Shown piece by piece: positions 1 through 64,000 of a stretch of DNA of 64,000 nt; the stretch's first letter is position 1, and each line of letters begins with the position of its first letter. A program made the position numbers and the translations under genes. The notes beneath the pieces are model-generated. The model ran no database searches. It saw only the letters and a list, made by a program, of their open reading frames with translations, and had not been told where the DNA came from. Origin of the DNA: Nocardioides sp. Kera G14 (lineage in GTDB: Bacteria; Actinomycetota; Actinomycetes; Propionibacteriales; Nocardioidaceae); the NCBI RefSeq assembly GCF_020715565.1, contig NZ_CP085839.1, positions 2,728,001-2,792,000 of the forward strand. Direction: 5' to 3'.

Positions 1-895
1 CACCGAGGGACGCGCCGTCGTCCACCTCATCTCCGGCGGCGCCGACTCCGAGCAGGCCCGCCAGGGCGACTACCTCCCGAAGGAGAAGCGCTACGCCCGC
101 ACCAGCGAGTACATCGACCTCCTGCGGGCTGCCTGGACCGAGAAGGCCCCCTTCAGCCACGACGGCGAGTTCTACACGTTCGACGACTTCGGCCCCGGCT
201 TCTCGACGTACTCCGGCGAGCCGGTCCCGATCTCCATCGGTGGCCAGTCCGACGAGGCCTTCCAGGTCGGCGGCACCAAGGCCGACTGGTTCACCTTCTG
301 GGGCGAGCCCCTCGCCGAGGTACGTCGCGAGATCGACCGGGTGCACGCGATCGCCGACGCCGCCGGACGCCCCCGCCAGAGGATCTGGGTCACCTTCCGG
401 CCGATCATCGCCGCCACCGACGAGCTCGCCTGGCAGCACGCCGGTGAGATCCTCGGCGTCCTCACCGAGCGCTTCGCCGCCGGCAACGACGTCGCCCAGC
501 GGTTCCTCCGCAACTCCGGTGGCGCAGCTCCGCAGAACAAGGGCTCCCAGCGGGCGCTGGAGTTCGCCAGCGCGTCGGCCCGTTACGACCGTGCGCTGTG
601 GACGCCCACCGCGGCCGCCACGGGCGGTGGTGGCGCCTCGACCGCCCTCGTCGGCAGCTACGAGACGGTGGCCGCGGCCATCCTCGACTACATCGACGCC
701 GGCGCCGACATCGTCTCGGTGCGCGGCTACGACGGCATCGAGGACGTGAAGAAGTACGGCCAGTACCTCCTCCCCCTCATCCGTCAGGAGCTGGCCCACC
801 GCCAGACGACCGGCCGGCGGGGCACGCTCCAGGCCGAGCACCTCGGCTATGCCGACCCGACCTTCACCGCACTCGCCGACCAGGTCTCCGCCTGA
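1..895 (+). CDS. LLM-class flavin-dependent monooxygenase, 5' end cut by window edge
   Basis: The reading frame is open from the first codon (base 2) to the TGA at 893-895, so only the C-terminal ~297 residues are present. The sequence is very close to the complete gene that follows: both contain YARTSEYIDLL, AAWTEKAPFSHDGEFY, FDDFGPGF, WVTFRP, DYIDAGA and RQELAHR. The two are therefore a tandem duplication. The family is the bacterial luciferase-like TIM barrel that uses reduced FMN and O2, and members near SsuD cleave C-S bonds of sulfonates. The substrate cannot be read from sequence, but the sulfonate-uptake genes across the strand suggest an organosulfur compound. The paralogues differ most in the middle insert (about residues 150-200 of this fragment), which may set specificity. 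Confidence 0.9.
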   Translation, partial: TEGRAVVHLISGGADSEQARQGDYLPKEKRYARTSEYIDLLRAAWTEKAPFSHDGEFYTFDDFGPGFSTYSGEPVPISIGGQSDEAFQVGGTKADWFTFWGEPLAEVRREIDRVHAIADAAGRPRQRIWVTFRPIIAATDELAWQHAGEILGVLTERFAAGNDVAQRFLRNSGGAAPQNKGSQRALEFASASARYDRALWTPTAAATGGGGASTALVGSYETVAAAILDYIDAGADIVSVRGYDGIEDVKKYGQYLLPLIRQELAHRQTTGRRGTLQAEHLGYADPTFTALADQVSA

Positions 896-954
896 GCGCC
901 TCACACGCCTGACACCCCTGAGCACGCCGAAACCCACACGATCAGAGAGCAGCC

Positions 955-2208
955 ATGACCACCCCCGACTTCGACACCACCATCCCCGCGACCGCCTCAC
1001 CCGAGGTCGAGTTCGTCAGCCAGATCAACTGGAACACCAGCCGCGAGATCGACACCGCGCCTCCGGCACGCGGCCTCGACCGCGCCTATGTCCGCGAGTA
1101 CGCGAAGGCCCTCGAGGAGGGCGACTTCGACTACACGCTGGTGCCCTACTTCTCCAGTTCCCCGGAGTCCTTCGTGCTCGCGGCTGCGATCGGCGCCGTG
1201 ACGGAGCGGATCAAGCCCGTCGTGGCGCTGCGGCCCAACCACACCTTCCCGCTGGTGGCCGCCCAGAAGCTCGCCACGCTCGACCAGCTCACCCAAGGCC
1301 GCGCGGTGCTGCACCTCATCTCGGGCGGCAACGACGCCGAGCAGCGCAAGCAGGGTGACTACGAGCCCAAGGACCGCCGCTACGCCCGGACCAGCGAATA
1401 CATCGACCTCCTCCGCGCCGCATGGACGGAGAAGGCGCCCTTCAGCCACGACGGCGAGTTCTACAGGTTCGATGACTTCGGTCCGGGCTTCCCCACCTAC
1501 AGCGGGGAGCCCATCCCGATCTCGATCGGGGGCGAGTCGGACGCGGCGTACGACGTCGGCAGCTCGAAGGCGGACTGGTTCGCCTTCAACTCGGGCGCCT
1601 CGCTGGCGCAGACCCGGCTCGACTTCGCCCGGGTCGCGCAGATCGCGTCAGCCGCCGGACGACCGACGCCTCGGTTCTGGGTGACCTTCCGGCCGGTCGT
1701 CGCCTCCACTCCCGAGAAGGCCTGGGAGACGGCCCACGACTACGCCGCGAAGCTCAGTCTGAGCAGTCAGGCCTTCGCAAAGGCCTTCGGCCTCGACCTC
1801 ACGAAGGCCGACCCGGCGACGATCACGCCCGAGGCCGTCGGACAGCGGCGCGCCCGTGAGTACGCCGCCGCGAGCGAGCGGGTCGACCGTGCCACCTGGT
1901 TCGGCTTCACCCGGGCCACGGGCGGCTTCGGCGCCGCGTCGGCCGGGCTGGTCGGCACTCCCGAGACGGTGGCGGCCGCCATCGTCGACTACATCGACGC
2001 AGGCGCCTCGGTCGTCTCGATCAAGGGCTACGACACCCTGAACGACGTCCGCACCTACGGCCAGGAGGTGCTGCCGCTCGTGCGCCAGGAGCTCGCCCAC
2101 CGCAAGGCGACCGGCCGCCGCAGCGACCTCCAGGCCCGACACCTCGGGTACGCCGACCCCGCGGTCGTCTTCGCCGCTGACCGTGCCGCGCAGAGTGTGG
2201 CGGTCTGA
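955..2208 (+). CDS. LLM-class flavin-dependent monooxygenase, SsuD-like
   Basis: This is a full-length 417-residue luciferase-like monooxygenase starting at ATG 955. It carries the family features FSSSPESFVLAAA, VALRPNHTFPLVAAQKLATLDQL and HLISGGNDAEQ near residues 60-125, then IPISIGGESD and the C-terminal GLVGTPETVAAAIVDYID. These are the FMN-binding barrel signatures seen in SsuD/SfnG-type enzymes, which need a separate flavin reductase; none is visible in the window. It is the second gene of a rightward set and is followed after 2 bp by another LLM gene, so they are probably co-transcribed. The N-terminal ~20 residues look like a non-conserved extension. Reaction assigned to family level only. 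Confidence 0.9.
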   Translation: MTTPDFDTTIPATASPEVEFVSQINWNTSREIDTAPPARGLDRAYVREYAKALEEGDFDYTLVPYFSSSPESFVLAAAIGAVTERIKPVVALRPNHTFPLVAAQKLATLDQLTQGRAVLHLISGGNDAEQRKQGDYEPKDRRYARTSEYIDLLRAAWTEKAPFSHDGEFYRFDDFGPGFPTYSGEPIPISIGGESDAAYDVGSSKADWFAFNSGASLAQTRLDFARVAQIASAAGRPTPRFWVTFRPVVASTPEKAWETAHDYAAKLSLSSQAFAKAFGLDLTKADPATITPEAVGQRRAREYAAASERVDRATWFGFTRATGGFGAASAGLVGTPETVAAAIVDYIDAGASVVSIKGYDTLNDVRTYGQEVLPLVRQELAHRKATGRRSDLQARHLGYADPAVVFAADRAAQSVAV

Positions 2209-2210
2209 CC

Positions 2211-3326
2211 ATGACGCTCACGAACATCAGCACCGAGACCGCCACGACCGTCGCCGACGGGGACACCGCCGGCTTCCGCCCGAAGGCCCGTCTGGGCTTC
2301 AACACCCGGGTCTCCTTCAACGATGACGACGGACCGGCCAAGGGCCTGCGCGACGGCATCGAGCTCTTCAAGGCCGCCGAGGAGCTCGGCTACCAGTCCG
2401 GATGGGCCTACCAGCGCCACTTCGACCACTACCTCTCCTCACCGATCCCCTTCTTCGCCGCGGCGGGCCAGCACACGTCGCGCATCACGCTGGGGAGCGC
2501 CGTCCTGCCGGCCCGCTACCAGGAGCCTGTCCTGCTCGCGGAGTCGGCCGCCACGGCCGACCTCCTCGTCGACGGCCGCCTCCACATCGCGTTCAGCAGC
2601 GGCACCGACCAGTGGGATGCGGTCTTCGGCGGGGTGGAGACCGACGCCCGGACCGAGGGTCAGCGACGACTCGCCCGCTTCCTGTCGGCCATCTCGGGCG
2701 ACACCCTGCACACCGTGACCGACGCCAAGCCGATCGGCCCGGCCGTCGGCACCGAACTCAAGGTCACCCCGCAGAGCCCCGGTCTGCGGAGCAGGATCTG
2801 GTATGGCTCCGGTTCGATCGCCTCGGCCACCAAGGCCGCCGAACAGGGACTGCGCCTGATCACCGGCACGATCCTCCACGACGCCGACAGCCAGGACGAG
2901 TTCCCGGCGCACCAGGCACGACTGATCACCGCCTACCGGGAGACCTGGACGGCCACACACGGCACGACGCCCCCTCCGGTGGCCGTGGCCGCCTCGATCC
3001 TGCCGGGCACGACGCCCGAACGGCGGGAGTCCTACGCCGCGTACGACCTCGAACGACGGACGCAGGGTCCGGCCGCGTCCCGGCCCAAGGGTGCCCTCGC
3101 ACCCGCGGGGCGTGCCGACCTGCCGCCCGGCATGCGGATGAGCCCGGTCTACCACGGCTCCCCCGACGAGGTGACCGAGGCGGTCTTGGCCGATCCCGGC
3201 CTCGCCCTCGCCGACGAACTCGTCCTCTTCCTGCCGCCAGCCTTCGGGCTCACCGAGAACGTCCCACTCCTCGCCGACCTGGCCGCCACCGTCGCGCCGG
3301 CCCTCGGTTGGACCCCAGCCTCCTGA
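2211..3326 (+). CDS. LLM-class flavin-dependent oxidoreductase
   Basis: A 371-residue protein starts at ATG 2211, two bases after the previous stop, which implies translational coupling. Family signatures include GWAYQRHFDHYLSSPIPFFAAA, ITLGSAVLPARYQEPVLLAE and RLHIAFSSGTDQWDAVFGG, corresponding to the early barrel strands, and IWYGSGSIASATKAAEQGLRL for the late FMN/phosphate-binding part. It is only distantly related to the two preceding monooxygenases and lacks their long C-terminal block, so it is a different subfamily and not a third copy. Context suggests a role in the same organosulfur pathway. Substrate unknown. Confidence 0.85.
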   Translation: MTLTNISTETATTVADGDTAGFRPKARLGFNTRVSFNDDDGPAKGLRDGIELFKAAEELGYQSGWAYQRHFDHYLSSPIPFFAAAGQHTSRITLGSAVLPARYQEPVLLAESAATADLLVDGRLHIAFSSGTDQWDAVFGGVETDARTEGQRRLARFLSAISGDTLHTVTDAKPIGPAVGTELKVTPQSPGLRSRIWYGSGSIASATKAAEQGLRLITGTILHDADSQDEFPAHQARLITAYRETWTATHGTTPPPVAVAASILPGTTPERRESYAAYDLERRTQGPAASRPKGALAPAGRADLPPGMRMSPVYHGSPDEVTEAVLADPGLALADELVLFLPPAFGLTENVPLLADLAATVAPALGWTPAS

Positions 3327-3355
3327 CCCTCAGCGTTCCCCGAAAGGCTCCACCT

Positions 3356-4198
3356 GTGACCTCACCCGTGCTCATCACCGCCGACGAACTCGCCGACCTC
3401 CTCGCTTCCCCGACGCCGCCGGTCGTGCTCGACGTGCGCTGGCAGCTCGGCGGCCCTCCCGGACACGAGGAGTACCTCGCGGGCCACATCCCGGGCGCCG
3501 TCTTCGTCGACCTCGACACCGAGCTCGCCAGCCACGGCGAGCCGACCGACGGCCGGCACCCCCTGCCCTCCCTCGAGGACCTCCAGGCCGCGGCGCGACG
3601 GTGGGGCATCGACCCCGACGCCACCGTCGTGGCGTACGACGACAACGGCGACCAGGCCGCGGCGCGGGCGTGGTGGCTGCTGCGCTGGGCCGGTCTGGCC
3701 GACGTGCGACTCCTCGACGGCGCCCTCGGTGCCTGGCGCACCGCCGGACTGGAGCTCGCCACCGATGACGTGATCCCGGAGCCGGGCTCCGTGACGTTGA
3801 GCGACGGACACCTGCCGGTCCTCCCGCTGGAGGAGGTGGAGGGCTTCACCGCCGGCGACGGCGTACTGCTCGACGCCCGGGCGCCGGAGCGCTTCCGCGG
3901 AGAGACCGAGCCGGTCGACCCCAAGGCCGGCCACATCCCCGGGGCGCGCAACGTTCCCACGGGCGGCAACCTGGACCCGGACGGCCGCTTCCTGTCACCC
4001 GACGAGCTCCGTGCCCGGTTCGCTGCAGTCGGTGCGGAGGACGGCGTGGCTGTGGCGGCCTACTGCGGCTCGGGCGTGACGGCCGCGCACCAGATCGCCG
4101 CGCTCACGATCGCCGGGATCGACGCCGCCCTCTATCCCGGCTCGTGGAGCCAGTGGAGCAACCTCGACCTCCCTGTGGCGACCGGCGAGGGCCGCTAG
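3356..4198 (+). CDS. sseA: Sulfurtransferase, 3-mercaptopyruvate/thiosulfate type
   Basis: This is a two-rhodanese-domain sulfurtransferase of 280 residues. The N-terminal inactive domain covers about residues 5-130 (LDVRWQ, GHIPGAVFVDLD). The C-terminal catalytic domain contains DARAPERF, GHIPGARNVPTG and the active loop CGSGVTA with the catalytic Cys237. CGSGVTA is the loop of the E. coli SseA mercaptopyruvate sulfurtransferase type rather than the CRKGVTA of rhodanese proper. I chose the GTG at 3356 because it sits about 12 nt after an AAAGG and gives the normal N-terminus. It follows the monooxygenases by 29 bp and overlaps the convergent ssuD gene by 4 bp. It probably handles sulfane sulfur or sulfite released by the neighbouring enzymes; this is inference. 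Confidence 0.9.
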   Translation: MTSPVLITADELADLLASPTPPVVLDVRWQLGGPPGHEEYLAGHIPGAVFVDLDTELASHGEPTDGRHPLPSLEDLQAAARRWGIDPDATVVAYDDNGDQAAARAWWLLRWAGLADVRLLDGALGAWRTAGLELATDDVIPEPGSVTLSDGHLPVLPLEEVEGFTAGDGVLLDARAPERFRGETEPVDPKAGHIPGARNVPTGGNLDPDGRFLSPDELRARFAAVGAEDGVAVAAYCGSGVTAAHQIAALTIAGIDAALYPGSWSQWSNLDLPVATGEGR

Positions 4199-5373
4199 CC
4201 TACGGGGCTGGGCTCCTTGGCACCGCCGAAGGTGACACCCGCCCCGAACGGCGTCGAAGGTCGCACGGCGACCTTCACCGGGTTGCTCCACAGACCGCGC
4301 CGCTCCAGTTCGGGCAGGACGCCCTCGCCGAACCAGTAGGCCTCCTCCAAGTGCGGATACCCGGACAGCACGAACTCACTGATCCCGGCGTCGACATAGG
4401 CTTCGATCAGGTCCGCAATCTCGGCGTACGACCCGACAAGCGCCGTGCCCGCCCCGCCACGGACCAGGCCGACGCCGGCCCAGAGGTTCGGGTGGATCTC
4501 GAGGTTGTCCTTGGAGCCGCCGTTGAGCTCGAGCATCCGGCGCTGCCCCTCGGAGCCGCTCTGCCGGAGTCCGGCCTGCATCCGCGCGATCTCGTCGTCG
4601 CTGATGTGGTCGAGCAGCCGCGCCGCCTCTGCCCACGCCTGCTCTGCGGTTTCTCGCGCGATCGAGTGCAGGCGTACGCCGAACCGGAGCTCGCGGCCAT
4701 GGCGCTCAGCGGCGGCGCGTGCACGCTCGATCTTCTCTCGTACGGCGGCTGGCGGCTCGCCCCACGTCAGATAGACGTCCGCGTGCTTGGCCGCGACCTC
4801 GATCCCGCCGGCCGAGGAGCCACCGAAATAGATCGCAGGGATCTCGTCGGGCAGGTTCTGCAGACTCGAGTCCTCCACTGAGAGATAACGGCCGGTGAAG
4901 TCGACGGTCTCGCCTGCCCACAGCCGGCGGACGATGGTGAGGAACTCGTCGCAGCGGGCGTAGCGCTCCTCCTTGTTCAGGAAGTCGCCGTACATGCGCT
5001 GGTCGTGGTCCTCGCCGCCGGTGACGACGTTGAGCATCAGCCGGCCGTCGGTGAGGTTCACGTAGGTCGCGGCCATCTGGGCGGCGACATAGGGGGCGAC
5101 CGCGTCGGGCCGGAAGGCGACGAGGAACTTCAGCCGCTCGGAGGCCTGGGTGAGCATGGCCGAGGTGACCCAGGCGTCCTCGCACCACGGGCCCGTCGGG
5201 ATCAGGGCGCCCTCGAACCCGACCTGCTCCGCCGAGCGGGCGATCTGGCCGAGATAGGGCACCGAGGCCGGACGGCCGGCGGCGCCCGCCGTGACACCGT
5301 GACCTCCGCCGACAACGGAGCGGCCGTCGCCGCCGTTGGTCGGGATGAACCAGTGGAACTTCAATTCGGTCAT
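4195..5373 (-). CDS. ssuD: FMNH2-dependent alkanesulfonate monooxygenase
   Basis: This is a 392-residue SsuD orthologue that releases sulfite and an aldehyde from alkanesulfonates using FMNH2 and O2 in the cytoplasm. Diagnostic stretches are FHWFIPTNG at the N-terminus, IPTGPWCEDAW (the conserved Cys is residue 64 here), LKFLVAFRP, YFGGSSAGG, YLTWGEPP, NLWAGVGLVRGGAGTALVG (with the mobile-loop arginine) and FVLSGYPHLEEAYWFGE. Length and motif order match E. coli SsuD apart from a Gly-rich insert near residues 14-30. The start ATG has AAGGAG about 8 nt upstream. It is the last gene of the leftward sulfonate set but lies 94 bp after the ferredoxin gene, so it may also have its own promoter. Confidence 0.95.
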   Translation of the reverse strand: MTELKFHWFIPTNGGDGRSVVGGGHGVTAGAAGRPASVPYLGQIARSAEQVGFEGALIPTGPWCEDAWVTSAMLTQASERLKFLVAFRPDAVAPYVAAQMAATYVNLTDGRLMLNVVTGGEDHDQRMYGDFLNKEERYARCDEFLTIVRRLWAGETVDFTGRYLSVEDSSLQNLPDEIPAIYFGGSSAGGIEVAAKHADVYLTWGEPPAAVREKIERARAAAERHGRELRFGVRLHSIARETAEQAWAEAARLLDHISDDEIARMQAGLRQSGSEGQRRMLELNGGSKDNLEIHPNLWAGVGLVRGGAGTALVGSYAEIADLIEAYVDAGISEFVLSGYPHLEEAYWFGEGVLPELERRGLWSNPVKVAVRPSTPFGAGVTFGGAKEPSPVG

Positions 5374-5394
5374 GGCGCCACTCCTTGGAATTTC

Positions 5395-5445
5395 ATGCGA
5401 TCGGCCGCTATCACTACTTAATCACTGGACTTACTTGAGTGCGAA
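5395..5445 (-). promoter_or_regulatory. AT-rich upstream region of ssuD with direct repeats
   Basis: The 94-bp gap before ssuD contains the only AT-rich patch nearby. It holds two copies of TCACT followed by ACTTA (5411-5420 with no spacer, 5422-5433 with a 2-nt spacer), then CTTGAGTG, whose AGTG pairs with the first CACT. This layout suggests a regulator-binding site, perhaps for the sulfur-starvation regulator. No clear -35/-10 pair could be fixed. Confidence 0.35.
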
Positions 5446-5467
5446 TCGAGCCACGGAAGCCTTCGGC

Positions 5468-5803
5468 TCAGCCGGTCGGGATCTCCGGGCCGTGCGCCTC
5501 CCGCGCGCCGAGAGACCGTCCCCCGCCCCAGCCCAACTCGCGGCGGTAGCTTCCGACCTGTCCCGTCGCGACCAGGACGTCGGCGTCGAGGAAGGTCGAG
5601 CCCTCAGGGGCGGGTGTCGTCAGCGGCGCTACGAAGAGCGCATCCGTCGGACAGTACGCCTCACACTGGAAGCAGGTCTGGCACGAGTCATGCCGGGCGA
5701 TGATGGGAACGCCGTCCTCGCGGCGGTCGAAGACGCGGGTCGGGCAGACATCGATGCACTTGTCACACGAGATGCAGCGCTCTTCGACGAGGACCTCGAT
5801 CAT
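5468..5803 (-). CDS. Ferredoxin with two 4Fe-4S clusters
   Basis: This is a 111-residue ferredoxin. Two CxxCxxCxxxC sets, Cys10/13/16/20 followed by Pro and Cys41/44/47/51 followed by Pro, each ligate a 4Fe-4S cluster as in bacterial 2[4Fe-4S] ferredoxins and AprB-like subunits. After about residue 60 a tail of ~50 residues has no motif. The start overlaps the stop of the upstream FAD oxidoreductase by 4 bp (ATGA type), so the two are translationally coupled and almost certainly form a complex or redox pair. The electron partner and direction are unknown. Confidence 0.9.
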   Translation of the reverse strand: MIEVLVEERCISCDKCIDVCPTRVFDRREDGVPIIARHDSCQTCFQCEAYCPTDALFVAPLTTPAPEGSTFLDADVLVATGQVGSYRRELGWGGGRSLGAREAHGPEIPTG

Positions 5804-7392
5804 GCCGCTGCCCCGTCCAGCGAGAAGACGGCCGTCTCGGGGCGCACCCAGAGGTCGTCCAGGCCGCCGACGAGCAACCGGTGCTGCTGGGCAGGGTCGA
5901 GGTCGGGGCGGTCGAGGCGGCGGTGCATGCCGCGGGTCTCGGTACGGGCGAGTGCCGCGGTGTACATCCAGCGGGCGTGGGCGACCATCGCGGCTGCCTC
6001 GCGGGAACGGAAGATCGACTCCCCTGTCCCTGTCAGGCCAGCACGTGCCTCCTCCCAGGTCGCGTCGAGCGTGGCCAAGGCGGGCACCAGCTTGTCGGGG
6101 TGACGCAGGTAGTTGAGGTCATAGGGGAGCACGAGCCGCTGCACCTGGGTGACGACCTCGCGGTAGTCGAGGGAAGACGGGCTCGCGGTCGGGCGAAGAC
6201 CGGCGGTGCCGGTCCCGACCAGAGGACCCGAGACGCCGTGACGCGCCTGGGCGAAGCGGGCCGCCGCCTCACCGGCCCAGCTTCCCGAGGAGGCTGCCCA
6301 AGCCGCGTTGTGACTCCCGCCTCCGGTGAATCCTCCGCAGATGAGCTCGCGGGTGGCGGTGTCCCCCGCCGCGTAGAGACCGGGCACGTCGGTGGAGCAG
6401 TCGAAGCCGGCGAGGCGCACGCCTCCGGTGCCGCGCACTGTGGCCTCGAGCAACAGCGTGATCTCGAAAAGGTCGGTGAAGGGGTTGATGCCGAGGCGGT
6501 CGAAGTAGACGAAGAAGTTGGGCTGTCCCAGGCGCATCTGCGCCTGCACCTCGGGCGTGGCCTGGTCGATACGGGCGAAGACCGGCTCGGAGAGCAGGGT
6601 CCTGGCGATCACCGAGCGGCCCTTGGTGCTGCCGGCGCCCTCGATGAGCGTGCCGTCCGCTCGGTAGAAGTTCGCCCATGAGTAGTAGGCGGTCTTCGTG
6701 AGCGAGGTGTTCTTCGGCGCGATGGCGTAGGGCGCGGAGAATTCCATGCCGGAGAGGACAGCGCCGGCCTCGACGGCCAGCAGCGCACCATCACCGGTGT
6801 CGACGTCGGTGCCGAGCGACTTCGACTGGAAGGCGCATGCGCCCGCAGCGAGGACCACGGCGCCCGCCTCGACGCGGACGACGTCACCGGTACGGCGATC
6901 CAGCGCGTGGGCACCGGACACCGTGCCGTCGGCCTCCCGGAGAAGTTCGAGGGCCGGGGTGTGGTCGAGGATCTTCACCCCGAGGCGCTGCACCCGCAGC
7001 CGCTGGCGGCGCATGTACTCCGGCCCCTGCAGGCCGCCACGCATCGAACGGCCCGCGGCGTCAACGGGGAAGGGATAACGCTGGACCTCGGCAAGCTCGT
7101 CCATGCGCGCCTTGGTCTCGTCCAGGACGCGCAGCATCCAGGCTCGTTCGGCGAGGTAGCCACCCGGCGCCAAGCGGCTCGCCATTGCCTCCTCACGCAG
7201 CTCGGGGGCGTCGTCGACGTACCAGATGCCGGTCCCCGCCGAGGCGGTCGCGCCGCTCGAGCCGGTGTAGCCCTTGTCGACCAGGACCACGGACGCCCCG
7301 GCCTGGGCGGCCTTGATCGCGGCCCACGTGCCGGCCGGGCCGCCGCCGATCACGAGGACGTCGGAGGTGAGGAGTGCGTCGTGCTCAGTCAT
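5800..7392 (-). CDS. FAD-dependent oxidoreductase, fumarate reductase/AprA-like flavoprotein
   Basis: This 530-residue flavoprotein belongs to the succinate dehydrogenase/fumarate reductase family. The N-terminal Rossmann FAD motif is VLVIGGGPAGTWAA (GGGPAG at 16-21), followed by SSGATASAGTG, which contacts the flavin. VVLAAGACAFQS is mid-protein, and the late FAD-binding segment GLYAAGDTA...GGFTGGGSHNAAWA follows. The start is the ATG at 7392; longer upstream frames lack family similarity. It is coupled to the 2[4Fe-4S] ferredoxin downstream, an arrangement like APS reductase (AprA/AprB) or a two-subunit reductase. Within a sulfonate operon it may oxidise or reduce an organosulfur intermediate or feed electrons to the monooxygenases. 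I cannot assign the substrate; true AprA signatures were not recognisable. Confidence 0.85.
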   Translation of the reverse strand: MTEHDALLTSDVLVIGGGPAGTWAAIKAAQAGASVVLVDKGYTGSSGATASAGTGIWYVDDAPELREEAMASRLAPGGYLAERAWMLRVLDETKARMDELAEVQRYPFPVDAAGRSMRGGLQGPEYMRRQRLRVQRLGVKILDHTPALELLREADGTVSGAHALDRRTGDVVRVEAGAVVLAAGACAFQSKSLGTDVDTGDGALLAVEAGAVLSGMEFSAPYAIAPKNTSLTKTAYYSWANFYRADGTLIEGAGSTKGRSVIARTLLSEPVFARIDQATPEVQAQMRLGQPNFFVYFDRLGINPFTDLFEITLLLEATVRGTGGVRLAGFDCSTDVPGLYAAGDTATRELICGGFTGGGSHNAAWAASSGSWAGEAAARFAQARHGVSGPLVGTGTAGLRPTASPSSLDYREVVTQVQRLVLPYDLNYLRHPDKLVPALATLDATWEEARAGLTGTGESIFRSREAAAMVAHARWMYTAALARTETRGMHRRLDRPDLDPAQQHRLLVGGLDDLWVRPETAVFSLDGAAA

Positions 7393-7433
7393 GGGTGGCG
7401 CCTTTCGCTGGAGGAACGGCCGGTGTGGGCGGG

Positions 7434-8243
7434 TCAGGGCTTGATCTTGCGACTGGTGGCGAGGAGCCACGCCACGGCGGCGGTCAAGCCGAGGGCGGCA
7501 AGCCAGAGGAGGAGGAGTGAGGACCATGAGGCCACGTCGGAGGCACCGATGAATCCTTCGCGGATCGACTGGACGAGCCAGAAGAACGGGTTGGCGTAGC
7601 TGATCCATTGCCAACCGCCCGGCAGTTGGTCGAGGGAGTAGAAGATGCCGCCGAAGAAGCCCAGCGGCAGGATGACCAGCGACTCCATCGCGTAGATCTG
7701 GTCGATCATGCGGACCAGTGCTCCGACGAGGATTCCGAACTGTGCGGAGAAGAGCAGGAGCGCGAGGGTCGCAACGGCGAGGTAGCCCGGGCGCGCGATG
7801 TGGACGTGGACCAGCGGCCCCGCGAATGCCAGGACAGCACCGCCGCAGACGAGCCCGCGCAACGTCGCAGCGAGCACGAGGGCGAGGTTGAGCTCCCACC
7901 ACCGGATGGGGCTGGCGAGAACGTCATTGAGGTAGCGGTCGCGCCGGGCGTCGAAGAGCGACGTCGTGCCGTTGAAGAAGCCGACGTTGACCACCGTCTG
8001 CGCGATCAGGCCGGGCAGGATGAACTGACCGTAGGAGATGTCGCCGAGCCCGTCGACGTGGCGCGAGAGCACGAGCCCGAAGACGACGACGAAGAGGATC
8101 GTTGACAGCACCGGCCCGAGCAGGGCGTACTTCCAGATCCGCAGGTAGCGGAGCACCTCGCGTTCGAGCAGCCACAGGAACGGCGACCGCTCCGCGCGAT
8201 AGCCGAGATCTGAGGAGGCGGGGCCGAGGAGGAGGCTGCTCAC
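7434..8243 (-). CDS. ABC-2 type transporter permease
   Basis: A 269-residue polytopic membrane protein has about six hydrophobic spans: KYALLGPVLSTILFVVVFGLVL, the FILPGLIAQTVVNVGFF region, ALVLAATLRGLVCGGAVLAFAG, YLAVATLALLLFSAQFGILVGAL, LVILPLGFFGGIFY and the C-terminal LLLLWLAALGLTAAVAWLLA. The motifs FFNGTTSLFDARRDRYLNDVLASPI and PLGFFGGIFYSLDQLP are typical of ABC-2 exporters of the DrrB/NodJ type. Its start overlaps the stop of the ATPase gene by 4 bp, so the two form one exporter. Its presence inside a sulfonate-uptake operon is unusual. Confidence 0.9.
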   Translation of the reverse strand: MSSLLLGPASSDLGYRAERSPFLWLLEREVLRYLRIWKYALLGPVLSTILFVVVFGLVLSRHVDGLGDISYGQFILPGLIAQTVVNVGFFNGTTSLFDARRDRYLNDVLASPIRWWELNLALVLAATLRGLVCGGAVLAFAGPLVHVHIARPGYLAVATLALLLFSAQFGILVGALVRMIDQIYAMESLVILPLGFFGGIFYSLDQLPGGWQWISYANPFFWLVQSIREGFIGASDVASWSSLLLLWLAALGLTAAVAWLLATSRKIKP

Positions 8244-8974
8244 GAGGCCACCGGCTCGCGGATCACACGATCGTAGAGTGCCGCGATCGTGTCGACCTCG
8301 TAGCGCAGCCGCAGGTCGCCCGAGGTCCCGCGGTCGACGATCCGCCCCTGGCGAATGAGGGCGATCTCATCGCACAGGGACTCAGCCTCCTCGAGATAGT
8401 GCGTCGTCAGCAGGATCGTGGTGCCGGCCGCATTCAGAGTGCGTACCAGGTGCCAGATCTCGCTGCGCAGATCGACGTCCACGCCCGCGGTCGGCTCATC
8501 GAGGATCAGGAGACGCGGGCGATGCAGCAGCGCCCGGGCGAGGACCAGGCGCCGCTGCATGCCTCCCGACAGATCACCGACGGACTGCTTGGACTTGGAC
8601 GCCAGGCCCAGCAGCTCGAGTGCCTCGTCGGCACGGGCGGCTGCGTCGCGACGACCAAGTCCGAAGTAGCCCCCGTGATAGATCAATGCCTGCCTGATGG
8701 AGAGGAACCGGTCGACGTTGATCTCCTGCTCCGCCAGTCCCACGAGCTGACGGGCCGCCCGCGACTCGTGCGGGAGCCCGAAGATTTCGATACTGCCGTC
8801 CGTGGGCCGGACCAGGTTGCAGATCGACCCGATCAGCGTCGTCTTGCCTGCGCCATTCGGTCCGAGGAGGCCGAAGAGCGACCCGTCCGGAATGTCGAGG
8901 TCCAGGCGATCGAGGGCGAGGAAGCCCCCGTCGTACCGCTTGACGAGGCCACGGACGGACAGCGCCGTCATCAC
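8240..8974 (-). CDS. ABC-2 type exporter, ATP-binding protein
   Basis: This is a DrrA-like ATPase of about 243 residues. Visible motifs are Walker A GPNGAGKTT, a Q-loop region LVGLAEQEINVD, signature LSGGMQRR, Walker B RLLILDEPTAGVD and the H-loop TTHYLEEAE. Two overlapping starts are possible: GTG 8974 (GTGA overlap with the upstream stop) or ATG 8971 (TGATG). Either implies translational coupling to the preceding monooxygenase. It pairs with the permease that follows. The substrate may be a toxic by-product of desulfonation, or it may be unrelated to sulfur. Confidence 0.92.
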   Translation of the reverse strand: MMTALSVRGLVKRYDGGFLALDRLDLDIPDGSLFGLLGPNGAGKTTLIGSICNLVRPTDGSIEIFGLPHESRAARQLVGLAEQEINVDRFLSIRQALIYHGGYFGLGRRDAAARADEALELLGLASKSKQSVGDLSGGMQRRLVLARALLHRPRLLILDEPTAGVDVDLRSEIWHLVRTLNAAGTTILLTTHYLEEAESLCDEIALIRQGRIVDRGTSGDLRLRYEVDTIAALYDRVIREPVAS

Positions 8975-10302
8975 GTGCCCGGGTGATGGAACTGGTTGGC
9001 CGGCACCGGCAGGCCGAGGTGCTCCCGCAGCGTCGTCCCGGTGTACTCCTCTCGGAAGAGGCCCTTACCACGAAGGATCGGAAGCACGTGCTCGATGAAG
9101 CTCTCCAGGTCTGCCGGAAGGGCGGCCCCCATGATGTTGAACCCGTCGGCGGCACGTCCCTCGAACCAGTCGACGATCGTGTCAGCGACCTGATCGGGCG
9201 TCCCCACCACAGTGAAGTGACCTCGTCCACCACCGAGACGGGAGAGGATCTGGCGGACGGTGAGACTCTCTCGACGGCCGAGCTCGATGATGAGCTCGGC
9301 GCGGCTCTGTGACCCCTCGCGGCGACGGTTGACGATCGCTTCGGGAAGGGGCTCGTCGAGCGCGAAGTCCGAGGGATCGGCCTCCAGGCTCGAAGCAAGC
9401 TGGAGCAGGCCGAACTCCGGAATCCGCAGCTCGTCGAACTCCTCGGCCCGCGCCTGCGCCTCGGCCTCAGTGGAACCGATGATCGGCACGATGCCCGGCA
9501 GCACCACCACGTGGTCAGGGTTGCGCCCAGCCCGTGCTACCCGTGTCTTGAGGTCGTCATAGAAGTCGGCTGCGCGCTCATAGGTCTGATGGGCGGTGAA
9601 GATCGCCTCGGCGTGCTTGGCACCGAAGTCCTTCCCGTCCTGCGACGAACCCGCCTGGACGAGCACCGGATGACCCTGCGGCGGCCGGATCACGTTGAGC
9701 GGTCCGGCGACCGAGTAGAAGACCCCCTCGTGGTCGACCCGGTGGATCCGGCTGGGGTCGGCGTACCGGCCCGTCGCCTTGTCCGTGACGAGCGACTCGC
9801 TCTCCCAGCTGTCCCAGAGCTTCTTGGTGAGGGTGAGGAACTCGTCGGCACGGGCATACCTGGTGGCATGGTCGGGACGCTCGGTGAGGCCGAAGTTGGC
9901 CGCCTCGGCCGCGCCGGCGGAGGTGACGATGTTCCAGCCCGCACGGCCGCGGCTGACCTGGTCGATGCTCGCGACCCGCCGGGCGAGGTTGTACGGCGAG
10001 TTGTACGTCGTCGAGACGGTGGCGATGAGCCCGATCCGCTCGGTCACCTGGGACAGAGCGGTCAGCAGGGTGAGCGGCTCGATCTGCCCCGGCTGCCGGA
10101 ACTCCCCCGTGCCCACGAGCGCCGGGCCGTCGGCGAGGAAGAGGGCGTCGAACTTCGCCGCCTCGGCCAGCTTCGCCAATCGGATCCAGTGGTCGATGTC
10201 GAAGTCGGCACGCGGGTCGCTCTCCGGCAGGCGCCAGGCGGCCTCGTGGTGCCCGACCTCCATCAGGAAAGCATTGAGATGCAGCTCGCGCTTGTCGGTC
10301 AT
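8971..10302 (-). CDS. NtaA/SnaA/DszA family FMN-dependent monooxygenase
   Basis: This 443-residue enzyme belongs to the two-component FMNH2 monooxygenase family that includes nitrilotriacetate monooxygenase NtaA, DszA and dimethylsulfide monooxygenase DmoA. Characteristic parts are LHLNAFLMEVGHHEAAWR at the N-terminus, AAKFDALFLADGPAL, GLIATVSTTYNSPYNLARR, GRAGWNIVTSA, RYARADEFLTL, HPVLVQAGSSQDGKDFGAKHAEAIF and VVGTPDQVADTIVDWFE near the C-terminus. The ATG at 10302 gives the family N-terminus. It lies 22 bp after ssuA in the sulfonate operon, so oxidation of a sulfone, thioether or sulfonate is likely. The exact substrate is not deducible. Confidence 0.9.
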   Translation of the reverse strand: MTDKRELHLNAFLMEVGHHEAAWRLPESDPRADFDIDHWIRLAKLAEAAKFDALFLADGPALVGTGEFRQPGQIEPLTLLTALSQVTERIGLIATVSTTYNSPYNLARRVASIDQVSRGRAGWNIVTSAGAAEAANFGLTERPDHATRYARADEFLTLTKKLWDSWESESLVTDKATGRYADPSRIHRVDHEGVFYSVAGPLNVIRPPQGHPVLVQAGSSQDGKDFGAKHAEAIFTAHQTYERAADFYDDLKTRVARAGRNPDHVVVLPGIVPIIGSTEAEAQARAEEFDELRIPEFGLLQLASSLEADPSDFALDEPLPEAIVNRRREGSQSRAELIIELGRRESLTVRQILSRLGGGRGHFTVVGTPDQVADTIVDWFEGRAADGFNIMGAALPADLESFIEHVLPILRGKGLFREEYTGTTLREHLGLPVPANQFHHPGT

Positions 10303-10324
10303 GGTGTGCTTCCCGTGAGATCCG

Positions 10325-11335
10325 TCAGCCGACGTTGTAGTCGGCGGGCAGGAGGTTGTCGACGATCTGCTTGAAGTCGACCTTGGTCGTGATCTCGCCG
10401 GCGTTGTAGAAGTTGTCTGCGAGCTTCTGCTGCGCCTCGATGTCGGAGTCAAGGACGGGCTGGGTCCGTCGCTGGAACGAGGGCAGTGTGGACTTGGCGT
10501 CGTCGAGCGAGATGCCGGTCTCCTTGCTGATGGCCTTGGCGAAGTCATCGGTGTGTGCGTTGCCCCAGGCGAAGGCCTTCGCGAGCCGCTTGAAGGCGTC
10601 CGTCACCGCGGCGCGGCGGGTCGGGTCGTCGAGCGACTTCTTCGACGCCACGTAGTAGGCGCTGGTCTGGTCGATCGGCGGGAGCCCGGCAGCGATGACG
10701 CGCGCCCCGGCCTCGACCGCCAGCGCGGACTGCGGGTTCCAGATCGACCAGGCGTCGACCTTGCCGGTGGAGAAGGCCGTCTGGCCTGCTGCCGGGTCGA
10801 GGAAGACGAACTGGACGTCGTCCGTGGTCAGACCGACGCTCTGGATCGCGCTGAGAGCCAGGCCATGGGCTGAGCTTCCCTGCGGGATCGCGAGCTTCTT
10901 GCCCTTGAGGTCGGCCAGCGTCTTGATCGGGGAATCCTTCGGAACGATGATGTTCTCCGACGCTTGGTCAGGGTTGAGCGATCGCGTGGTTCCGACGACG
11001 CGGAAGTCGAGATCCTTCGCCGCCCCGGTGATCGGCGGGACGTTGCCGACGTAGCCGAGGTCGATGTCGCCGGTCTGGGCAGCGGCCACGAGCGGCGGAC
11101 CGAAGTCGAACCGGGCGAACTTGACCTTGTAGTCGGCATCGTCGAAGACGCCGGAGGCCTTGGAGAGCTCCTCACTGCCGTCGCCGCCGTTGTCGGCGAT
11201 GGTGATCGTGAGGTCGCCCCATTCGGGGTGTTCGCCGGAGGCCATCACCTCGGAGCCGGCGCCGCATCCGGCGAGGATGCCGGAGAGAGCGAGGCTGGCG
11301 ACGGCTCCGAGGATGCCGAAGGTCTTACGGGACAT
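10325..11335 (-). CDS. ssuA: Aliphatic sulfonate ABC transporter, substrate-binding lipoprotein
   Basis: This is a 336-residue secreted binding protein with a lipoprotein signal: basic MSRKTFG, a hydrophobic segment and lipobox ILAGC with the lipidated Cys24. The mature part has the SsuA/TauA/NrtA fold signatures FDFGPPLVAAAQTGDIDLGYVGNVPP, IIVPKDSPIKTLADLKGKKLAIPQGSSAH and VDAWSIWNPQSALA, which line a ligand cleft for an anionic sulfonate. It is followed by the NtaA-like gene and preceded by ssuB across 53 bp, so it is the extracellular capture component of the importer encoded by the two genes upstream. Confidence 0.92.
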   Translation of the reverse strand: MSRKTFGILGAVASLALSGILAGCGAGSEVMASGEHPEWGDLTITIADNGGDGSEELSKASGVFDDADYKVKFARFDFGPPLVAAAQTGDIDLGYVGNVPPITGAAKDLDFRVVGTTRSLNPDQASENIIVPKDSPIKTLADLKGKKLAIPQGSSAHGLALSAIQSVGLTTDDVQFVFLDPAAGQTAFSTGKVDAWSIWNPQSALAVEAGARVIAAGLPPIDQTSAYYVASKKSLDDPTRRAAVTDAFKRLAKAFAWGNAHTDDFAKAISKETGISLDDAKSTLPSFQRRTQPVLDSDIEAQQKLADNFYNAGEITTKVDFKQIVDNLLPADYNVG

Positions 11336-11388
11336 GTGGGACTCCTGAACTGATGACGGTGAGGGGTGATGCGGTGATGCTGGCTAGG

Positions 11389-12114
11389 TCAGTGGAGGGC
11401 GATACCGAGATCGGCGATCAGCTCGGCGCGCAGCTCCTCGCGGGCGACGCTCGCCTCCCGATCGGCTGCCGAGAGCGCGACGCGGTGCTCGTTGCTGATC
11501 CGGCCGCTGCCCATGACGAGGATGCGGTCGGCGAGCGCGATGGCCTCATCGATGTCGTGCGTGACGAGCAGCATGGCTGCGTGATGCTTGCGTCGCAGCT
11601 CGCGGATCAGGTCATGCATTCGCAGGCGGGTGATCGCGTCGAGGGCCGCGAACGGCTCGTCGAGCAACACGAGCTCAGGCTCGGAGACGAGGGCACGGGC
11701 CAGTGCGACCCGCTGGGCCTCGCCGCCCGAGAGCTGCTTGGGCCATGCCCGCTCCCGGCCGGAGAGGCCGACCTCGGAGAGTGCCTTGCGAGCACGCTCA
11801 TCGGCGTCGGCACCGTAGAGGCCGACGGTGACGTTCTTCAGCACGCGCTGCCACGGCAGCAGTCGGTCGGCCTGGAAGACGATCGCCCGGTTCTTCGGCA
11901 CCTCGACGGTGCCGCCGTCAGGCGCATCGAGGCCGGCGAGGAGACGCAGCAGCGTGCTCTTGCCGCAGCCGGAAGGGCCCAACAGGACCACGAGCTCCTC
12001 CTCGGCGATGGAGAGATCGAGCTCGTCGAGGACGACACGCTCGTCGAAGCGACGTACGACCTTGTCGACCAGCACCCCCGAGGTCTGCCGCGGTGCGGCG
12101 GCGACGGCGCTCAT
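11389..12114 (-). CDS. ssuB: Aliphatic sulfonate ABC transporter, ATP-binding protein
   Basis: This is a 241-residue ATPase with Walker A GPSGCGKSTLL, Q-loop IVFQADRLLPWQRV (the LLPW signature is typical of SsuB/TauB), signature LSGGEAQR, Walker B LVLLDEPFAALDA and H-loop THDIDEA. The ATG at 12114 overlaps the ssuC stop as ATGA. Longer upstream frames only run through ssuC on another frame. It energises sulfonate import with SsuC and SsuA. Confidence 0.93.
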   Translation of the reverse strand: MSAVAAAPRQTSGVLVDKVVRRFDERVVLDELDLSIAEEELVVLLGPSGCGKSTLLRLLAGLDAPDGGTVEVPKNRAIVFQADRLLPWQRVLKNVTVGLYGADADERARKALSEVGLSGRERAWPKQLSGGEAQRVALARALVSEPELVLLDEPFAALDAITRLRMHDLIRELRRKHHAAMLLVTHDIDEAIALADRILVMGSGRISNEHRVALSAADREASVAREELRAELIADLGIALH

Positions 12115-13001
12115 GACGCCTCGAAGCTGGGCCGCCATGCGAGCAGGCCCTTCTCGAGCAGACGGACGGCCTGGTCGGCGGTGAGGCCGATGATCGCGTA
12201 GATCGCAAGGCCGACGAAGACCTGGTCGGTCCGCAGGAAGGTCTGCGCACGGGTGATCATGTAGCCCAGGCCGGCGTTCGAGTTGACCGTTTCGGCGGCG
12301 ACCAGGCCGAGCACGCTGTAGGCGAGCGAGAACCGCAGTCCTACGAGGAAGCCGGGCAGGGCGCCGGGCAGGAGCACGCGACCGATCAAGCGGGCAGTGC
12401 CGGCCCCGCTCGAGCGCGCCATCTCGATCAGGCGGTTGTCGACGCCACGGATGGCCGAAAACAGGTTCAGGTACATCGGGACACCTGCACCGAAGGAGAT
12501 CAACAGGACCTTCGTGAGCTCGTCGATGCCGAACCAGACGATCATGAGCGGCAGGATCGCCAGCAGGGGAATAGTGTTGAGGATCGAGACCACGCCGTTG
12601 AAGAGATACTCTCCCGACTTGAGCAGGCCGCCGACGATACCGGCGACGATGCCGATCGCGAGGCCGAGTGCGAGGCCGAGTGCGGCACGCCGGAGTGAGA
12701 TCGCGAGGTCCGGTCCGAGCTCGCCGATCTGCCAGAGCTCCACGCCGGCGTGGAAGATCGTCGTCGGCGCCGGAGCGTACTTCTCCGAGAGCAGCCCGGC
12801 CCGGGAGGCGACCTCCCACACCGCGGCGAGGAGCAGCGGCGTGGTGTAGATCCCCAGGGGCCAGCGCAGCTTCTGGCGAAGGGGACCGAGCAGGCCGGTG
12901 CCACGCGAGTTGGTCGGGAGGAAGACGTCACGCTCACCGCGTGAGACCACGCGCGGCTCTGCCCCGACCGCCTTTCCTGCGGAGACGCTGGCGATCGTCA
13001 T
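12111..13001 (-). CDS. ssuC: Aliphatic sulfonate ABC transporter, permease
   Basis: This is a 296-residue inner-membrane permease. The N-terminal ~45 residues are hydrophilic, followed by about six spans, starting with YTTPLLLAAVWEVASRAGLL. The binding-protein-dependent transporter EAA loop is recognisable around ARSSGAGTARLIGRVLLPGALPGFLVGL, the contact point with SsuB. Its start overlaps the tauD-like stop by 4 bp, so transcription and translation of the dioxygenase and importer are coupled. Confidence 0.93.
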   Translation of the reverse strand: MTIASVSAGKAVGAEPRVVSRGERDVFLPTNSRGTGLLGPLRQKLRWPLGIYTTPLLLAAVWEVASRAGLLSEKYAPAPTTIFHAGVELWQIGELGPDLAISLRRAALGLALGLAIGIVAGIVGGLLKSGEYLFNGVVSILNTIPLLAILPLMIVWFGIDELTKVLLISFGAGVPMYLNLFSAIRGVDNRLIEMARSSGAGTARLIGRVLLPGALPGFLVGLRFSLAYSVLGLVAAETVNSNAGLGYMITRAQTFLRTDQVFVGLAIYAIIGLTADQAVRLLEKGLLAWRPSFEAS

Positions 13002-13903
13002 GCCGCCACCGCCGAGTCGGCCGGCGTGTAGTGACTCGCATCGCCCTTGATGATCGTCGAGCGCTCGCCCGACACGGAGACCGGGACGTCGCCCGCGACG
13101 GTGACCCGGGTGAGCTTGCGGGGCAGGTCGTCGTAGTTGTCGATCGCGTAGTGCTGCGTGATGCGGTTGTCGAACGCGACGAACTGACCGGCCTGCCAGT
13201 GCACACGGACGATGTGCTCGGGGCGGGTGACATAGCTCTGCAGGATCCGGAGGATGTCGCGCGACTCGTTTCCGGACAACCCCTCGATCCGGCGGACGAA
13301 GCCTCCGATATAGAGGCCCTTCTCCCCCGTCTCCGGGTGAACCCGGACGATCGGGTGCCGGGTCTCGAACTCGAGAGACTCGAAGACGTCGCGATAGCTC
13401 TTGGCCTGCTCCGAGAGCTCCCGGTCGGCGGCGACGTCGGCGTAGTCGTAGAGGTTGCTATGGACGCTCCACAGCGTGTCGGCGAAGGCCCTGAGCTCCG
13501 CAGGAAGCGCTCGGTACGCGGCGGCGCTGTTGGCGATGAGCGTCTCCCCGCCGTACGGCGGCAGGGTGACGGCGCGCAGCGTCGTGATCGCAGGCGGCGT
13601 GTGGACGAAGGTGACGTCGGTGTGCCACTCGTTCGCCTTGCTGGAGGCCGAGTCCACATCGAGGATGTTGATGGTCGGGTCTCCCGGCACCGTCGGGTGA
13701 GACGTGGTGATCGGCCCGAACCGGCCGGCGAACCCTTCTTGGCCCGCAACCGTCAGGCCGGGTGCATCGAAGACGAGCGCTTTGTGCTCGAGGAGCCCCG
13801 CCCGGATCTCCTCGATCTCTGCGTCTGACAGATCAGTGGTGATGTCGACGCCCGAGACCCGAGCGCCGATGTGGGCCGTGAGCTTGTTGAACGAGATGGA
13901 CAT
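12998..13903 (-). CDS. TauD/TfdA family 2-oxoglutarate-dependent dioxygenase (AtsK-like)
   Basis: This 301-residue non-haem Fe(II)/2-oxoglutarate dioxygenase has the facial triad His94-x-Asp96 (EWHTDVTF) and distal His251 (RITQHYAI), plus Arg266 (RKLTRVTV) for the 2-oxoglutarate carboxylate. The family includes taurine dioxygenase TauD and alkyl sulfatase AtsK. RHPIVRVHPETGEKGLY and the GFVRRIEGLS segment are typical of these. It would hydroxylate the carbon next to a sulfonate or sulfate ester, giving sulfite or sulfate. It is the first gene of the leftward operon, so the region before it holds the main promoter. Confidence 0.92.
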   Translation of the reverse strand: MSISFNKLTAHIGARVSGVDITTDLSDAEIEEIRAGLLEHKALVFDAPGLTVAGQEGFAGRFGPITTSHPTVPGDPTINILDVDSASSKANEWHTDVTFVHTPPAITTLRAVTLPPYGGETLIANSAAAYRALPAELRAFADTLWSVHSNLYDYADVAADRELSEQAKSYRDVFESLEFETRHPIVRVHPETGEKGLYIGGFVRRIEGLSGNESRDILRILQSYVTRPEHIVRVHWQAGQFVAFDNRITQHYAIDNYDDLPRKLTRVTVAGDVPVSVSGERSTIIKGDASHYTPADSAVAA

Positions 13904-14071
13904 GAGGCCTCACTTTCAGGTGAAGAACCGGCACCGTCACCGATTGACAAGAAAGACCATAGATTTGATCGTCTTTATCAATAAACGGATCCCACAGAAT
14001 GAGACAAGGCGAGGGAGGCTTAGGTGACCCGTCCGCTGGCGACTCAGGCCGGCGCTATGAAGGCGGTCGAC
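13904..14071 (-). promoter_or_regulatory. Promoter region of the sulfonate operon
   Basis: This 168-bp gap separates the first operon gene from the hemE stop. Between about 13943 and 13990 it is sharply AT-richer than its surroundings. Inside lies an inverted repeat AAAGAC, 13 nt, GTCTTT, which could bind a dimeric regulator. On the minus strand TTGATA and TATGGT occur as poorly spaced -35/-10 candidates. No terminator for hemE was found. The remainder of the gap holds nothing I can name. Confidence 0.4.
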
Positions 14072-15136
14072 TCACTGGACGATCTCGTAGGAGTGGACGA
14101 AGTCCGTGAGCGCCTTGAGCTGATCCGGGTTCGTGCTCGGAATGACGCCATGGCCGAGGTTGAAGATGTGACCCTTGGCAGCCCTGCCGGCCTCGATGAT
14201 CTCTGCGGCACGGGCGGTCATGACCTCGGTCGGCGCGAAGACGAGGGCGGGGTCGAGGTTGCCCTGGACACCGCGGTCCGGGCCTGCGGCGGCGATGCCG
14301 AACTCCAGCGGCGTGCGCCAGTCGACGCCGACGATGTCAGCTCCGGCCTCACCCATCAGCGTCAGCAGCGACGCCGAGTTCACGCCGAAGTGGATCCGCG
14401 GCACGCCCAGTGCGCCCGCACGCTCGAGCACGAGACGCGAGTAGGGCATGACGAAGCGCTCGTAGTCCCTGGGGTGCACGGCTCCGGCCCACGAGTCGAA
14501 GAGCTGCACGGCCGAGGCGCCGGCGGCGACCTGGACCTCGAGGAAGGTCGCCGAGATGCCGGCGATCTTGCGCATCAGCGCGTCCCAGATGTCCGGGGCG
14601 CCGAACATGAGCGCCTTCGTCTTCGCGTACTCCTTCGAGGGCCCGCCCTCGACGAGGTACGACGCCACCGTGAACGGAGCGCCGGCGAAACCGATCAGCG
14701 GCGTCCCGTGCGCACCGATCGACGCGAGCTCGGCGGTGAGGTTCTGCACGGCCTGCGTGATGAAGGGCAGGTGCTCCGGCGTGAGGTCGGGGATCGCCTC
14801 GACGTCCTCGAGCGTCCGGACGGGCGAGCCGAAGACGGGACCGACGCCGGGCTTGATCTCGAGGTCGAGGCCGAGCGGCTTGAGCGGAAGGACGATGTCA
14901 CTGAAGAAGATCGCCGCGTCGACGCCGTACCGACGCACGGGCTGGAGCGTGATCTCGGTGATCAGATCGGCGTTCATGCACGCGTCGAGCATCGCGACGC
15001 CCTCGCGAGCCTTGTGATACTCGGGGAGAGCGCGCCCGGCCTGACGCATGAACCACACCGGGGTGTGGCTGGGGGTCCCCCCACGAGCGGCGGTCAGGAA
15101 CGGGCTCGACTGCAGGGACGTCACGTCTGAGGTCAC
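14072..15136 (-). CDS. hemE: Uroporphyrinogen decarboxylase
   Basis: HemE decarboxylates the four acetate side chains of uroporphyrinogen III to give coproporphyrinogen III in haem synthesis. The hallmark PVWFMRQAGRALPEY is at the N-terminus, followed by FFSDIVLPL (with the catalytic Asp), GFAGAPFTVASYLVEGG, FDSWAGA, VDWRTPL, QGNLDP and GHIFNLGHGV. I prefer the GTG at 15136 (354 residues), which leaves about ten residues before SSPFLTA as in related proteins. A GTG at 15172 would add 12 residues. The divergent DUF3000 and RNase D genes form a conserved actinobacterial neighbourhood. Confidence 0.95.
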   Translation of the reverse strand: MTSDVTSLQSSPFLTAARGGTPSHTPVWFMRQAGRALPEYHKAREGVAMLDACMNADLITEITLQPVRRYGVDAAIFFSDIVLPLKPLGLDLEIKPGVGPVFGSPVRTLEDVEAIPDLTPEHLPFITQAVQNLTAELASIGAHGTPLIGFAGAPFTVASYLVEGGPSKEYAKTKALMFGAPDIWDALMRKIAGISATFLEVQVAAGASAVQLFDSWAGAVHPRDYERFVMPYSRLVLERAGALGVPRIHFGVNSASLLTLMGEAGADIVGVDWRTPLEFGIAAAGPDRGVQGNLDPALVFAPTEVMTARAAEIIEAGRAAKGHIFNLGHGVIPSTNPDQLKALTDFVHSYEIVQ

Positions 15137-15185
15137 CGACGGATCGTCCCACCCGTTCCGGCGTGGGTGCACATTTCAGGCTTGT

Positions 15186-15205
15186 CTCAGGATTATCTTG
15201 AATAG
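15186..15205. promoter_or_regulatory. Divergent promoter region between hemE and DUF3000 gene
   Basis: On the plus strand TATCTT (15194-15199) lies 6 nt before the GTG of the DUF3000 gene, the spacing expected for a leaderless transcript. On the minus strand GATAAT (15197-15192) overlaps it and points to hemE, giving a short leader. The two -10 candidates therefore share bases, as in other divergent pairs of this window. Confidence 0.5.
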
Positions 15206-15805
15206 GTGGTCATGCGGAAGGAGGCTCAGCCTCGCGAGTTCGAGGCGGCCGTCGCAGCTATGCATTCCGCGGTGCTGCGGCCCGAGATCCTCTGCGAGGA
15301 GATGCCGGCACCCCAGCGCATCGCGCCCTACGCCGCCGCCCTGTCCGCCGACGTGACCGTCGACGGCACGGACGTCGGCACCGGCCGGATCATCCTGCTG
15401 CACGACCCTGACGGCAACGACGCGTGGGCCGGTGGCACGTTCCGCTGCGTCGCCTACGCGCGCGCCGACATCGACCCGGAGATGATCACCGACGCCCTCC
15501 TCGGCGGCGTCGGGTGGTCGTGGCTCACCGAGGCGCTGGAGACCAACGACGCCTCCTACGTCGCCGCCTCGGGCACGGTCACGCGCGTGGCCACGGAGAG
15601 CTTCGGCGCGATGGCCGACGACGGCGGCACTGCCCAGATCGAGATCCGTGCCTCGTGGACCCCTGTCACCGATGCCGAGGGCGTCTTCGACCTGCGTCCC
15701 CACGTCGAGGCGTGGGGCGAGCTGCTCTGCACCGCCGCGGGCCTCCCGCCCGTGCCCGAGGGTGTCGCGATCATGCCCAGTCGACGTGGGCAGCGGGGCT
15801 CATGA
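15206..15805 (+). CDS. DUF3000 domain-containing protein
   Basis: This 199-residue actinobacterial protein of unknown function is recognisable as DUF3000 from REFEAAVAAMHSAVLRPEILCEEMPAPQRIAPYAAALSADV, WAGGTFRCVAYARADIDPEMITDALLGGVGWSWLTEAL and the acidic C-terminal AWGELLCTAAGLPP. No catalytic motif, signal peptide or membrane span is seen. Its stop overlaps the ribonuclease D start by 4 bp (ATGA). The GTG at 15206 fits a leaderless start; an ATG at 15212 is an alternative. Confidence 0.88.
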   Translation: MVMRKEAQPREFEAAVAAMHSAVLRPEILCEEMPAPQRIAPYAAALSADVTVDGTDVGTGRIILLHDPDGNDAWAGGTFRCVAYARADIDPEMITDALLGGVGWSWLTEALETNDASYVAASGTVTRVATESFGAMADDGGTAQIEIRASWTPVTDAEGVFDLRPHVEAWGELLCTAAGLPPVPEGVAIMPSRRGQRGS

Positions 15806-17067
15806 CCGACCCCGATCCGTTGGTCGAGTCGGTGAGCGATGAAAGCCCCGTCGAGGCCACTCCCGCTCCCCTGCTGACGTTGCGCGACGGCCTGCCGCCG
15901 GTCATCGACACCGACGAGGGCCTTGCCGAGGCGGCCGCCGCCCTCAAGGCCGGCACCGGCCCCGTCGGCATCGACGCCGAGCGTGCGTCGGGCTACCGCT
16001 ACTCCAACCGCGCCTACCTGATCCAGCTGCGCCGCGAGGGCGCCGGCACCTGGCTGATCGACCCGATCGGGCTCTCCACGATGGAGCCCCTCATCGACGC
16101 CCTCGACGGGGTCGAGTGGATCCTCCACGCCGCGACCCAGGATCTCCCGTGCCTCGCCGAGCTCGGCCTGTACCCCTCCGCCCTCTTCGACACCGAGCTC
16201 GCCGGGCGACTGCTCGGCTACCCGCGTGTCGGGCTCGGCACCCTCGTCGAGGCGGTCCTGGGGCGGCGGATGCTCAAGGAGCACTCGGCCGCCGACTGGT
16301 CGACCCGCCCCCTCCCGGAGACGTGGCTCGAGTACGCCGCCCTCGACGTCGAGGTCCTCACCGAGCTGCGTGAGGCCCTGCTCGCCGAGCTCGTCGAGCA
16401 GGGCAAGGACGAGTGGGCCCGCCAGGAGTTCGACGCACTGCGCTCCTTCGAGCCCACGGTGCGGGTCGAGCCGTGGCGCCGGGTGTCGGGCAGCCAGCGG
16501 ATGCGTGGACGCCACCTCGCCGCCGTACGGGAGCTGTGGCTCGAGCGCGACGCGATCGCGGCGGAGAAGGACACCACCCCGGGACGGCTGCTGCCCGACG
16601 TGGCGATCATCGCCGCGGCGACGGCACTGCCGACCGACCGCAGCTCCTTGCTCAACCTCAAGGGCTTCCACGGCCGGGGCTCGGCGCGGTACGCCGCCCG
16701 CTGGCTGAGCGCGATCCGCCGGGCGATCGACCTGCCCGACAGCGAGCTTCCCGGCCGACCGCCTCGCGGCGACGGCCCTCCCGCCCCGCGGGCCTGGGCC
16801 GAGCGTGACCCCGTCGCCGCCAAGCGCCTGGAGATCGCCCGCGAGGCGATGACGACCCTGGCCGAGGAGCACAACGTCCCGGTCGAGAACCTGCTGACCC
16901 CGGACTACCTCCGCCGGGCCCTCTGGGCTCCGCCGGCGACGCGTGACCCGGGCGACCTGATCGACCGCGTCGCCGACCTGCTCGCCGGGCTCGGTGCGCG
17001 CGGCTGGCAGATCGCGCTGACCGCCCCGTTGATCACCACCGCCGTCCTGACCGCCGACCAGGGCTGA
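15802..17067 (+). CDS. Ribonuclease D-like 3'-5' exonuclease with HRDC domain
   Basis: This 421-residue protein has a DEDDy exonuclease domain and a C-terminal HRDC nucleic-acid-binding domain. Exo I is GIDAERASGYRYSNRAYLIQL (Asp58, Glu60), Exo II is HAATQDLPCL (Asp114) and Exo III is YAALDVEVL (Tyr178, Asp182), so all catalytic residues are present. The HRDC segment follows around residues 235-310 (LWLERDAIAAEKDTTPGRLL). RNase D trims 3' ends of structured RNAs. The actinobacterial protein always sits after DUF3000, and the coupled start supports a shared role. Confidence 0.9.
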   Translation: MTDPDPLVESVSDESPVEATPAPLLTLRDGLPPVIDTDEGLAEAAAALKAGTGPVGIDAERASGYRYSNRAYLIQLRREGAGTWLIDPIGLSTMEPLIDALDGVEWILHAATQDLPCLAELGLYPSALFDTELAGRLLGYPRVGLGTLVEAVLGRRMLKEHSAADWSTRPLPETWLEYAALDVEVLTELREALLAELVEQGKDEWARQEFDALRSFEPTVRVEPWRRVSGSQRMRGRHLAAVRELWLERDAIAAEKDTTPGRLLPDVAIIAAATALPTDRSSLLNLKGFHGRGSARYAARWLSAIRRAIDLPDSELPGRPPRGDGPPAPRAWAERDPVAAKRLEIAREAMTTLAEEHNVPVENLLTPDYLRRALWAPPATRDPGDLIDRVADLLAGLGARGWQIALTAPLITTAVLTADQG

Positions 17068-17400
17068 TCAAGCACCCCGCTCGAACAGGTCCGCAGGGCT
17101 CGCGGCGACGACCCAGACGTCCCTGCCGGTCGACTCCAACCTGGCCGCAACCAGCGTCGCCCGAGCACCGTCGTCGTCGCTCAGCAGCACCGGCGCGGAG
17201 CGATCCGGCGCCACGGCCTCGATCTCGCCCACGAGCCTCGCGACCGGCACATGGGCGAACCCGGGCAGGTGGCCGGCGGCGTACTCACAGGACGTGCGCA
17301 CATCGAAGCGGTAGAGCGTCCGATGGGCGGCAGCGATCTCCTCGAGGTCGGTGACGCACACCTCGCGCAGCCTCGAGCGGACCTGTCCATCCCCAACCAT
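17068..17400 (-). CDS. Rhodanese-like domain protein lacking the catalytic cysteine
   Basis: This is a 110-residue single rhodanese domain. YRFDVRTSCEYAAGHLPGFAHVPVARL corresponds to the conserved DVR...E...GHIPGA entry region. The active-site loop after the VLL strand reads LLSDDDGARA, so the sulfur-accepting cysteine is replaced by aspartate (around residues 75-77). The fold is probably kept but sulfur transfer is not expected; such domains can be regulatory or binding modules. It is convergent with the RNase D gene with no gap. Confidence 0.7.
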   Translation of the reverse strand: MVGDGQVRSRLREVCVTDLEEIAAAHRTLYRFDVRTSCEYAAGHLPGFAHVPVARLVGEIEAVAPDRSAPVLLSDDDGARATLVAARLESTGRDVWVVAASPADLFERGA

Positions 17401-17453
17401 GCCGAGCCTTTCACCAGATAACCTAGTGACTCACTCTACATTGAGGAGGACGG

Positions 17454-18800
17454 TCAGGGAGTCGCGGCACCCAGAATCGTCTTGGACGCCTCGTCGATCT
17501 GCTGGGCGATCTGGTCGATCGCGACCGGGAGCTGCCCGGGGACGAAGAGCCTGGCGACCTGCGCCGTCACGGCGGTCTCGAGTGCGCTCCACTGATGGGT
17601 GAGCGGCAGGATCTGCATGTTGCGGACCGAGTTCACGAAGACCGACGCGTGCAGGGGCGAGGACTCGGTCTGCAGGAACTCGTCCGAGAGTGCGACCTGC
17701 TGGTTGACCGGCACGATGTAGCCGGTGTTGGTGATCGGCTTCATCCCCGCCTCGGAGGTCAGCGCGACGAGCAGGTCCGCGGCGTCCTCGGAGCGCTCGG
17801 ACTTCGAGGAGATGCAGAGAGCCGTGTAGTCACCGGTCGTCGCGGCGGTGTCAACGGTGGGAATGGGCAGCACATCCCAGCGCAGGTTGGGACTGCTGCG
17901 CAGCTCGGGGACGAGCGAACGGTCGCCGACCATCATCCCGAGCTTGCCCTGGCGGAACCACTTCAGCTGCTTGGCCGCCGGAGCCGTGGTGGTCAGCGTC
18001 GGGTTCGCCAGCACCGGGAGGACCTTCCCCAGCGCGTCGAGGGTCTGGTCGTCGGAGAGCGAGAGCGCCGTCGAGTCGGGCTGCGCGAGCTGGCCGCCGG
18101 CCGAGAGCAGGAAGGGTGCGAGGCCGGAGAGCGACGGTGTCACGGCGAAGGCATGGGCGCCGGTCTTCGTGGCCGCGACCTTGCTCGCTTCCTGGGCCGC
18201 GAGCTGGAACTGGTCCCACGTCCACGACTTGGAGCTCGTGATGCTCGGGACGTCGATGCCCTGCGCCTGCATCCGCGGGAAGTCGACCAGGTCGGTGTTG
18301 TAGTAGACGACCTGCGGGGACGCGGCGTACGGCATGCACTGGAGGCGGTGGTCGCTGCTGAACGCCTCGAGGGCGTAGCGCGAGTACTGGTCGCCGATGT
18401 CGACGTTGCGTGCGTCCAGGTCGTTGTCGACGGGATTGACGCGCTTGTCGGCCTCGAGCTGCTCGAGGTCGCCGCGTGAGATCAGGAAGACGTCGGGCAC
18501 CGGCGTGCTCGGGTCGGCGAACGAGGCGACCATCGACGCGTCGTCCGCCCACGACTTCACGGTGACATCGGCGAGGTCGGTGGTGGCGTTGTAGTTCTGC
18601 ACCGCCTGGTTCCACGCGCCGACCATCGTCGAGTTGCCCCACACCCCGAGCGTGAGCTTGGCCGGGTCGTTGACCGGCGTCAGCGTGGGGCTCGGCGTGT
18701 GAGCCGGCGTCGTGTCGTCGGAGGAACCACAGGCAGCCAGCAGCAGTACGGCGGCGCACGCCGCGGCAACCTGTTTCAGCACGCGCCTTACCTTAGCCAC
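17454..18800 (-). CDS. Extracellular solute-binding lipoprotein (carbohydrate ABC type)
   Basis: This 448-residue secreted lipoprotein has signal MAKVRRVLKQVAAACAAVLL, lipobox LLAAC (Cys24) and a Thr/Pro linker. The mature part resembles family 1 sugar-binding proteins: LTLGVWGNSTMVGAWNQAVQNYN, VPDVFLISRGDLEQL, VVYYNTDL, SWTWDQFQLAAQ, KLGMMVGDR and NTGYIVPVNQQVA. No ABC permease or ATPase is adjacent, so it is an orphan binding protein whose partners lie elsewhere. Ligand unknown. Confidence 0.85.
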   Translation of the reverse strand: MAKVRRVLKQVAAACAAVLLLAACGSSDDTTPAHTPSPTLTPVNDPAKLTLGVWGNSTMVGAWNQAVQNYNATTDLADVTVKSWADDASMVASFADPSTPVPDVFLISRGDLEQLEADKRVNPVDNDLDARNVDIGDQYSRYALEAFSSDHRLQCMPYAASPQVVYYNTDLVDFPRMQAQGIDVPSITSSKSWTWDQFQLAAQEASKVAATKTGAHAFAVTPSLSGLAPFLLSAGGQLAQPDSTALSLSDDQTLDALGKVLPVLANPTLTTTAPAAKQLKWFRQGKLGMMVGDRSLVPELRSSPNLRWDVLPIPTVDTAATTGDYTALCISSKSERSEDAADLLVALTSEAGMKPITNTGYIVPVNQQVALSDEFLQTESSPLHASVFVNSVRNMQILPLTHQWSALETAVTAQVARLFVPGQLPVAIDQIAQQIDEASKTILGAATP

Positions 18801-18814
18801 CGCCCAGTCGGGGC

Positions 18815-19393
18815 TCAGGTCAGCGGGTGCGCCAGCTCGGCGTGCGCCGCGTGCTCGAGCTGCTCGGAGAGCAACAGGATCCGACTCGCCTCGTGGTCGA
18901 GGTGCGAGCGGCCGACGGCGACGACCCGGGTGAAGGCCGCGGCTCGGAAGAGTACGTCGGCGAAGTCCCCGGACACGATGCCGCGCAATACCTCGTCGAT
19001 CATCGCGCGGACCTCGTCGGGACCTGGAGGGTCAGCGACACCCGCCACCACGCGAGCGACCTGGGCCGACCTGCCGGCGGAGAACTCCGCCGCGGCACCG
19101 GCGGGGTCGGCGTACACCCACTGCCGCACCAGGAAGAGGCGCCACAGACAACCAGCCAAGGTGTCGGCCGGCGCACCCGACCAGGCCTCGGCGATGGTCT
19201 CGATACCCTCGCTCTCGGCCAGACGGAGCAGTCGATCGGCCACGGCCGGATCGGTGGAGGCGCGGGCCCCGCGGACGAGGATGGTGGCCGCCTGGTCGCC
19301 CGCCTCCCGGATGCGGGCAGGGTCGCCGCCGGTCTCGATCCCCTCGAAGAAACGGTCACCCGGCTGCATGGGTCGGTGGTGCTGGCGTGTCAC
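18815..19393 (-). CDS. Uncharacterised actinobacterial protein
   Basis: This 192-residue, mainly helical, Ala-rich protein begins with QPGDRFFEGIETGGDPARI and has no signal peptide, membrane span or metal motif that I recognise. I do not recognise the family. The GTG start is supported by TAGGCT (19405-19400 on the minus strand) 6 nt upstream, which suggests a leaderless transcript. It ends 14 bp before the solute-binding lipoprotein, so they may be co-transcribed. Confidence 0.7.
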   Translation of the reverse strand: MTRQHHRPMQPGDRFFEGIETGGDPARIREAGDQAATILVRGARASTDPAVADRLLRLAESEGIETIAEAWSGAPADTLAGCLWRLFLVRQWVYADPAGAAAEFSAGRSAQVARVVAGVADPPGPDEVRAMIDEVLRGIVSGDFADVLFRAAAFTRVVAVGRSHLDHEASRILLLSEQLEHAAHAELAHPLT

Positions 19394-19557
19394 CCGGCGA
19401 GCCTAACCGGGTGTGGAAGTTCTCCTGCGGGACTCGAACGGCTCGTTACAATGGATCTCGCACGCCGGGTCGCGGCAGCCCCGGGTCCCAAAATCAGCCG
19501 CCTAGAGCGGCCTTGCGCCGTGAGGCGCTCCCGGCTCGGCGTGTCTTAGTCTTCGCC

Positions 19558-19623
19558 TCCCAAGGCCCTGACTCGACGTCAGGAAACCCCGAACTCAAGG
19601 TCAGGAGAGCCCAGACGCGGCGG
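19558..19623 (+). repeat. 22-bp tandem mini-repeat, about three units (non-coding copy)
   Basis: Units begin at 19558 (degenerate), 19580 and 19602. The clearest unit starts CAGGAAACCCCG and continues AACTCAAGGT. The next starts CAGGAGAGCCCA. The same 22-bp unit occurs inside hrpA (22228-22293) and inside the gene at 43606-44166. Here it lies within the candidate RNA. Confidence 0.7.
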
Positions 19624-19647
19624 TGGGCGAGGGCCCTTTCGACGCAG

Positions 19648-19714
19648 ATCGGCCCCGGAACCGACGGAGATCCCCGTACACCTCCGTCGACCTCGGGGCC
19701 GATGGAGTTTTTTT
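19648..19714 (+). terminator. Intrinsic terminator, plus strand
   Basis: ATCGGCCCCG (19648-19657) pairs with CGGGGCCGAT (19694-19703), and inside it GACGGAG (19663-19669) pairs with CTCCGTC (19682-19688). Seven T follow at 19708-19714. An outer pair GGGCGAGGG/CCCTCGCCC (19625-19633 and 19716-19724) flanks it. It terminates plus-strand transcription although no plus-strand protein gene precedes it, and it lies just past the hrpA stop. Confidence 0.85.
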
Positions 19715-19731
19715 ACCCTCGCCCGCGCGGC

Positions 19732-22700
19732 CTAAACCTGTGAGTCGAGGACCTTTCGGATCCGGGCGTCGGAGACCGGTACGGCGGTGCCGAGCTGCTG
19801 TGCCCACAGCCCGACCCGCCACTCCTCGAGGAGCCAGCGGACCTCACGCAGCCTCGCCCCCGCGGGGCGTCCCTGAGGCAGTGCCGCGACGGCCTGGAGG
19901 TAGCGCTCCTGCAGGTCGGCGTACTGACCCATCAGGTCGGCGTCGCGGCGCAGCCCTGCGGCGTCGCCCAGACGCTCGCGGCGGCGGAGCATCGCCTGGA
20001 CGTACGTCGGATAGCGGCGCAGGTGCTGCCCCGCCTCGGCGATGAAGCCGCGCTCGGTGAGGCGGGCGAGCTGGGCGCGCATGTCGGTGACCGCGGGCAG
20101 TTGGTAGATGTCGACCCGGCCGGTCAGCGCTTTCTCGGCCTCGCGCTGGGCGGCGAGGGCGCGGAGCGCGTCGTCGAGTGTCGCCCGCACGTGCGCCTCC
20201 AGGTCGGTGGCGAAGGCCTTCTGCAGCGCGGCGAAGGCGTCGGCGTCGCGGACCGGTGGATGCGCGTCGACCGCCTGGCGCGCCACGGCGGCCAGGCAGT
20301 CGGCGATCACGGCGGCCGCGTCGGGATAGGGCGTCGCGGCCAGAGCGAGCTTGGCGGTCATGTCGAGCGAGTCGACGATGCGCTTGGTGAGCCGCGGATC
20401 GGTGCCGAGCATGAGCAGCCGCGCGACGCCGAGCCGGTGGCGCGCCTCGGCCTCGTCGGCGGTGCCGACCACCACGAGCCCGACCGTGCTGCCCTCGTCG
20501 TCGAGGCAGCGGTGGACGGTCACCTCGTGGCCGGCGCGCTTCTCGGTGACGGTCGGGCTCACACTGCCGAAGGTCCACGTCGTCTGGCCCGTCGCCGTCA
20601 GGCCGGCCGAGGCGGCGACCTCGTTGATCGCTCGTCGGAACTGGCCGCGCAGCGGCGCCTTGAGCGCATCGAGCTCCTTGCCCCGGGCCTGCTCCCGCCC
20701 CTTCGGATCGAGGATGCGGTACGTCGGCCGCAAGTGCTCCGGCAACGGGGCCCAGGCCTCGCGTGGTACGACGATGCCCACCGTGGAGCGGATCCACCGC
20801 TCGAGCGCATCGAGGAGCGGCTCCTCCCCCGGCGGAGTGCTGCTGAGGAACTCGCGGGCGCGGTCCGGGGCCGGCACGAGGTGGACACGGAGGTTCTTGG
20901 GCAGGCCGCGGATCAGGGTGGTGACGATCTCTTCACGGTTGCCCGGGACGTTCCACGAGAAGTCGCTGTCGTCGACCCGGTTGAGCGTCTCGACCGGGAT
21001 GTCGACGGTGAGCCCGTCCTCGGGCGAGCCCGGCTCGAAGTGGTAGTTGAGGGTGAAGGTCAGACCACCGTCGCCGGAGTCGTGCCACTCGCTCGGGAAG
21101 TCGGAGACGTCGACCTCACGTGCGATCAGTGAGGGATCGAAGTCGAGGATCGCCTTGTTCTCTTGGCGTTTCCACCAGCTATCGAAGTGCGCGCCGCTGA
21201 CGACGTCCTTGCCGACGCGGGCGTCGTAGAAGTCGAAGAGGGTGTGCTCGTCGACGACGATGTCGCGTCGCCGCGCCTTGTGCTCGAGCTCGCGCGCCTC
21301 CTCGAGGCGGCGGGCGTTGCGGCGGAGGAAGCCGTGGTTGCTCTGCCACTCCCCTTGGACGAGCGCGTGCCGGATGAAGAGCTCGCGCGCGACCTCGGGA
21401 TCGACGCGGCCGAAGTTGACCAGCCGGTCGGCGACCAGCGGGACGCCGTACAGGGTGACCTTCTCGTGCGCCATCACGGCGGCGCGACGGCGGCTCCAGT
21501 GCGGCTCGGTGTAGGAGCGCTTCACCAGGTGCGGCGCGAGGTTCTCCGCCCACTCGGGCTTGATGCTCGCGACCTGTCGCGCCCAGAGCCGACCGGTCTC
21601 GACCAGCTCGCCGGCCATCAGGAACTGCGGGTTCTTCCGGCTCTGCGACGAGCCCGGGAAGATCGCGAACCGTGTGCCCCGAGCGCCGAGGTATTCGCGT
21701 GGACCGGGCCGTTTCCCCTTGTTCTGTTGGCCCTTCGGCTTCTCGTCGCGTACGTCGAGGGCGCCGATGTGACTCAACAGGCCGGAGAGCAGCGCCTGAT
21801 GGATGCCGTCCTCGTCAGGACTGTCGGCGGGTTGGCCGAGGGTCAGGCCGATCTCCTTGCAGACCTGCCGCAGCTGGCTCTCGAACTCCTGCCACTCGCG
21901 GACGCGGAGGTAGTGCAGGTGCTCGGCCCGGCACATCCGGCGGAAGGCGGAGGAGGAGAGCTCGCGCTGCTGCTCCTTGAGGTAGCGCCACAGGTTGAGC
22001 CACGCCATGAAGTCACTGCGCTCGTGCTTGAACCGCGCGTGCGACTGGTCCGCCCTGGCCTGGCCCGCGGGATCGTCAGGCCCGGGCCGCTCCCGAGGGT
22101 CCTGCAGCGACATCGCCGCCGCGATCACGATCACCTCGCGCAGGCACCCACGGCGCTCGGCCTCCAGCACCATCCGCCCCAGCCGCGGGTCGATCGGCAG
22201 GCGGGCGAGGCGCCCACCCAACCTCGTCAGCCGAATCCGGTCTTTCCTACCGCCGAGTCGGGGGTTTCCTGCCGCCGAGTCCGGTGTTGTGCTCGTGAGG
22301 GCGCCGAGCTCCTCCAGCAGATCGACGCCGGCGGCGATGTTGCGGCGGTCGGGGGGCTCGACGAACGGGAAGTCCTCGATCGAGCCGAGCCGGAGGCTCG
22401 CCATCTGGAGGATGACGCTGGCGAGGTTGGTGCGGAGGATCTCGGGGTCGGTGAACTCCGGGCGGGCGTCGTACTCCTCCTCGGAATAGAGGCGGATGGC
22501 GATGCCTTCGGCGACGCGGCCGCACCGGCCCGAGCGCTGGTTGGCAGAGGCCTGCGAGATCGGCTCGATGGGGAGGCGCTGCACCTTGGTGCGGGCGGAG
22601 TAGCGGGAGATACGGGCGACGCCGGTGTCGATCACGTAGCGGATCCCCGGCACCGTCAGTGAGGTCTCCGCGACGTTGGTCGACAGCACGATCCGGCGAC

Positions 22701-23601
22701 CCGTGTGGGAGGAGAAGACGCGGTGCTGCTCGGCCGCGCTGAGCCGGGAGAACAGGGGGATGACTTCGAGGTTGCCCCGCCGCGGGTCGACCTTCAACGC
22801 GCTGTTGAGCGCGTCGGAGGTGTCCCTGATCTCCCGCTCGCCCGGCAGGAAGACGAGGATGTCGCCCGGCCCCTCGGCGCTGAGCTCCTTGACTGCGTCG
22901 ACGATCGCCTCGGTCTGGTCGCGTACGACGACCTCGCCCTCGTCGTCCTCCTCCGACAGCTCCATCAACGGCCGGTAGCGGATCTCCACCGGGAACGTCC
23001 GGCCGCTCACCTCGATGATCGGGGCGGGGCTGCCGTCGGGCTCGGCGAAGTGGGCCGCGAAGCGCTCCGGATCGATGGTCGCCGACGTGATGATGACCTT
23101 GAGGTCGGGCCGGCGCGGGAGCAGTTGCTTGAGGTAGCCCAGCAGGAAGTCGATGTTGAGGCTGCGCTCGTGGGCCTCGTCGATGATGAGGGTGTCGTAG
23201 CGCCGCAGGTCGCGGTCGCGCTGCATCTCGGCGAGCAGGATGCCGTCGGTCATGAGCTTCACACGGCTCGCGCGTGAGGTGCGGTCGGTGAAACGGACCT
23301 GATAGCCGACCAAGGATCCGACGCCGTCGCCGAGCCCGTCAGCGCCCAACTCCTCCGCGATGCGCTCGGCGACGGAGCGCGCGGCGATGCGTCGGGGCTG
23401 GGTGTGGCCGATCAGTGTGCCGTCGGCGCCACCCAGGCCGCGACCGAGCTCGAGGCAGATCTTCGGCAGCTGGGTGGTCTTGCCCGACCCGGTCTCACCG
23501 GCGACGATCACGACCTGGTGATCGCGGATCGCCTCGGCGATCTCGTCACGTACCGCGCTGACCGGCAGATCCGGATAGGTGATCTGCAACGGCTCGGACA
23601 T
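19732..23601 (-). CDS. hrpA: ATP-dependent RNA helicase HrpA (DEAH family)
   Basis: This is a 1289-residue DEAH-box helicase. Domain 1 has Walker A GETGSGKTT (35-43), DEAH at 141-144 and SAT at 173-175. Domain 2 has the FLPGEREIRD, LSTNVAETSLTVPGIRYVIDTG and QRSGRCGRV motifs. Then come the helicase-associated and OB domains and the long C-terminal DUF3418-type region. Length and order match bacterial HrpA, implicated in mRNA and ribosome metabolism. About residues 436-457 (TPDSAAGNPRLGG part) are an insertion made by three 22-bp repeat units, between LLEELGAL and LTRLGGRLARLP, where other HrpA proteins are continuous. The insert is 66 bp, so the frame is kept. TAGACT lies 9 nt before the ATG. 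Confidence 0.95.
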   Translation of the reverse strand: MSEPLQITYPDLPVSAVRDEIAEAIRDHQVVIVAGETGSGKTTQLPKICLELGRGLGGADGTLIGHTQPRRIAARSVAERIAEELGADGLGDGVGSLVGYQVRFTDRTSRASRVKLMTDGILLAEMQRDRDLRRYDTLIIDEAHERSLNIDFLLGYLKQLLPRRPDLKVIITSATIDPERFAAHFAEPDGSPAPIIEVSGRTFPVEIRYRPLMELSEEDDEGEVVVRDQTEAIVDAVKELSAEGPGDILVFLPGEREIRDTSDALNSALKVDPRRGNLEVIPLFSRLSAAEQHRVFSSHTGRRIVLSTNVAETSLTVPGIRYVIDTGVARISRYSARTKVQRLPIEPISQASANQRSGRCGRVAEGIAIRLYSEEEYDARPEFTDPEILRTNLASVILQMASLRLGSIEDFPFVEPPDRRNIAAGVDLLEELGALTSTTPDSAAGNPRLGGRKDRIRLTRLGGRLARLPIDPRLGRMVLEAERRGCLREVIVIAAAMSLQDPRERPGPDDPAGQARADQSHARFKHERSDFMAWLNLWRYLKEQQRELSSSAFRRMCRAEHLHYLRVREWQEFESQLRQVCKEIGLTLGQPADSPDEDGIHQALLSGLLSHIGALDVRDEKPKGQQNKGKRPGPREYLGARGTRFAIFPGSSQSRKNPQFLMAGELVETGRLWARQVASIKPEWAENLAPHLVKRSYTEPHWSRRRAAVMAHEKVTLYGVPLVADRLVNFGRVDPEVARELFIRHALVQGEWQSNHGFLRRNARRLEEARELEHKARRRDIVVDEHTLFDFYDARVGKDVVSGAHFDSWWKRQENKAILDFDPSLIAREVDVSDFPSEWHDSGDGGLTFTLNYHFEPGSPEDGLTVDIPVETLNRVDDSDFSWNVPGNREEIVTTLIRGLPKNLRVHLVPAPDRAREFLSSTPPGEEPLLDALERWIRSTVGIVVPREAWAPLPEHLRPTYRILDPKGREQARGKELDALKAPLRGQFRRAINEVAASAGLTATGQTTWTFGSVSPTVTEKRAGHEVTVHRCLDDEGSTVGLVVVGTADEAEARHRLGVARLLMLGTDPRLTKRIVDSLDMTAKLALAATPYPDAAAVIADCLAAVARQAVDAHPPVRDADAFAALQKAFATDLEAHVRATLDDALRALAAQREAEKALTGRVDIYQLPAVTDMRAQLARLTERGFIAEAGQHLRRYPTYVQAMLRRRERLGDAAGLRRDADLMGQYADLQERYLQAVAALPQGRPAGARLREVRWLLEEWRVGLWAQQLGTAVPVSDARIRKVLDSQV
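22228..22293 (-). repeat. 22-bp mini-repeat, three tandem units inserted in frame in hrpA
   Basis: Units are 22228-22249, 22250-22271 and 22272-22293. In coding orientation the middle unit is CAGGAAACCCCC followed by GACTCGGCGG. Three units make 66 bp, exactly 22 codons, and add a Pro/Gly/Asp-rich insert (TPDSAAGNPRLGG plus flanks) to the helicase. Confidence 0.8.
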
Positions 23602-23637
23602 GACCGGCCAAGTCTAGGCGGACCGTCCAGCGGATAA

Positions 23638-23689
23638 CTGCTGGTGAACCGGCCGGGCGGGGAGCAGCCCCCGGCCGATCCACCAGCAG
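23638..23689 (-). terminator. Hairpin between hrpA and the upstream small membrane-protein gene
   Basis: CTGCTGGT (23638-23645) pairs with ACCAGCAG (23682-23689), and GGCCGGG (51-57) with CCCGGCC (70-76). There is no U-run on the minus side, so it is a stem-only terminator or RNA-stabilising element after the gene ending at 23713. Confidence 0.5.
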
Positions 23690-23712
23690 TCACCGGGTCG
23701 GTGGGGTGTGGG

Positions 23713-24153
23713 TCAGCTGGTCGGGGCGCTGCTCTGCGGGCTCGCGGGCGCGGACGGCGTGGTCGAGCCACCCGAACCACTGGAGCTGCCCGGCCGCTGC
23801 GGGGCACCCTGCGGCAGGCGGTTGGTCGAGCCGGGCCCGTTGAACTGGCCGTTGCTGTTCCCGAGGCCGGGCGGGTTGAACTGACGCACGGTGCCACGAT
23901 CGTGATGTCCGACGACGAACCCGACGAGGCCGCCGAAGACACCTCCGACTCCGAGTCCGACGATCAGGCAGGCGACGGCGACGATCAGCGCGTGCCACAG
24001 CTTCACGACGCGGGACTTGAACGGCTGGCGCGGGGCAGCTGTCGTCGTAGGAGCCGCCGGCGCGGCCGCAGCGGCTGGCGTCGGCTGCGGCGCCGGCTGC
24101 CAGGTCGGCGGCTCTGCCGAGGCGCCGGAGGGAGTGGGGTTCGTCTCGCTCAT
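23713..24153 (-). CDS. Pro/Ala-rich single-span membrane protein, uncharacterised
   Basis: This is a protein of about 146 residues from ATG 24153 (an upstream ATG at 24165 is possible). The N-terminal ~45 residues are Pro/Ala/Thr-rich, then a basic stop (KSRVVKLW) precedes one hydrophobic span, HALIVAVACLIVGLGVGGVF, continuing into a Gly-rich segment. The C-terminal part is Asn/Gly/Pro/Ser-rich and probably extracytoplasmic. No domain is recognised. This layout is common among small actinobacterial envelope proteins of unknown role. Confidence 0.65.
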   Translation of the reverse strand: MSETNPTPSGASAEPPTWQPAPQPTPAAAAAPAAPTTTAAPRQPFKSRVVKLWHALIVAVACLIVGLGVGGVFGGLVGFVVGHHDRGTVRQFNPPGLGNSNGQFNGPGSTNRLPQGAPQRPGSSSGSGGSTTPSAPASPQSSAPTS

Positions 24154-24235
24154 GCCCCACAGCATGCGCCGGCTCCCTGAAATCGGCGTGAGGAATTCCT
24201 ACGAGTTGTGAGCGGTCCACCACACCAGGGCGTGG

Positions 24236-24844
24236 TCAGCCGCTCAACTCGGAGGCGAGGGCGGGCAGGGCGGCGGTGATCAGCCGGAGCAGCTCGTCCC
24301 GACTCACCGCTCCCCCGTCACCTCCTCCGGAGGCCTTCCACTCCAGGACCATCTCCTCCGCCATCGAGGCCCACCCCCGCACGAGCAGCCGCGCCGTCGG
24401 GCTGTCGGGCAGGAGATTGTCCGTGTCGGAGGTGAAGATCCGGTCGGTCAGCGCCGAGCGTCCCTCGTCGTAGATCCGCCGCAGCGTCTCGTTGCCGCTC
24501 CGGGCGCCCGCGACCAGTGAGAGGTAGCCCTCGTAGTGCTCATCCACATAGGACACATAGGCATCGATCGACGTGAGCAGCCGGGAGATGGCATCGCCGG
24601 AGGCGGGAGGGGCGGTGCGGGCGATCAGGTCATCGGCGGCACGGCGTACGACGGCCTCCTGGAAGCCCGCGAGCCCGCCGAAGTAGTGATAGAGCAGGCC
24701 GCGGGAGATCCCCGCGGTCTCGGCGAGGAGGTCGATCGAGATCTCGGGCAGCGACCGGCGCGAGAAGAGCCGCACGCCCAGGTCGAGGAGCTGCGAGCGC
24801 CGCTCCTCCGACGTCAGGCGGGTCCGCCCCGGTCGCTCCGTCAT
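24236..24844 (-). CDS. TetR family transcriptional regulator
   Basis: This is a ~202-residue regulator. The N-terminal helix-turn-helix is RRSQLLDLGVRLFSRR...ISIDLLAETAGISRGLLYHYFGGLAGFQEAV (residues ~15-65), and the rest is the ligand-binding/dimerisation domain. The ATG at 24844 is preceded by TAGAGT (24857-24852, minus strand) with 7 nt between, favouring a leaderless start there rather than GTG 24853. It is divergent from the monooxygenase/SDR operon and two matching operators lie between, so it most likely represses both. The ligand is probably a substrate of those enzymes. Confidence 0.9.
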   Translation of the reverse strand: MTERPGRTRLTSEERRSQLLDLGVRLFSRRSLPEISIDLLAETAGISRGLLYHYFGGLAGFQEAVVRRAADDLIARTAPPASGDAISRLLTSIDAYVSYVDEHYEGYLSLVAGARSGNETLRRIYDEGRSALTDRIFTSDTDNLLPDSPTARLLVRGWASMAEEMVLEWKASGGGDGGAVSRDELLRLITAALPALASELSG

Positions 24845-24851
24845 GTCGCAC

Positions 24852-24917
24852 ACTCTATTGAAAAATGTTCAACAACGCTATTGACGCTCATTCAATAACG
24901 CGCCTAGCCTCGAGGAC
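24852..24917. promoter_or_regulatory. Divergent promoters with two TetR-type operators
   Basis: Two 19-bp imperfect palindromes, 24856-24874 and 24879-24897, both begin TATTGA and end TTCAA(C/T)A, with centres 23 bp apart. The first touches the -10 of the TetR gene (TAGAGT, 24857-24852). The second covers the -35 candidate TTGACG (24881-24886) of the monooxygenase, whose -10 is TAGCCT (24905-24910), 7 nt before its ATG. Occupancy would block both promoters. Confidence 0.75.
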
Positions 24918-26432
24918 ATGAGCACGAACACCGACTTGGTCACCGTCGACCACCTCATCGTCGGCGCGGGCTTCGGCGGCCTGTGCGCCGCGATCAAGCT
25001 CGACGAGGACGGCGAGCGGGACTTCGTCGTGATCGAGCGTGGCAACGACGTCGGCGGCACGTGGCGCGACAACACCTACCCTGGTGCGGCCTGCGACGTC
25101 CCGAGCCAGCTCTACAGCTACTCGTTCGCGCCCAACTCCGAGTGGTCGATGAGCTTCTCCCCGCAGCCGGAGATCCACGACTACATCCGCCAGGTCGCGC
25201 GCCATTACGGCGTCCGCGACCGGATGGTCTTCAACACCACCGTCACCGGTGCTGACTGGGACGAGGCCACCCAGCGCTGGCTCGTCACCACCACCTCGGC
25301 GGAGGGACAGACGACGTACGCCGCCCGCACGTTCATCGTGGGCCCCGGGCCCCTGTCGGAGCCGAAGCTCCCTGCGATCGACGGGCTGGAGGACTTCGAG
25401 GGCGAGGTCTTCCACTCCGCCCGGTGGAACCATGACGTCGACCTGACCGGCAAGCGGGTCGCGGTCATCGGTACCGGCGCGAGCGCGATCCAGATCGTGC
25501 CGGAGATCCAGCCGGTCGCAGGACATCTGGACGTCTACCAGCGCACGGCGCCGTGGGTGATCCCGCGCAACGAGCACCGCTACTCCGGGCTGGAGAAGCT
25601 GGCGTTCCGCCGCGTCCCGGGGTTGCAGAAGGCAGCGCGCCTCGCGATCTACTGGGGTCGCGAAGCCTACGTGCCGGCGTTCGCGTGGCAGCCGAAGCTC
25701 GCTGCACCGGCCAAGCAGCTTGCGCTCCGCAACATCCGCAAGGGGATCAAGGATCCCGAGCTGCGCGCCAAGGTGACGCCGGACTACGAGATCGGCTGCA
25801 AGCGCATCCTGATCTCGAACCGCTACTACCCCGCGCTCGACGCCGACAACACCGAGCTCGTCACCGACCCCATCGCGCGAGTGACGCCGACCGGCATCGT
25901 CACGGCCGACGGGACCGAGCGCGAGATCGACGTGCTCATCGTCGCGACCGGGTTCGAGGCCACGGACATCCCGATCGCCCACCACGTGCGAGGCCGCGGC
26001 GGGGAGTCGATGGCCGACCGCTTCAAGCGCACCGGCGCGGCGGCGTACAAGGGCTCGACGGTGCCCGGCTTCCCCAACCTCTTCTTCGTCATCGGGCCCA
26101 ACACAGGTCTGGGCCACAGCTCGATGGTCTTCATCATCGAGTCGCAGGTGCAGTACCTGCGCGACGCGATCCGCACCATGCGGGTCAACGACTTCGGGAC
26201 CGTCGAGCCGACCGAGGACGCCTTCAGGGAGTGGAACGCCGTCCTGCAGAAGCAGCTCGCGCGCTCGGTCTGGTCGACCGGCGGCTGCGCCTCGTGGTAC
26301 CTCGACGAGGAGGGCCGCAACACCACGCTGTGGCCGTCCTTCACCTTCCTCTTCCGTCACCTGCTGCACACCTTCGACGTCGACAGGTACGTCGTCACCG
26401 CCCCCGCCACCAAGGAGCTCGTTTCCGCATGA
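24918..26432 (+). CDS. Flavin-containing Baeyer-Villiger-type monooxygenase
   Basis: This 504-residue NAD(P)H- and FAD-dependent monooxygenase has the FAD motif GAGFGG (16-21), the second dinucleotide motif GTGASAIQIVPEI mid-protein and the Baeyer-Villiger fingerprint FEGEVFHSARW, which fits FxGxxxHxxxW. GATGFEATD and IGPNTGLGHSS near the C-terminus also fit the class. It inserts oxygen next to a ketone, giving an ester or lactone, or oxidises heteroatoms. It is coupled (ATGA) to an SDR gene that could supply the ketone from an alcohol. Substrate unknown. Confidence 0.92.
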   Translation: MSTNTDLVTVDHLIVGAGFGGLCAAIKLDEDGERDFVVIERGNDVGGTWRDNTYPGAACDVPSQLYSYSFAPNSEWSMSFSPQPEIHDYIRQVARHYGVRDRMVFNTTVTGADWDEATQRWLVTTTSAEGQTTYAARTFIVGPGPLSEPKLPAIDGLEDFEGEVFHSARWNHDVDLTGKRVAVIGTGASAIQIVPEIQPVAGHLDVYQRTAPWVIPRNEHRYSGLEKLAFRRVPGLQKAARLAIYWGREAYVPAFAWQPKLAAPAKQLALRNIRKGIKDPELRAKVTPDYEIGCKRILISNRYYPALDADNTELVTDPIARVTPTGIVTADGTEREIDVLIVATGFEATDIPIAHHVRGRGGESMADRFKRTGAAAYKGSTVPGFPNLFFVIGPNTGLGHSSMVFIIESQVQYLRDAIRTMRVNDFGTVEPTEDAFREWNAVLQKQLARSVWSTGGCASWYLDEEGRNTTLWPSFTFLFRHLLHTFDVDRYVVTAPATKELVSA

Positions 26433-27265
26433 AGTCCCTCAAGAACAAGGTCGTCGTCATCACGGGCGCCGGCTCCGGCATCGGCCGCGGCCTCGCGCTC
26501 AACCTCGCCCGCCGCGGCGCGAAACTGGCGCTCTCCGACGTCAACGAGGCGGGTCTCGCCGAGACCGTCGGCAAGGCGCGGGCCGCCGGTGCCGCCGAGG
26601 TCATCTCCGCCAAGCTCGATGTCGCCGATCGCGACGCCTTCACCGCGTACGCCGACAGCGTGATCGAGCACTTCGGGACGGTGAACGTCGTCATCAACAA
26701 CGCCGGTGTCGCGCTCAACGGTCGGATCAACGACCTCGAGTGGGAGGACATCGACTGGATCATGGGCGTCGACTTCTGGGGCGTCGTGCACGGCACGAAG
26801 CTCTTCCTGCCGGCGATCATCGACTCCGGCGACGGACACATCGTCAACATCTCCTCGCTCTTCGGCCTGCTCGCCATGCCCGACCAGGGCTTCTACAACG
26901 CCGCGAAGTTCGCCGTCCGTGGCTTCACGGAGGCGCTCCGCGAGGAGATGCTCATCGACCGCCATCCTGTGGGTGTCACGAGCGTCCACCCCGGTGGCAT
27001 CAAAACGGCCGTCGCCCGATCCGCGCGCGTCTCGTCGAAGGACGACGCCGCGCAGGTCGCGAAGCTCTTCGACGAGAAGCTCGCCCGGATGACCCCGGAG
27101 AAGGCGGCCGACATCATCGTCAAGGGCATCCTCAAGAACCAGGCCCGCGTGCTCGTCGGCATCGACGCGCACATCATCCACAACTTCCAGAAGTTCACCG
27201 GCTCGCGCTACCAGGACATCATCGCGGCCGGCGCGAAGTACGTGATGCCCAAGAAGCTCACCTGA
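26429..27265 (+). CDS. Short-chain dehydrogenase/reductase
   Basis: This 278-residue classical SDR has TGAGSGIG for cofactor binding (residues 12-19), NNAG, the catalytic Ser in NISSLFG and Tyr-x3-Lys in YNAAK, followed by HPGGIKTAV. Asp at the end of the second strand (ALSDVNEAG) suggests NAD(H) preference. The start ATG overlaps the monooxygenase stop. It probably oxidises an alcohol to the ketone used by the upstream monooxygenase. The C-terminal ~60 residues are longer than the minimal SDR. Confidence 0.9.
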   Translation: MKSLKNKVVVITGAGSGIGRGLALNLARRGAKLALSDVNEAGLAETVGKARAAGAAEVISAKLDVADRDAFTAYADSVIEHFGTVNVVINNAGVALNGRINDLEWEDIDWIMGVDFWGVVHGTKLFLPAIIDSGDGHIVNISSLFGLLAMPDQGFYNAAKFAVRGFTEALREEMLIDRHPVGVTSVHPGGIKTAVARSARVSSKDDAAQVAKLFDEKLARMTPEKAADIIVKGILKNQARVLVGIDAHIIHNFQKFTGSRYQDIIAAGAKYVMPKKLT

Positions 27266-27314
27266 ACGCTTTACTTCCCGGCTGCGCATATCTCGCGGCG
27301 AACGGGTACTCGCC

Positions 27315-27333
27315 CCTCGACCCCTCATCGAGG
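27315..27333 (+). promoter_or_regulatory. Hairpin overlapping the pilin ribosome-binding site
   Basis: CCTCGA (27315-27320) pairs with TCGAGG (27328-27333). The right arm includes the first bases of the purine-rich Shine-Dalgarno (AGGAGAG, 27331-27337), 6 nt before the pilin ATG. It could limit pilin translation. No promoter was fixed in the 78-bp gap. Confidence 0.4.
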
Positions 27334-27343
27334 AGAGAAACCC

Positions 27344-27760
27344 ATGAAGCAGATCCAACCGCTCATCAACCGACTCAACCGCAAGGCCGGAGCCGAACGA
27401 GGCTTCTCGCTCATCGAGCTGATCATCGTGATCGTGATCCTCGGCATCCTGATCGCGATCGCCATCCCGGTCTACAACAACATCCAGAGCAACGCCCGGG
27501 ACAAGGCGCTCAAGTCGGCGGCCTCCAACGGCGCCAGCCAAGCCGTCGCTGCCGTCGCCGACGGGGCCACGATCGTGAATGGTGACATCTCGGGCACTGA
27601 CGCCAACGGCAAGGCGTACCCCAAGCTCACCAAGCTCACGAGCGACGACGTCACGTCGGTGACGGCCACCGGCGGAGCGACCGCGGGCTCGACCGACGAC
27701 ATCTGTGTCACCGCCACCAGCAAGGACGGGAAGACCGCGAAGTCCGGTCCGGGCTGCTAA
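27344..27760 (+). CDS. pilA: Type IV major pilin
   Basis: This is a 138-residue class III prepilin. A basic leader of 20 residues ends in Gly20, followed by FSLIELIIVIVILGILIAIA with Glu25 at mature position +5, the canonical PilD processing and assembly signal. The globular part is Ala/Thr/Asp-rich and carries two cysteines (CVTATSKDGK... and the final Cys), a likely disulfide loop. It is the first gene of the pilus cluster and has a strong ribosome-binding site. A hairpin after it may make its message more abundant than that of the downstream genes. Confidence 0.93.
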   Translation: MKQIQPLINRLNRKAGAERGFSLIELIIVIVILGILIAIAIPVYNNIQSNARDKALKSAASNGASQAVAAVADGATIVNGDISGTDANGKAYPKLTKLTSDDVTSVTATGGATAGSTDDICVTATSKDGKTAKSGPGC

Positions 27761-27769
27761 CGATCGCCT

Positions 27770-27804
27770 GGTCCGGTCGGCGAGGTGATCTCGTCGACCG
27801 GACC
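27770..27804 (+). terminator. Hairpin after the pilin gene, likely partial terminator
   Basis: GGTCCGGTCG (27770-27779) pairs with CGACCGGACC (27795-27804), with an inner CGAG/CTCG (27781-27784, 27790-27793). No U-run follows. Its place between the major pilin and the minor-pilin genes fits attenuation or 3'-end protection that favours pilin expression. Confidence 0.55.
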
Positions 27805-27833
27805 TCGGTGTCAGACGCGCCGGAGGTGGAGGA

Positions 27834-28277
27834 ATGAGACCGACCGAGGAGCCGATCCCGGACATGGAGGACGGCTTCAGCCTGGTCGAGGTGATTGTGG
27901 CGATGGTGCTACTTGGCATCCTCGCCGTCGGCGCGCTGCCGATGTTCGCCACCGGACTGCGGATCACGGCAGCCGACGCCTCGACGACCACGGCCACCGC
28001 GGCGGTGAGCTCCGTGCTGGAGCAGGCACGCGCCAAGGCGGCGGCTTCGCCGACCGCGGCATGTCAGGCGCTGCAGAGTTACGCCGCCAACCTGCCCACC
28101 TTCACCGACGCCGCGGGACGCCCGATCTCGGTCACAATGACCGCGCCTTGTACCGGCGGCCCGGCGGCTGTCACCGTCACGGTGCGAGCCACCCGGACGA
28201 CGGCGACCTGTGATTCCAACGCAACGACCGGGCCCTGCGTGACGGCCGCGACGACCATGATCTACGTGCCGACATGA
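27834..28277 (+). CDS. Minor prepilin, PilV/GspI-like
   Basis: This 147-residue prepilin-like protein has a leader ending at Gly14 and the methylation motif FSLVEVIVAMVLLGILAVGALP, with Glu19 at +5. The rest is Thr/Ala-rich, with four cysteines (ACQALQSY, APCTGG, TCDSN, GPCVT). A good Shine-Dalgarno (GGAGGTGGAGG) precedes the ATG. It is coupled to the next prepilin by a 4-bp overlap, so the minor pilins are made together, probably as pilus-tip or priming components. Confidence 0.88.
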   Translation: MRPTEEPIPDMEDGFSLVEVIVAMVLLGILAVGALPMFATGLRITAADASTTTATAAVSSVLEQARAKAAASPTAACQALQSYAANLPTFTDAAGRPISVTMTAPCTGGPAAVTVTVRATRTTATCDSNATTGPCVTAATTMIYVPT

Positions 28278-28798
28278 GCGAGCCCAAGGACCGCGAACGG
28301 GGTTTCACGATGGTGGAGCTCATCATCGGCATCAGCTTGGGCACCGTCGTCGGGCTTCTGGCCATGTTCGTGCTGTTCAACACGCTCCTGACGCAGACGA
28401 CCGTCGCCGGCAACACGGCGGCACTGACGCGCGCGCAGGCCGTCTCTGCGGTGCTCGACCCCGCGATCCGCACTGCCGTTCGCTTCACGAGAGTAAGCAG
28501 CACCGAGCTCAAGGTCTGCTCCGACAGTGCCGGGACCGTCTGGCGAGACTTCAAGGTGGTCTCCGACCCGCAGGCCGCTCCCGGGGCGGCACCGAACATG
28601 TTGCAGGTCAGCTCCCACAACGCCACCGGCTCGACCACCGGTGTTCTGGCCCGTGAAGTCAACAGCCTCGCTCTGACCAAGACCGGCCAAGAGCTCCGCT
28701 ACGTGCTGACCATGGGCGGGACAACGAGTCACCGCGGCGTCGTCATCGACCGCCGCGTCGTCCAACGCAACCCGGATCCGGCGAGCGGCTCGTGCTGA
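28274..28798 (+). CDS. Minor prepilin, PilW/GspJ-like
   Basis: This 174-residue protein starts at ATG 28274. Short leader MSEPKDRERG, then FTMVELIIGISLGTVVGLLAMFVLF with Glu15 at +5, is a standard prepilin signal. The globular region ends with GVVIDRRVVQRNPDPASGSC, as often seen in PilW-like proteins. It overlaps genes on both sides (4 and 7 bp). Confidence 0.88.
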   Translation: MSEPKDRERGFTMVELIIGISLGTVVGLLAMFVLFNTLLTQTTVAGNTAALTRAQAVSAVLDPAIRTAVRFTRVSSTELKVCSDSAGTVWRDFKVVSDPQAAPGAAPNMLQVSSHNATGSTTGVLAREVNSLALTKTGQELRYVLTMGGTTSHRGVVIDRRVVQRNPDPASGSC

Positions 28799-30618
28799 TC
28801 CGCCAGCGAAATGACCGGGGCGCGGCGATGGTGCTCGTCGCGATCCTCGTCGTGCTCTCTGCCACCGTCGCCATGGGAGTCGCCGCGGCGACGATGACAG
28901 CCAGTGTGCAGACTGTCGGCGACCAAGCGCGGGTCCAGGCGCTCGCCGCCGCCGAGGGCGGACGTGACGCGACCTTGGCCTCGCTCATGCAGAAGTGCAC
29001 CGGCACGATCGACGTGAGTTGGCAGAAGCTGGCGACCGGGTCCTACCGTGCTCGAACGTTCTGGAGCGCTGAGACCGACCCCACGAAACTGTCCAACTCA
29101 CCGCCAGCGGCGGCGACCCTGGCATGCCCGCCGTCCGATGCCACTCAGGGCTACATCGGGATCGCATCGCAGGGCCTCTCAGCGAACGGGAAGACCTCGA
29201 AATCCGTCTTCGGTTGGTACAAGTACGACGCCAAGGTCGAGTCCAGCAGCAGCGGCGGCACGAGCTCCACCCTCACGGCGGCCGACGGAGCGATCATCGA
29301 GGGCGGATCCACCACGATGAACCTCCCAAGCGTCACGGTGAAGGGTGATCTCATCTTGGGAGCCGGCAACCTGGACTGCAACGGCAGCACAGTCATCGAC
29401 GGCGACCTGGTCCTGACTACTGGCTCGGTGGACCTCTCCAACACGTGCAAGGTCACCGGCAGCATCGTCGCCAAGGACGACATCTACGTGCACAACCTGA
29501 CGAATCAGATCGGCGGCGACGTCATCTCGACCGGGGGCACCGTGCGCGTCGAGGGTGCACAGGTCGGCGGCAGCATCGAGGCCGACGGCGGAGTCAAGCT
29601 CAACAACAGCGTTCACGTCATCGGCGACGTGATCGCACGCGGCAACGGCGCGACCGACTGCAAGGGCAATAGCGCGACCGGCTCGACCTTCACCGGGAGC
29701 AGCAGCTCGAGCAAGAGCATCGGCGGCAGCGTCAAGATCGGCGGAGCGCTGTGCCAGATGGACCTGACCACCGTCACCGGGTCGATCACCGCCACGGGGA
29801 GCGGGTCCACCTCCATCGGCGGGGTCGGGGCGGTCACCGCGTCCACGATCAAGCTGGCGGGTAGTTGCAGCCCGTGCACCGCGACGCCCACACCACAAGT
29901 GGGCGTCACCAACCTGGCCAAGGTCGACTTCACCAACCCGAAGCAGATCGGCTACGCCAACTGGCTCGAGGCGCCCTGGACGACAACCAGTCCGGACACC
30001 TGGACAAAGTCCGGCTGGACGGTAGTCACGGCCGGTGCCAGCAACTGCAACTACCAGAGCAATTCCGCGTTGGTCACGGCGGTGAACAACCTGACCCAGC
30101 CGACCGTCATCGACGCCTCCGCCTGCGGAACGAACGGGCTCAACTTCTACGGCGTGACGTTCAGCCTGAAGACCGACGTGACCTTCATTGCGAAGGCGTT
30201 CAACTCCGCACAGAACATCAAGATCACTGCCAGCGACGCCGGCTCGCACACCTTCAACCTCATCGTTCCCGACGCCAGTGCGGGTGACAACGCGCCCTCG
30301 TGCCCCAGCGGCTCGCAGAGCTCCACCATCTATGGCGCCACCATGGGCACGGGAATCTCAGGTCTCGCGTATTCCCCGTGCACCTTGGCGATCGGCACGG
30401 TGAACTGGCGCGGACAACTCATCGCCGGCTATCCGAATCCCGCCGGCGGCAACGCCACCATCACCTACACGCCGATCGGCATCCCGGGCGCCACGGCGAG
30501 TGGCGGCGGGACGGTGCAGGTCTCGGCACCCGGGGCGGTCGCCCCAGCCCCGACCATCTCCTACGGCACCGTCGCCGACACCGCAGCCCAGCAGACGGAG
30601 CCGTCATGGAGCCCGTGA
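28792..30618 (+). CDS. Large PilX-like pilus protein with bactofilin-like beta-helix region
   Basis: This is a 608-residue protein starting at GTG 28792. The N-terminal ~50 residues are PilX-like (GAAMVLVAILVVLSATVAMGV, then a helical AEGGRDATLASL segment) but lack Glu+5. From about residue 160 to 360 there are repeats of the type V-x-G-D/S-(L/I/V)-x3-G (VKGDLILGAGNL, IDGDLVLTTGSV, VTGSIVAKDDI, IGGDVISTGGTV, VGGSIEADGGV, VIGDVIARGNG), like the right-handed beta-helix of bactofilins. The remainder is a Ser/Thr/Gly/Pro-rich domain with paired cysteines. Most PilX proteins are ~200 residues, so this is a large extended form and a candidate tip adhesin. Confidence 0.8.
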   Translation: MLIRQRNDRGAAMVLVAILVVLSATVAMGVAAATMTASVQTVGDQARVQALAAAEGGRDATLASLMQKCTGTIDVSWQKLATGSYRARTFWSAETDPTKLSNSPPAAATLACPPSDATQGYIGIASQGLSANGKTSKSVFGWYKYDAKVESSSSGGTSSTLTAADGAIIEGGSTTMNLPSVTVKGDLILGAGNLDCNGSTVIDGDLVLTTGSVDLSNTCKVTGSIVAKDDIYVHNLTNQIGGDVISTGGTVRVEGAQVGGSIEADGGVKLNNSVHVIGDVIARGNGATDCKGNSATGSTFTGSSSSSKSIGGSVKIGGALCQMDLTTVTGSITATGSGSTSIGGVGAVTASTIKLAGSCSPCTATPTPQVGVTNLAKVDFTNPKQIGYANWLEAPWTTTSPDTWTKSGWTVVTAGASNCNYQSNSALVTAVNNLTQPTVIDASACGTNGLNFYGVTFSLKTDVTFIAKAFNSAQNIKITASDAGSHTFNLIVPDASAGDNAPSCPSGSQSSTIYGATMGTGISGLAYSPCTLAIGTVNWRGQLIAGYPNPAGGNATITYTPIGIPGATASGGGTVQVSAPGAVAPAPTISYGTVADTAAQQTEPSWSP

Positions 30619-31415
30619 TCGTCGTCGCCGCGGCGCTGCTCGGGCTGGCCATCGGCAGCTTCCTCAACGTTGTCATCGCCCGTGTCCCGCGCCGTGAGTC
30701 CCTGCTCACTCCCAGCCACTGTCCCGCGTGCACCGCACCGATCCGAGGCCGGCACAACGTGCCGGTGGTGTCGTGGCTGGTGCTGCGCGGCCGGTGCCAC
30801 GACTGCGATGCGCGGATCTCGGTGCGCTACCCGCTTGTCGAGGCGCTCACCGCAGTCACCTTCGTCGGGATCGCCGTCTGGATGCCGCGGATCGGGACTC
30901 TCGACGGCGGCGGGCGATGGCTGCTGGCCGCCGCGCTCGCCCTCTTCGCCGCGACCAGCATCGCGCTCGCGTTCATCGACGCGGAGACGCATCGGCTTCC
31001 GGACGCGGTCGTCGGCCCGGCGTACGTGCTCTGCGGCACCCTCTTGGCTGTCACCTCAGCGATGACCGGCGACTGGCCGGCGCTCGTCCGCGGGGCGGCG
31101 GGCCTGGTGCTGCTCGGCGGCGGCTACTACGCCGTGCACATGGTGCGCCCCGACGGGATGGGCTTCGGTGACGTGAAGCTGGCCGGCCTGGTCGGACTCG
31201 TCACCGGGTATGTCAGCTGGGCGGCCCTGGCAGTCGGCGCGTTCGCCGCCTTCCTGCTCGCCGGCTGCTACGCAGTCGTCCTCCTCGCGGCCCACCGAGC
31301 GCACCGCCGCTCCGGCGTGGCGTTCGGGCCGTGGATGTTGGCAGGCGGATGGGTCGGACTGGTGATGGGCACTCCTGTGGCAACGGGCTACCTGCGCGTG
31401 AGCGGGCTGGCATGA
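30606..31415 (+). CDS. pilD: Prepilin peptidase/N-methyltransferase (A24 family)
   Basis: This is a 269-residue polytopic aspartic peptidase. The N-terminal methyltransferase-like domain has the zinc-type cysteine pairs CPAC (39, 42) and CHDC (64, 67) and SFLNVVIARVPR. The catalytic aspartates are in FIDAETHRLPD (Asp125) and GMGFGDVKLA (Asp189). It cleaves prepilin leaders after Gly and methylates the new N-terminal Phe. The ATG at 30606 overlaps the upstream gene's last codons. Confidence 0.94.
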   Translation: MEPVIVVAAALLGLAIGSFLNVVIARVPRRESLLTPSHCPACTAPIRGRHNVPVVSWLVLRGRCHDCDARISVRYPLVEALTAVTFVGIAVWMPRIGTLDGGGRWLLAAALALFAATSIALAFIDAETHRLPDAVVGPAYVLCGTLLAVTSAMTGDWPALVRGAAGLVLLGGGYYAVHMVRPDGMGFGDVKLAGLVGLVTGYVSWAALAVGAFAAFLLAGCYAVVLLAAHRAHRRSGVAFGPWMLAGGWVGLVMGTPVATGYLRVSGLA

Positions 31416-31454
31416 CCCGGCGAATACCAAGGCGAGCAGCAGGGAGGAGGCGAC

Positions 31455-32453
31455 ATGGCTGACACGGTCGTGGGTTTGACGATCGTCGAGGAGTGCGTGC
31501 GCGCGGCCGAGGTGCGCCGCCCCTCGTCGAAGAACCCGATCCTCGTCCGGTACGGCGAGGTGCCCCTGCCACCCGGCGCAGCTGGTGACTCGGAGATCAT
31601 CGACTCCGACGCGGTCGCGCTCGCCCTGCGACAGCTGTGGGCCGACGCCGGCTTCTCCACCAAGCGGGTCGTGCTCGGCCTGGGCAACCGCCGGATCCTC
31701 GTGCGCGACCACACGGTCCCGCCGCTCCCGCTCGACCAGATCCGGCGTGCCCTTCCGTTCCAGGTCCAAGACATGCTGCCGGTGCCCGTCGAGGAGGCGG
31801 TGCTGGACTTCTACCCCCTCGCCGAGGAGGACGAGGAGGTACGCGGCCTGCTGGTGGTGGCGGTCGCCGACATGGTCACCGAGCTGATCGACACGGTGCA
31901 CAAGGCGAAGCTGAAGGTGGATGCCGTGGACCTGGCGCCGTTCGGGCTCGTCCGCGCCGCGAGCCACCGCGTCGACTCCGACAGGACCGTGATGGTGACC
32001 CACATCGGCGCGCACACCAGCTACATGGTCGTGATGCGTGCGGGCGCGCCCGTGCTGGTGCGCATCGTGCCGGGTGGCGTCCCGGTGAGGGAGAGCGAGC
32101 TGGGTCGGCACCGCGCCGAGATCGACGAGCCGCTGCCGGTCGGTGGCCCACGGGCAGGCACACCGGAGGCGGTGGCGGAGGCGCGGATGGTGGACGACTT
32201 CGCGCTGCGCGTGCGCAGCACCGTGGAGTTCTACGTCGGCCGTCACCCTGACGACTCCATCGACGAGCTCTACGTCTGCGGCGAGGGCGCATGCCACCAG
32301 CAGATCCTGCCCGCACTCGACCGGATCGTCGCCATCCCGAGCAAGCATCTCAGCGTCGGTGAGGTGGTCGGCACCGACAAGTCGTTGAAGGACGGCGCCG
32401 GCTTCTTGAGCTTCGTCACTCCTGTCGGCCTGGCCCTGCGGAGCGGAACATGA
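31455..32453 (+). CDS. pilM: Type IV pilus assembly protein PilM
   Basis: This 332-residue actin-like cytoplasmic protein starts after a GGAGG. Visible parts are VVGLTIVEECVRAAEVR (first phosphate-binding strand pair), LGLGNRRILVRDHTVPPLPLDQIRRALPFQVQD, VDLAPFGLVRA and VMVTHIGAHTSYMVVMRAG (second phosphate loop). It forms the inner-membrane platform with PilN and PilO and links to PilB. Length is close to typical PilM. Confidence 0.9.
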   Translation: MADTVVGLTIVEECVRAAEVRRPSSKNPILVRYGEVPLPPGAAGDSEIIDSDAVALALRQLWADAGFSTKRVVLGLGNRRILVRDHTVPPLPLDQIRRALPFQVQDMLPVPVEEAVLDFYPLAEEDEEVRGLLVVAVADMVTELIDTVHKAKLKVDAVDLAPFGLVRAASHRVDSDRTVMVTHIGAHTSYMVVMRAGAPVLVRIVPGGVPVRESELGRHRAEIDEPLPVGGPRAGTPEAVAEARMVDDFALRVRSTVEFYVGRHPDDSIDELYVCGEGACHQQILPALDRIVAIPSKHLSVGEVVGTDKSLKDGAGFLSFVTPVGLALRSGT

Positions 32454-33133
32454 TGCTGGGCAGGTCCGCGGCGCTGGTCTACGGCGCCCCGCCGCGCGTC
32501 AACCTTCTGCCGCCCGCCGAGCGGGAACGGCGTGAGCAGGCTGCGCTCGCGCGCCGCTGGGGCCTCATCGCCGTCGGTGCCGCCGCACTGGTGGTGCTCG
32601 CCGTGGCCGTCACCGCACTGCTGGTGCGCTCGGCCGATGGTGACCTCCAGGCCGAACAGGCCCGGACGACGGCGTTGGCCCGCCAACTCGCCGCCAATCG
32701 CGATGTGGCCACAGCGACGCGCGACAAGTCCGCCTACGAGGCGTATCGCACCCAGGTGATGACCTCGGACGTGAGCTGGGGTCGTGCGCTGGGCGCGCTG
32801 CAGGACGCGCTCCCGAACGGTGCCCGGATCGACGGCTTCGATGCCGTCGTGGGCGCCGCCGCCTCCGCGGCAGCCACGAGCGCGACGGGCGGCGGCGCGA
32901 CACTCGCCGCGACCGCACCGAGCGGCACTGTTGCGACCTTCACCGTGCAGGTGAGCAGCATGTTGCCGATGGACCAGAAGGCTGTGGTCGCCAGCTTCAC
33001 TCGGGTACCGGGCGTGCTCGGCGTGGAGATGGCCGACCTGTCCTCGGAGTCCAGCGCCAGCTACAGCTCGACGACGACCGTCTTCTTCGACGACAGCATC
33101 CTGTCCCACAAGTACGCGGAGAAGGCCGGATGA
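32450..33133 (+). CDS. pilN: Type IV pilus assembly protein PilN
   Basis: This 227-residue bitopic membrane protein has the PilM-binding N-terminal motif RVNLLPPAER around residue 18 and a single span, GLIAVGAAALVVLAVAVTALLV. A coiled-coil segment follows (DLQAEQARTTALARQLAAN). The C-terminal domain is longer than usual and Ala/Ser-rich in its middle. Overlaps with PilM and PilO frames by 4 bp each. Confidence 0.88.
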   Translation: MMLGRSAALVYGAPPRVNLLPPAERERREQAALARRWGLIAVGAAALVVLAVAVTALLVRSADGDLQAEQARTTALARQLAANRDVATATRDKSAYEAYRTQVMTSDVSWGRALGALQDALPNGARIDGFDAVVGAAASAAATSATGGGATLAATAPSGTVATFTVQVSSMLPMDQKAVVASFTRVPGVLGVEMADLSSESSASYSSTTTVFFDDSILSHKYAEKAG

Positions 33134-33714
33134 CCAAGCAGACCATCAACCTGCTCGGTGGCCTCGTCGTCGCGGTCATCCTCCTCGTCGGGCTCCTCCT
33201 CGGCGTACTCCCCCGGCTGCACGAGGCCAGCGAGAGTCACCAGGAGCGCGACACCGTGGCGATGCAGAACGACACGCAGCAGACGCTGATCTCGGTCTAC
33301 GCCAAGCAGCGCGCCCAGTTGCCGGCCCTGCAGGCCGAGGTGGCCGATCTCAAACAGCAGATCGCGACCGGTCCCCACCTCGAGCAGCTCATCGACGTCG
33401 CGTCCCAGCTGCCGGCCGGCGCCGTCCTGCGCTCGATCTCCCCGGGCTCGGAGAGCAACGGGACCGCACAGGCGCCCACCACAGACACCGGCGCCGCGGC
33501 GCAGGGCTCGGCGTTCCAATCGATCCCCGTCACCTTGGTGGTCGAACTCGGCAAGCCGGCCGACGCCACGCAGGTGATGGAGAAGCTGCGCTCCGGCCCG
33601 CGCCTGTTCGCCATCGACCACGCGACCTTGAAGTCGGGGGCCGGGAGCGGCGGCAAGGGCAGCTCGACCCTGACGGTCGAGGGCCGGGTCTTCGCGACGG
33701 GGGCGGCACAGTGA
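33130..33714 (+). CDS. pilO: Type IV pilus assembly protein PilO-like
   Basis: This is a 194-residue bitopic protein: short cytoplasmic MTKQTINLLGG, a span (LVVAVILLVGLLLGVLP), a coiled coil (AKQRAQLPALQAEVADLKQQI) and a small C-terminal ferredoxin-like domain ending STLTVEGRVFATG. The layout and place after PilN identify it; sequence conservation is low, as is normal for PilO. Confidence 0.8.
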   Translation: MTKQTINLLGGLVVAVILLVGLLLGVLPRLHEASESHQERDTVAMQNDTQQTLISVYAKQRAQLPALQAEVADLKQQIATGPHLEQLIDVASQLPAGAVLRSISPGSESNGTAQAPTTDTGAAAQGSAFQSIPVTLVVELGKPADATQVMEKLRSGPRLFAIDHATLKSGAGSGGKGSSTLTVEGRVFATGAAQ

Positions 33715-35366
33715 GAGGCGTCGCCCAGGTCCTGCGTCGTGGCGGTCTGATGCTGCCCGCCGACATCGACGAGCTGACCCGCCAGTACGGCGACGGCGAC
33801 CGGCTGCGCCAGCACGTGATCGGCCACGGCCGGGTCACCGAGTTGCAGTTCGCCCAAGCCCTTGCCGACCAGCACGGGCTCATCTTCGTCGACCTCGCCG
33901 CGCTGACCCTGGATCCCCGGGTCGTCGGGATCGTTCCGCCGGCGCTGTGCCGCCGACGCAGGGTGATGCCGGTGGCCAGCACCGGCGACCGGCTGACGCT
34001 CGCGATGGTCGATCCCAGCGACATCCTCGCGATCGACGACGTCGCCAGCGTGACCGGGCTGATCGTGCGCCCGGTGGTGGCGACCGAGACCGCCATGAAC
34101 CAGGCGATCAGCCGCTACCTGCGCTCCGACACCGAGCTCTCCCAGATCTCGGCCGCCCTCGAGCAGTCGGCCGCGCCGACGGAGATCAACGAGACGGCCG
34201 ACGACCCCGACGCCCCGGTGGTGCGCTTCGTCAACCTCCTGATCGACCAGGCGATCTCGGACCGAGCCTCCGACATCCACGTCGAGCCGACCGGGTCCGA
34301 GCTCAAGGTGCGGCTGCGGATCGACGGCGTCCTGCACGAGATGCAGAGCGCGGATCGCAGCATCATGGACGGCGTCATCAGCCGGCTCAAGATCATGAGC
34401 GAGCTCGACATCGCCGAGCGACGCAAGCCGCAGGATGGCCGGCTCTCGGTCAAGCACGAGGGACGCACCGTCGACCTGCGCGTCGCCACCCTCCCCACCG
34501 TGTGGGGCGAGAAGGTGGTCATGCGGATCCTCGACCACTCCAGCGAGGCCCGTCGCCTACGCGACCTCAACCTCTCGCCGTCCAACCTCAAGCGCTACAC
34601 CGAGGCGATCAACCGGCCCTTCGGCATGATCCTCGCGACCGGTCCGACGGGTTCGGGCAAGTCGACCACGCTCTATACGACACTCGCTGAGATCGCGAAG
34701 CCGGAGCTCAACGCGATCACCGTCGAGGACCCGGTCGAGTACCGGCTGGCCGGCGTCAACCAGATGCAGGTCAATCCGAAAGCCGGCCTGACCTTCGACA
34801 ACGCGCTGCGGGCCATCCTGCGGTCGGACCCCGACATCCTGCTCGTCGGGGAGATCCGCGACCGCGAGACCGCCACCATCACGGTGGAGGCCTCACTCAC
34901 CGGCCACCTGGTCCTGTCGACCCTGCACACCAACGACGCGCCCAGCGCGATCAGCCGACTCACCGAGATCGGCGTCGAGCCGTACCTCGTCGGCACCTCG
35001 CTCAACGCCGTCGTCGCCCAGCGGCTCGCCCGCCGGCTCTGCATGCGATGCCGCGAGCAGTACGCCCCTGAGCCCCAGGTGCTCGAGGCGGTCGGTCTCT
35101 CGGTGCCGCGCGACGAGGACATCGTCCTGTACCGGGCGGTGGGTTGTACGTTCTGCTCCGGTACGGGCTACCGGGGCCGTGTGGCCCTGCATGAGGTCAT
35201 GACGCTCACCCCCGAGATCGAACGGCTCGCCATCCTGCGCTCTCCATCGGCGGAGCTGCGCAAGACCGCCATCGAGGACGGCATGGTGCCGTTGCGCGAG
35301 GACGGTTTCGGCAAGGTGCTCGACGGCATCACCACACTGGAGGAGGTACTCCGTGTCGCAAACTGA
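33711..35366 (+). CDS. pilB: Type IV pilus extension ATPase PilB
   Basis: This is a 551-residue GspE/PilB secretion ATPase. The N-terminal MshEN-type domain spans ~1-140. Then come DIHVEPTGSELKVRLRIDG, Walker A GPTGSGKSTTLY, the Asp box (VEDPVEYRL), Walker B DPDILLVGEIRDRET and the His box HLVLSTLHTNDA. Two zinc CxxC pairs, CMRC and CTFC, near the C-terminus are specific to PilB/GspE. It powers pilin polymerisation. The start overlaps pilO by 4 bp. Confidence 0.95.
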   Translation: MRGVAQVLRRGGLMLPADIDELTRQYGDGDRLRQHVIGHGRVTELQFAQALADQHGLIFVDLAALTLDPRVVGIVPPALCRRRRVMPVASTGDRLTLAMVDPSDILAIDDVASVTGLIVRPVVATETAMNQAISRYLRSDTELSQISAALEQSAAPTEINETADDPDAPVVRFVNLLIDQAISDRASDIHVEPTGSELKVRLRIDGVLHEMQSADRSIMDGVISRLKIMSELDIAERRKPQDGRLSVKHEGRTVDLRVATLPTVWGEKVVMRILDHSSEARRLRDLNLSPSNLKRYTEAINRPFGMILATGPTGSGKSTTLYTTLAEIAKPELNAITVEDPVEYRLAGVNQMQVNPKAGLTFDNALRAILRSDPDILLVGEIRDRETATITVEASLTGHLVLSTLHTNDAPSAISRLTEIGVEPYLVGTSLNAVVAQRLARRLCMRCREQYAPEPQVLEAVGLSVPRDEDIVLYRAVGCTFCSGTGYRGRVALHEVMTLTPEIERLAILRSPSAELRKTAIEDGMVPLREDGFGKVLDGITTLEEVLRVAN

Positions 35367-36486
35367 CCTGGACGCGATCCTGGCCGAGGCAGCACGAGAG
35401 GGCGCCTCGGACGTGCACTTCGTCGCTGGTACGCCGCCGCTGGTCCGGCTCAACAGTGCGCTGACCCCGGTCCGCGGCTGGGAGGAGGCGACCCTCCAGC
35501 CGGCGTGGCTCGAGGAGCAGCTGATCGGCGCGATGACCGCCCACCAGCGTCAGGAGTACGTCGACACCGGCGAACTGGACATGCCGTACTCGCTGGCCGG
35601 CACCGGCCGTTTCCGGGTCAACGTGCACCGTCAGCGAGGCACCGTCGCAGCCGCCTTCAGGTTGGTCCCCACGAGCCTGCCGGCGCTGGAGCAGCTGGGT
35701 GTCCCCGAGGTGGCCCGTACGCTCGCGCTGCAGCCGCGCGGCCTGGTGCTGGTCACCGGCCCGACCGGGTCGGGCAAGTCGACGACGCTGGCAGCGATGG
35801 TCGACATCGTCAACCGCGAGAAGGCGGTGCACATCGTCACGATCGAGGACCCGATCGAGTACCTGCACCGCAGCAAGAAGGCGCTGGTCACGCAGCGCGA
35901 GGTCGGCAGCGACACCCGCTCGTTCTCCGAGGCCCTGCGCCGGGTCCTGCGCCAGGACCCCGACGTCATCCTCATCGGTGAGCTCCGCGATCGCGAGACG
36001 ATCGAGATCGCCCTCACCGCCGCGGAGACCGGCCACCTGGTGCTCGGCACGCTGCACACCCAGGGCGCCGCCTCCACGATCAACCGCATCATCGACGTCT
36101 TCCCCGGCGACCACCAGGCGCAGATCCGGATCCAGTTGGCCGACACCCTCCAGGGGGTGATCAGCCAGACCCTCCTGCCCCACGCCGGTGGGCACGGCCG
36201 GGTGGTGGCGACCGAGGTGATGGTGCGCACCACCGCGGTGGCCAACCTCATCCGGGAGGGCGACGTCGCCCAGCTCTACTCGGTGGTCCAGACGGGGTCG
36301 GCGCTGCAGATGCACACCCTCGACCAGGACCTGCGGCGCCTGGTCGGCGAGGGACGGCTGGACCGCGACGAGGCGGCCGCTGTGATGGTCGACGCCTCGG
36401 CGCTGCTCGGCATAGGCGGGCGGGCGAGCGCCGCCTTCGGTGACGAGTGGGCCGAGCCGGCAGGCGACGCCTCGCGGCGCTGGTGA
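35353..36486 (+). CDS. pilT: Type IV pilus retraction ATPase PilT
   Basis: This is a 377-residue PilT. SDVHFVAGTPPLVRLNSAL is the N-terminal PAS-like part, followed by Walker A GPTGSGKSTTLAAMVD, IEDPIEYLH, Walker B DPDVILIGELRDRET, the His box HLVLGTLHTQGAASTINRIID and FP(G)DHQ, with the QTLLPH region where PilT normally has the AIRNLIRE motif; here NLIREGDVAQLYSV follows. There are no zinc cysteines, separating it from PilB. GTG 35353 overlaps pilB by 14 bp. Its presence implies retractile pili and possibly twitching or DNA uptake. Confidence 0.95.
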   Translation: MSQTDLDAILAEAAREGASDVHFVAGTPPLVRLNSALTPVRGWEEATLQPAWLEEQLIGAMTAHQRQEYVDTGELDMPYSLAGTGRFRVNVHRQRGTVAAAFRLVPTSLPALEQLGVPEVARTLALQPRGLVLVTGPTGSGKSTTLAAMVDIVNREKAVHIVTIEDPIEYLHRSKKALVTQREVGSDTRSFSEALRRVLRQDPDVILIGELRDRETIEIALTAAETGHLVLGTLHTQGAASTINRIIDVFPGDHQAQIRIQLADTLQGVISQTLLPHAGGHGRVVATEVMVRTTAVANLIREGDVAQLYSVVQTGSALQMHTLDQDLRRLVGEGRLDRDEAAAVMVDASALLGIGGRASAAFGDEWAEPAGDASRRW

Positions 36487-36493
36487 GGCAGCG

Positions 36494-37726
36494 ATGAGCA
36501 CGCTCGAGTTCAGCTATGAGGCGGTCACCACCAAGGGCGGATCGGCGATCAAGGGCACCATGGAGGCGCCCAGCTCCTCGGCCGTCGCGCACAAGCTCCG
36601 CAACCAGGGCCTGATCCCCCTCCGCGTGGCACCGGTCTCCCGGACCGGCCTCAACATGGAGATCAAGATCCCCGGCCTCCAGCGTGGGGTGAAGACGAAG
36701 TCGCTCGCCGTCTTCGCCCGTCAGCTCTCCACCCTGCTCGACGCGGGGCTGCCACTGCTGCGTGCACTGTCCGTCGTCACCGAGCAGACCGAGGACGAGC
36801 GGCTCAAGGAGACCCTCACCACCGTGCACGCCGACGTCGAGGGCGGCGCCTCCTTCTCCGCGGCCCTGGCCCGCCACACGCGGGTCTTCCCGCCCCTGAT
36901 GATCAACATGGTCCGCGTCAGCGAGATGGGCGGCTTCCTCGCGCGCTCGATGCGATCGATCGCCGACACCTTCGCCGGCGAGGTCGAACTGCGCCAGAAG
37001 GTGCGCGGCGCGATGACGTACCCCGTCGTAGTCGCCTGCGTCGCCGCCGTGGCCGTGATCGTGATGATGCTCTTCGTCGTGCCGGTCTTCGAGCGGATGT
37101 TCGACAGCATGGGCGCCGCCCTGCCGCTGCCCACGCGGATGCTGATCGCGGTCTCCCACAGCATGGTGTGGGTGCTGCCGCTGCTCATCGTGGCGGCCGT
37201 CGGCGGTGGCATCTGGTGGGCCCGGCACCGCTACGACGACGCCGTACGCCGCCGGATCGATCCTCTGAAGCTGCGGCTGCCGGTCTTCGGCTCGCTCAAC
37301 CAGAAGATCGCCATCTCCCGCTTCGCCCGCAACCTCTCCATGATGCTGAGCGCGGGCGTGCCCATGCTGCAGGCGCTCGCCGTGGTCGGCCAGGCCGCGA
37401 ACAACACGGTCGTCGCCGCCGCCGTCGAGGACGTCCGCTCCTCCATGTCGCGCGGCCGCTCCTTCTCCGCCCCGCTGGCCAGCCACCCCGTCTTCCCCAG
37501 CATGGTCGCCCAGATGGCCGCCGTCGGGGAGGAGTCGGGCTCGTTGGGCCAGATGATGGACTCGATCGGCGACTTCTACGACAAGGAGGTCGAGACCGCC
37601 GCCGACCAGCTCTCGGCCAGCATCGAGCCGCTGATGATCGTCGTCCTCGGCGTGGTGATCGGCGGCATGGTCATCGCGCTCTACCTGCCGATGTTCTCCC
37701 TCTACGCCAACCTCCAGAAGAGCTGA
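36494..37726 (+). CDS. pilC: Type IV pilus inner-membrane platform protein PilC
   Basis: This 410-residue GspF/PilC protein has two repeats of the T2SSF domain: FARQLSTLLDAGLPLLRALSV in the first, FARNLSMMLSAGVPMLQALAV in the second. Spans lie near YPVVVACVAAVAVIVMMLFVVPVF, MVWVLPLLIVAAVGGGIWW and PLMIVVLGVVIGGMVIALYLPMF. It couples PilB/PilT rotation to pilin insertion. It is the last gene of the cluster and is followed by a perfect long palindrome. Confidence 0.94.
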   Translation: MSTLEFSYEAVTTKGGSAIKGTMEAPSSSAVAHKLRNQGLIPLRVAPVSRTGLNMEIKIPGLQRGVKTKSLAVFARQLSTLLDAGLPLLRALSVVTEQTEDERLKETLTTVHADVEGGASFSAALARHTRVFPPLMINMVRVSEMGGFLARSMRSIADTFAGEVELRQKVRGAMTYPVVVACVAAVAVIVMMLFVVPVFERMFDSMGAALPLPTRMLIAVSHSMVWVLPLLIVAAVGGGIWWARHRYDDAVRRRIDPLKLRLPVFGSLNQKIAISRFARNLSMMLSAGVPMLQALAVVGQAANNTVVAAAVEDVRSSMSRGRSFSAPLASHPVFPSMVAQMAAVGEESGSLGQMMDSIGDFYDKEVETAADQLSASIEPLMIVVLGVVIGGMVIALYLPMFSLYANLQKS

Positions 37727-37734
37727 CCCTCCGG

Positions 37735-37778
37735 GGGTGAATGGTTCCGGCACCCCTGGGTGCCGGAACCATTCACCC
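37735..37778. repeat. Intergenic palindrome, copy 1 (perfect), bidirectional terminator candidate
   Basis: Perfect 21-bp arms, 37735-37755 and 37758-37778, are separated by two bases. The arm starts GGGTGAATGGTTCCGGC and ends ACCC. It sits between the convergent stops of pilC and the DUF559 gene. Two more copies occur at 38763 and 42171. Confidence 0.9.
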
Positions 37779-37787
37779 ACCACGCTC

Positions 37788-38711
37788 CTAAGCAGCGAGG
37801 GGGACCCCAAGCCGCTTCAGATCCCGCGCAATCACCTCGGGTGTGTCGCGCAGCTCCCGGGACGTGCAGCGGATGATCACCCGTCCGTCCGCGCTGAGGG
37901 CGCGCTGACGGGCGAGGTCGTCCTCCCACTGCTCGACCTCCATGTGGAAGGCGCCGTCGACCTCGAGGACCAGAATCCGCCCGTCCGACAGCGGCCATTC
38001 ACAGTCAGTGAAGCGGACCCGGCCATCGGCGTCCCGCCGCTTCACCTGGCGAAGCGGCTCGGTGATCCCGAATTTCTTGCAGAGACGCGCAACGTCGAGC
38101 TCCGACACTGACTGGATCCCGCCGCCGAACTCCTCCAAGGCCCGGCGCATCACCGGCGCACGGCGGATCCGCCCGAGTGCTTCGAGCTCCGTCAGCAGCT
38201 CGGGCGCAGTCGCGAGCCGTTGCTGGATCGTCGCAGCCAGGATTCCGAGGGCGGATCGCTCGCTCCGCTCCTCGGCCGCGAAGAGCAGCACCGCCGCGCG
38301 CGGTCGACAGGTGGGCACGTCGATCTCGGTCGACTGGAGGTTGGGCAGGTCGCGTTTGGAGCGGACGAACCGATAGCCCTCGAGCCGTCGCGGCAAGTTG
38401 CGCGAGTACGGCACCAACACCGTGATCACGTCCCTGTCCCAATTGCGGAGGCCACCCAGCGTGGCGGCATGGACTCCGGCGATCAGTGACTCCTCCCCGC
38501 CGTGCAGCACGCCGAGCCAGAGCCGCTGTTCGTGGGTCAGCTCACCGGTGAATGTGGCGATGACCTTGGGGCCAGCGAACTGCCACTTCTCGGAGCGAAC
38601 GCGATGGAGGACAGCGTGCGGGGCGAGCCCAGCCTGCGTCAGCTGGCGTCGGGTGATCAGCCCGCCCTGTGCCTTCGCGATGCTCCGCCACGTCTCAGAG
38701 GCCTTCTCCAT
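37788..38711 (-). CDS. AbiEi-like antitoxin domain plus DUF559 endonuclease-like domain protein
   Basis: This is a 307-residue protein from ATG 38711. The N-terminal winged-helix part (GGLITRRQLTQAGLAPHAVLHRVRSEKW, then WLGVLHGGEESLIAGVHAATLGGL) is typical of the AbiEi-type antitoxin N-terminal family. The C-terminal ~100 residues (ILVLEVDGAFHMEVEQWEDDLARQRAL) resemble DUF559/Vsr-like PD-(D/E)XK nucleases, with the E-x-D pair kept. Such fusions are common single genes in actinobacteria. No toxin is adjacent, so a toxin-antitoxin role is not supported. Function unknown. Confidence 0.8.
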   Translation of the reverse strand: MEKASETWRSIAKAQGGLITRRQLTQAGLAPHAVLHRVRSEKWQFAGPKVIATFTGELTHEQRLWLGVLHGGEESLIAGVHAATLGGLRNWDRDVITVLVPYSRNLPRRLEGYRFVRSKRDLPNLQSTEIDVPTCRPRAAVLLFAAEERSERSALGILAATIQQRLATAPELLTELEALGRIRRAPVMRRALEEFGGGIQSVSELDVARLCKKFGITEPLRQVKRRDADGRVRFTDCEWPLSDGRILVLEVDGAFHMEVEQWEDDLARQRALSADGRVIIRCTSRELRDTPEVIARDLKRLGVPLAA

Positions 38712-38762
38712 GGCCGAAAGGGTGCATGAATCTTCGGATTCGAGCTGACGGCCATCCACAGG

Positions 38763-38820
38763 CCCGCTTGGGTGAATGGTTCCGGCAGCTATGGGTGCCG
38801 GAACCATTCACCCAAGCGGG
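38763..38820. repeat. Intergenic palindrome, copy 2 (25-bp arms)
   Basis: Perfect arms, 38763-38787 and 38796-38820, have an 8-nt loop. The core GGGTGAATGGTTCCGGCA is identical to copy 1, extended outward by CCCGCTT/AAGCGGG. It lies between the start region of the DUF559 gene and the stop of the FUSC gene, both on the minus strand, so here it would act as the FUSC-gene terminator. Confidence 0.9.
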
Positions 38821-38822
38821 GG

Positions 38823-39926
38823 TCAGCGCAGGGTCGGGAGGGCGTCGGTCGCCTCGAACTGCCCCATGCCGGTCATCTGGAGCAGGTCGACGGTGACGGC
38901 TCGGATCTGCAGGAGCACACCCTCGGCGTTGATCACCTCGGTGCGGCCGACCTCTGCGGTGTCCTGGCCGATCGCGAGGAGCTCGTCACGGACACCCTCG
39001 GGCATCCGGTTCTCGGCGAACTCCTGCGCCACATGCCGGGTCGCGACGGCGAGGCGGTCGGCGAGCTCCGCATACGCCTCCGGGACCGGCTGCCCCCGAT
39101 AGGCCGCGACGGCGACCTGACGCACCAGGACCCGGGTCGAGCGCAGCGCACGGTCGAGCGGCTCGACCATCTCACTCATCGCCCGGACGTGGCCGCGGTG
39201 TCGCAGCCGGAAGGGTGAGGAGGCCACGACCGCCATGCCCTCGTCGGCCGCCGCGTGCAGCTCACGGACCAGCGGGTCGGTGGAGCGCGCGTCCTTCAAC
39301 ACGGCCATGCCGTGCACCGCGTCCGCATCCCGCATCACGTCCGCAGCCGCCGTGAGCAGCGTCGCCATCTTCCGTACGACGACAGCCGCCTGTTCCCGGG
39401 GACGCCGCAACGGTGCCGCCGGGACGATCGTGGCCGCCACGAGAGCCACCGCTCCACCGACGAGCGCGTCGGTCCAGCGGGTCCAGGCGGTGCCGGAGCC
39501 GGGCACCATCGCGGTCACGAAGATGCCCTGCACCGCCGCCTGGTTGACGAAGAGCTGACCGCCGTCGGCGAAGAGCGCGATCGACATCCCCAGCGCGACG
39601 ATCAGCGTGATCTGCCACGCGCCGGCGCCGAGCCAGGCGACCAGCAGGTCACCGAGCAGCACCCCGAGCGCGACACCCAGAGTGACCTCCGCGACCCGGC
39701 GGAGGCGTTGGCCGTAGGACGTGCCGAGCGAGACCACTGCGGCCACCGCCGCGAAGACCGGTGCCTTGTGCTGCAACAGCTCGTGCGCGACGAGCCACGC
39801 CACGCCGGCCGCGACGGCACACTGCGCCACCTGCCACCGGCGGGCCCGCCAGCGCGCGACTGCCCGCCGCCACCGCGGACCGATTGTTGCCCGCCGGGCC
39901 CTTGGGACGACTTTCGATGCGCTCAT
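38823..39926 (-). CDS. FUSC/aromatic acid exporter family membrane protein
   Basis: This is a 367-residue protein. The N-terminal half has about six hydrophobic spans (CAVAAGVAWLVAHELL, APVFAAVAAVVSLGTSYGQRLRRVAEVTLGVALGVLLGDLL, ITLIVALGMSIALFA, VQGIFVTAMVPGSGTAWTRWTDALVGGAVALVAATIV) typical of FUSC/ArAE proteins. The C-terminal half is helical and cytoplasmic. These proteins export aromatic acids or affect the envelope. Its start overlaps the DNA methyltransferase stop by 4 bp. Confidence 0.85.
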   Translation of the reverse strand: MSASKVVPRARRATIGPRWRRAVARWRARRWQVAQCAVAAGVAWLVAHELLQHKAPVFAAVAAVVSLGTSYGQRLRRVAEVTLGVALGVLLGDLLVAWLGAGAWQITLIVALGMSIALFADGGQLFVNQAAVQGIFVTAMVPGSGTAWTRWTDALVGGAVALVAATIVPAAPLRRPREQAAVVVRKMATLLTAAADVMRDADAVHGMAVLKDARSTDPLVRELHAAADEGMAVVASSPFRLRHRGHVRAMSEMVEPLDRALRSTRVLVRQVAVAAYRGQPVPEAYAELADRLAVATRHVAQEFAENRMPEGVRDELLAIGQDTAEVGRTEVINAEGVLLQIRAVTVDLLQMTGMGQFEATDALPTLR

Positions 39927-41098
39927 GTCACTCCGTCCCCGGCATCACCAATGGGTCCGCAGAACCGCTCCTCCAGTCCGCCACCGATCGTCGCGTCGAC
40001 CGCCCGGAGACGGGTGCGCGTGATGTCGGCGACGGTGGCGAGTCCGGCGGTCGCGGCGCGAGAGCCCGCCCGCACCGGCACCCCGACATCCACCGAGACG
40101 CAGGTCCGCGTGCCGCCGTCGGTGGCGTTGGCCAGCGCGACCGCATGGCCCGTCGTCCCCGAGCCGGCGAAGAAGTCCAGCACCCGGCAGTCGCTCGGCA
40201 TGGTGTCGAGCAACCGAAGGATCAACCCGGTCGGCTTCGGTGTCTCGAAGATGTGACCGCACATTGCCTTGAGCTCCGCCACGGCCGAGTCCGTCGACCC
40301 CACTTCCGACGCAAGCCAGATGGTGCGCATCTTCTTGCGGCGCGGACCACCGCCATGGGCGGTCTCCAGCCAGTCCTTCTGGAAGACGTCCACCCGCTCA
40401 CCGAGCACTCCGGTGATCCGACGACAGACCAGATCCTCGGCGCGCGCCGAGATCAACGGAGCCGACCAGCGCCACACGGCCGGTGCACCATCACCGAAGA
40501 CCGGCTTGATCTCGACCGCTCCCTCGAACGGCTCCACCGAGACCCGCCCGGAATCAGGCGAGCCCCAGATCGCGAAGTGCAACGTCGGCGCGGAGATCGG
40601 GTTGAAGCGCTTGTTGGTGTTGCGGAGCGGGAGGTGCCGATAGCGCCGATCGCCTTGCAGATAAGGGAAATCAGCCTCATCCACCAAGGAGGCCGACGAC
40701 GCCTCCAGCGCACACACCGAGGCCGAGCGAGCGAAGACCAGGAGATATTCATGCGACGTCGCGAAGCCCCGCCCGAGCTGGCGGCCCTTGGGGTTGAGGT
40801 TCACCACGACTTGGGCGAGGAAGTTCCCGCGACCGAAGACCTCGTCCATCAGCAGCCGCAGCGAGGCCTGCTCGTTGTCGTCGATCGACACCGCGATCGC
40901 CCCCGACTCCGCGAGTACGCGACGCGCCTCGAGGAGGCGAGGACGCATCATCCCGACCCAGTCGGAGTGGCGGTCGACGTACGCGAAGCCGTTGCCGGTG
41001 TTGTAGGGCGGGTCGATGTAGATCAGGTCGAACGAGCCGTCGGAAAAACCGCTCAACACGGCGAGGTTGTCACCCTCGATGAACGTGTTGGTCTGCAC
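39923..41098 (-). CDS. Site-specific DNA methyltransferase, beta class, orphan
   Basis: This 391-residue methyltransferase has catalytic motif IV DPPYNT (29-34) before the AdoMet motif I DFFAGSGTTGHA (308-319), the order of beta-class N6-adenine/N4-cytosine enzymes such as type III Mod. The target region between them contains ATSHEYLLVF and LRNTNKRFNP. It is shorter than most type III Mod subunits and has no Res or other endonuclease gene beside it. The likely product is N6-methyladenine in a specific site, with an epigenetic rather than restriction role. Coupled to the FUSC gene. Confidence 0.9.
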   Translation of the reverse strand: MQTNTFIEGDNLAVLSGFSDGSFDLIYIDPPYNTGNGFAYVDRHSDWVGMMRPRLLEARRVLAESGAIAVSIDDNEQASLRLLMDEVFGRGNFLAQVVVNLNPKGRQLGRGFATSHEYLLVFARSASVCALEASSASLVDEADFPYLQGDRRYRHLPLRNTNKRFNPISAPTLHFAIWGSPDSGRVSVEPFEGAVEIKPVFGDGAPAVWRWSAPLISARAEDLVCRRITGVLGERVDVFQKDWLETAHGGGPRRKKMRTIWLASEVGSTDSAVAELKAMCGHIFETPKPTGLILRLLDTMPSDCRVLDFFAGSGTTGHAVALANATDGGTRTCVSVDVGVPVRAGSRAATAGLATVADITRTRLRAVDATIGGGLEERFCGPIGDAGDGVT

Positions 41099-41123
41099 AC
41101 GACGACCCTAATCGGGCAGGCGC

Positions 41124-41579
41124 CTACTCCGGCGGCGGACCCGCGACAACGGCGACGGTGGTCGTCGGGGTCGTGCAGCCCGACGCATCGGGCGAGGGCG
41201 AGGCCTGGACCACGACGCCGTCGAAGGAGTGGAAGACGACAGCGTCGGTCGGTGCGCCGCAGCCGACCGAGACGATCGAGGCGAAGAGGTCCTGGCCGGC
41301 CGCTGGCTTGGCCGACGCGAAGGCCGCCGAGAGCTTGGCCTCGAGTGGGCCCGTGAACTGCGCGGCGTATTCGTCGCGCGAGGCCGGCGTCTGCAGCCAG
41401 GTCAGGGCCGAGGCCGCCGTACCGCCGGCGCCCTTGGCCGAGACCAGGTCCAGGACCTTGTAGGACGTCGCCGCGGAATCGTCCTGCGAGCCGCCGGAGC
41501 CCGAGCCGGAGGAGCCGCACGCCCCGACCGAGAGCACGAGGGGCAGGGTGATCAGGGCCAGGAAACGACGGTGTTTCAT
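41124..41579 (-). CDS. Uncharacterised small lipoprotein
   Basis: This is a 151-residue secreted lipoprotein: signal MKHRRFLALITLPLVLSVGAC with lipidated Cys21, a Gly/Ser linker, then a small domain with a Cys pair (SVGCGAP, SGCTTP) that could form a disulfide. No family is recognised. It is divergent from the mug-like gene. Confidence 0.7.
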   Translation of the reverse strand: MKHRRFLALITLPLVLSVGACGSSGSGSGGSQDDSAATSYKVLDLVSAKGAGGTAASALTWLQTPASRDEYAAQFTGPLEAKLSAAFASAKPAAGQDLFASIVSVGCGAPTDAVVFHSFDGVVVQASPSPDASGCTTPTTTVAVVAGPPPE

Positions 41580-41585
41580 AGTCCC

Positions 41586-42170
41586 GTGACCCTAGCCCGG
41601 ACCTTCACCAGAGCTGAACTGGATAAGTTCCGAGACGCCGAGGTGCCCGACCTGATCGGTCCCGGTCTCAAGCTGCTCTTCGTCGGGATCAACCCGGGCC
41701 TGTGGACCGCGGCGACGCAGACCCACTTCGCGCACCCGGGCAACCGCTTCTACCCCGCGCTGCGGATGGCCGGGATCATCTCGCGCGACATCCCGTCCAC
41801 CGGCATGACGGACGCGGATCGCGAGCACCTGATCGAGCGCGGCATCGGGATCAGCAACGTCGTCCACCGCGCGACCGCTCGGGCGGATGAGCTCACCCGC
41901 GAGGAGTACGTCGACGGCGGCGCGCGGCTGCAGGAGCTGGTCCGCCGGATCGAGGTCCCGGTGGTCGCGATCGCGGGGATCGGCGCCTACCGCTCGGCGT
42001 TCCGGCTGCCCACGGCACTGCCCGGCCTGCAGCCTCCGGGCGTCACCGAGGAGTGGGGCGGCGCCGAGATCTGGGTCGTGCCGAACCCCAGCGGCCTCAA
42101 CGCCCACGAGACGGTCGCCACGTTGGCGGCGAAGTACGCAGAGCCGGCGCGCGCGGCGGGCATCCTCTAG
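41586..42170 (+). CDS. mug: Mismatch-specific uracil/thymine DNA glycosylase (Mug)
   Basis: This 194-residue protein of the Mug/TDG family has the catalytic loop LFVGINPGLWTAATQTHFAHPGNRFYPAL, with Asn in GINPG as in Mug, and the second motif VVPNPSGLNAH that inserts into the mismatch. It removes uracil, ethenocytosine or thymine from mismatches with guanine. The GTG at 41586 fits the family N-terminus; upstream frame sequence is antisense to the lipoprotein gene. Confidence 0.92.
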   Translation: MTLARTFTRAELDKFRDAEVPDLIGPGLKLLFVGINPGLWTAATQTHFAHPGNRFYPALRMAGIISRDIPSTGMTDADREHLIERGIGISNVVHRATARADELTREEYVDGGARLQELVRRIEVPVVAIAGIGAYRSAFRLPTALPGLQPPGVTEEWGGAEIWVVPNPSGLNAHETVATLAAKYAEPARAAGIL

Positions 42171-42224
42171 CCCGAGGGTGCATGGTTCCGGCACCCAGAG
42201 GTGCCGGAAGCATTCACCCGCGGG
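42171..42224. repeat. Intergenic palindrome, copy 3 (diverged)
   Basis: Arms around 42176-42195 and 42200-42219 match copies 1 and 2 except for two positions, plus an outer CCCG/CGGG. The TGA of the enoyl-CoA hydratase gene (42216-42214) lies inside the right arm. It separates convergent stops, as copy 1 does. Confidence 0.85.
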
Positions 42225-43017
42225 AGGGGAAGGCCGGCTTCTCCTTGGCCAGGAACGCGCGCACGCCCTCGTTGAAGTCGGGGCCGGTGTAGATCTCGCG
42301 CAGGGCGGCGTCCTCGTCCTCCGGCGCACCCTCGAACTGGTCCACCAGCCGCGCGAGCTGGGTCTTGGTGTGGCCGATCGTCACGCCCGACATCACCTGC
42401 ACCGAGGCGATGATCGAGGCAACCTCCTCCTCGACAGCCGGCCCGACATAGGCCAGCGCACCCACCGCATAGGCACGGTCCGCACCCACCAGCCGGGCCG
42501 CGAGGAGCATCTCGCGCGTGAGGGCCTCGCCGAAGATCGCGGCGCAGCGGTAGAGCACGCCCGAGGAGAGCGCGTTGCCCAGCGTCCGACCGATCGGGTA
42601 CCCGAACCGCGAGGACGGCGTCGCGAGGCGCAGGTCGCAGTGCGTCGCGACGGCGAGACCGCCACCGACGCAGACACCGTCGATGACCGCGATCGAGACC
42701 TGAGGCAGCCGCTGGATCTTCGCAAAGAGTGCCTGGAGCCAGCCCTCGTACTCCACCGCATCCCGAGACAGGAAGTCCGAGATCTGGTTCCCGGCGGCGA
42801 AGGCGCGCCCACCGGCTCCGCGCAGCACCAGCACCTTGACGGACTCGTCGGCCGCGAGCGAGTCGCACAGGTCGTGCAGCCCCTGGTACATCGCGAAGCT
42901 GAACGCGTTCATCCGCGCCGGCGCGTTGAACGTCACCGTCACCACGCCGTCGGCGCGCTCGATGAGCAGCTCGTCGGTCACCTCGGCCACCTCAGGACTC
43001 CCAGACAGATCGGTCAC
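42214..43017 (-). CDS. Enoyl-CoA hydratase/isomerase family protein
   Basis: This 267-residue crotonase-fold protein has VTVTFNAPARMNAFSFAMY, VLRGAGGRAFAAGNQISDF (first oxyanion-hole strand), VAVIDGVCVGGGLAVATHCDLRLA (second oxyanion hole) and RFGYPIGRTLGNAL. The usual catalytic Glu positions of true enoyl-CoA hydratase are not clearly present, so an isomerase or other crotonase activity is possible. Its start overlaps the RibD-like reductase stop by 4 bp. Confidence 0.88.
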   Translation of the reverse strand: MTDLSGSPEVAEVTDELLIERADGVVTVTFNAPARMNAFSFAMYQGLHDLCDSLAADESVKVLVLRGAGGRAFAAGNQISDFLSRDAVEYEGWLQALFAKIQRLPQVSIAVIDGVCVGGGLAVATHCDLRLATPSSRFGYPIGRTLGNALSSGVLYRCAAIFGEALTREMLLAARLVGADRAYAVGALAYVGPAVEEEVASIIASVQVMSGVTIGHTKTQLARLVDQFEGAPEDEDAALREIYTGPDFNEGVRAFLAKEKPAFPSRG

Positions 43018-43613
43018 GGACGTGAGACTAGCCAGCGCGAGATCAACGTCGAGTCGACGTCCACCAGCGCATTCAGCTCCATCCGTACGTCGACCGGCTG
43101 GCCGGCCACGATCCGCGGGGCCTCCCCCGCCACGATCATCGGTGTGAAGGTCAGGCAGAGCTCATCGACGAGGCCGGCCCGCAACATCGAGCCCAGCAGG
43201 GTCGGTCCGCCCTCACAGAGCAGTCGCGTGAGCCCCTCTGCCCGCAGCCCCTCGACCATCCCCCGCAGAGCATCGAAGTCACCGCCGGGCACCAGCCGGA
43301 CCCCCGGACCGTCCACCAGGGTCGGAGGTAGCTCCCGGCCCACGACGATGAGCGGCTTGCCCGCCGGGTGGTAGCCCTCGGCCCGAGCCGTGCCAGCGCC
43401 GACGATGATCGCGTCGGCGCCCGCCCGCAGTTCGTGGAAGACGGCCTGGTCGGCCGGGTTGTTGATCGAGCCCGCTCGTCCATCAGACCCGGCGGCGGCT
43501 CCGTCGAGCGAGGAGACCATGTTGACCCGCAGCCACGGACCGTCGGGCCAGTCCCACGACGCCTCCCCCACCAGAGCCCGGATCCCCGAGAGAGCGGAAA
43601 GAGCGTCACTCAT
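43014..43613 (-). CDS. RibD C-terminal-like pyrimidine/dihydrofolate reductase family protein
   Basis: This is a 199-residue reductase-domain protein with PWLRVNMVSSLDGAAAG, DQAVFHELRAGADAIIVGAGTARAEGY, a phosphate-binding LLCEGGPTLLGSMLRAGLVDELCLTFTP and an NADPH-site IVVGREL. These are the motifs of the riboflavin-specific reductase domain of RibD and of stand-alone paralogues. No deaminase domain is present. Its role may be in flavin or pterin chemistry; folP lies two genes upstream in the same run. Confidence 0.85.
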   Translation of the reverse strand: MSDALSALSGIRALVGEASWDWPDGPWLRVNMVSSLDGAAAGSDGRAGSINNPADQAVFHELRAGADAIIVGAGTARAEGYHPAGKPLIVVGRELPPTLVDGPGVRLVPGGDFDALRGMVEGLRAEGLTRLLCEGGPTLLGSMLRAGLVDELCLTFTPMIVAGEAPRIVAGQPVDVRMELNALVDVDSTLISRWLVSRP

Positions 43614-44166
43614 CGTCGATCTCCCATCGCATCACCCAGTACTTCACGCCGTACGGATCGTCGTCGTAGTCGACCGACACCAACCGCGCCCCCTTCGCCA
43701 CCGGACCGGGGTCGGTCTCGACCGGCGCGAAGTCCGCCGGCCTCGGGCCGCACAGCAGGTCGGCCAGCTCGGGAAGCGCGGAGACATCCGCCCACAGCTC
43801 CTCGGCCAGCGCCACGTCGATCCGCCGCAGCTCCGACGGCGCCACCGTCAGCGCCTCACGCAGCCAGTCGTCGAACCCATGGGACCGCTCGTCCAGGTGC
43901 CCCGGCGCCTTCTCACTCCGCGTCGCCGACCCGTTCGCCACGACGACCACCCCGCCGAGTTCGGGGTCTCCTGCCACCGAATCCGGAGTTTCCTGCGCCT
44001 CGAGCAGGCCGGCCACGACGCCGTGCGAGTCACCCACCACGCGCGCACCCGAGCCGACCCACGCCAGCGCCGCGACGACAGCAGCCCGCAGGTCAGCCAC
44101 GGGATCCACCAAGGAAGCGAATTCAGCCTTCAGCGCCAGCACCCCCGGCACGAGCACGACTCTCAT
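43606..44166 (-). CDS. Uncharacterised protein, possibly extradiol-dioxygenase-like, with repeat insertion
   Basis: This 186-residue protein from ATG 44166 overlaps folP by 4 bp. MRVVLVPGVLALKAEFASLVDPVADLRAA and GARVVGDSHGVVAGLL weakly resemble the LigB-like class III extradiol dioxygenase fold found near nucleic-acid or folate genes in actinobacteria, but metal ligands cannot be confirmed. Residues ~57-72 (ETPDSVAGDPELGG) are encoded by two 22-bp mini-repeat units, the same element that interrupts hrpA. The 3' end overlaps the next gene by 8 bp. Confidence 0.6.
   Translation of the reverse strand: MRVVLVPGVLALKAEFASLVDPVADLRAAVVAALAWVGSGARVVGDSHGVVAGLLEAQETPDSVAGDPELGGVVVVANGSATRSEKAPGHLDERSHGFDDWLREALTVAPSELRRIDVALAEELWADVSALPELADLLCGPRPADFAPVETDPGPVAKGARLVSVDYDDDPYGVKYWVMRWEIDDE
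43952..43995 (-). repeat. 22-bp mini-repeat, two units inside a coding sequence
   Basis: Units 43952-43973 and 43974-43995. In coding orientation they read CAGGAAACTCCG + GATTCGGTGG and CAGGAGACCCCG + AACTCGGCGG. They encode ETPDSVAGDPELGG, nearly the same peptide as the hrpA insertion. Confidence 0.8.
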
Positions 44167-45023
44167 TGCAGCCCCCGGATCGCCCGGGCGGGAGCCCGAC
44201 GGCCGGCGATCGACCAGACCATGTCGACCGTCTCGCGGGTGGGCGCGACCTGGTGGACGCGGTAGATCTGCGCGCCGGCCAACGCGCACACAGCGGTAGC
44301 GGCAAGGGTGCCGGTGAGCCGAGAGCCGACCGGCAGATCGAGCGTCTCCCCCACGAAGTCCTTGTTCGACAGCGACACGAGCACCGGATAGCCCAGCCCG
44401 ACCATCTCCGAGAGCCGTCGCGTCACCTCCAACGAGTGGAAGGTGTTCTTCCCGAAGTCATGCGCCGGGTCGATCACGATCGACTCCGCGGACACGCCCG
44501 CCTCCAAGGCCCGCGACGCATAACCCATGACGTCAGCAACAACAGACGCCATCACGTCCGAATACTCCCGCCGATACGGCCGCGTCCGGACCGTCGCGCC
44601 GCCGGTGTGGGTGCAGACCAGCCCGACGTCCCGCGCAGCCGCCACGGAGACGAGCTCCGGGTCCGCGCCACCCCACGCATCGTTGATCACATCCGCCCCA
44701 GCAGCACAGACGGCATCAGCCACGCCGGCCCGCCAGGTGTCCACCGAGATCACCAGACCCGGGAACTCCGACCGCACCGCTGCCACGAAGTCCACGACCC
44801 GGGACCGTTCCTCCGCCTCCGAGATCACCGCGCCGGGCGCCGCCTTGATCCCGCCGATGTCGACGATCTCCGCGCCCTCGGCGACGACCTCCCGCACCCG
44901 CGACAGCGCCGCGGACTCGTCCCACGTCGCGCCCTTGTCGAAGAACGAGTCCGGCGTGCGGTTGACGATCGCCATCATCAGCGTCGCGTCCTCGGCGAAC
45001 GCATGCCGCCCCAGCCGCATCAT
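44163..45023 (-). CDS. folP: Dihydropteroate synthase family protein (FolP2-like)
   Basis: This is a 286-residue pterin-binding TIM barrel. MAIVNRTPDSFFDKG is the N-terminal pterin loop, followed by VDIGG, SVDTWRAGVADAVCAAGADVINDAWGG, HTGG, DPAHDFGKN and the loop VLVSLSNKDFVG. The dihydropteroate-synthase motif DIGGxSTRPG is altered to DIGGIKAAPG, as in the mycobacterial FolP2 paralogue, which sits next to gpgS just as here and lacks normal synthase activity. So its reaction may not be folate synthesis. A true folP is expected elsewhere. Confidence 0.85.
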   Translation of the reverse strand: MMRLGRHAFAEDATLMMAIVNRTPDSFFDKGATWDESAALSRVREVVAEGAEIVDIGGIKAAPGAVISEAEERSRVVDFVAAVRSEFPGLVISVDTWRAGVADAVCAAGADVINDAWGGADPELVSVAAARDVGLVCTHTGGATVRTRPYRREYSDVMASVVADVMGYASRALEAGVSAESIVIDPAHDFGKNTFHSLEVTRRLSEMVGLGYPVLVSLSNKDFVGETLDLPVGSRLTGTLAATAVCALAGAQIYRVHQVAPTRETVDMVWSIAGRRAPARAIRGLQ

Positions 45024-45946
45024 GGTTCGACCCTACTGACCGAGTTCGCCGGTAGCCGCTCATGCGTCAGTACGTCGCGCACGACCGCCTCGATCTCACC
45101 GGACTCGACGCGCCGCCACTGAACGAGGTCGACCCGGCTTTCTTCGGAGGGCGAAGAAAACCGAGCCGACCTCGCCGCCATAGCCGCCATGAGCTGGGCC
45201 GACATCACACCCAGATCCAACAGGGGCTGGTGACTGTGACTCCGCTCCCCCAGATCAACCTGCGCAATTGCCTCAACGCCACGGGACTCAAGTGTGTCGA
45301 TCAGCGCCGCGATCTCGACGGCATAGCCCACCGGCACCGACAGCTCCTCGAAGAGCGAGCGGTGTACGGCCCACTCCCCCGCCAGCGGCTGGACCAGACC
45401 GGCAAGCTCCGGCCACCACAACGACAAAGCGGGCCGGGCGACGAGCTCGGTGACGCGGCCGCCGTCCAGCGGGCCGTGCTCCCCCGGCCGCTCGTAGAAC
45501 CCCTTGACCAGCTCACAGGACGGAGAGGACAACAGCGGCCCGAGCAGGCCGGGGATGAAGTGGGTGTCCCACTCGACCAGGTCGGCGTCCATGAAGACGA
45601 TGACGTCCCCCGAGGTGACGAAGAGCGACTTCCACATCGCCTCGCCCTTGCCGGGGAAGGAGCCGAGGTCCGGCCGCACCGCAGCAGAGGAGAAGACGGA
45701 AGCGCCGGCCGACGCAGCCACGGCCGCCGTGGCATCGGAGGAGTCGGAGTCGATCACGACCACCTCGTCGATCAGGTCGACGGTCGACATCAGCGCAGCG
45801 CGCACCCGTGAGACCACCGAGCCCACCGTGGCGGCCTCGTTGCGGGCAGGCACGACCAGTGACACCGACGTACCCGACGACCGCTTCAGCTCGACCAGCG
45901 CGGAGAGCGACCAGTCGCTCCACCGATAGGTCGCGATCCCGGTCAC
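45020..45946 (-). CDS. gpgS: Glucosyl-3-phosphoglycerate synthase
   Basis: This is a ~308-residue GT-A glycosyltransferase. VSLVVPARNEAATVG is the nucleotide-binding start, VVIDSDSSDAT follows, SFPGKGEAMWKSL is characteristic of GpgS, MDADLVEW contains the DxD-type metal site, and ELVKGFYERP and GGRVTELVARP are conserved with mycobacterial GpgS. It transfers glucose from an NDP-glucose to 3-phosphoglycerate, the first step to glucosylglycerate and methylglucose lipopolysaccharide. I prefer GTG 45946, 7 nt after TAACTT; a TTG at 45955 would fall inside the promoter region. Confidence 0.92.
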   Translation of the reverse strand: MTGIATYRWSDWSLSALVELKRSSGTSVSLVVPARNEAATVGSVVSRVRAALMSTVDLIDEVVVIDSDSSDATAAVAASAGASVFSSAAVRPDLGSFPGKGEAMWKSLFVTSGDVIVFMDADLVEWDTHFIPGLLGPLLSSPSCELVKGFYERPGEHGPLDGGRVTELVARPALSLWWPELAGLVQPLAGEWAVHRSLFEELSVPVGYAVEIAALIDTLESRGVEAIAQVDLGERSHSHQPLLDLGVMSAQLMAAMAARSARFSSPSEESRVDLVQWRRVESGEIEAVVRDVLTHERLPANSVSRVEP

Positions 45947-45969
45947 GCCGGACAAGTTAGCCTGCCCCC
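45947..45969. promoter_or_regulatory. Bidirectional leaderless promoter gpgS/galE
   Basis: Only 23 bp separate the divergent starts. Plus strand: TAGCCT (45958-45963), 6 nt, then ATG of galE. Minus strand: TAACTT (45959-45954), 7 nt, then GTG of gpgS. The two -10 hexamers share the TA at 45958-45959, so polymerases going opposite ways would use one melted region. Confidence 0.65.
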
Positions 45970-46941
45970 ATGACGTGGTTGGTGACAGGCGGAGCGGGCT
46001 ACATCGGGTCGCACGTGGTGAAGGCGCTCGTCGACACCGGCGACGACGCGCTCACGCCGGTCGTCGTCGACGACCTCAGCTCCGGCCACGCGGAGTTCGT
46101 CCCGGCCGGTGTCGAGCTGGTCAACGCCAGCATCCTCGACCTCGGGACGATGATCGACACCCTCAAGCGCCACGAGGTCACCGGGGTCATCCACCTTGCC
46201 GGCTTCAAGTACGCCGGCGTCTCGGTCGAGCGCCCGCTGCACACCTACGCGCAGAACGTCCAGGGCACCGCCACCCTCCTCGAGGCCATGGGCGAGACCG
46301 GCGTCGACCGGATGGTCTTCTCCAGCAGCGCCGCGACCTTCGGCACCCCCGACGTCGACCTGGTCACCGAGACGACGCCGACCAGCCCGGAGAGCCCGTA
46401 CGGCGAGAGCAAACTGATCGGCGAGTGGCTGCTCCGCGACGTGGCCAAGGCGCGCCCCGGCTTCACGCACACGAGCCTGCGTTACTTCAACGTCGTCGGT
46501 TCGGGTGGTGAGGGCCTCTACGACTCGAGCCCGCACAACCTCTTCCCGCTGATCTTCCGCGCTCTTGCCGAGGGCAGAACCCCGCGGATCAACGGCGACG
46601 ACTACGCGACGCCCGACGGCACCTGCGTGCGTGACTACGTCCACGTCAGCGACCTGGCCCACAGCCATGTCGTCGCCGCCCGGCGGCTGGCACAGGGTGA
46701 CCAGCTCGAGGCCGTCTACAACCTCGGCTCGGGCGACGGTGTCTCCGTCCGCCAGATCATGGATGCGGTCCGTGAGGTCACCGGCATCGACTTCACGCCC
46801 GAGGTCGGACCGCGCCGTCCCGGCGACCCCGCTCGGATTGTCGCCACCGGCGAGCTCGCCCGGCGCGACCTGGACTGGGCCATGCGGCACTCGCTCTCCG
46901 ACATGGTCGCCTCCGCCTGGGCGTCGGCACCGAAGGGCTGA
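45970..46941 (+). CDS. galE: UDP-glucose 4-epimerase
   Basis: This 323-residue extended SDR has WLVTGGAGYIGSHVVKAL (NAD site), HLAGFKYAGVSVERPLHTYAQN, a catalytic Ser in FSSSAATFG and Tyr-x3-Lys in YGESK, then LRYFNVVG and the typical RDYVHVSDLA. It interconverts UDP-glucose and UDP-galactose. It opens the polysaccharide region; the product could supply UDP-galactose to the glycan. Confidence 0.92.
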   Translation: MTWLVTGGAGYIGSHVVKALVDTGDDALTPVVVDDLSSGHAEFVPAGVELVNASILDLGTMIDTLKRHEVTGVIHLAGFKYAGVSVERPLHTYAQNVQGTATLLEAMGETGVDRMVFSSSAATFGTPDVDLVTETTPTSPESPYGESKLIGEWLLRDVAKARPGFTHTSLRYFNVVGSGGEGLYDSSPHNLFPLIFRALAEGRTPRINGDDYATPDGTCVRDYVHVSDLAHSHVVAARRLAQGDQLEAVYNLGSGDGVSVRQIMDAVREVTGIDFTPEVGPRRPGDPARIVATGELARRDLDWAMRHSLSDMVASAWASAPKG

Positions 46942-47135
46942 GCTACCCTCCGTTCAGACACAGGGCGTGACCAGGAAACTGACACGTCGTTATACCGATG
47001 CTGCTCGGGGGCACTGTGAGTTAGGTCCTAGGGCGGGACTTTTTTCCCTGAGGAAATCTCAGGGAGACATGTCGCTGCCTACAGTGAGACTCGGCGCCCT
47101 GGATGCGGGCTGCCGGACAAGTCGAGGGAGCACAC
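46942..47135 (+). promoter_or_regulatory. Leader region of the polyprenyl-phosphate sugar transferase gene
   Basis: This 194-bp gap contains CTGACACGTCGTTATACC (possible promoter around 46980-46995), six T at 47040-47045, then an 8-bp hairpin TCCCTGAG/CTCAGGGA (47045-47052 and 47058-47065). The T-run precedes the hairpin, so this is not an intrinsic terminator on the plus strand. It could be a regulatory leader. Confidence 0.4.
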
Positions 47136-48593
47136 GTGACGATTCTGTCGGAGCGCAGAAGCCATCTGGTGGCGAGCGCGCCGAGCCGCGCGCTGCAGGC
47201 GCTTCCGGCGACGGCCTTCGTCATGGATACCGGGTTGATCCTGGTTTCAACTATCGTCGCGGTGGTCGGCCGCGCGAAGCTGGACCTCTTCCACGACCCT
47301 CACAACATCGCTCACGATGCCAACGTCGTCGCCCCATTCCTCGCGCTGGGCTGGTTGCTGATGCTCGGCGCCATGGGCAGCTACCGGCGTTCCGTCTTCG
47401 GTGAGGGGACCGACGAGTTCAAGCGCGTGCTCAACGCCTCCCTCTTCGCCGCCGCGCTGGTGGGCGTGGGCTGCTACCTGATGAAGTTCTCCCTCTCTCG
47501 CGGCTTCTTCCTGCTCGCCTTCATCGTCGGCACTGTCCTCCTCCTCGTCGGCAGGTTCCTCCTCCGGCGGGCACTGCACGCCGCGCGAGTCCGCGGCTCC
47601 CTCCTGCAGCGGGCTGTGATCGCCGGTGGTCGTGCGCAGATCGATGACGTTGCCAACGTGCTCCGGCGTGAGAAGTGGCTCGGCTACCACCTGGTCGGAG
47701 CGCTGGTCTCCGGCGGCGTCGCCGGAACGGAGACCGCCTCCGGCATCCCGATCCTCGGTGACGCCGACAGCCACGACGACGTCACCGGCCTGGACGACGT
47801 CGACGTCATCTTCTTCACAGGAGGCTCACAGCGCTCCGCAGCCGACCTGCGCAAGATCGTCTGGGAGCTCGAGAGCCACGACACCCAGCTCGTCATGGCC
47901 CCGGCGATGACCGACTTCGCGGCCGAGCGCGTCCGCACGCGTCCCGTCGGCGGCCTCCCGATGATCCACATGGAGTCGCCGCGCTACGAGTTCGCCGGCC
48001 GCTGGGCCAAGCGCACCTTCGACCTGATGGGCTCCGGCGTGCTGATCCTGATGTGCGCGCCGATCCTGATCTACGCCGCGCTGGCTGTGAAGCTCCACGA
48101 CCGCGGTCCCGTCTTCTTCCGACAGACCCGGGTCGGTAAGGACGCCAAGGAGTTCGGTTGCTTCAAGTTCCGGACCATGGTCGTGAACGCTGAGTCCCTG
48201 GTCGCAAAACTCCAGGAGGAGCAGGGCGTCGACGCACTGCTCTTCAAGATGAGGAACGACCCGCGCATCACGCGCCCGGGCCGCTGGCTCCGTCGCTTCT
48301 CGATCGACGAGCTCCCGCAGCTCTTCAACGTCTTCCTCGGTGACATGAGCCTCGTCGGCCCTCGGCCACAGGTCCCCCGCGAGGTCGCCCTGTACGACGA
48401 CGCCCTCCGCCGTCGCCTGCACGTCCGTCCGGGCATGACGGGCCTCTGGCAGGTCTCGGGTCGCAACGACCTCTCCGTCGAGGAATCGGTCCGTCTCGAC
48501 CTCTACTACGTCGACAACTGGTCGATGACGCAGGACCTCTCGATCTTGGCGCGCACCGTCGGCGCTGTCGTCGGCTCCAAGGGCGCTTACTGA
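47136..48593 (+). CDS. Polyprenyl-phosphate sugar-phosphate transferase (WbaP/WcaJ type)
   Basis: This ~485-residue protein starts at GTG 47136, preceded by GAGGGAG. The N-terminal half has four to five membrane spans (FVMDTGLILVSTIVAVVG, VAPFLALGWLLMLGAMG, ASLFAAALVGVGCYL, FFLLAFIVGTVLLLVG) and a CoA-binding-like cytoplasmic domain. The C-terminal catalytic domain is KRTFDLMGSGVLILM, PVFFRQTRVGKDAKEFGCFKFRTM, FSIDELPQLFNVFLGDMSLVGPRPQ and RPGMTGLWQVSGR. It starts repeat-unit assembly by moving a hexose-1-phosphate onto undecaprenyl phosphate. Confidence 0.93.
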   Translation: MTILSERRSHLVASAPSRALQALPATAFVMDTGLILVSTIVAVVGRAKLDLFHDPHNIAHDANVVAPFLALGWLLMLGAMGSYRRSVFGEGTDEFKRVLNASLFAAALVGVGCYLMKFSLSRGFFLLAFIVGTVLLLVGRFLLRRALHAARVRGSLLQRAVIAGGRAQIDDVANVLRREKWLGYHLVGALVSGGVAGTETASGIPILGDADSHDDVTGLDDVDVIFFTGGSQRSAADLRKIVWELESHDTQLVMAPAMTDFAAERVRTRPVGGLPMIHMESPRYEFAGRWAKRTFDLMGSGVLILMCAPILIYAALAVKLHDRGPVFFRQTRVGKDAKEFGCFKFRTMVVNAESLVAKLQEEQGVDALLFKMRNDPRITRPGRWLRRFSIDELPQLFNVFLGDMSLVGPRPQVPREVALYDDALRRRLHVRPGMTGLWQVSGRNDLSVEESVRLDLYYVDNWSMTQDLSILARTVGAVVGSKGAY

Positions 48594-49996
48594 CCGAGGT
48601 AGGCGCGCAGCGCCCCGAGTTGGTCGTCCGGCTGGAATCCGATCGCCTTGATCTTCGACAGGTCGAGCGTCGACTGGAGCGGACGCGGGCTGACCGGCTT
48701 GCCCTCCGCCAAGGGGCCTGCGAAGTACTCCTCGGTACTTACACCGATCACGTCGTCGCGGTCACGGCCGAGCAAAGCGAACACCTCGGCGGCGATCTCC
48801 CGCCACGACATCGGTTCGCCGTCGTTGGTGACGTTGTAGGTGCCGAACTCGGCCCCCGAGGTCACCAGGTGCCGGATCGCATCCGCCAGCGTCGAGGCGA
48901 AGGTGAGGCGCCCGATCTGGTCGGAGACGACAGATGGCGAGACGCCGTTGCCCGCGAGCGTCTGCATCGTGCGGACGAAGTTCTTCCCCTCACCGATCAC
49001 CCACGACGTGCGCAGGATGTAGTGGCGCGGAGTCGTCGCGACGGCAATGTCGCCAGCGGCCTTGGACTGCCCGTAGACCCCGAGAGGCGACAAGCGCTCA
49101 TCCTCGGTGTGGGACGCCGCGGTGCCGTCGAACACGTAGTCGCTCGAGACGTGGACCAGGGTGAGGCGGTGCTCGGTCGCCGCCCGAGCGAGCAGGGCCG
49201 GCGCGACGGCGTTGGCGGCCCACGAGGTCGCGCGTCCCTCCGGCGTCTCGGCGAGGTCGACCGCGGTGAACGCCGCCGCGTTCAGGACGACCTCGTAGTC
49301 ACTCCACGGCCACGCCTCGACAGCGGCGGCCGAGGAGATGTCCAACTCGTCCAGATCGACCTGCTCAGCCTCAGGGAAGACGACAGCGAGGGCACGGCCG
49401 AGCTGGCCCTTGGCACCGATGATGAGGGTCTTCTTCGGCTTCATCGGCGTGACGTCGCCCAGCAGCGGGTTGTTGCGGTCCTTCTCCGAGATCTCCACCT
49501 CGTCCGAGTCCAGCGGGATCGGCCACGGGATGGCCGCGGTCGGGTCGGCGAGGTTGAGCGCGGGGTACGCCGGCCCGGGCTGCCAGTGGTCGTTGACCAG
49601 GTAGGAGTAGACGGTGTTGTCCTCGAGCGCCTGGTAGGAGTTGCCGACACCGCGGGGCACGAAGACGGCGGTCTCGGGACCGATTTCGATAGAGAACGTC
49701 TGCCTGAAGGAGTCACCCTCACGCATGTCGACCCACGCGGCGAAGACGCGCCCGAAGGCCACGGAGACGAACTTGTCCCACGGCTCGGTGTGAATGCCGC
49801 GGGTCGCCCCGCGCGAGGCGTTGAACGACATGTTGTTCTGCACCGGCCCGAAGTCCGGCAGGCCCAGCGCCGTCATCTTCGCGCGCTGCCAGTTCTCCTT
49901 GAACCAGCCGCGGGCGTCGCCATGGACGGGCAGCGTGACGACAAGAAGGCCCGGAATCGGCGTCGTGTCGATCTTCACTTCGTTGGTCGAGTTCAT
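48587..49996 (-). CDS. Fused dTDP-4-dehydrorhamnose 3,5-epimerase / reductase (RmlC-RmlD)
   Basis: A 469-residue fusion. Residues ~1-195 are an RmlC cupin (GDARGWFKENWQR, RGATRGIHTEPWDKFVSVAFG with the catalytic His, PRGVGNSYQAL). Residues ~205-469 are an RmlD-type SDR (TLIIGAKGQLGRAL, NAAAFTAVDLAE, VSSDYVFDG, YGQSKAAGD, LRTSWVIGEG). Together they perform the last two steps to dTDP-L-rhamnose. Such fusions are known in actinobacteria. The gene ends by overlapping the convergent sugar transferase by 7 bp and follows rmlB after 7 bp. Confidence 0.92.
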   Translation of the reverse strand: MNSTNEVKIDTTPIPGLLVVTLPVHGDARGWFKENWQRAKMTALGLPDFGPVQNNMSFNASRGATRGIHTEPWDKFVSVAFGRVFAAWVDMREGDSFRQTFSIEIGPETAVFVPRGVGNSYQALEDNTVYSYLVNDHWQPGPAYPALNLADPTAAIPWPIPLDSDEVEISEKDRNNPLLGDVTPMKPKKTLIIGAKGQLGRALAVVFPEAEQVDLDELDISSAAAVEAWPWSDYEVVLNAAAFTAVDLAETPEGRATSWAANAVAPALLARAATEHRLTLVHVSSDYVFDGTAASHTEDERLSPLGVYGQSKAAGDIAVATTPRHYILRTSWVIGEGKNFVRTMQTLAGNGVSPSVVSDQIGRLTFASTLADAIRHLVTSGAEFGTYNVTNDGEPMSWREIAAEVFALLGRDRDDVIGVSTEEYFAGPLAEGKPVSPRPLQSTLDLSKIKAIGFQPDDQLGALRAYLGQ

Positions 49997-50003
49997 CGAG
50001 GCC

Positions 50004-51044
<1,041 letters not shown>

Positions 51045-51908
51045 GTGAAGGGAATCATCCTCGCCGGTGGCACCGGCTCCCGTCTGCATCCGATCACCCT
51101 AGGGGTGAGCAAGCAGCTGATGCCGGTCTACGACAAGCCGATGATCTACTACCCGCTCTCGACGCTGATGCTCGCGGGGATCCGCGACATCCTCATCATC
51201 ACGACGCCGCACGACGCCGAAGCCTTCTCACGGCTGCTGGGGGACGGCTCGCAGCTCGGAATCAATATCACCTACACCCAGCAGCCGTCGCCCGACGGAC
51301 TCGCCCAAGCGTTCATCCTCGGTGCCGACCACATCGGCGACGACCGAGTCGGCCTCGTGCTGGGCGACAACATCTTCTACGGAGCCGGCATGGGCACCCA
51401 GCTGCGGCGTTTCGAGTCACTCGAGGGCGCGGCAGTCTTCGGATATCGGGTGGCCAACCCGACGGCGTACGGCGTCGTGGAGTTCGACGAGCACAACGTC
51501 GCCATCTCCCTTGAGGAGAAACCCGAGAAGCCCAAGAGCAACTACGTCGTGCCGGGACTCTACTTCTACGACAACTCGGTGATCGAGCACGCAGCGGGAC
51601 TCAAGCCGAGCGCCCGCGGCGAGCTGGAGATCACCGACCTCAACCGGATCTACCTCGAGGCGGGCACCCTCTCCGTCGAAGTGTTGCCCCGCGGCACCGC
51701 GTGGCTCGACACCGGAACGGTGGAAGACCTCAACGAGGCGGCCAACTACATCCGCGCCATCGAGCACCGCCAGGGCAACAAGGTCGGCGCACCGGAGGAG
51801 ATCGCCTGGCGGATGGGCTGGCTCTCTCACGAGGAGCTCGAGCGCCTCGCGCAGCCGCTCGTCAAGAGCGGCTACGGCGCTTATCTGTTGGACCTTCTGA
51901 AAGACTAG
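51045..51908 (+). CDS. rmlA: Glucose-1-phosphate thymidylyltransferase
   Basis: This 287-residue nucleotidyltransferase has the N-terminal signature [17 protein letters not shown], then [43 protein letters not shown] and [19 protein letters not shown]. It makes dTDP-glucose from dTTP and glucose-1-phosphate, the first step to dTDP-L-rhamnose. The 3' end overlaps the convergent cupin gene by 4 bp. Confidence 0.95.
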
Positions 51909-52270
51909 GCGTCAGCCCGACCGAAGTCGTCCTCGAGGCGGATGATGTCGTCCTCACCGACATACGAGCCGCGCATCACCTCGATGATGACCAGCTCCTC
52001 GTCCTGGGCGTTACCGATGCGGTGGGGCACGCCGACAGGGATGTCGATGCACTCACCGACACCTGCTGTGACGGTCGATCCCTCGACCACGCAGGTGGCG
52101 TAACCACTCGCGACCACCCAGTGCTCGCCGCGGTGCTCATGAGTCTGATAACTCAAGCGGGACTGGGGCTTCACCCTGATTCGCTTGACCTTGTAGCCGT
52201 CGCCCATCGCGAGGACCTCCCAGGTCCCCCACGGCCGCTCGTCGGAGTCGCCGACGTTGTCACCCATCAT
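51905..52270 (-). CDS. Cupin, mannose-6-phosphate isomerase type II C-terminal-like
   Basis: This 121-residue single cupin resembles the isomerase half of Man[43 protein letters not shown] (metal-binding His-x-His-Arg and Glu) and [14 protein letters not shown]. It could interconvert fructose-6-phosphate and mannose-6-phosphate, feeding the GDP-mannose used by the gmd gene at the right of the window. Isomerase activity is inferred. Confidence 0.82.
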
Positions 52271-52288
52271 GCCGGGGAGCCTAACGGC

Positions 52289-52579
52289 TCAGCGACGCCG
52301 GAGTGAGGCCAGCGCCGGACGCACATCGGCCAAGTAGACGAACGCCACAATCGTGAGCGCCAGGTTGACCAAACCGGGGATGTAGACGAACCACTGCAGC
52401 ACCTGGAGAGCCGCAGCGAAGCCCAGCGTGATCGACCAGCCCTGCTTGTTCCACTTGTCGGCCGCGCGGTAGTGCTCCGGCGTCCAGAGCAGCGAGTTCA
52501 CGAACGCGTAAAGCTTCACGGCCAGCAGGACGAAATAGACGATCAGCGAGACAAATGAAGGAACGCCCAGCAGATCCAT
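52289..52579 (-). CDS. DUF2516 family membrane protein
   Basis: A 96-residue protein has two hydrophobic segments (VSLIVYFVLLAVKLYAFVNSLLW and LVNLALTIVAFVYLADV) and a central amphipathic region with KWNKQGWSITLGF. This matches DUF2516, which follows hbhA-type genes in mycobacteria. Function unknown. Confidence 0.82.
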   Translation of the reverse strand: MDLLGVPSFVSLIVYFVLLAVKLYAFVNSLLWTPEHYRAADKWNKQGWSITLGFAAALQVLQWFVYIPGLVNLALTIVAFVYLADVRPALASLRRR

Positions 52580-52630
52580 GGAGGGGATCCTACTGAGCGT
52601 TCTTCATCGATCTGACGAATCAGGCCGAAG

Positions 52631-53020
52631 TCAGGCCTTCTTCGCAGCGGCCTTCTTGGCGGGCGCCTTCTTGGCCGTGGTCTTCGCGGGCGCCTTCTTG
52701 GCGGGAGCCTTCTTCGCAGTGGTCTTCTTGGCGGGCGTGGTGGTCACGGTCGCCGCGACCTTGACGCCGTCGGTCTTGCGGATCTTGGCGACGACAGCCT
52801 CGCCACGCTTCACGAGGGCCGACTCGGTGAGGATCGTCAGCTTGAAGTCCGGCAGCTTCACATCGGGCTTCTTGAACTCGGGCAGCTTGAGCGCAGGAAT
52901 CCGGACCTCGGGCAGCTTGACCTCCGGCAGCTTGACCTCCGGGAGGGTCACCTTCGGCAGCTTCACCTCGGGGAGGCTGATCTTCGGGAGCTTGACGTCA
53001 AGCAGGGTGAACTTCGGCAT
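52631..53020 (-). CDS. HbhA-position Lys/Pro-rich repeat protein
   Basis: This 129-residue protein starts at ATG 53020, 6 nt after AAGGAG. Residues ~5-60 are about ten tandem five-to-six-residue units of the form L-P-x-(V/I/F)-K (KLPKISLPEVKLPKVTLPEVK and so on). A short linker follows (TILTESALVKRGEAVVAKIRK), then an AKKAPAKK-type tail of ~40 residues. The tail resembles the heparin-binding C-terminus of mycobacterial HbhA and actinobacterial histone-like proteins. Gene order XRE regulator / this / DUF2516 matches the hbhA locus, but the HbhA coiled coil is replaced by LPxVK repeats. The start overlaps the regulator gene by 23 bp. Confidence 0.8.
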   Translation of the reverse strand: MPKFTLLDVKLPKISLPEVKLPKVTLPEVKLPEVKLPEVRIPALKLPEFKKPDVKLPDFKLTILTESALVKRGEAVVAKIRKTDGVKVAATVTTTPAKKTTAKKAPAKKAPAKTTAKKAPAKKAAAKKA

Positions 53021-53423
53021 TGCTATCTCCTTGTGGTTGATGACGACGATCGAGGTGATCGTCATTCAGCGCCAGGAAGGAGGCATAGACATCGAGCAAC
53101 GACTGCTTCTGCCGCTCGGTGAGCCTCGGATCTCCCAGCACGGCCAGCTCGACTGAGCCGTCCGTCCCAGCCTCGGGCGTGAGGAATCCGGCACGGACAT
53201 AGAGCGACTCAGCGGAGATCCGCAGAGCCTTGGCGATCTGTTGGAGCACCTCGGCGGACGGCTTGCGCAGTCCACGCTCGATCTGACTGAGATACGGGTT
53301 GGAAACCCCAGCCTGATCCGCAAGCTGGCGCAGCGACAGATGCGCTGTGACTCGCTGCTCCTTGAGGTACTCCCCCAGGGCACGCGCCGTCGCGGCGACG
53401 GGGATGCCCTTGCTCTTGACCAT
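52998..53423 (-). CDS. XRE family helix-turn-helix regulator
   Basis: This is a 141-residue regulator. The Cro/CI-type HTH is LGEYLKEQRVTAHLSLRQLADQAGVSNPYLSQIERGLRKPSAEVLQQIAKAL (residues ~16-68). The C-terminal ~60 residues are helical (LTERQKQSLLDVYASFLAL) and probably mediate oligomerisation. It corresponds to the regulator before hbhA in mycobacteria and is translationally coupled to the repeat protein. An inverted repeat upstream may be its autoregulatory operator. Confidence 0.88.
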   Translation of the reverse strand: MVKSKGIPVAATARALGEYLKEQRVTAHLSLRQLADQAGVSNPYLSQIERGLRKPSAEVLQQIAKALRISAESLYVRAGFLTPEAGTDGSVELAVLGDPRLTERQKQSLLDVYASFLALNDDHLDRRHQPQGDSNAEVHPA

Positions 53424-53434
53424 ACGTACCAGTC

Positions 53435-53463
53435 TGCTTGCCCGGTGCTAACTGTTGCAAGCA
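53435..53463. promoter_or_regulatory. Inverted repeat upstream of the XRE regulator
   Basis: TGCTTGC (53435-53441) and GCAAGCA (53457-53463) form perfect 7-bp arms, 15 nt apart, within the 80-bp gap before the regulator. Position and symmetry fit an autoregulatory operator. Confidence 0.5.
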
Positions 53464-53503
53464 GGCCACTGGGCGGCGGTGGTCACACCGAAACAGCGAT
53501 AAA

Positions 53504-54448
53504 TTAAGGCACGACGGCACGAATCTCGCCGACCGGCACTCCGCCGCCGAGGAGCACGTGCTTGCCGGAGGCGTCCACCTCGTCGCTCTCGACCCCGAGG
53601 GAGCGCAGCAGTGCCGCCATCACTACGGGCCGCGCACGGTCGCCGCCGTCGTCGATCTTGAGTGCCGCGGTGCGGCCGTCCGGAAGCGCGACCACATAGA
53701 CCGCCTCGGCACCGAGCTTCCCGATCGTCCCCGGAAGGGCGGTGAGCAGGCGGAACTCATCGCGTCCCGTCCCAGACACCAGCTCGGGGCGTGAGCGGAT
53801 GGCGGAGGCGATCTTCCACTCGTCCCCATCGCCCGCGAGTGCGATCGAGCGGAAGGCCTTCGCCAGGCCCACGAGGGACACCGACAGCAGCGGCGCCCCG
53901 CAGCCGTCGGTCGTCACCGCCGCCGGCTCCCCCGTGATCCGCTCGAAGCCCTCCTTGATGCCGACCTGGAGCGGGTGATCGTGCTCGAAGTAACCGGACA
54001 GCTGCCAGTCACGGGCGACGCAGGTCGCCAGCATCCCGGCGTGCTTGCCACTGCAGTTCTGCGCGATTCGGCTGGGCTTGCGCCCGGCGCGCACCCAGTC
54101 GTCGCGCACTGCCGGGTCCAGGGGCCAGTCGACGATGTTGCCCAGCGCCTGCTCCGAGAGCCCGGCCTCGCCCAGCAGTTCACGGACCGCCCTGAGGTGA
54201 ATCTCCTCCCCCGAGTGCGACGCACACGTAATCGCGAGATGCCCCGGCTCCACCGCAATCGCCCCCAGGCCCAGCCCCAGCATCGCCAGCGCCTGCAGCG
54301 GCTTGTTGGCCGAGCGCGGCAGGAAGGCGGCACCAGGATCACCCAACGCGGTCTCGATGTCACCGTCGGCCGAGAGGGTCACCGCTGATCCGTAGTGATG
54401 CCCCTCGACGAACCCCGACCGGACGATCTCCGCCAGCACCTCAGCCAT
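53504..54448 (-). CDS. L-asparaginase II family protein
   Basis: This 314-residue protein belongs to the asparaginase family separate from the classic type I/II enzymes (Rhizobium-type). Signatures: SANKPLQALAML, CASHSGEEIHLRAV, NCSGKHAGMLATC, HPLQ and TTDGCGAPLLSVSLVGLA. It would hydrolyse asparagine to aspartate and ammonia. ATG start with TAGGGT 6 nt upstream, divergent from the APS kinase fusion. Confidence 0.88.
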   Translation of the reverse strand: MAEVLAEIVRSGFVEGHHYGSAVTLSADGDIETALGDPGAAFLPRSANKPLQALAMLGLGLGAIAVEPGHLAITCASHSGEEIHLRAVRELLGEAGLSEQALGNIVDWPLDPAVRDDWVRAGRKPSRIAQNCSGKHAGMLATCVARDWQLSGYFEHDHPLQVGIKEGFERITGEPAAVTTDGCGAPLLSVSLVGLAKAFRSIALAGDGDEWKIASAIRSRPELVSGTGRDEFRLLTALPGTIGKLGAEAVYVVALPDGRTAALKIDDGGDRARPVVMAALLRSLGVESDEVDASGKHVLLGGGVPVGEIRAVVP

Positions 54449-54471
54449 GCGCCCACCCTAAGATCAGCCGG
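54449..54471. promoter_or_regulatory. Bidirectional leaderless promoter, asparaginase/APS kinase fusion
   Basis: Divergent starts are 23 bp apart. Minus: TAGGGT (54460-54455), 6 nt, ATG. Plus: TAAGAT (54459-54464), 7 nt, GTG. The hexamers share the TA at 54459-54460, the same geometry as at 45947-45969. Confidence 0.65.
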
Positions 54472-55854
54472 GTGCAGCAGATCCACCCGGACCAGTCGAC
54501 CATCGACGACCTCACCCTTGCCGCCGCTGGGCTCATCGAGGGACCGGTGCCCGGCACCGAAGGTCTCGAGTTAGTCGACGAGGAGGGCGCACCCCTCACG
54601 TTGATGCCGATCCCGACCGAACCCCAGCACGTCGCGCTGGTGGGACACCTGCGGGATCGGCGGGCGACGATTGCCGGACTTCCGGAGCGGACGACGGCGC
54701 TGCCGATCCGGCCGGACGATCCTCGGCTCCCCGACGTCCTGGCCCGCTTGGGCGATCCCGAAGTCGTCCAGGCAATGCCGAAGCCGAGCGGCGGCCTGGT
54801 TGTCTTCTTCACGGGCCTGTCCGGCAGCGGAAAGTCGACGTTGGCGAGGGCACTCATGGAGCGATATGACGCGGAGCAGCGGCTCTACACCTCGCTCGAC
54901 GGGGACGTCGTACGACGAAATCTGTCGGCCGGGCTGACGTTCTCGAAGGAGGATCGCGAGACGAACATCCGGCGGATTGGATGGGTCGCGGCGGAGATCG
55001 CCCGCAACGGCGGCACGGCGGTGTGCAGCCCGATCGCGCCGTTCGATGCGACCCGCAAGGATGTCCGCCGCATGGTAGAAGAGGCCGGCGGACGGTTCGT
55101 CCTCGTGCATGTGGCGACGCCGCTATCGGAGTGTGAGCGGCGGGACCGCAAGGGGCTCTATGCCAAGGCGCGGGCGGGTGAGATCCCTGAGTTCACGGGG
55201 ATCTCGAGTCCGTACGAGGTGCCTGAGGACGCAGACGTCGTCGTCGACACGACGGGCATCACGATCGAGGAGGCACTCGAGCCGGTCGTAGAGGTGCTCG
55301 GTGGTTTCGAGGCTCGCTTCGCTCGCACCTCAACCAACGAGGTGAAGCGGTTCAAGATCCTCTTCGTCTGCAGGGCCAACATCTGCCGGAGTGCGTTCAT
55401 GGAGCTGACCGCGAAGTCGATGCGGCTGGCCGGCCTCGAGTTCGACTCGGCGGGGACGCATGGGTTCGACGGCAGGCCGATGGATGACGAGATGGCGGCG
55501 ACGCTGGCCACCGCAGACGCGAGCAACTTCCGGAGCAAGCCGATCACCCGCGCGCTTCTGGAGGACGCCGATCTCGTGCTGACGGCTGAGGCGACGCACC
55601 GGGCGTACATCCTCGACGACCACCCCGCCCTCTTCCGGAAGGTGCTGACCCTCGGCCAGGCAGCTGCGGCGATCGAGCGGCTGGAGACAGGGGCGGGCCG
55701 CGACGGCGTACTCGCGCACCTGGCCACCAATCGGGGGGCCTCCGGCGTGGAGAGCGACGTCGCGGACCCCTACCGACGGGGTCCTGAGGCGGCGCGGGTG
55801 TGCGCCGACCAGATCACGCGTCTGTTGAAGGTTGTGCTGCCGGCCTTGGCGTGA
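54472..55854 (+). CDS. Adenylyl-sulfate kinase fused to low-molecular-weight protein tyrosine phosphatase
   Basis: This is a 460-residue protein. Residues ~1-105 are an N-terminal domain of unknown role. Residues ~108-275 are APS kinase: P-loop GLSGSGKS (115-122), LDGDVVRRNLS, SKEDRETNIRRIGWVA, FVLVHVATPLSECERRDRKGLYAKA, and PEFTGISSPYE. Residues ~293-460 are a low-Mr tyrosine phosphatase with the P-loop C-x5-R-S (Cys300, Arg306; CRANICRS), SAGTHG, and the acid loop ADPYRRG near the end. All key residues of both domains are present. The kinase makes PAPS; the phosphatase could act on a tyrosine kinase controlling glycan synthesis. I know of no standard name for this fusion. Confidence 0.88.
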   Translation: MQQIHPDQSTIDDLTLAAAGLIEGPVPGTEGLELVDEEGAPLTLMPIPTEPQHVALVGHLRDRRATIAGLPERTTALPIRPDDPRLPDVLARLGDPEVVQAMPKPSGGLVVFFTGLSGSGKSTLARALMERYDAEQRLYTSLDGDVVRRNLSAGLTFSKEDRETNIRRIGWVAAEIARNGGTAVCSPIAPFDATRKDVRRMVEEAGGRFVLVHVATPLSECERRDRKGLYAKARAGEIPEFTGISSPYEVPEDADVVVDTTGITIEEALEPVVEVLGGFEARFARTSTNEVKRFKILFVCRANICRSAFMELTAKSMRLAGLEFDSAGTHGFDGRPMDDEMAATLATADASNFRSKPITRALLEDADLVLTAEATHRAYILDDHPALFRKVLTLGQAAAAIERLETGAGRDGVLAHLATNRGASGVESDVADPYRRGPEAARVCADQITRLLKVVLPALA

Positions 55855-56046
55855 GGTTGGGCTCACTGCGGGGCGACGGCATCACAGGGGGCATGACGGG
55901 GGGCAGCCCATCAGGGCGCTTCGACGAGTGTCTCTCGAGGTGGGGACAGCGCGATCCCCGTACTTCCTGCGGCAGTCGCGTTTGCGACGCCACTTCCGAT
56001 ACCAGCGCATGGCCGGAAGTCTGCTCCGCGAACGTTAAGCGCGAGG

Positions 56047-56078
56047 AAAAACGGTCTCGTGGTCTAGACGTGAGCCAC
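56047..56078 (-). terminator. Weak hairpin and U-run, minus strand
   Basis: On the minus strand an imperfect stem (GGCTC with GAGACC around 56054-56076) is followed by five U (56051-56047). It lies just downstream of the small frame at 56104-56196 and could end its message. Confidence 0.35.
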
Positions 56079-56103
56079 GTCGCACTCCGCGAGGGAGCAG
56101 AGG

Positions 56104-56196
56104 TCAGCGACGCGCGAGCGCGCGGCCCACCACAGTGCCGACCCCGAACGAGGTGGCGATCCAGGCGCCTACGGCACCGGCGAGGAGCATCATCAT
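56104..56196 (-). CDS. Candidate 30-residue membrane peptide
   Basis: The 416-bp gap 55855-56270 otherwise shows no convincing gene. On the minus strand ATG 56196 opens a 30-codon frame starting MMMLLAGAVGAW and ending VVGRALARR. It has one hydrophobic span and a positively charged C-terminus, and about 27 of 30 codons end in G or C. No Shine-Dalgarno is seen; a hairpin with a U-run follows. Coding status is uncertain. Confidence 0.4.
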   Translation of the reverse strand: MMMLLAGAVGAWIATSFGVGTVVGRALARR

Positions 56197-56270
56197 GGCT
56201 GCACATTCGGAGCCCGAAGGACCGACCTGAGCGTTTCTGCCGGATATTTGTCTGGAAGACTCCTGCGACC

Positions 56271-57200
56271 ATGGGTGACCTTCTGACGACCGACGCGCTG
56301 TCCGTGCTGATCGTGAGCTTCGGTGTCGGCATCGTCGTCGGGCTGACGGGCATGGGCGGCGGCGCCTTGATGACGCCCGCGCTGATCTTCCTCGGCATCA
56401 ACCCCACCGCCGCGGTGGCCAATGACCTGGTCGCCGCGGGCATCAACAAGTCGGTCGGCGCTGCGGTGCACTGGAGGCAGGGCTCCCCCAACCTCCGGCT
56501 GGCGGGCTGGCTGATCGCCGGCTCGGTGCCGTTCGCGTTCGCGGGCGGCTTCATCGTCAAGGCGATGGGGCCCGATCACTCCGACGACACGTTGATGACC
56601 CTGATCGGGATCGCCCTGCTCGCCGCGGCCGCGTCCTACACCGGCCGGATCCTCCTCCAGCAGCGCCGGCTCGCAGCCGGCAACGTGACCACGAGCGAGA
56701 TCACGGTGCGGGCGCTGCCGACGTTCATCGTCGGCGCGGTCGGTGGCCTCCTCGTCGGCATCACCAGCGTGGGCTCGGGATCGCTGATCATGGTGGCGCT
56801 CCTGATCCTCTACCCGACCCTCAGCGCGGTCCGACTCGTCGGGACCGACCTGATCCAGGCCGTCCCGCTGGTGCTCAGCGCTGCGGTCGGCCACGTGCTC
56901 AACACCGGCGTCGAATGGCACGTGCTCATCCCGCTCATCCTCGGAGGCACGCCCGGCACCTACCTCGGCGCGCGGATCTCGGCATGGATCAACCAGAGCG
57001 TGATCCGTCGCGGCATCGTCATCGTGCTGACGCTGACCGGCCTGAAGATGCTCGGCGTCTCCCCCACCTGGGTCGGCATCATCGGTGGCGGCATGCTCCT
57101 GCTCGGCCCACTCGTGTGGGGCGGCATCCGCCAACTGGCAGGCCTGCCGGCCTTCGACGAGAACCGATCGGCCTGGAAGGTCGACCGCACCCGCTCCTAG
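56271..57200 (+). CDS. TauE/SafE family membrane transporter
   Basis: This 309-residue polytopic protein has about eight spans. The TauE/SafE repeats are VGIVVGLTGMGGGALMTPALIFLGI and VGGLLVGITSVGSGSLIMVALLIL, each with the Gly-rich G-x-G-G/S-G turn; GTYLGARISAWI follows. The family exports or moves sulfite, sulfonates or related anions. Its place between the APS kinase fusion and cysQ supports a sulfur-anion role. The ATG at 56271 gives the usual N-terminus. Confidence 0.9.
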   Translation: MGDLLTTDALSVLIVSFGVGIVVGLTGMGGGALMTPALIFLGINPTAAVANDLVAAGINKSVGAAVHWRQGSPNLRLAGWLIAGSVPFAFAGGFIVKAMGPDHSDDTLMTLIGIALLAAAASYTGRILLQQRRLAAGNVTTSEITVRALPTFIVGAVGGLLVGITSVGSGSLIMVALLILYPTLSAVRLVGTDLIQAVPLVLSAAVGHVLNTGVEWHVLIPLILGGTPGTYLGARISAWINQSVIRRGIVIVLTLTGLKMLGVSPTWVGIIGGGMLLLGPLVWGGIRQLAGLPAFDENRSAWKVDRTRS

Positions 57201-57976
57201 AGCTCGAGGCCGCTGAGGATCTCGAGCACTCGGTCCGCGAGCTCGGGGCGGCAGACGACGAGGTCGGGGAGGTACGGCGACTCGCGGTTGTACTCGAGCT
57301 CAGAGCCATCCACGCGGCTGGTGAAGAGCCCGGCTGCGCGCGCGACAGCGACCGGCGCGGCCGAGTCCCACTCGTACTGGCCACCGGCGTGCACGTAGAG
57401 GTCGGTCGTCCCGTCGACGACCGAGATGACTTTGACCCCGGCCGAACCCATCGGCACCAGGTCGGCACCCAGGGCCTCCTGCAGCGGCGTCACGAACGCC
57501 GGAGGGCGGGAGCGGGAGACGGCCAGGCGCAGCGGCTCGTCGGCTCCCCCGACGGTTGAGGTGCGAGCGGAGCGAGCCTCGAAACCACCGGGCCCCGTGT
57601 GAAAGACCTGGTCGCGGGCTGGCAGCGCAACCGCCCCGGCGGTGAGCCCGCGATCCCGCTCCCAGAGAGCGACGTGCACGGCCCAGTCATCCCGAGGCGG
57701 CTCGGAGAACTCACGTGTGCCGTCGAGGGGGTCGATGATCCAGACCCGGTCGACCGAGAGGCGCGCAGCGGAGTCCGCAGCCTCCTCCGACAGGACGGCG
57801 TCAGTCGGCGCGAAGGCGGAGAGGAGCCCAGCCAGCACTTCCTGGGCCGCCTCGTCGCCGGCGTCCTTCAACTCGGCTCCCTCGAGCCCCGAGGAGGCGC
57901 GGACGTGGAGGAGTCGCTCACCGGCCTGCCCGGCGAGCCAGGCAGCGAGATCGTGGTCGGAGGTGAAGTCAGGCAC
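57197..57976 (-). CDS. cysQ: 3'(2'),5'-bisphosphate nucleotidase CysQ
   Basis: This is a 259-residue inositol-monophosphatase-fold enzyme. Metal-binding residues are in KDAGD (38-42), SEE (63-65) and IDPLDGTREF (Asp82, Asp85), and the second metal motif is YEWDSAAPVAVARAAG. It removes the 3' phosphate of PAP, the by-product of sulfotransferases and PAPS reductase, preventing inhibition of sulfation. GTG start with TAGGGT 6 nt upstream. It overlaps the convergent transporter gene by 4 bp. Confidence 0.92.
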   Translation of the reverse strand: MPDFTSDHDLAAWLAGQAGERLLHVRASSGLEGAELKDAGDEAAQEVLAGLLSAFAPTDAVLSEEAADSAARLSVDRVWIIDPLDGTREFSEPPRDDWAVHVALWERDRGLTAGAVALPARDQVFHTGPGGFEARSARTSTVGGADEPLRLAVSRSRPPAFVTPLQEALGADLVPMGSAGVKVISVVDGTTDLYVHAGGQYEWDSAAPVAVARAAGLFTSRVDGSELEYNRESPYLPDLVVCRPELADRVLEILSGLEL

Positions 57977-58010
57977 GGACGAACCCTATCGATCCCCCTA
58001 GACTCACCTC
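57977..58010. promoter_or_regulatory. Divergent leaderless promoters cysQ/ugd
   Basis: Minus strand: TAGGGT (57988-57983), 6 nt, GTG of cysQ. Plus strand: TAGACT (57999-58004), 6 nt, GTG of ugd. Both are classic leaderless spacings in a 34-bp gap. Confidence 0.6.
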
Positions 58011-59195
58011 GTGAAGATCGCCATCGCCGGCACCGGTTACGTGGGACTGAGCAACGCTGTCATCTTCGCGCAGCACCATGAGGTGTGGGCGCTGGACCTC
58101 GACGCGGCCAAGGTCGACAAGATCAACAACAAGGTCTCCCCCATCGAGGATGCCGAGCTCGAGGACTACCTCGCCCACAGGGAGCTCAACCTCACCGCGA
58201 CCCTCGACAAGCAGGCCGCGTACAGCGGAGCCAGCTTCGTCGTCATCGCAACACCGACGGACTATGACCCCAAGTCCAACTACTTCAACACCCGCTCCGT
58301 CGAGAGCGTCGTGGCCGACGTACTGGAGATCGAGCCGTCCGCGACGATGGTGATCAAGTCGACGATCCCCGTGGGCTTCACGAAGGAGCTCCGCGACCGC
58401 CACCCGGGTGCGCAGATCGTCTTCAGCCCGGAGTTCCTGCGTGAGGGCAAGGCGCTCTACGACAACCTCCACCCGAGCCGGATCGTGGTCGGCTCCGCAC
58501 ACCTCGACGCCGACGGCCAGGCGAAGGGCAAGCAGTTCGCCGAGCTCCTGGTCGAGGGCGCGATCGACAAGGACGTGCCCGTTCTGCTGACGGGCAGCAC
58601 CGAGGCCGAGGCGATCAAGCTCTTCGCCAACACCTACCTCGCGCTGCGGGTCGCCTACTTCAACGAGCTCGACTCCTATGCCGCGGTGCACGGCCTCGAC
58701 AGCTCCCAGATCATCGAGGGCGTCGGCCTGGATCCGAGGATCGGCAGCCACTACAACAACCCGAGCTTCGGGTACGGCGGCTACTGCCTGCCCAAGGACA
58801 CCAAGCAGCTCCAGGCGAACTACGAGAACGTCCCGCAGAACCTGATCAGCGCGATCGTCAGTGCCAACACGACGCGTAAGGACTTCATTGCCGAGGACAT
58901 CCTGCGCCGCAGGCCGCAGACGGTCGGCGTCTACCGCCTGATCATGAAGGCGGGCAGCGACAACTTCCGGATGAGCTCCATCCAGGGCGTGATGAAGCGG
59001 ATCAAGGCCAAGGGCGTCGAGGTCGTGATCTACGAGCCCAACCTCCCCGAGGAGAGCTTCTTCAACTCCGAGGTCGTTCGAGATCTCGACGAGTTCAAGT
59101 CCCGCAGCGACGTGATCATCGCCAACCGACGTACGGACGTCCTCGACGACGTGTCTCACAAGGTCTACACCCGTGACATCTATGGTCGCGACTGA
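58011..59195 (+). CDS. ugd: UDP-glucose 6-dehydrogenase
   Basis: This 394-residue enzyme is strikingly similar to E. coli Ugd along its whole length: [11 protein letters not shown] (NAD site), [79 protein letters not shown], and [14 protein letters not shown] with the catalytic Cys. It oxidises UDP-glucose to UDP-glucuronate, implying uronic acid in the glycan. It runs 18 bp ahead of cysD. Confidence 0.95.
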
Positions 59196-59213
59196 ACGTA
59201 GACTCCTGCGGCG

Positions 59214-60122
59214 ATGACATCTACGAACTACAGGCTCTCCCAGCTGGACCAGCTGGAGGCGGAGTCGATCCACATCTTCCGCGAGGTTGCGGCGGAGTTC
59301 GAGCGACCCGTGCTGATGTTCAGCGGCGGCAAGGACAGCATCGTGATGATGCGCCTGGCCGAGAAGGCGTTCTATCCCGCGAAGATCCCGTTCCCGGTCC
59401 TGCAGGTCGACACCGGCTACGACTTTCCCGAGGTCCTCGAGACCCGCGACCGGTGGGTCTCGCGCCTCGGCGTCAAGCTGATCGTCGCGTCCGTCGAGGA
59501 GGCCCTCGAGAAGGGCATCGTCGTCGACGACGGCAAGACGAGCCGCAACCGCCATCAGATCGGCACCCTGCTCCACGCGCTGGAGGAGGGCCAGTTCACG
59601 GCCGCCTTCGGCGGTGGCCGCCGCGACGAGGAGAAGGCCCGCGCCAAGGAGCGCGTCTACTCCCACCGTGACGAGTTCGGCCAGTGGGACCCGAAGAACC
59701 AGCGCCCCGAGCTCTGGTCGCTCTACAACGGGCGGCTCCACGAGGGCGAGCACATGCGGATCTTCCCGATCTCGAACTGGACCGAGCTCGACATCTGGGA
59801 CTACATCGGCCGTGAGGGCATCGAGATCCCGTCGATCTACTTCTCCCACCAGCGCCGCGTCTTCGAGCGCGACGGCATGCTCCTCACGGAGAGCGAGTTC
59901 AACCCCTGCAGGCCCGGCGAGTTCGCGGAGGAGCGCACCGTCCGGTTCCGCACCGTCGGCGACCTGACGCTCACCGGCTGCGTGGAGTCCACCGCCAGCA
60001 CCATCGACGAGATCATCGCCGAGGTCGCGACCGCCCGGGTGACCGAGCGCGGCGCGACCCGGGGTGACGACCGCTTCAGCGAGGCGGCCATGGAAGACCG
60101 CAAGAAGGAGGGCTACTTCTGA
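59214..60122 (+). CDS. cysD: Sulfate adenylyltransferase subunit 2
   Basis: This 302-residue PP-loop ATPase has LMFSGGKDSIVMMRLA (pyrophosphate loop), QVDTGYDFPEVLETRD, AFGGGRRDEEKARAKER and FPISNWTELDIWDYI, the CysD hallmarks. With CysN it makes APS from sulfate and ATP. TAGACT lies 9 nt upstream of the ATG, so it may also have its own start besides transcription from ugd. Its stop overlaps the cysN start (TGATG). Confidence 0.96.
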   Translation: MTSTNYRLSQLDQLEAESIHIFREVAAEFERPVLMFSGGKDSIVMMRLAEKAFYPAKIPFPVLQVDTGYDFPEVLETRDRWVSRLGVKLIVASVEEALEKGIVVDDGKTSRNRHQIGTLLHALEEGQFTAAFGGGRRDEEKARAKERVYSHRDEFGQWDPKNQRPELWSLYNGRLHEGEHMRIFPISNWTELDIWDYIGREGIEIPSIYFSHQRRVFERDGMLLTESEFNPCRPGEFAEERTVRFRTVGDLTLTGCVESTASTIDEIIAEVATARVTERGATRGDDRFSEAAMEDRKKEGYF

Positions 60123-61396
60123 TGGCCACCAACACCGTGCTCAGCACCGACATGGACCTCCTGCGCTTCGCCACCGCCGGCTCCGTCGACGACGGCAAGT
60201 CCACGCTCATCGGCCGCCTGCTGCTCGACAGCAAGGCGATCTTCGACGACCAGCTCGAGTCCGTGGAGCGCACCAGCGAGGCGAAGGGTCACGACTACAC
60301 CGACCTCAGCCTGCTGACCGACGGCCTCCGCAGCGAGCGCGAGCAGGGCATCACCATCGATGTCGCCTACCGCTACTTCGCGACACCGAAGCGGAAGTTC
60401 ATCATCGCCGACACCCCGGGCCACGTGCAGTACACGCGGAACATGGTCACCGGTGCCTCCACGGCCGACCTCGGCCTCGTGCTCGTCGACGCCCGCCACG
60501 GGCTCACCGAGCAGAGCCGCCGCCACGCCGTCCTGCTGTCGATGCTGCGCGTCCCCCACCTCGTGCTCTGCATCAACAAGATGGACCTCGTCGACTTCGA
60601 CGAGAAGGTCTACGAGCAGATCAAGAGTGACTTCACCGCCTTCGCGACCAAGCTCAACGTGCCAGACCTCGAGGTCATCCCGATCAGCGCGCTGGCCGGC
60701 GACAACGTCGTCGAGCGCAGCACGAACATGGACTGGTACAGCGGCCCGACGCTCATCCACCACCTCGAGAACGTCCACGTCGCCTCCGACCGCGACCTCG
60801 TCGACGTGCGCTTCCCCGTGCAGTACGTCGTGCGCCCGAAGTCCGACGAGCACCACGACTACCGCGGCTACGCGGGCCAGGTGGCCGGCGGCGTCCTTCG
60901 TCCGGGTGATGAGGTCATCGTGCTGCCCTCCGGCATGACGAGCACGATCGAGGCGATCGACCTCTTCGACAAGCAGGTCGAGCAGGCCTTCCCGCCGATG
61001 TCGGTGACGATCCGGCTCAAGGATGACGTCGACGTCAGCCGCGGCGACATGATCGCCCGGGTCAACAACGCTCCCGAGGCGACCCAGGACATCGACGCCA
61101 TGGTCTGCTGGATGACGACGAAGCCGCTGCAGCCCCGGCAGAAGCTGGCGATCAAGCACACCACCCGCAGCGCCCGCGCGCTGGTCAAGGACGTGCAGTA
61201 CCGCCTCGACGTCAACACCCTCCACCGCGACCAGGACACCCATGAGCTCGGCCTCAACGAGATCGGTCGCGTCCAGCTGCGCACCACCCTGCCGCTGCTG
61301 GCCGACCCCTACTCGAAGAACCGCACCACGGGCTCGTTCATCCTGATCGACGAGGCCACCGGCGTCACCGTCGGTGCCGGGATGATCAACGGCTGA
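60122..61396 (+). CDS. cysN: Sulfate adenylyltransferase subunit 1 (GTPase)
   Basis: This 424-residue EF-Tu-like GTPase has G1 GSVDDGKST, G3 DTPGHVQYTRNM and G4 NKMD, with CysN-specific ERTSEAKGHDYTDLSLLTDGLRSEREQGITIDVAYRYF. There is no C-terminal APS kinase domain, so the CysC function comes from the fusion at 54472. GTP hydrolysis drives APS synthesis by CysD. Confidence 0.95.
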   Translation: MATNTVLSTDMDLLRFATAGSVDDGKSTLIGRLLLDSKAIFDDQLESVERTSEAKGHDYTDLSLLTDGLRSEREQGITIDVAYRYFATPKRKFIIADTPGHVQYTRNMVTGASTADLGLVLVDARHGLTEQSRRHAVLLSMLRVPHLVLCINKMDLVDFDEKVYEQIKSDFTAFATKLNVPDLEVIPISALAGDNVVERSTNMDWYSGPTLIHHLENVHVASDRDLVDVRFPVQYVVRPKSDEHHDYRGYAGQVAGGVLRPGDEVIVLPSGMTSTIEAIDLFDKQVEQAFPPMSVTIRLKDDVDVSRGDMIARVNNAPEATQDIDAMVCWMTTKPLQPRQKLAIKHTTRSARALVKDVQYRLDVNTLHRDQDTHELGLNEIGRVQLRTTLPLLADPYSKNRTTGSFILIDEATGVTVGAGMING

Positions 61397-61412
61397 GCGC
61401 TACCCTCACGCA

Positions 61413-61622
61413 GTGCCGCTTCGCATCCTCGCCGCCGCGACGCTGATGGTCTGCGCAACCGTCATGGCGGTGTATGGCGTCGCCGGCACGTCGCGCCTGT
61501 CCGGGCCAGTCCTCTTCGGCCTCTCCGCAACACATGGCGTCCACGTCGACGACCTCCTGATCGCCGGCTGCTGGTCCGTCACGCTATTCATCGCAAGCGT
61601 CATCGTCCTGGGCCGCCGCTGA
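61413..61622 (+). CDS. Small two-span membrane protein, uncharacterised
   Basis: A 69-residue protein has two hydrophobic segments (MPLRILAAATLMVCATVMAVYGV and DLLIAGCWSVTLFIASVIVLG) separated by a short polar loop. GTG 61413 lies 6 nt after TACCCT, a leaderless promoter pattern. No family recognised. Confidence 0.6.
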   Translation: MPLRILAAATLMVCATVMAVYGVAGTSRLSGPVLFGLSATHGVHVDDLLIAGCWSVTLFIASVIVLGRR

Positions 61623-61643
61623 GCAGGTGGAGGGCGGGCGCGC

Positions 61644-62543
61644 TCATCCCAGCGCGGCCACGAAGTCGCGGACCGTCTCCTCGAGACTGATCCGCGGTGC
61701 CCAGCCCGTCAGCGAGTGCAACAGCGAGGAGTCACCGCTGATCTCCGCAGGATCGTTCGGTCGGACCCGAGCTTGGTCGACCTCGACCGAAACGTCCGAC
61801 CCGGGCATCGCAAGCAGAACGGACTCGAGGATCGATCGACCGGAGACAGCAGCTCCTGAACATACATTGACGATCTCGGCGTCGACGGACGGAGCCTCCA
61901 ACAGCAGCCGGTAAGCCCGCACGACGTCGCGTACGTCGGTGTAGTCGCGCCGCGTGTCGAGGTTTCCGACCGTCACAGCCCCGCCGGACTTACGCGCGGC
62001 GGTCACCGAGCCGACCAGGTCGGGCAACAGAAAGCCCACCCCCTGCCCCGGCCCGATGTGGTTGAACGGCCGCACCGTCACGACGTCGAGTCCCCGACGC
62101 CGGTAGTAGGAAGCCTGCAACTCCGTGAGGAGTTTGGAGACGACGTAGGGCGAGGACGCGACGGTCGGCGCGGATTCAGCGATCCCGGTGCCAGGTGCGT
62201 AGACCGCACCCGTCGAGACATTGAGCAGGCGGACAGGCCTACCGCCGACGAGCAGCGCCTCACAGAGCGACGTGACGGGAGCGCTGTTCGCCTCGAGATA
62301 ACGCTGGGGAGCGTCGAAGGATGGACCTACTGCCGCCAGGGCCGCGAGGTGGACGACCGCGTCAACGTGACCCACCTCCGCGGCCGGCCAGCCTTCGATC
62401 AAGTCGGCCCGGACATACCCGGAGGCGCCCTCCGGCCCCTCCGGCTCTCGACCGACCCCGAGGACCTCGTGACCAGCGCCCACCAGCTCGTGGGTTAGGT
62501 GCCGACCGACGAACCCGCTCGCGCCGGTGACGGCTACCCTCAT
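61644..62543 (-). CDS. rmd: NAD-dependent epimerase/reductase, probable GDP-4-keto-6-deoxymannose reductase
   Basis: This 299-residue extended SDR has VAVTGASGFVGRHL, HLAALAAVGPSFDAPQRYLEAN, LNVSTGAVYAP (catalytic Ser/Thr), YVVSK (Tyr-x3-Lys), RPFNHIGPGQGVGFLLPDL and RRDYTDVRDVV. The RPFNHIGPGQ segment is characteristic of GDP-4-keto-6-deoxy-D-mannose reductases. It is coupled (4-bp overlap) to gmd, so together they would make GDP-D-rhamnose. GDP-fucose-type chemistry is less likely on these motifs. Confidence 0.82.
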   Translation of the reverse strand: MRVAVTGASGFVGRHLTHELVGAGHEVLGVGREPEGPEGASGYVRADLIEGWPAAEVGHVDAVVHLAALAAVGPSFDAPQRYLEANSAPVTSLCEALLVGGRPVRLLNVSTGAVYAPGTGIAESAPTVASSPYVVSKLLTELQASYYRRRGLDVVTVRPFNHIGPGQGVGFLLPDLVGSVTAARKSGGAVTVGNLDTRRDYTDVRDVVRAYRLLLEAPSVDAEIVNVCSGAAVSGRSILESVLLAMPGSDVSVEVDQARVRPNDPAEISGDSSLLHSLTGWAPRISLEETVRDFVAALG

Positions 62544-63532
62544 CGATTCGGATCCGTGACCTTCAAGTCGTGCTGCACCATCCGGGAGACCAAGCCCGGG
62601 AAGTCCACGTCGCGCTTCCAGCCGAGGTCCGTCTCGGCCTTGGTCGGGTCGCCGAGGAGGATGTCCACCTCGGCGGGACGCATGAACTCAGGGTTCTGCT
62701 GAACGTAGGGACGCCAGTCATCGACGCCGATCTCCTCGAACGCGAGGGTCAGGAACTCCTCGATGGAGTGGGTCTCGCCGGTCGCGAGCACGAAGTCGTC
62801 GGCCTCGTCGTGCTGCAACATCTGCCACATGCCACGGACATAGTCGCCCGCGTAGCCCCAGTCGCGCTTCGGCCACAGGTCTCCGAGCTCGATGTGGTCT
62901 TGCAGCCCGTGGTGGATGCGCGCCACGGCGTCGGTGATCTTGCGGGTCACGAACTCGACTCCGCGGCGCTCGCCCTCGTGGTTGAAGAGGATGCCGCACG
63001 CGACGAACATGCCGTAGGACTCTCGGTAGTTCTTGGCGATCCAGTGCGCATAGAGCTTGGCCACGCCGTACGGACTGCGTGGGTGGAACAAAGACATTTC
63101 GTTGTAACCCTTGCCGGGCCGGTTGTAGTCAAGGCCACCGAACATCTCCGAGGTCGAAGCTTGGTAGAACCGCACCTCCTCCGCACGTCCCGTCTGGCGA
63201 ATCGCTTCGAGGAGGTTCAGCACGCCCTTGGCTGTGATGTCAGCAGTCAGTTGCGGATTGCGGAAGGAGTAACCGACGTGGCTGATCGCACCGAGGTTGT
63301 AAACCTCGTCGGCGTCGGAGGTCTTGAGAGCCCCCAAGAGCGAGCTCGGGTCGGTGAGATCTGCTTCGACAAGGTGGACGAACGGAAACTCCGCGACGAA
63401 GGCCTCCCTTCGAGCGTTCCGCTGGCCCCGGATCAATCCGAAGACCTCGTAACCCTTCTCATTCAGCAACTCGGACAGGTGCTGGCCGTCCTGGCCCGTG
63501 ATGCCCGTGATAAGAGCCCGCTTCGATGTCAT
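62540..63532 (-). CDS. gmd: GDP-mannose 4,6-dehydratase
   Basis: This is a 330-residue Gmd: RALITGITGQDGQHLSELL (NADP site), YNLGAISHVGYSF, FYQASTSEMFGG (Thr-Ser-Glu triplet), SPYGVAKLYAHW (Tyr-x3-Lys), GILFNHEGERRG, LGDLWPKRDWGYAGDYVRGMW. It converts GDP-mannose to GDP-4-keto-6-deoxymannose. ATG 63532 is preceded at 6 nt by TATCAT (63544-63539, minus), supporting this start over one 33 bp upstream. Confidence 0.95.
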   Translation of the reverse strand: MTSKRALITGITGQDGQHLSELLNEKGYEVFGLIRGQRNARREAFVAEFPFVHLVEADLTDPSSLLGALKTSDADEVYNLGAISHVGYSFRNPQLTADITAKGVLNLLEAIRQTGRAEEVRFYQASTSEMFGGLDYNRPGKGYNEMSLFHPRSPYGVAKLYAHWIAKNYRESYGMFVACGILFNHEGERRGVEFVTRKITDAVARIHHGLQDHIELGDLWPKRDWGYAGDYVRGMWQMLQHDEADDFVLATGETHSIEEFLTLAFEEIGVDDWRPYVQQNPEFMRPAEVDILLGDPTKAETDLGWKRDVDFPGLVSRMVQHDLKVTDPNR

Positions 63533-63681
63533 GGAGGGATGATAGCGACGCAGCGCGCGTGGCATGAGGTTGCATCGAGCGCCGAGTGGTCTTCTTCACA
63601 TACTCCCACCGAGCGCGCCATGGGGATACCGGACCGCTAGGCTCCCTTATCGGCAAGCGACCGTTCGGCGGAGGGGGGAAG

Positions 63682-64000
63682 GTGGGAGCGACCACGTGGC
63701 AGATTGCGCTCGCCATGATCACTCTTCTGTGCTGGACCTTGGTCATTTACCCCTACGCTCTTTACCCCTTCATCCTTCGTCTCCTTCCCCGAGCCGACAT
63801 CCAGCCATCCGGCGTGCTCCCGTCGACTGTGACACTGCAGTTCTGTGCCTTCAACGAGGGCGCCGTGCTCCAGGAGAAGCTTGACAACATCGAGGTCCTC
63901 AAGGAACGGCACCCCGGTCTGGAGGTGCTGGCCTACGACGACGGCTCGACCGATCACACCCGCGACATGCTCGCCTCCCGGCCCGACCTGCTCCAGGTCA
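63682..64000 (+). CDS. Glycosyltransferase family 2, N-terminal part (cut by window edge)
   Basis: The frame opens at GTG 63682, six bases after a GGAGGGG-type site, and runs off the window. The first ~35 residues form a membrane span (TTWQIALAMITLLCWTLVIYP). Then comes a GT-A fold start: VTLQFCAFNEGAVLQEKLDNI, and YDDGSTDHTRDML with the nucleotide-binding DDGSTD. It is probably a membrane-anchored glycan synthase of the polysaccharide locus. Donor and acceptor unknown. Confidence 0.85.
   Translation, partial: MGATTWQIALAMITLLCWTLVIYPYALYPFILRLLPRADIQPSGVLPSTVTLQFCAFNEGAVLQEKLDNIEVLKERHPGLEVLAYDDGSTDHTRDMLASRPDLLQV

Follow-up and report, generated by a model that had tools for sequence, protein, structure and literature searches.

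A 22-bp tandem repeat dispersed through a Nocardioides genome and its probable partnership with an AbiEi-DUF559 protein

How does one and the same 22-bp unit come to stand in frame in two unrelated proteins and once more downstream of one of their genes? The question is raised by a stretch of 64,000 nucleotides from Nocardioides sp. Kera G14 (contig NZ_CP085839.1, positions 2,728,001 to 2,792,000), referred to here as the window. A preliminary description of this DNA had located the unit at three places, and all three hold up by coordinates and by counts in the window and across the genome (Table 1). The unit (consensus CAGGAAASCCCGGAYTCGGCGG) is 22 bp long, tandem and devoid of GTAG; as had been stated, it is not palindromic, although two arrays in inverted orientation often make up the element in relatives. 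Two of the unit counts needed correction. The three units ascribed to hrpA are two strong ones and a partial third, which scores below our weight-matrix list, and the roughly three degenerate units at 19558-19623 reduce to two, the first stretch (19558-19579) being too degenerate for the same list. The two units of the second coding array are in frame as described, within a gene whose full span is given in Table 1, and the coding arrays do add a near-identical peptide to both proteins (TPDSAAGNPRLGG and TPDSVAGDPELGG). A Pfam search with this second host gene returned no family at E ≤ 0.001, and the candidate RNA suggested for 19558-19623 found no Rfam match in the window at gathering thresholds. 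The array at 19.6 kb adjoins a long GC-rich hairpin (19650-19714) followed by a run of seven T on the plus strand, which looks like an intrinsic terminator. Elsewhere in the window, the gene around the single degenerate unit is an in-frame fusion of a dTDP-sugar epimerase (RmlC) domain with an RmlD domain, and positions 52634-53019 hold two imperfect tandem blocks with periods of 15, 30, 42 and 60, perhaps Lys/Ala-rich coding repeats.

Table 1. Repeat units and their host genes in the window
Feature	Position	Strand	Remarks
22-bp array in hrpA	22228-22293	-	In frame (sense); strong units 22228-22271, partial third unit to 22293
22-bp array 3' of hrpA, intergenic	19580-19601, 19602-19623	+	Two units, antisense to hrpA
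Array of two 22-bp units	43952-43995	-	In frame, sense, inside gene 43606-44289
Single degenerate unit	49942-49963	+	Antisense within RmlC-RmlD fusion gene 48587-50146 (-)
hrpA, ATP-dependent RNA helicase, 1289 aa	19732-23601	-	Array in its length-variable linker
Host gene of second coding array	43606-44289	-	

The unit is more frequent than chance predicts. Three pattern matches in the window stand against 0.01 expected, and seven units reach a score of at least 18 with a weight matrix built from the hits, against none in 15 simulated windows. Across the genome (3,469,009 bases), the consensus search that had been proposed yields 39 matches at up to three mismatches and none for the reversed pattern; at the same matrix score, the genome stretches scanned contain at least 60 units in at least 32 arrays, and 27 of 28 neighbouring unit pairs are spaced at 22 bp. 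Units differ from the consensus by 2.6 mismatches per 22 positions on average, which indicates that the repeat population is not young. The exact pattern gave six scattered single matches, in unrelated MAGs, in a named genome collection from which records of the own genome were possibly excluded, and none in a viral collection.

According to our reading of a codon-usage annotation, on which gene calls and array placement are based, half of the 32 arrays (16) fall within open coding frames, 12 of them in sense and 4 in antisense; another 13 are next to the 3' end of a gene and antisense to it, and three are unclear. Six of the 13 are situated between convergent genes, where orientation is ambiguous; the remaining seven are all antisense. 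Where arrays fall inside proteins, loops seem to accommodate them, and the frame is kept: apart from the array in the HrpA linker, the one in the NAD(P)H-hydrate repair enzyme falls at an 8-residue gap of the best solved relative, and that in a MenE-like ligase at gaps of 2 plus 5 residues. When 29 HrpA rows, including the own genome, are aligned at the linker, none of the 28 others carries the 22-bp unit by eye. The linker varies widely in length among species, and that of genome G018 is as long as the one studied here; the region that the insert had been said to interrupt, described as continuous in other HrpA proteins, is therefore a variable one. The hrpA gene of another genome (G003, L157 4106-4275) carries a 33-bp tandem repeat of other sequence, in 5.2 copies, in the same linker.

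In relatives, the search that had been called for found the exact family nearly private to this genome, with no more than two matches in any of 24 same-genus genomes; it was through the two in G002 that a sister family of different consensus came to light. A two-unit skeleton with a 22-bp period has a wider reach, matching in 31 of 196 genus genomes, the own one included: 84 times in G002, 32 in the own genome (G000), 28 in G008, 18 in G170, 14 in G010, 8 each in G062 and G073, 7 in G138 and 6 in G132, with scattered single matches elsewhere. The matches in G138, still counted as the ninth array-rich genome, mostly fall in one minisatellite-like tract. The reversed skeleton is absent from all nine, and a mis-spaced one (20-bp period, an unplanned control) matches once in G073, in none of the other eight, and singly in 17 of the 196. 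As read from part of the matched places (for example, 20 of the 84 in G002), the typical element in relatives consists of an array on the minus strand, a short spacer and an array on the plus strand; it often fills the gap from stop to stop of convergent genes, and its unit sequence is species-specific. In seven relatives, 87 arrays were scored: 78 between genes and nine in coding frames, a few probably being chance pairs. Arrays between convergent genes are antisense rather than sense to the nearest stop (35 vs 8), and those between tandem genes are evenly divided (16 vs 15), as expected if an inverted pair follows one gene. Judged by skeleton, period and placement, the window family belongs to this genus-wide class, which the names of close homologues assign to Nocardioides.

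These placements bear on two earlier suggestions. Rickettsia palindromic elements occur as in-frame copies inside unrelated proteins, and the unit had been likened to such invaders of coding sequences; the likeness extends to the half of the own-genome arrays that lie in coding frames, whereas the unit is tandem and not palindromic, the 13 arrays by 3' ends fall outside it, and in relatives the repeats are mostly intergenic. The notion of a genome-wide mobile or expanding element agrees with the many copies, the nearly private family and the sister families in relatives, while its movement is something we infer.

A candidate partner, encoded outside the window, emerges from the DNA between inverted arrays. 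Three of seven such intervals read (in G010, G132 and G002) enclose one protein of about 300 aa, and the remaining four, two of them in the own genome, enclose other genes; the G010 and G132 intervals are probably one ancestral site. The protein matches Pfam DUF559, MTES_1575, AbiEi_1 and AbiEi_4, in some cases below the curated cut-off, and its structure model has fold matches to AbiEi (6y8q), I-Bth0305I (3r3p), Vsr and TnsA. As modelled, it comprises an AbiEi-type two-domain module and a Vsr/I-Bth0305I-type (homing-endonuclease-like) fold. A profile of the three founding proteins finds matches in all 30 genomes tested; the group above 340 bits is present in 8 of 9 array-rich genomes and 6 of 21 others, and in those six the gene is surrounded by arrays that belong to other dialects or have a 21-bp period (one judged by eye).

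Inverted flanks (score ≥ 17) accompany 41 of 50 family genes and none of 60 control genes, the controls consisting of 30 crp loci from within the genus and 30 loci of hrpA (11 from other genera, some partial matches). Split by profile score, the counts are 22 of 26 for the upper group (≥ 240 bits) and 19 of 24 for paralogues that score lower; the 26 include the three founders, nine of the 30 genomes had been chosen because of their arrays, and the cut-off was set after earlier runs. The other 21 genomes contribute nine upper-group genes, and 9 of 9 have inverted flanks. If tandem arrays are counted too, 24 of the 26 pass and L220 and L222 fail; about 5% of random pieces of 330 bases contain a tandem run alone by chance at the 16/22 threshold. 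The sequences show that most Nocardioides AbiEi-DUF559 genes stand between inverted arrays whose units measure ~21-22 bp. Several lower-scoring paralogues (L199, L202-L204, L207) sit between inverted tandem arrays with a period of ~31-32 bp; ~22 and ~31-32 bp correspond to about two and three helical turns, which suggests protein phasing. None of the best-ranked open-access titles and abstracts describes a DUF559 or AbiEi gene with repeats both before and after it.

Similar arrays with no such gene are dispersed, often right after stop codons, and while the unit sequence differs by species, gene arrays match the dispersed ones in several genomes. To compare them, 10-mers of gene-flank arrays were sought in dispersed arrays of the same and of other genomes. 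Recurrence in the own genome of the gene was 27% for G002 (next 5.5), 34.5 for G170 (next 8.6), 40 for the second gene of G008 (next 5.7), 60.7 for G010 (next 19.6), and 17.4 and 13.4 for G068 (next 1.7) and G006 (next 3.7), where the dispersed set is the crp site alone; G132 flanks recur at 15.6% in the dispersed arrays of G132 itself and 20.8% in those of G010. In all, a gene's flanks have their match among the dispersed arrays of its own genome in these seven of the 11 genomes compared, and seven other gene-flank sets (from G170, G008, G062 and G138) have no match in the dispersed set compared. In G073, the gene at the relA locus has a unit nearly equal to the dispersed one, as judged by eye outside the 10-mer test.

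In the Kera G14 genome, the one high-scoring AbiEi-DUF559 gene has different arrays, with a 0% 10-mer match to the dispersed family; that its arrays are the source of the window family is not supported. A gapped comparison of one of its flanks with the window unit gave p ~0.005 against shuffles, the units of G010 and G008 doing nearly as well. Two low-scoring paralogues in the same genome lack inverted flanks. The window family's own partner gene, not found in this genome, may have been lost or may have diverged. A single dispersed near-match to the unit flanking the high-scoring gene lies at G000:C1:2643265-2643286.

We regard it as probable that the 22-bp unit is a dispersed repeat of a REPtron-like system in which an AbiEi-DUF559 protein takes the place of RAYT. 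The protein, we infer, spreads the arrays by binding, cutting and movement. One AbiEi module would bind one unit, the AbiEi operators described in the literature measuring 23 bp, and with successive units about two helical turns apart, the proteins would line up on one face of the DNA. The nuclease-like domain might then nick or cut at the bound arrays, and repair or transposition-like copying could carry arrays, or the gene with its arrays, to new places. Insertions would mostly be lost unless they fell at the 3' end of a gene or, with the frame kept, in a protein linker that tolerates them, as in HrpA, and the copies in the window would be dispersed, ageing members of such a system.

An alternative, unlikely but the best of those considered, treats the AbiEi-DUF559 protein as an autoregulating DNA-binding protein, with the flanks as its operators and the dispersed arrays as targets or decoys. 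AbiEi and Rv2827c bind 23-bp inverted repeats, and one report on them has AbiEi antitoxins autoregulating through such repeats in their promoters, placed upstream only (PMC7319586). Arrays do lie upstream of most AbiEi-DUF559 genes; an array is present on the gene's 3' side too, however, and the dispersed arrays mostly follow stops or lie in coding frames rather than in promoters.

Poorer prospects attend the idea that the arrays are selected for their use to the host at gene 3' ends, as bidirectional terminators or insulators, and that the gene merely shares their slots. Their fit from stop to stop agrees with it, and three symmetric elements fold as long hairpins (z against shuffles of -9.0, -6.7 and -5.1), but two single-orientation arrays of the own genome show no such advantage over shuffles (z 1.1 and -0.02). 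The 19.6-kb window array folded together with its adjoining hairpin gave z -2.2. Against this reading, the two-unit skeleton is absent from 165 of the 196 genus genomes, though other dialects escape it; the units are also species-specific, and copies occur within genes. Passive minisatellite expansion by slippage or gene conversion, with no dedicated protein, would account for tandem and divergent units, yet we consider it very improbable given the dispersed, unlinked sites, the inverted pairs and the bracketing of a single gene family. Ordinary REPs or REPINs moved by a RAYT (Y1 HUH transposase) would likewise come in inverted, intergenic, gene-associated pairs, but this can practically be set aside, the RAYT family PF01797 having no match in any of 30 Nocardioides genomes (against 5 of 14 controls, E. 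coli among them) and the unit being no GTAG-led palindrome.

The preferred reading, a REPtron-like system, is best seen beside the systems it resembles. By one account, a REPtron is a tnpAREP (HUH) gene beside REPs, which are also dispersed, the gene being mostly single and housekeeping-like, and a REP is a palindrome of 20-50 nt led by a tetranucleotide, most often GTAG (PMC8266576). The Nocardioides repeats share with REP/BIME/REPIN-TnpAREP systems that they are short, dispersed and mainly intergenic, form inverted pairs and co-vary with a partner gene. As with REPtrons, this gene is rare on mobile DNA (no match in a phage search, and one in a plasmid search, in an 11.9-Mb record), and repeats are found both beside the partner and dispersed, in relatives though not for the window family, and with a different protein. 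They differ in the tandem 21-22-bp unit, the strong adjacency to stop codons, the several partner genes of some genomes, and a partner predicted to combine AbiEi with a Vsr-like fold; because no Y1 match exists in the 30 genomes and the unit is different, we call the system REPtron-like without making it a REPtron. A term search of the RepRanger report finds no mention of transposase, DUF or Nocardioides (PMC12306157). The AbiE type IV toxin-antitoxin system (AbiEi/Rv2827c) would have the AbiEi fold in common with our protein, but here AbiEi is fused to a nuclease-like domain and arrays lie on both sides and dispersed. The EDxHD/Vsr-like I-Bth0305I would share its EDxHD/Vsr-type catalytic fold, whereas here repeats bracket the gene and also occur without it.

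Chances seem even that this is a separate class of Actinomycetota repeat system, in which AbiEi-DUF559 nucleases maintain tandem arrays in helical phase (21-22, 31-32 and perhaps 35-37 bp) next to the 3' ends of genes and spread them; it would resemble REPIN-RAYT by convergence, with an unrelated protein and DNA chemistry and with its own dialect in each gene lineage. The proposed system would suggest that REP-like repeats entered into partnership with nucleases on more than one occasion, and would account for puzzling repeats and for inserts that keep the frame in actinobacterial genomes. The large orphan DUF559/AbiEi family (3302 homologues at E ≤ 1e-20 among 7998 candidates scored) would gain a context, and genes paired with their own array dialects make protein-DNA co-evolution directly testable.

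The genes recur at particular 3'-end slots. From printed sequences of the region 3' of crp in 30 genomes, we read the gene with arrays in G010, G132, G062, G018 and G170, repeats but no gene in G068 and G006 (the repeats match arrays at these genomes' own genes elsewhere), array- or palindrome-like DNA in G138 and G003, and one unit-like piece in the own genome; G009 has a 17-bp spacer and, by eye, no alignable target-site-duplication junction, and the rest have other neighbours or hairpins. At this site in G018 (L240), two array types follow each other, as though an element had inserted into an array already there. The other sites are named from neighbour sequence, and we take them to be marP, ctaA-ctaB, relA and mbl. 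In a protein tree of 26, the pairs sharing marP, ctaA-ctaB and, in two of three cases, relA are sisters, while crp and mbl are used by non-sister clades, with at least two changes each on well-supported branches. The five site labels require seven changes against a shuffled mean of 8.8, a number as low occurring in 15 of 200 shuffles. Tree and site pattern suggest that the gene has long been vertically inherited and that individual 3'-end slots received it on more than one occasion.

Beyond the genus, at least 53 of 198 Actinomycetota genomes, the own one included, have a match among at most 11 candidates scored in each. In other genera, inverted flanks (score ≥ 17) occur at 10 of 29 loci and 1 of 29 controls, and one further locus has 37-bp-period repeats on both sides. 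The flank from genome G283 matches 13 times in its genome, three of them at the gene, and not at all when reversed; elsewhere it has no match in three congeners and one in another genus.

Upstream of the AbiEi-DUF559 genes of Nocardioides (L181-L198, L217-L224), 55-125 bp before the start, we further noted TCCACAG-like boxes ([TC]CC[AC]CAG), which we take to resemble DnaA boxes. At least one is present in 23 of 26 genes and two in 14 of 26, compared with 4 of 30 and 0 of 30 crp controls, and paired boxes lie 27-28 bp apart.
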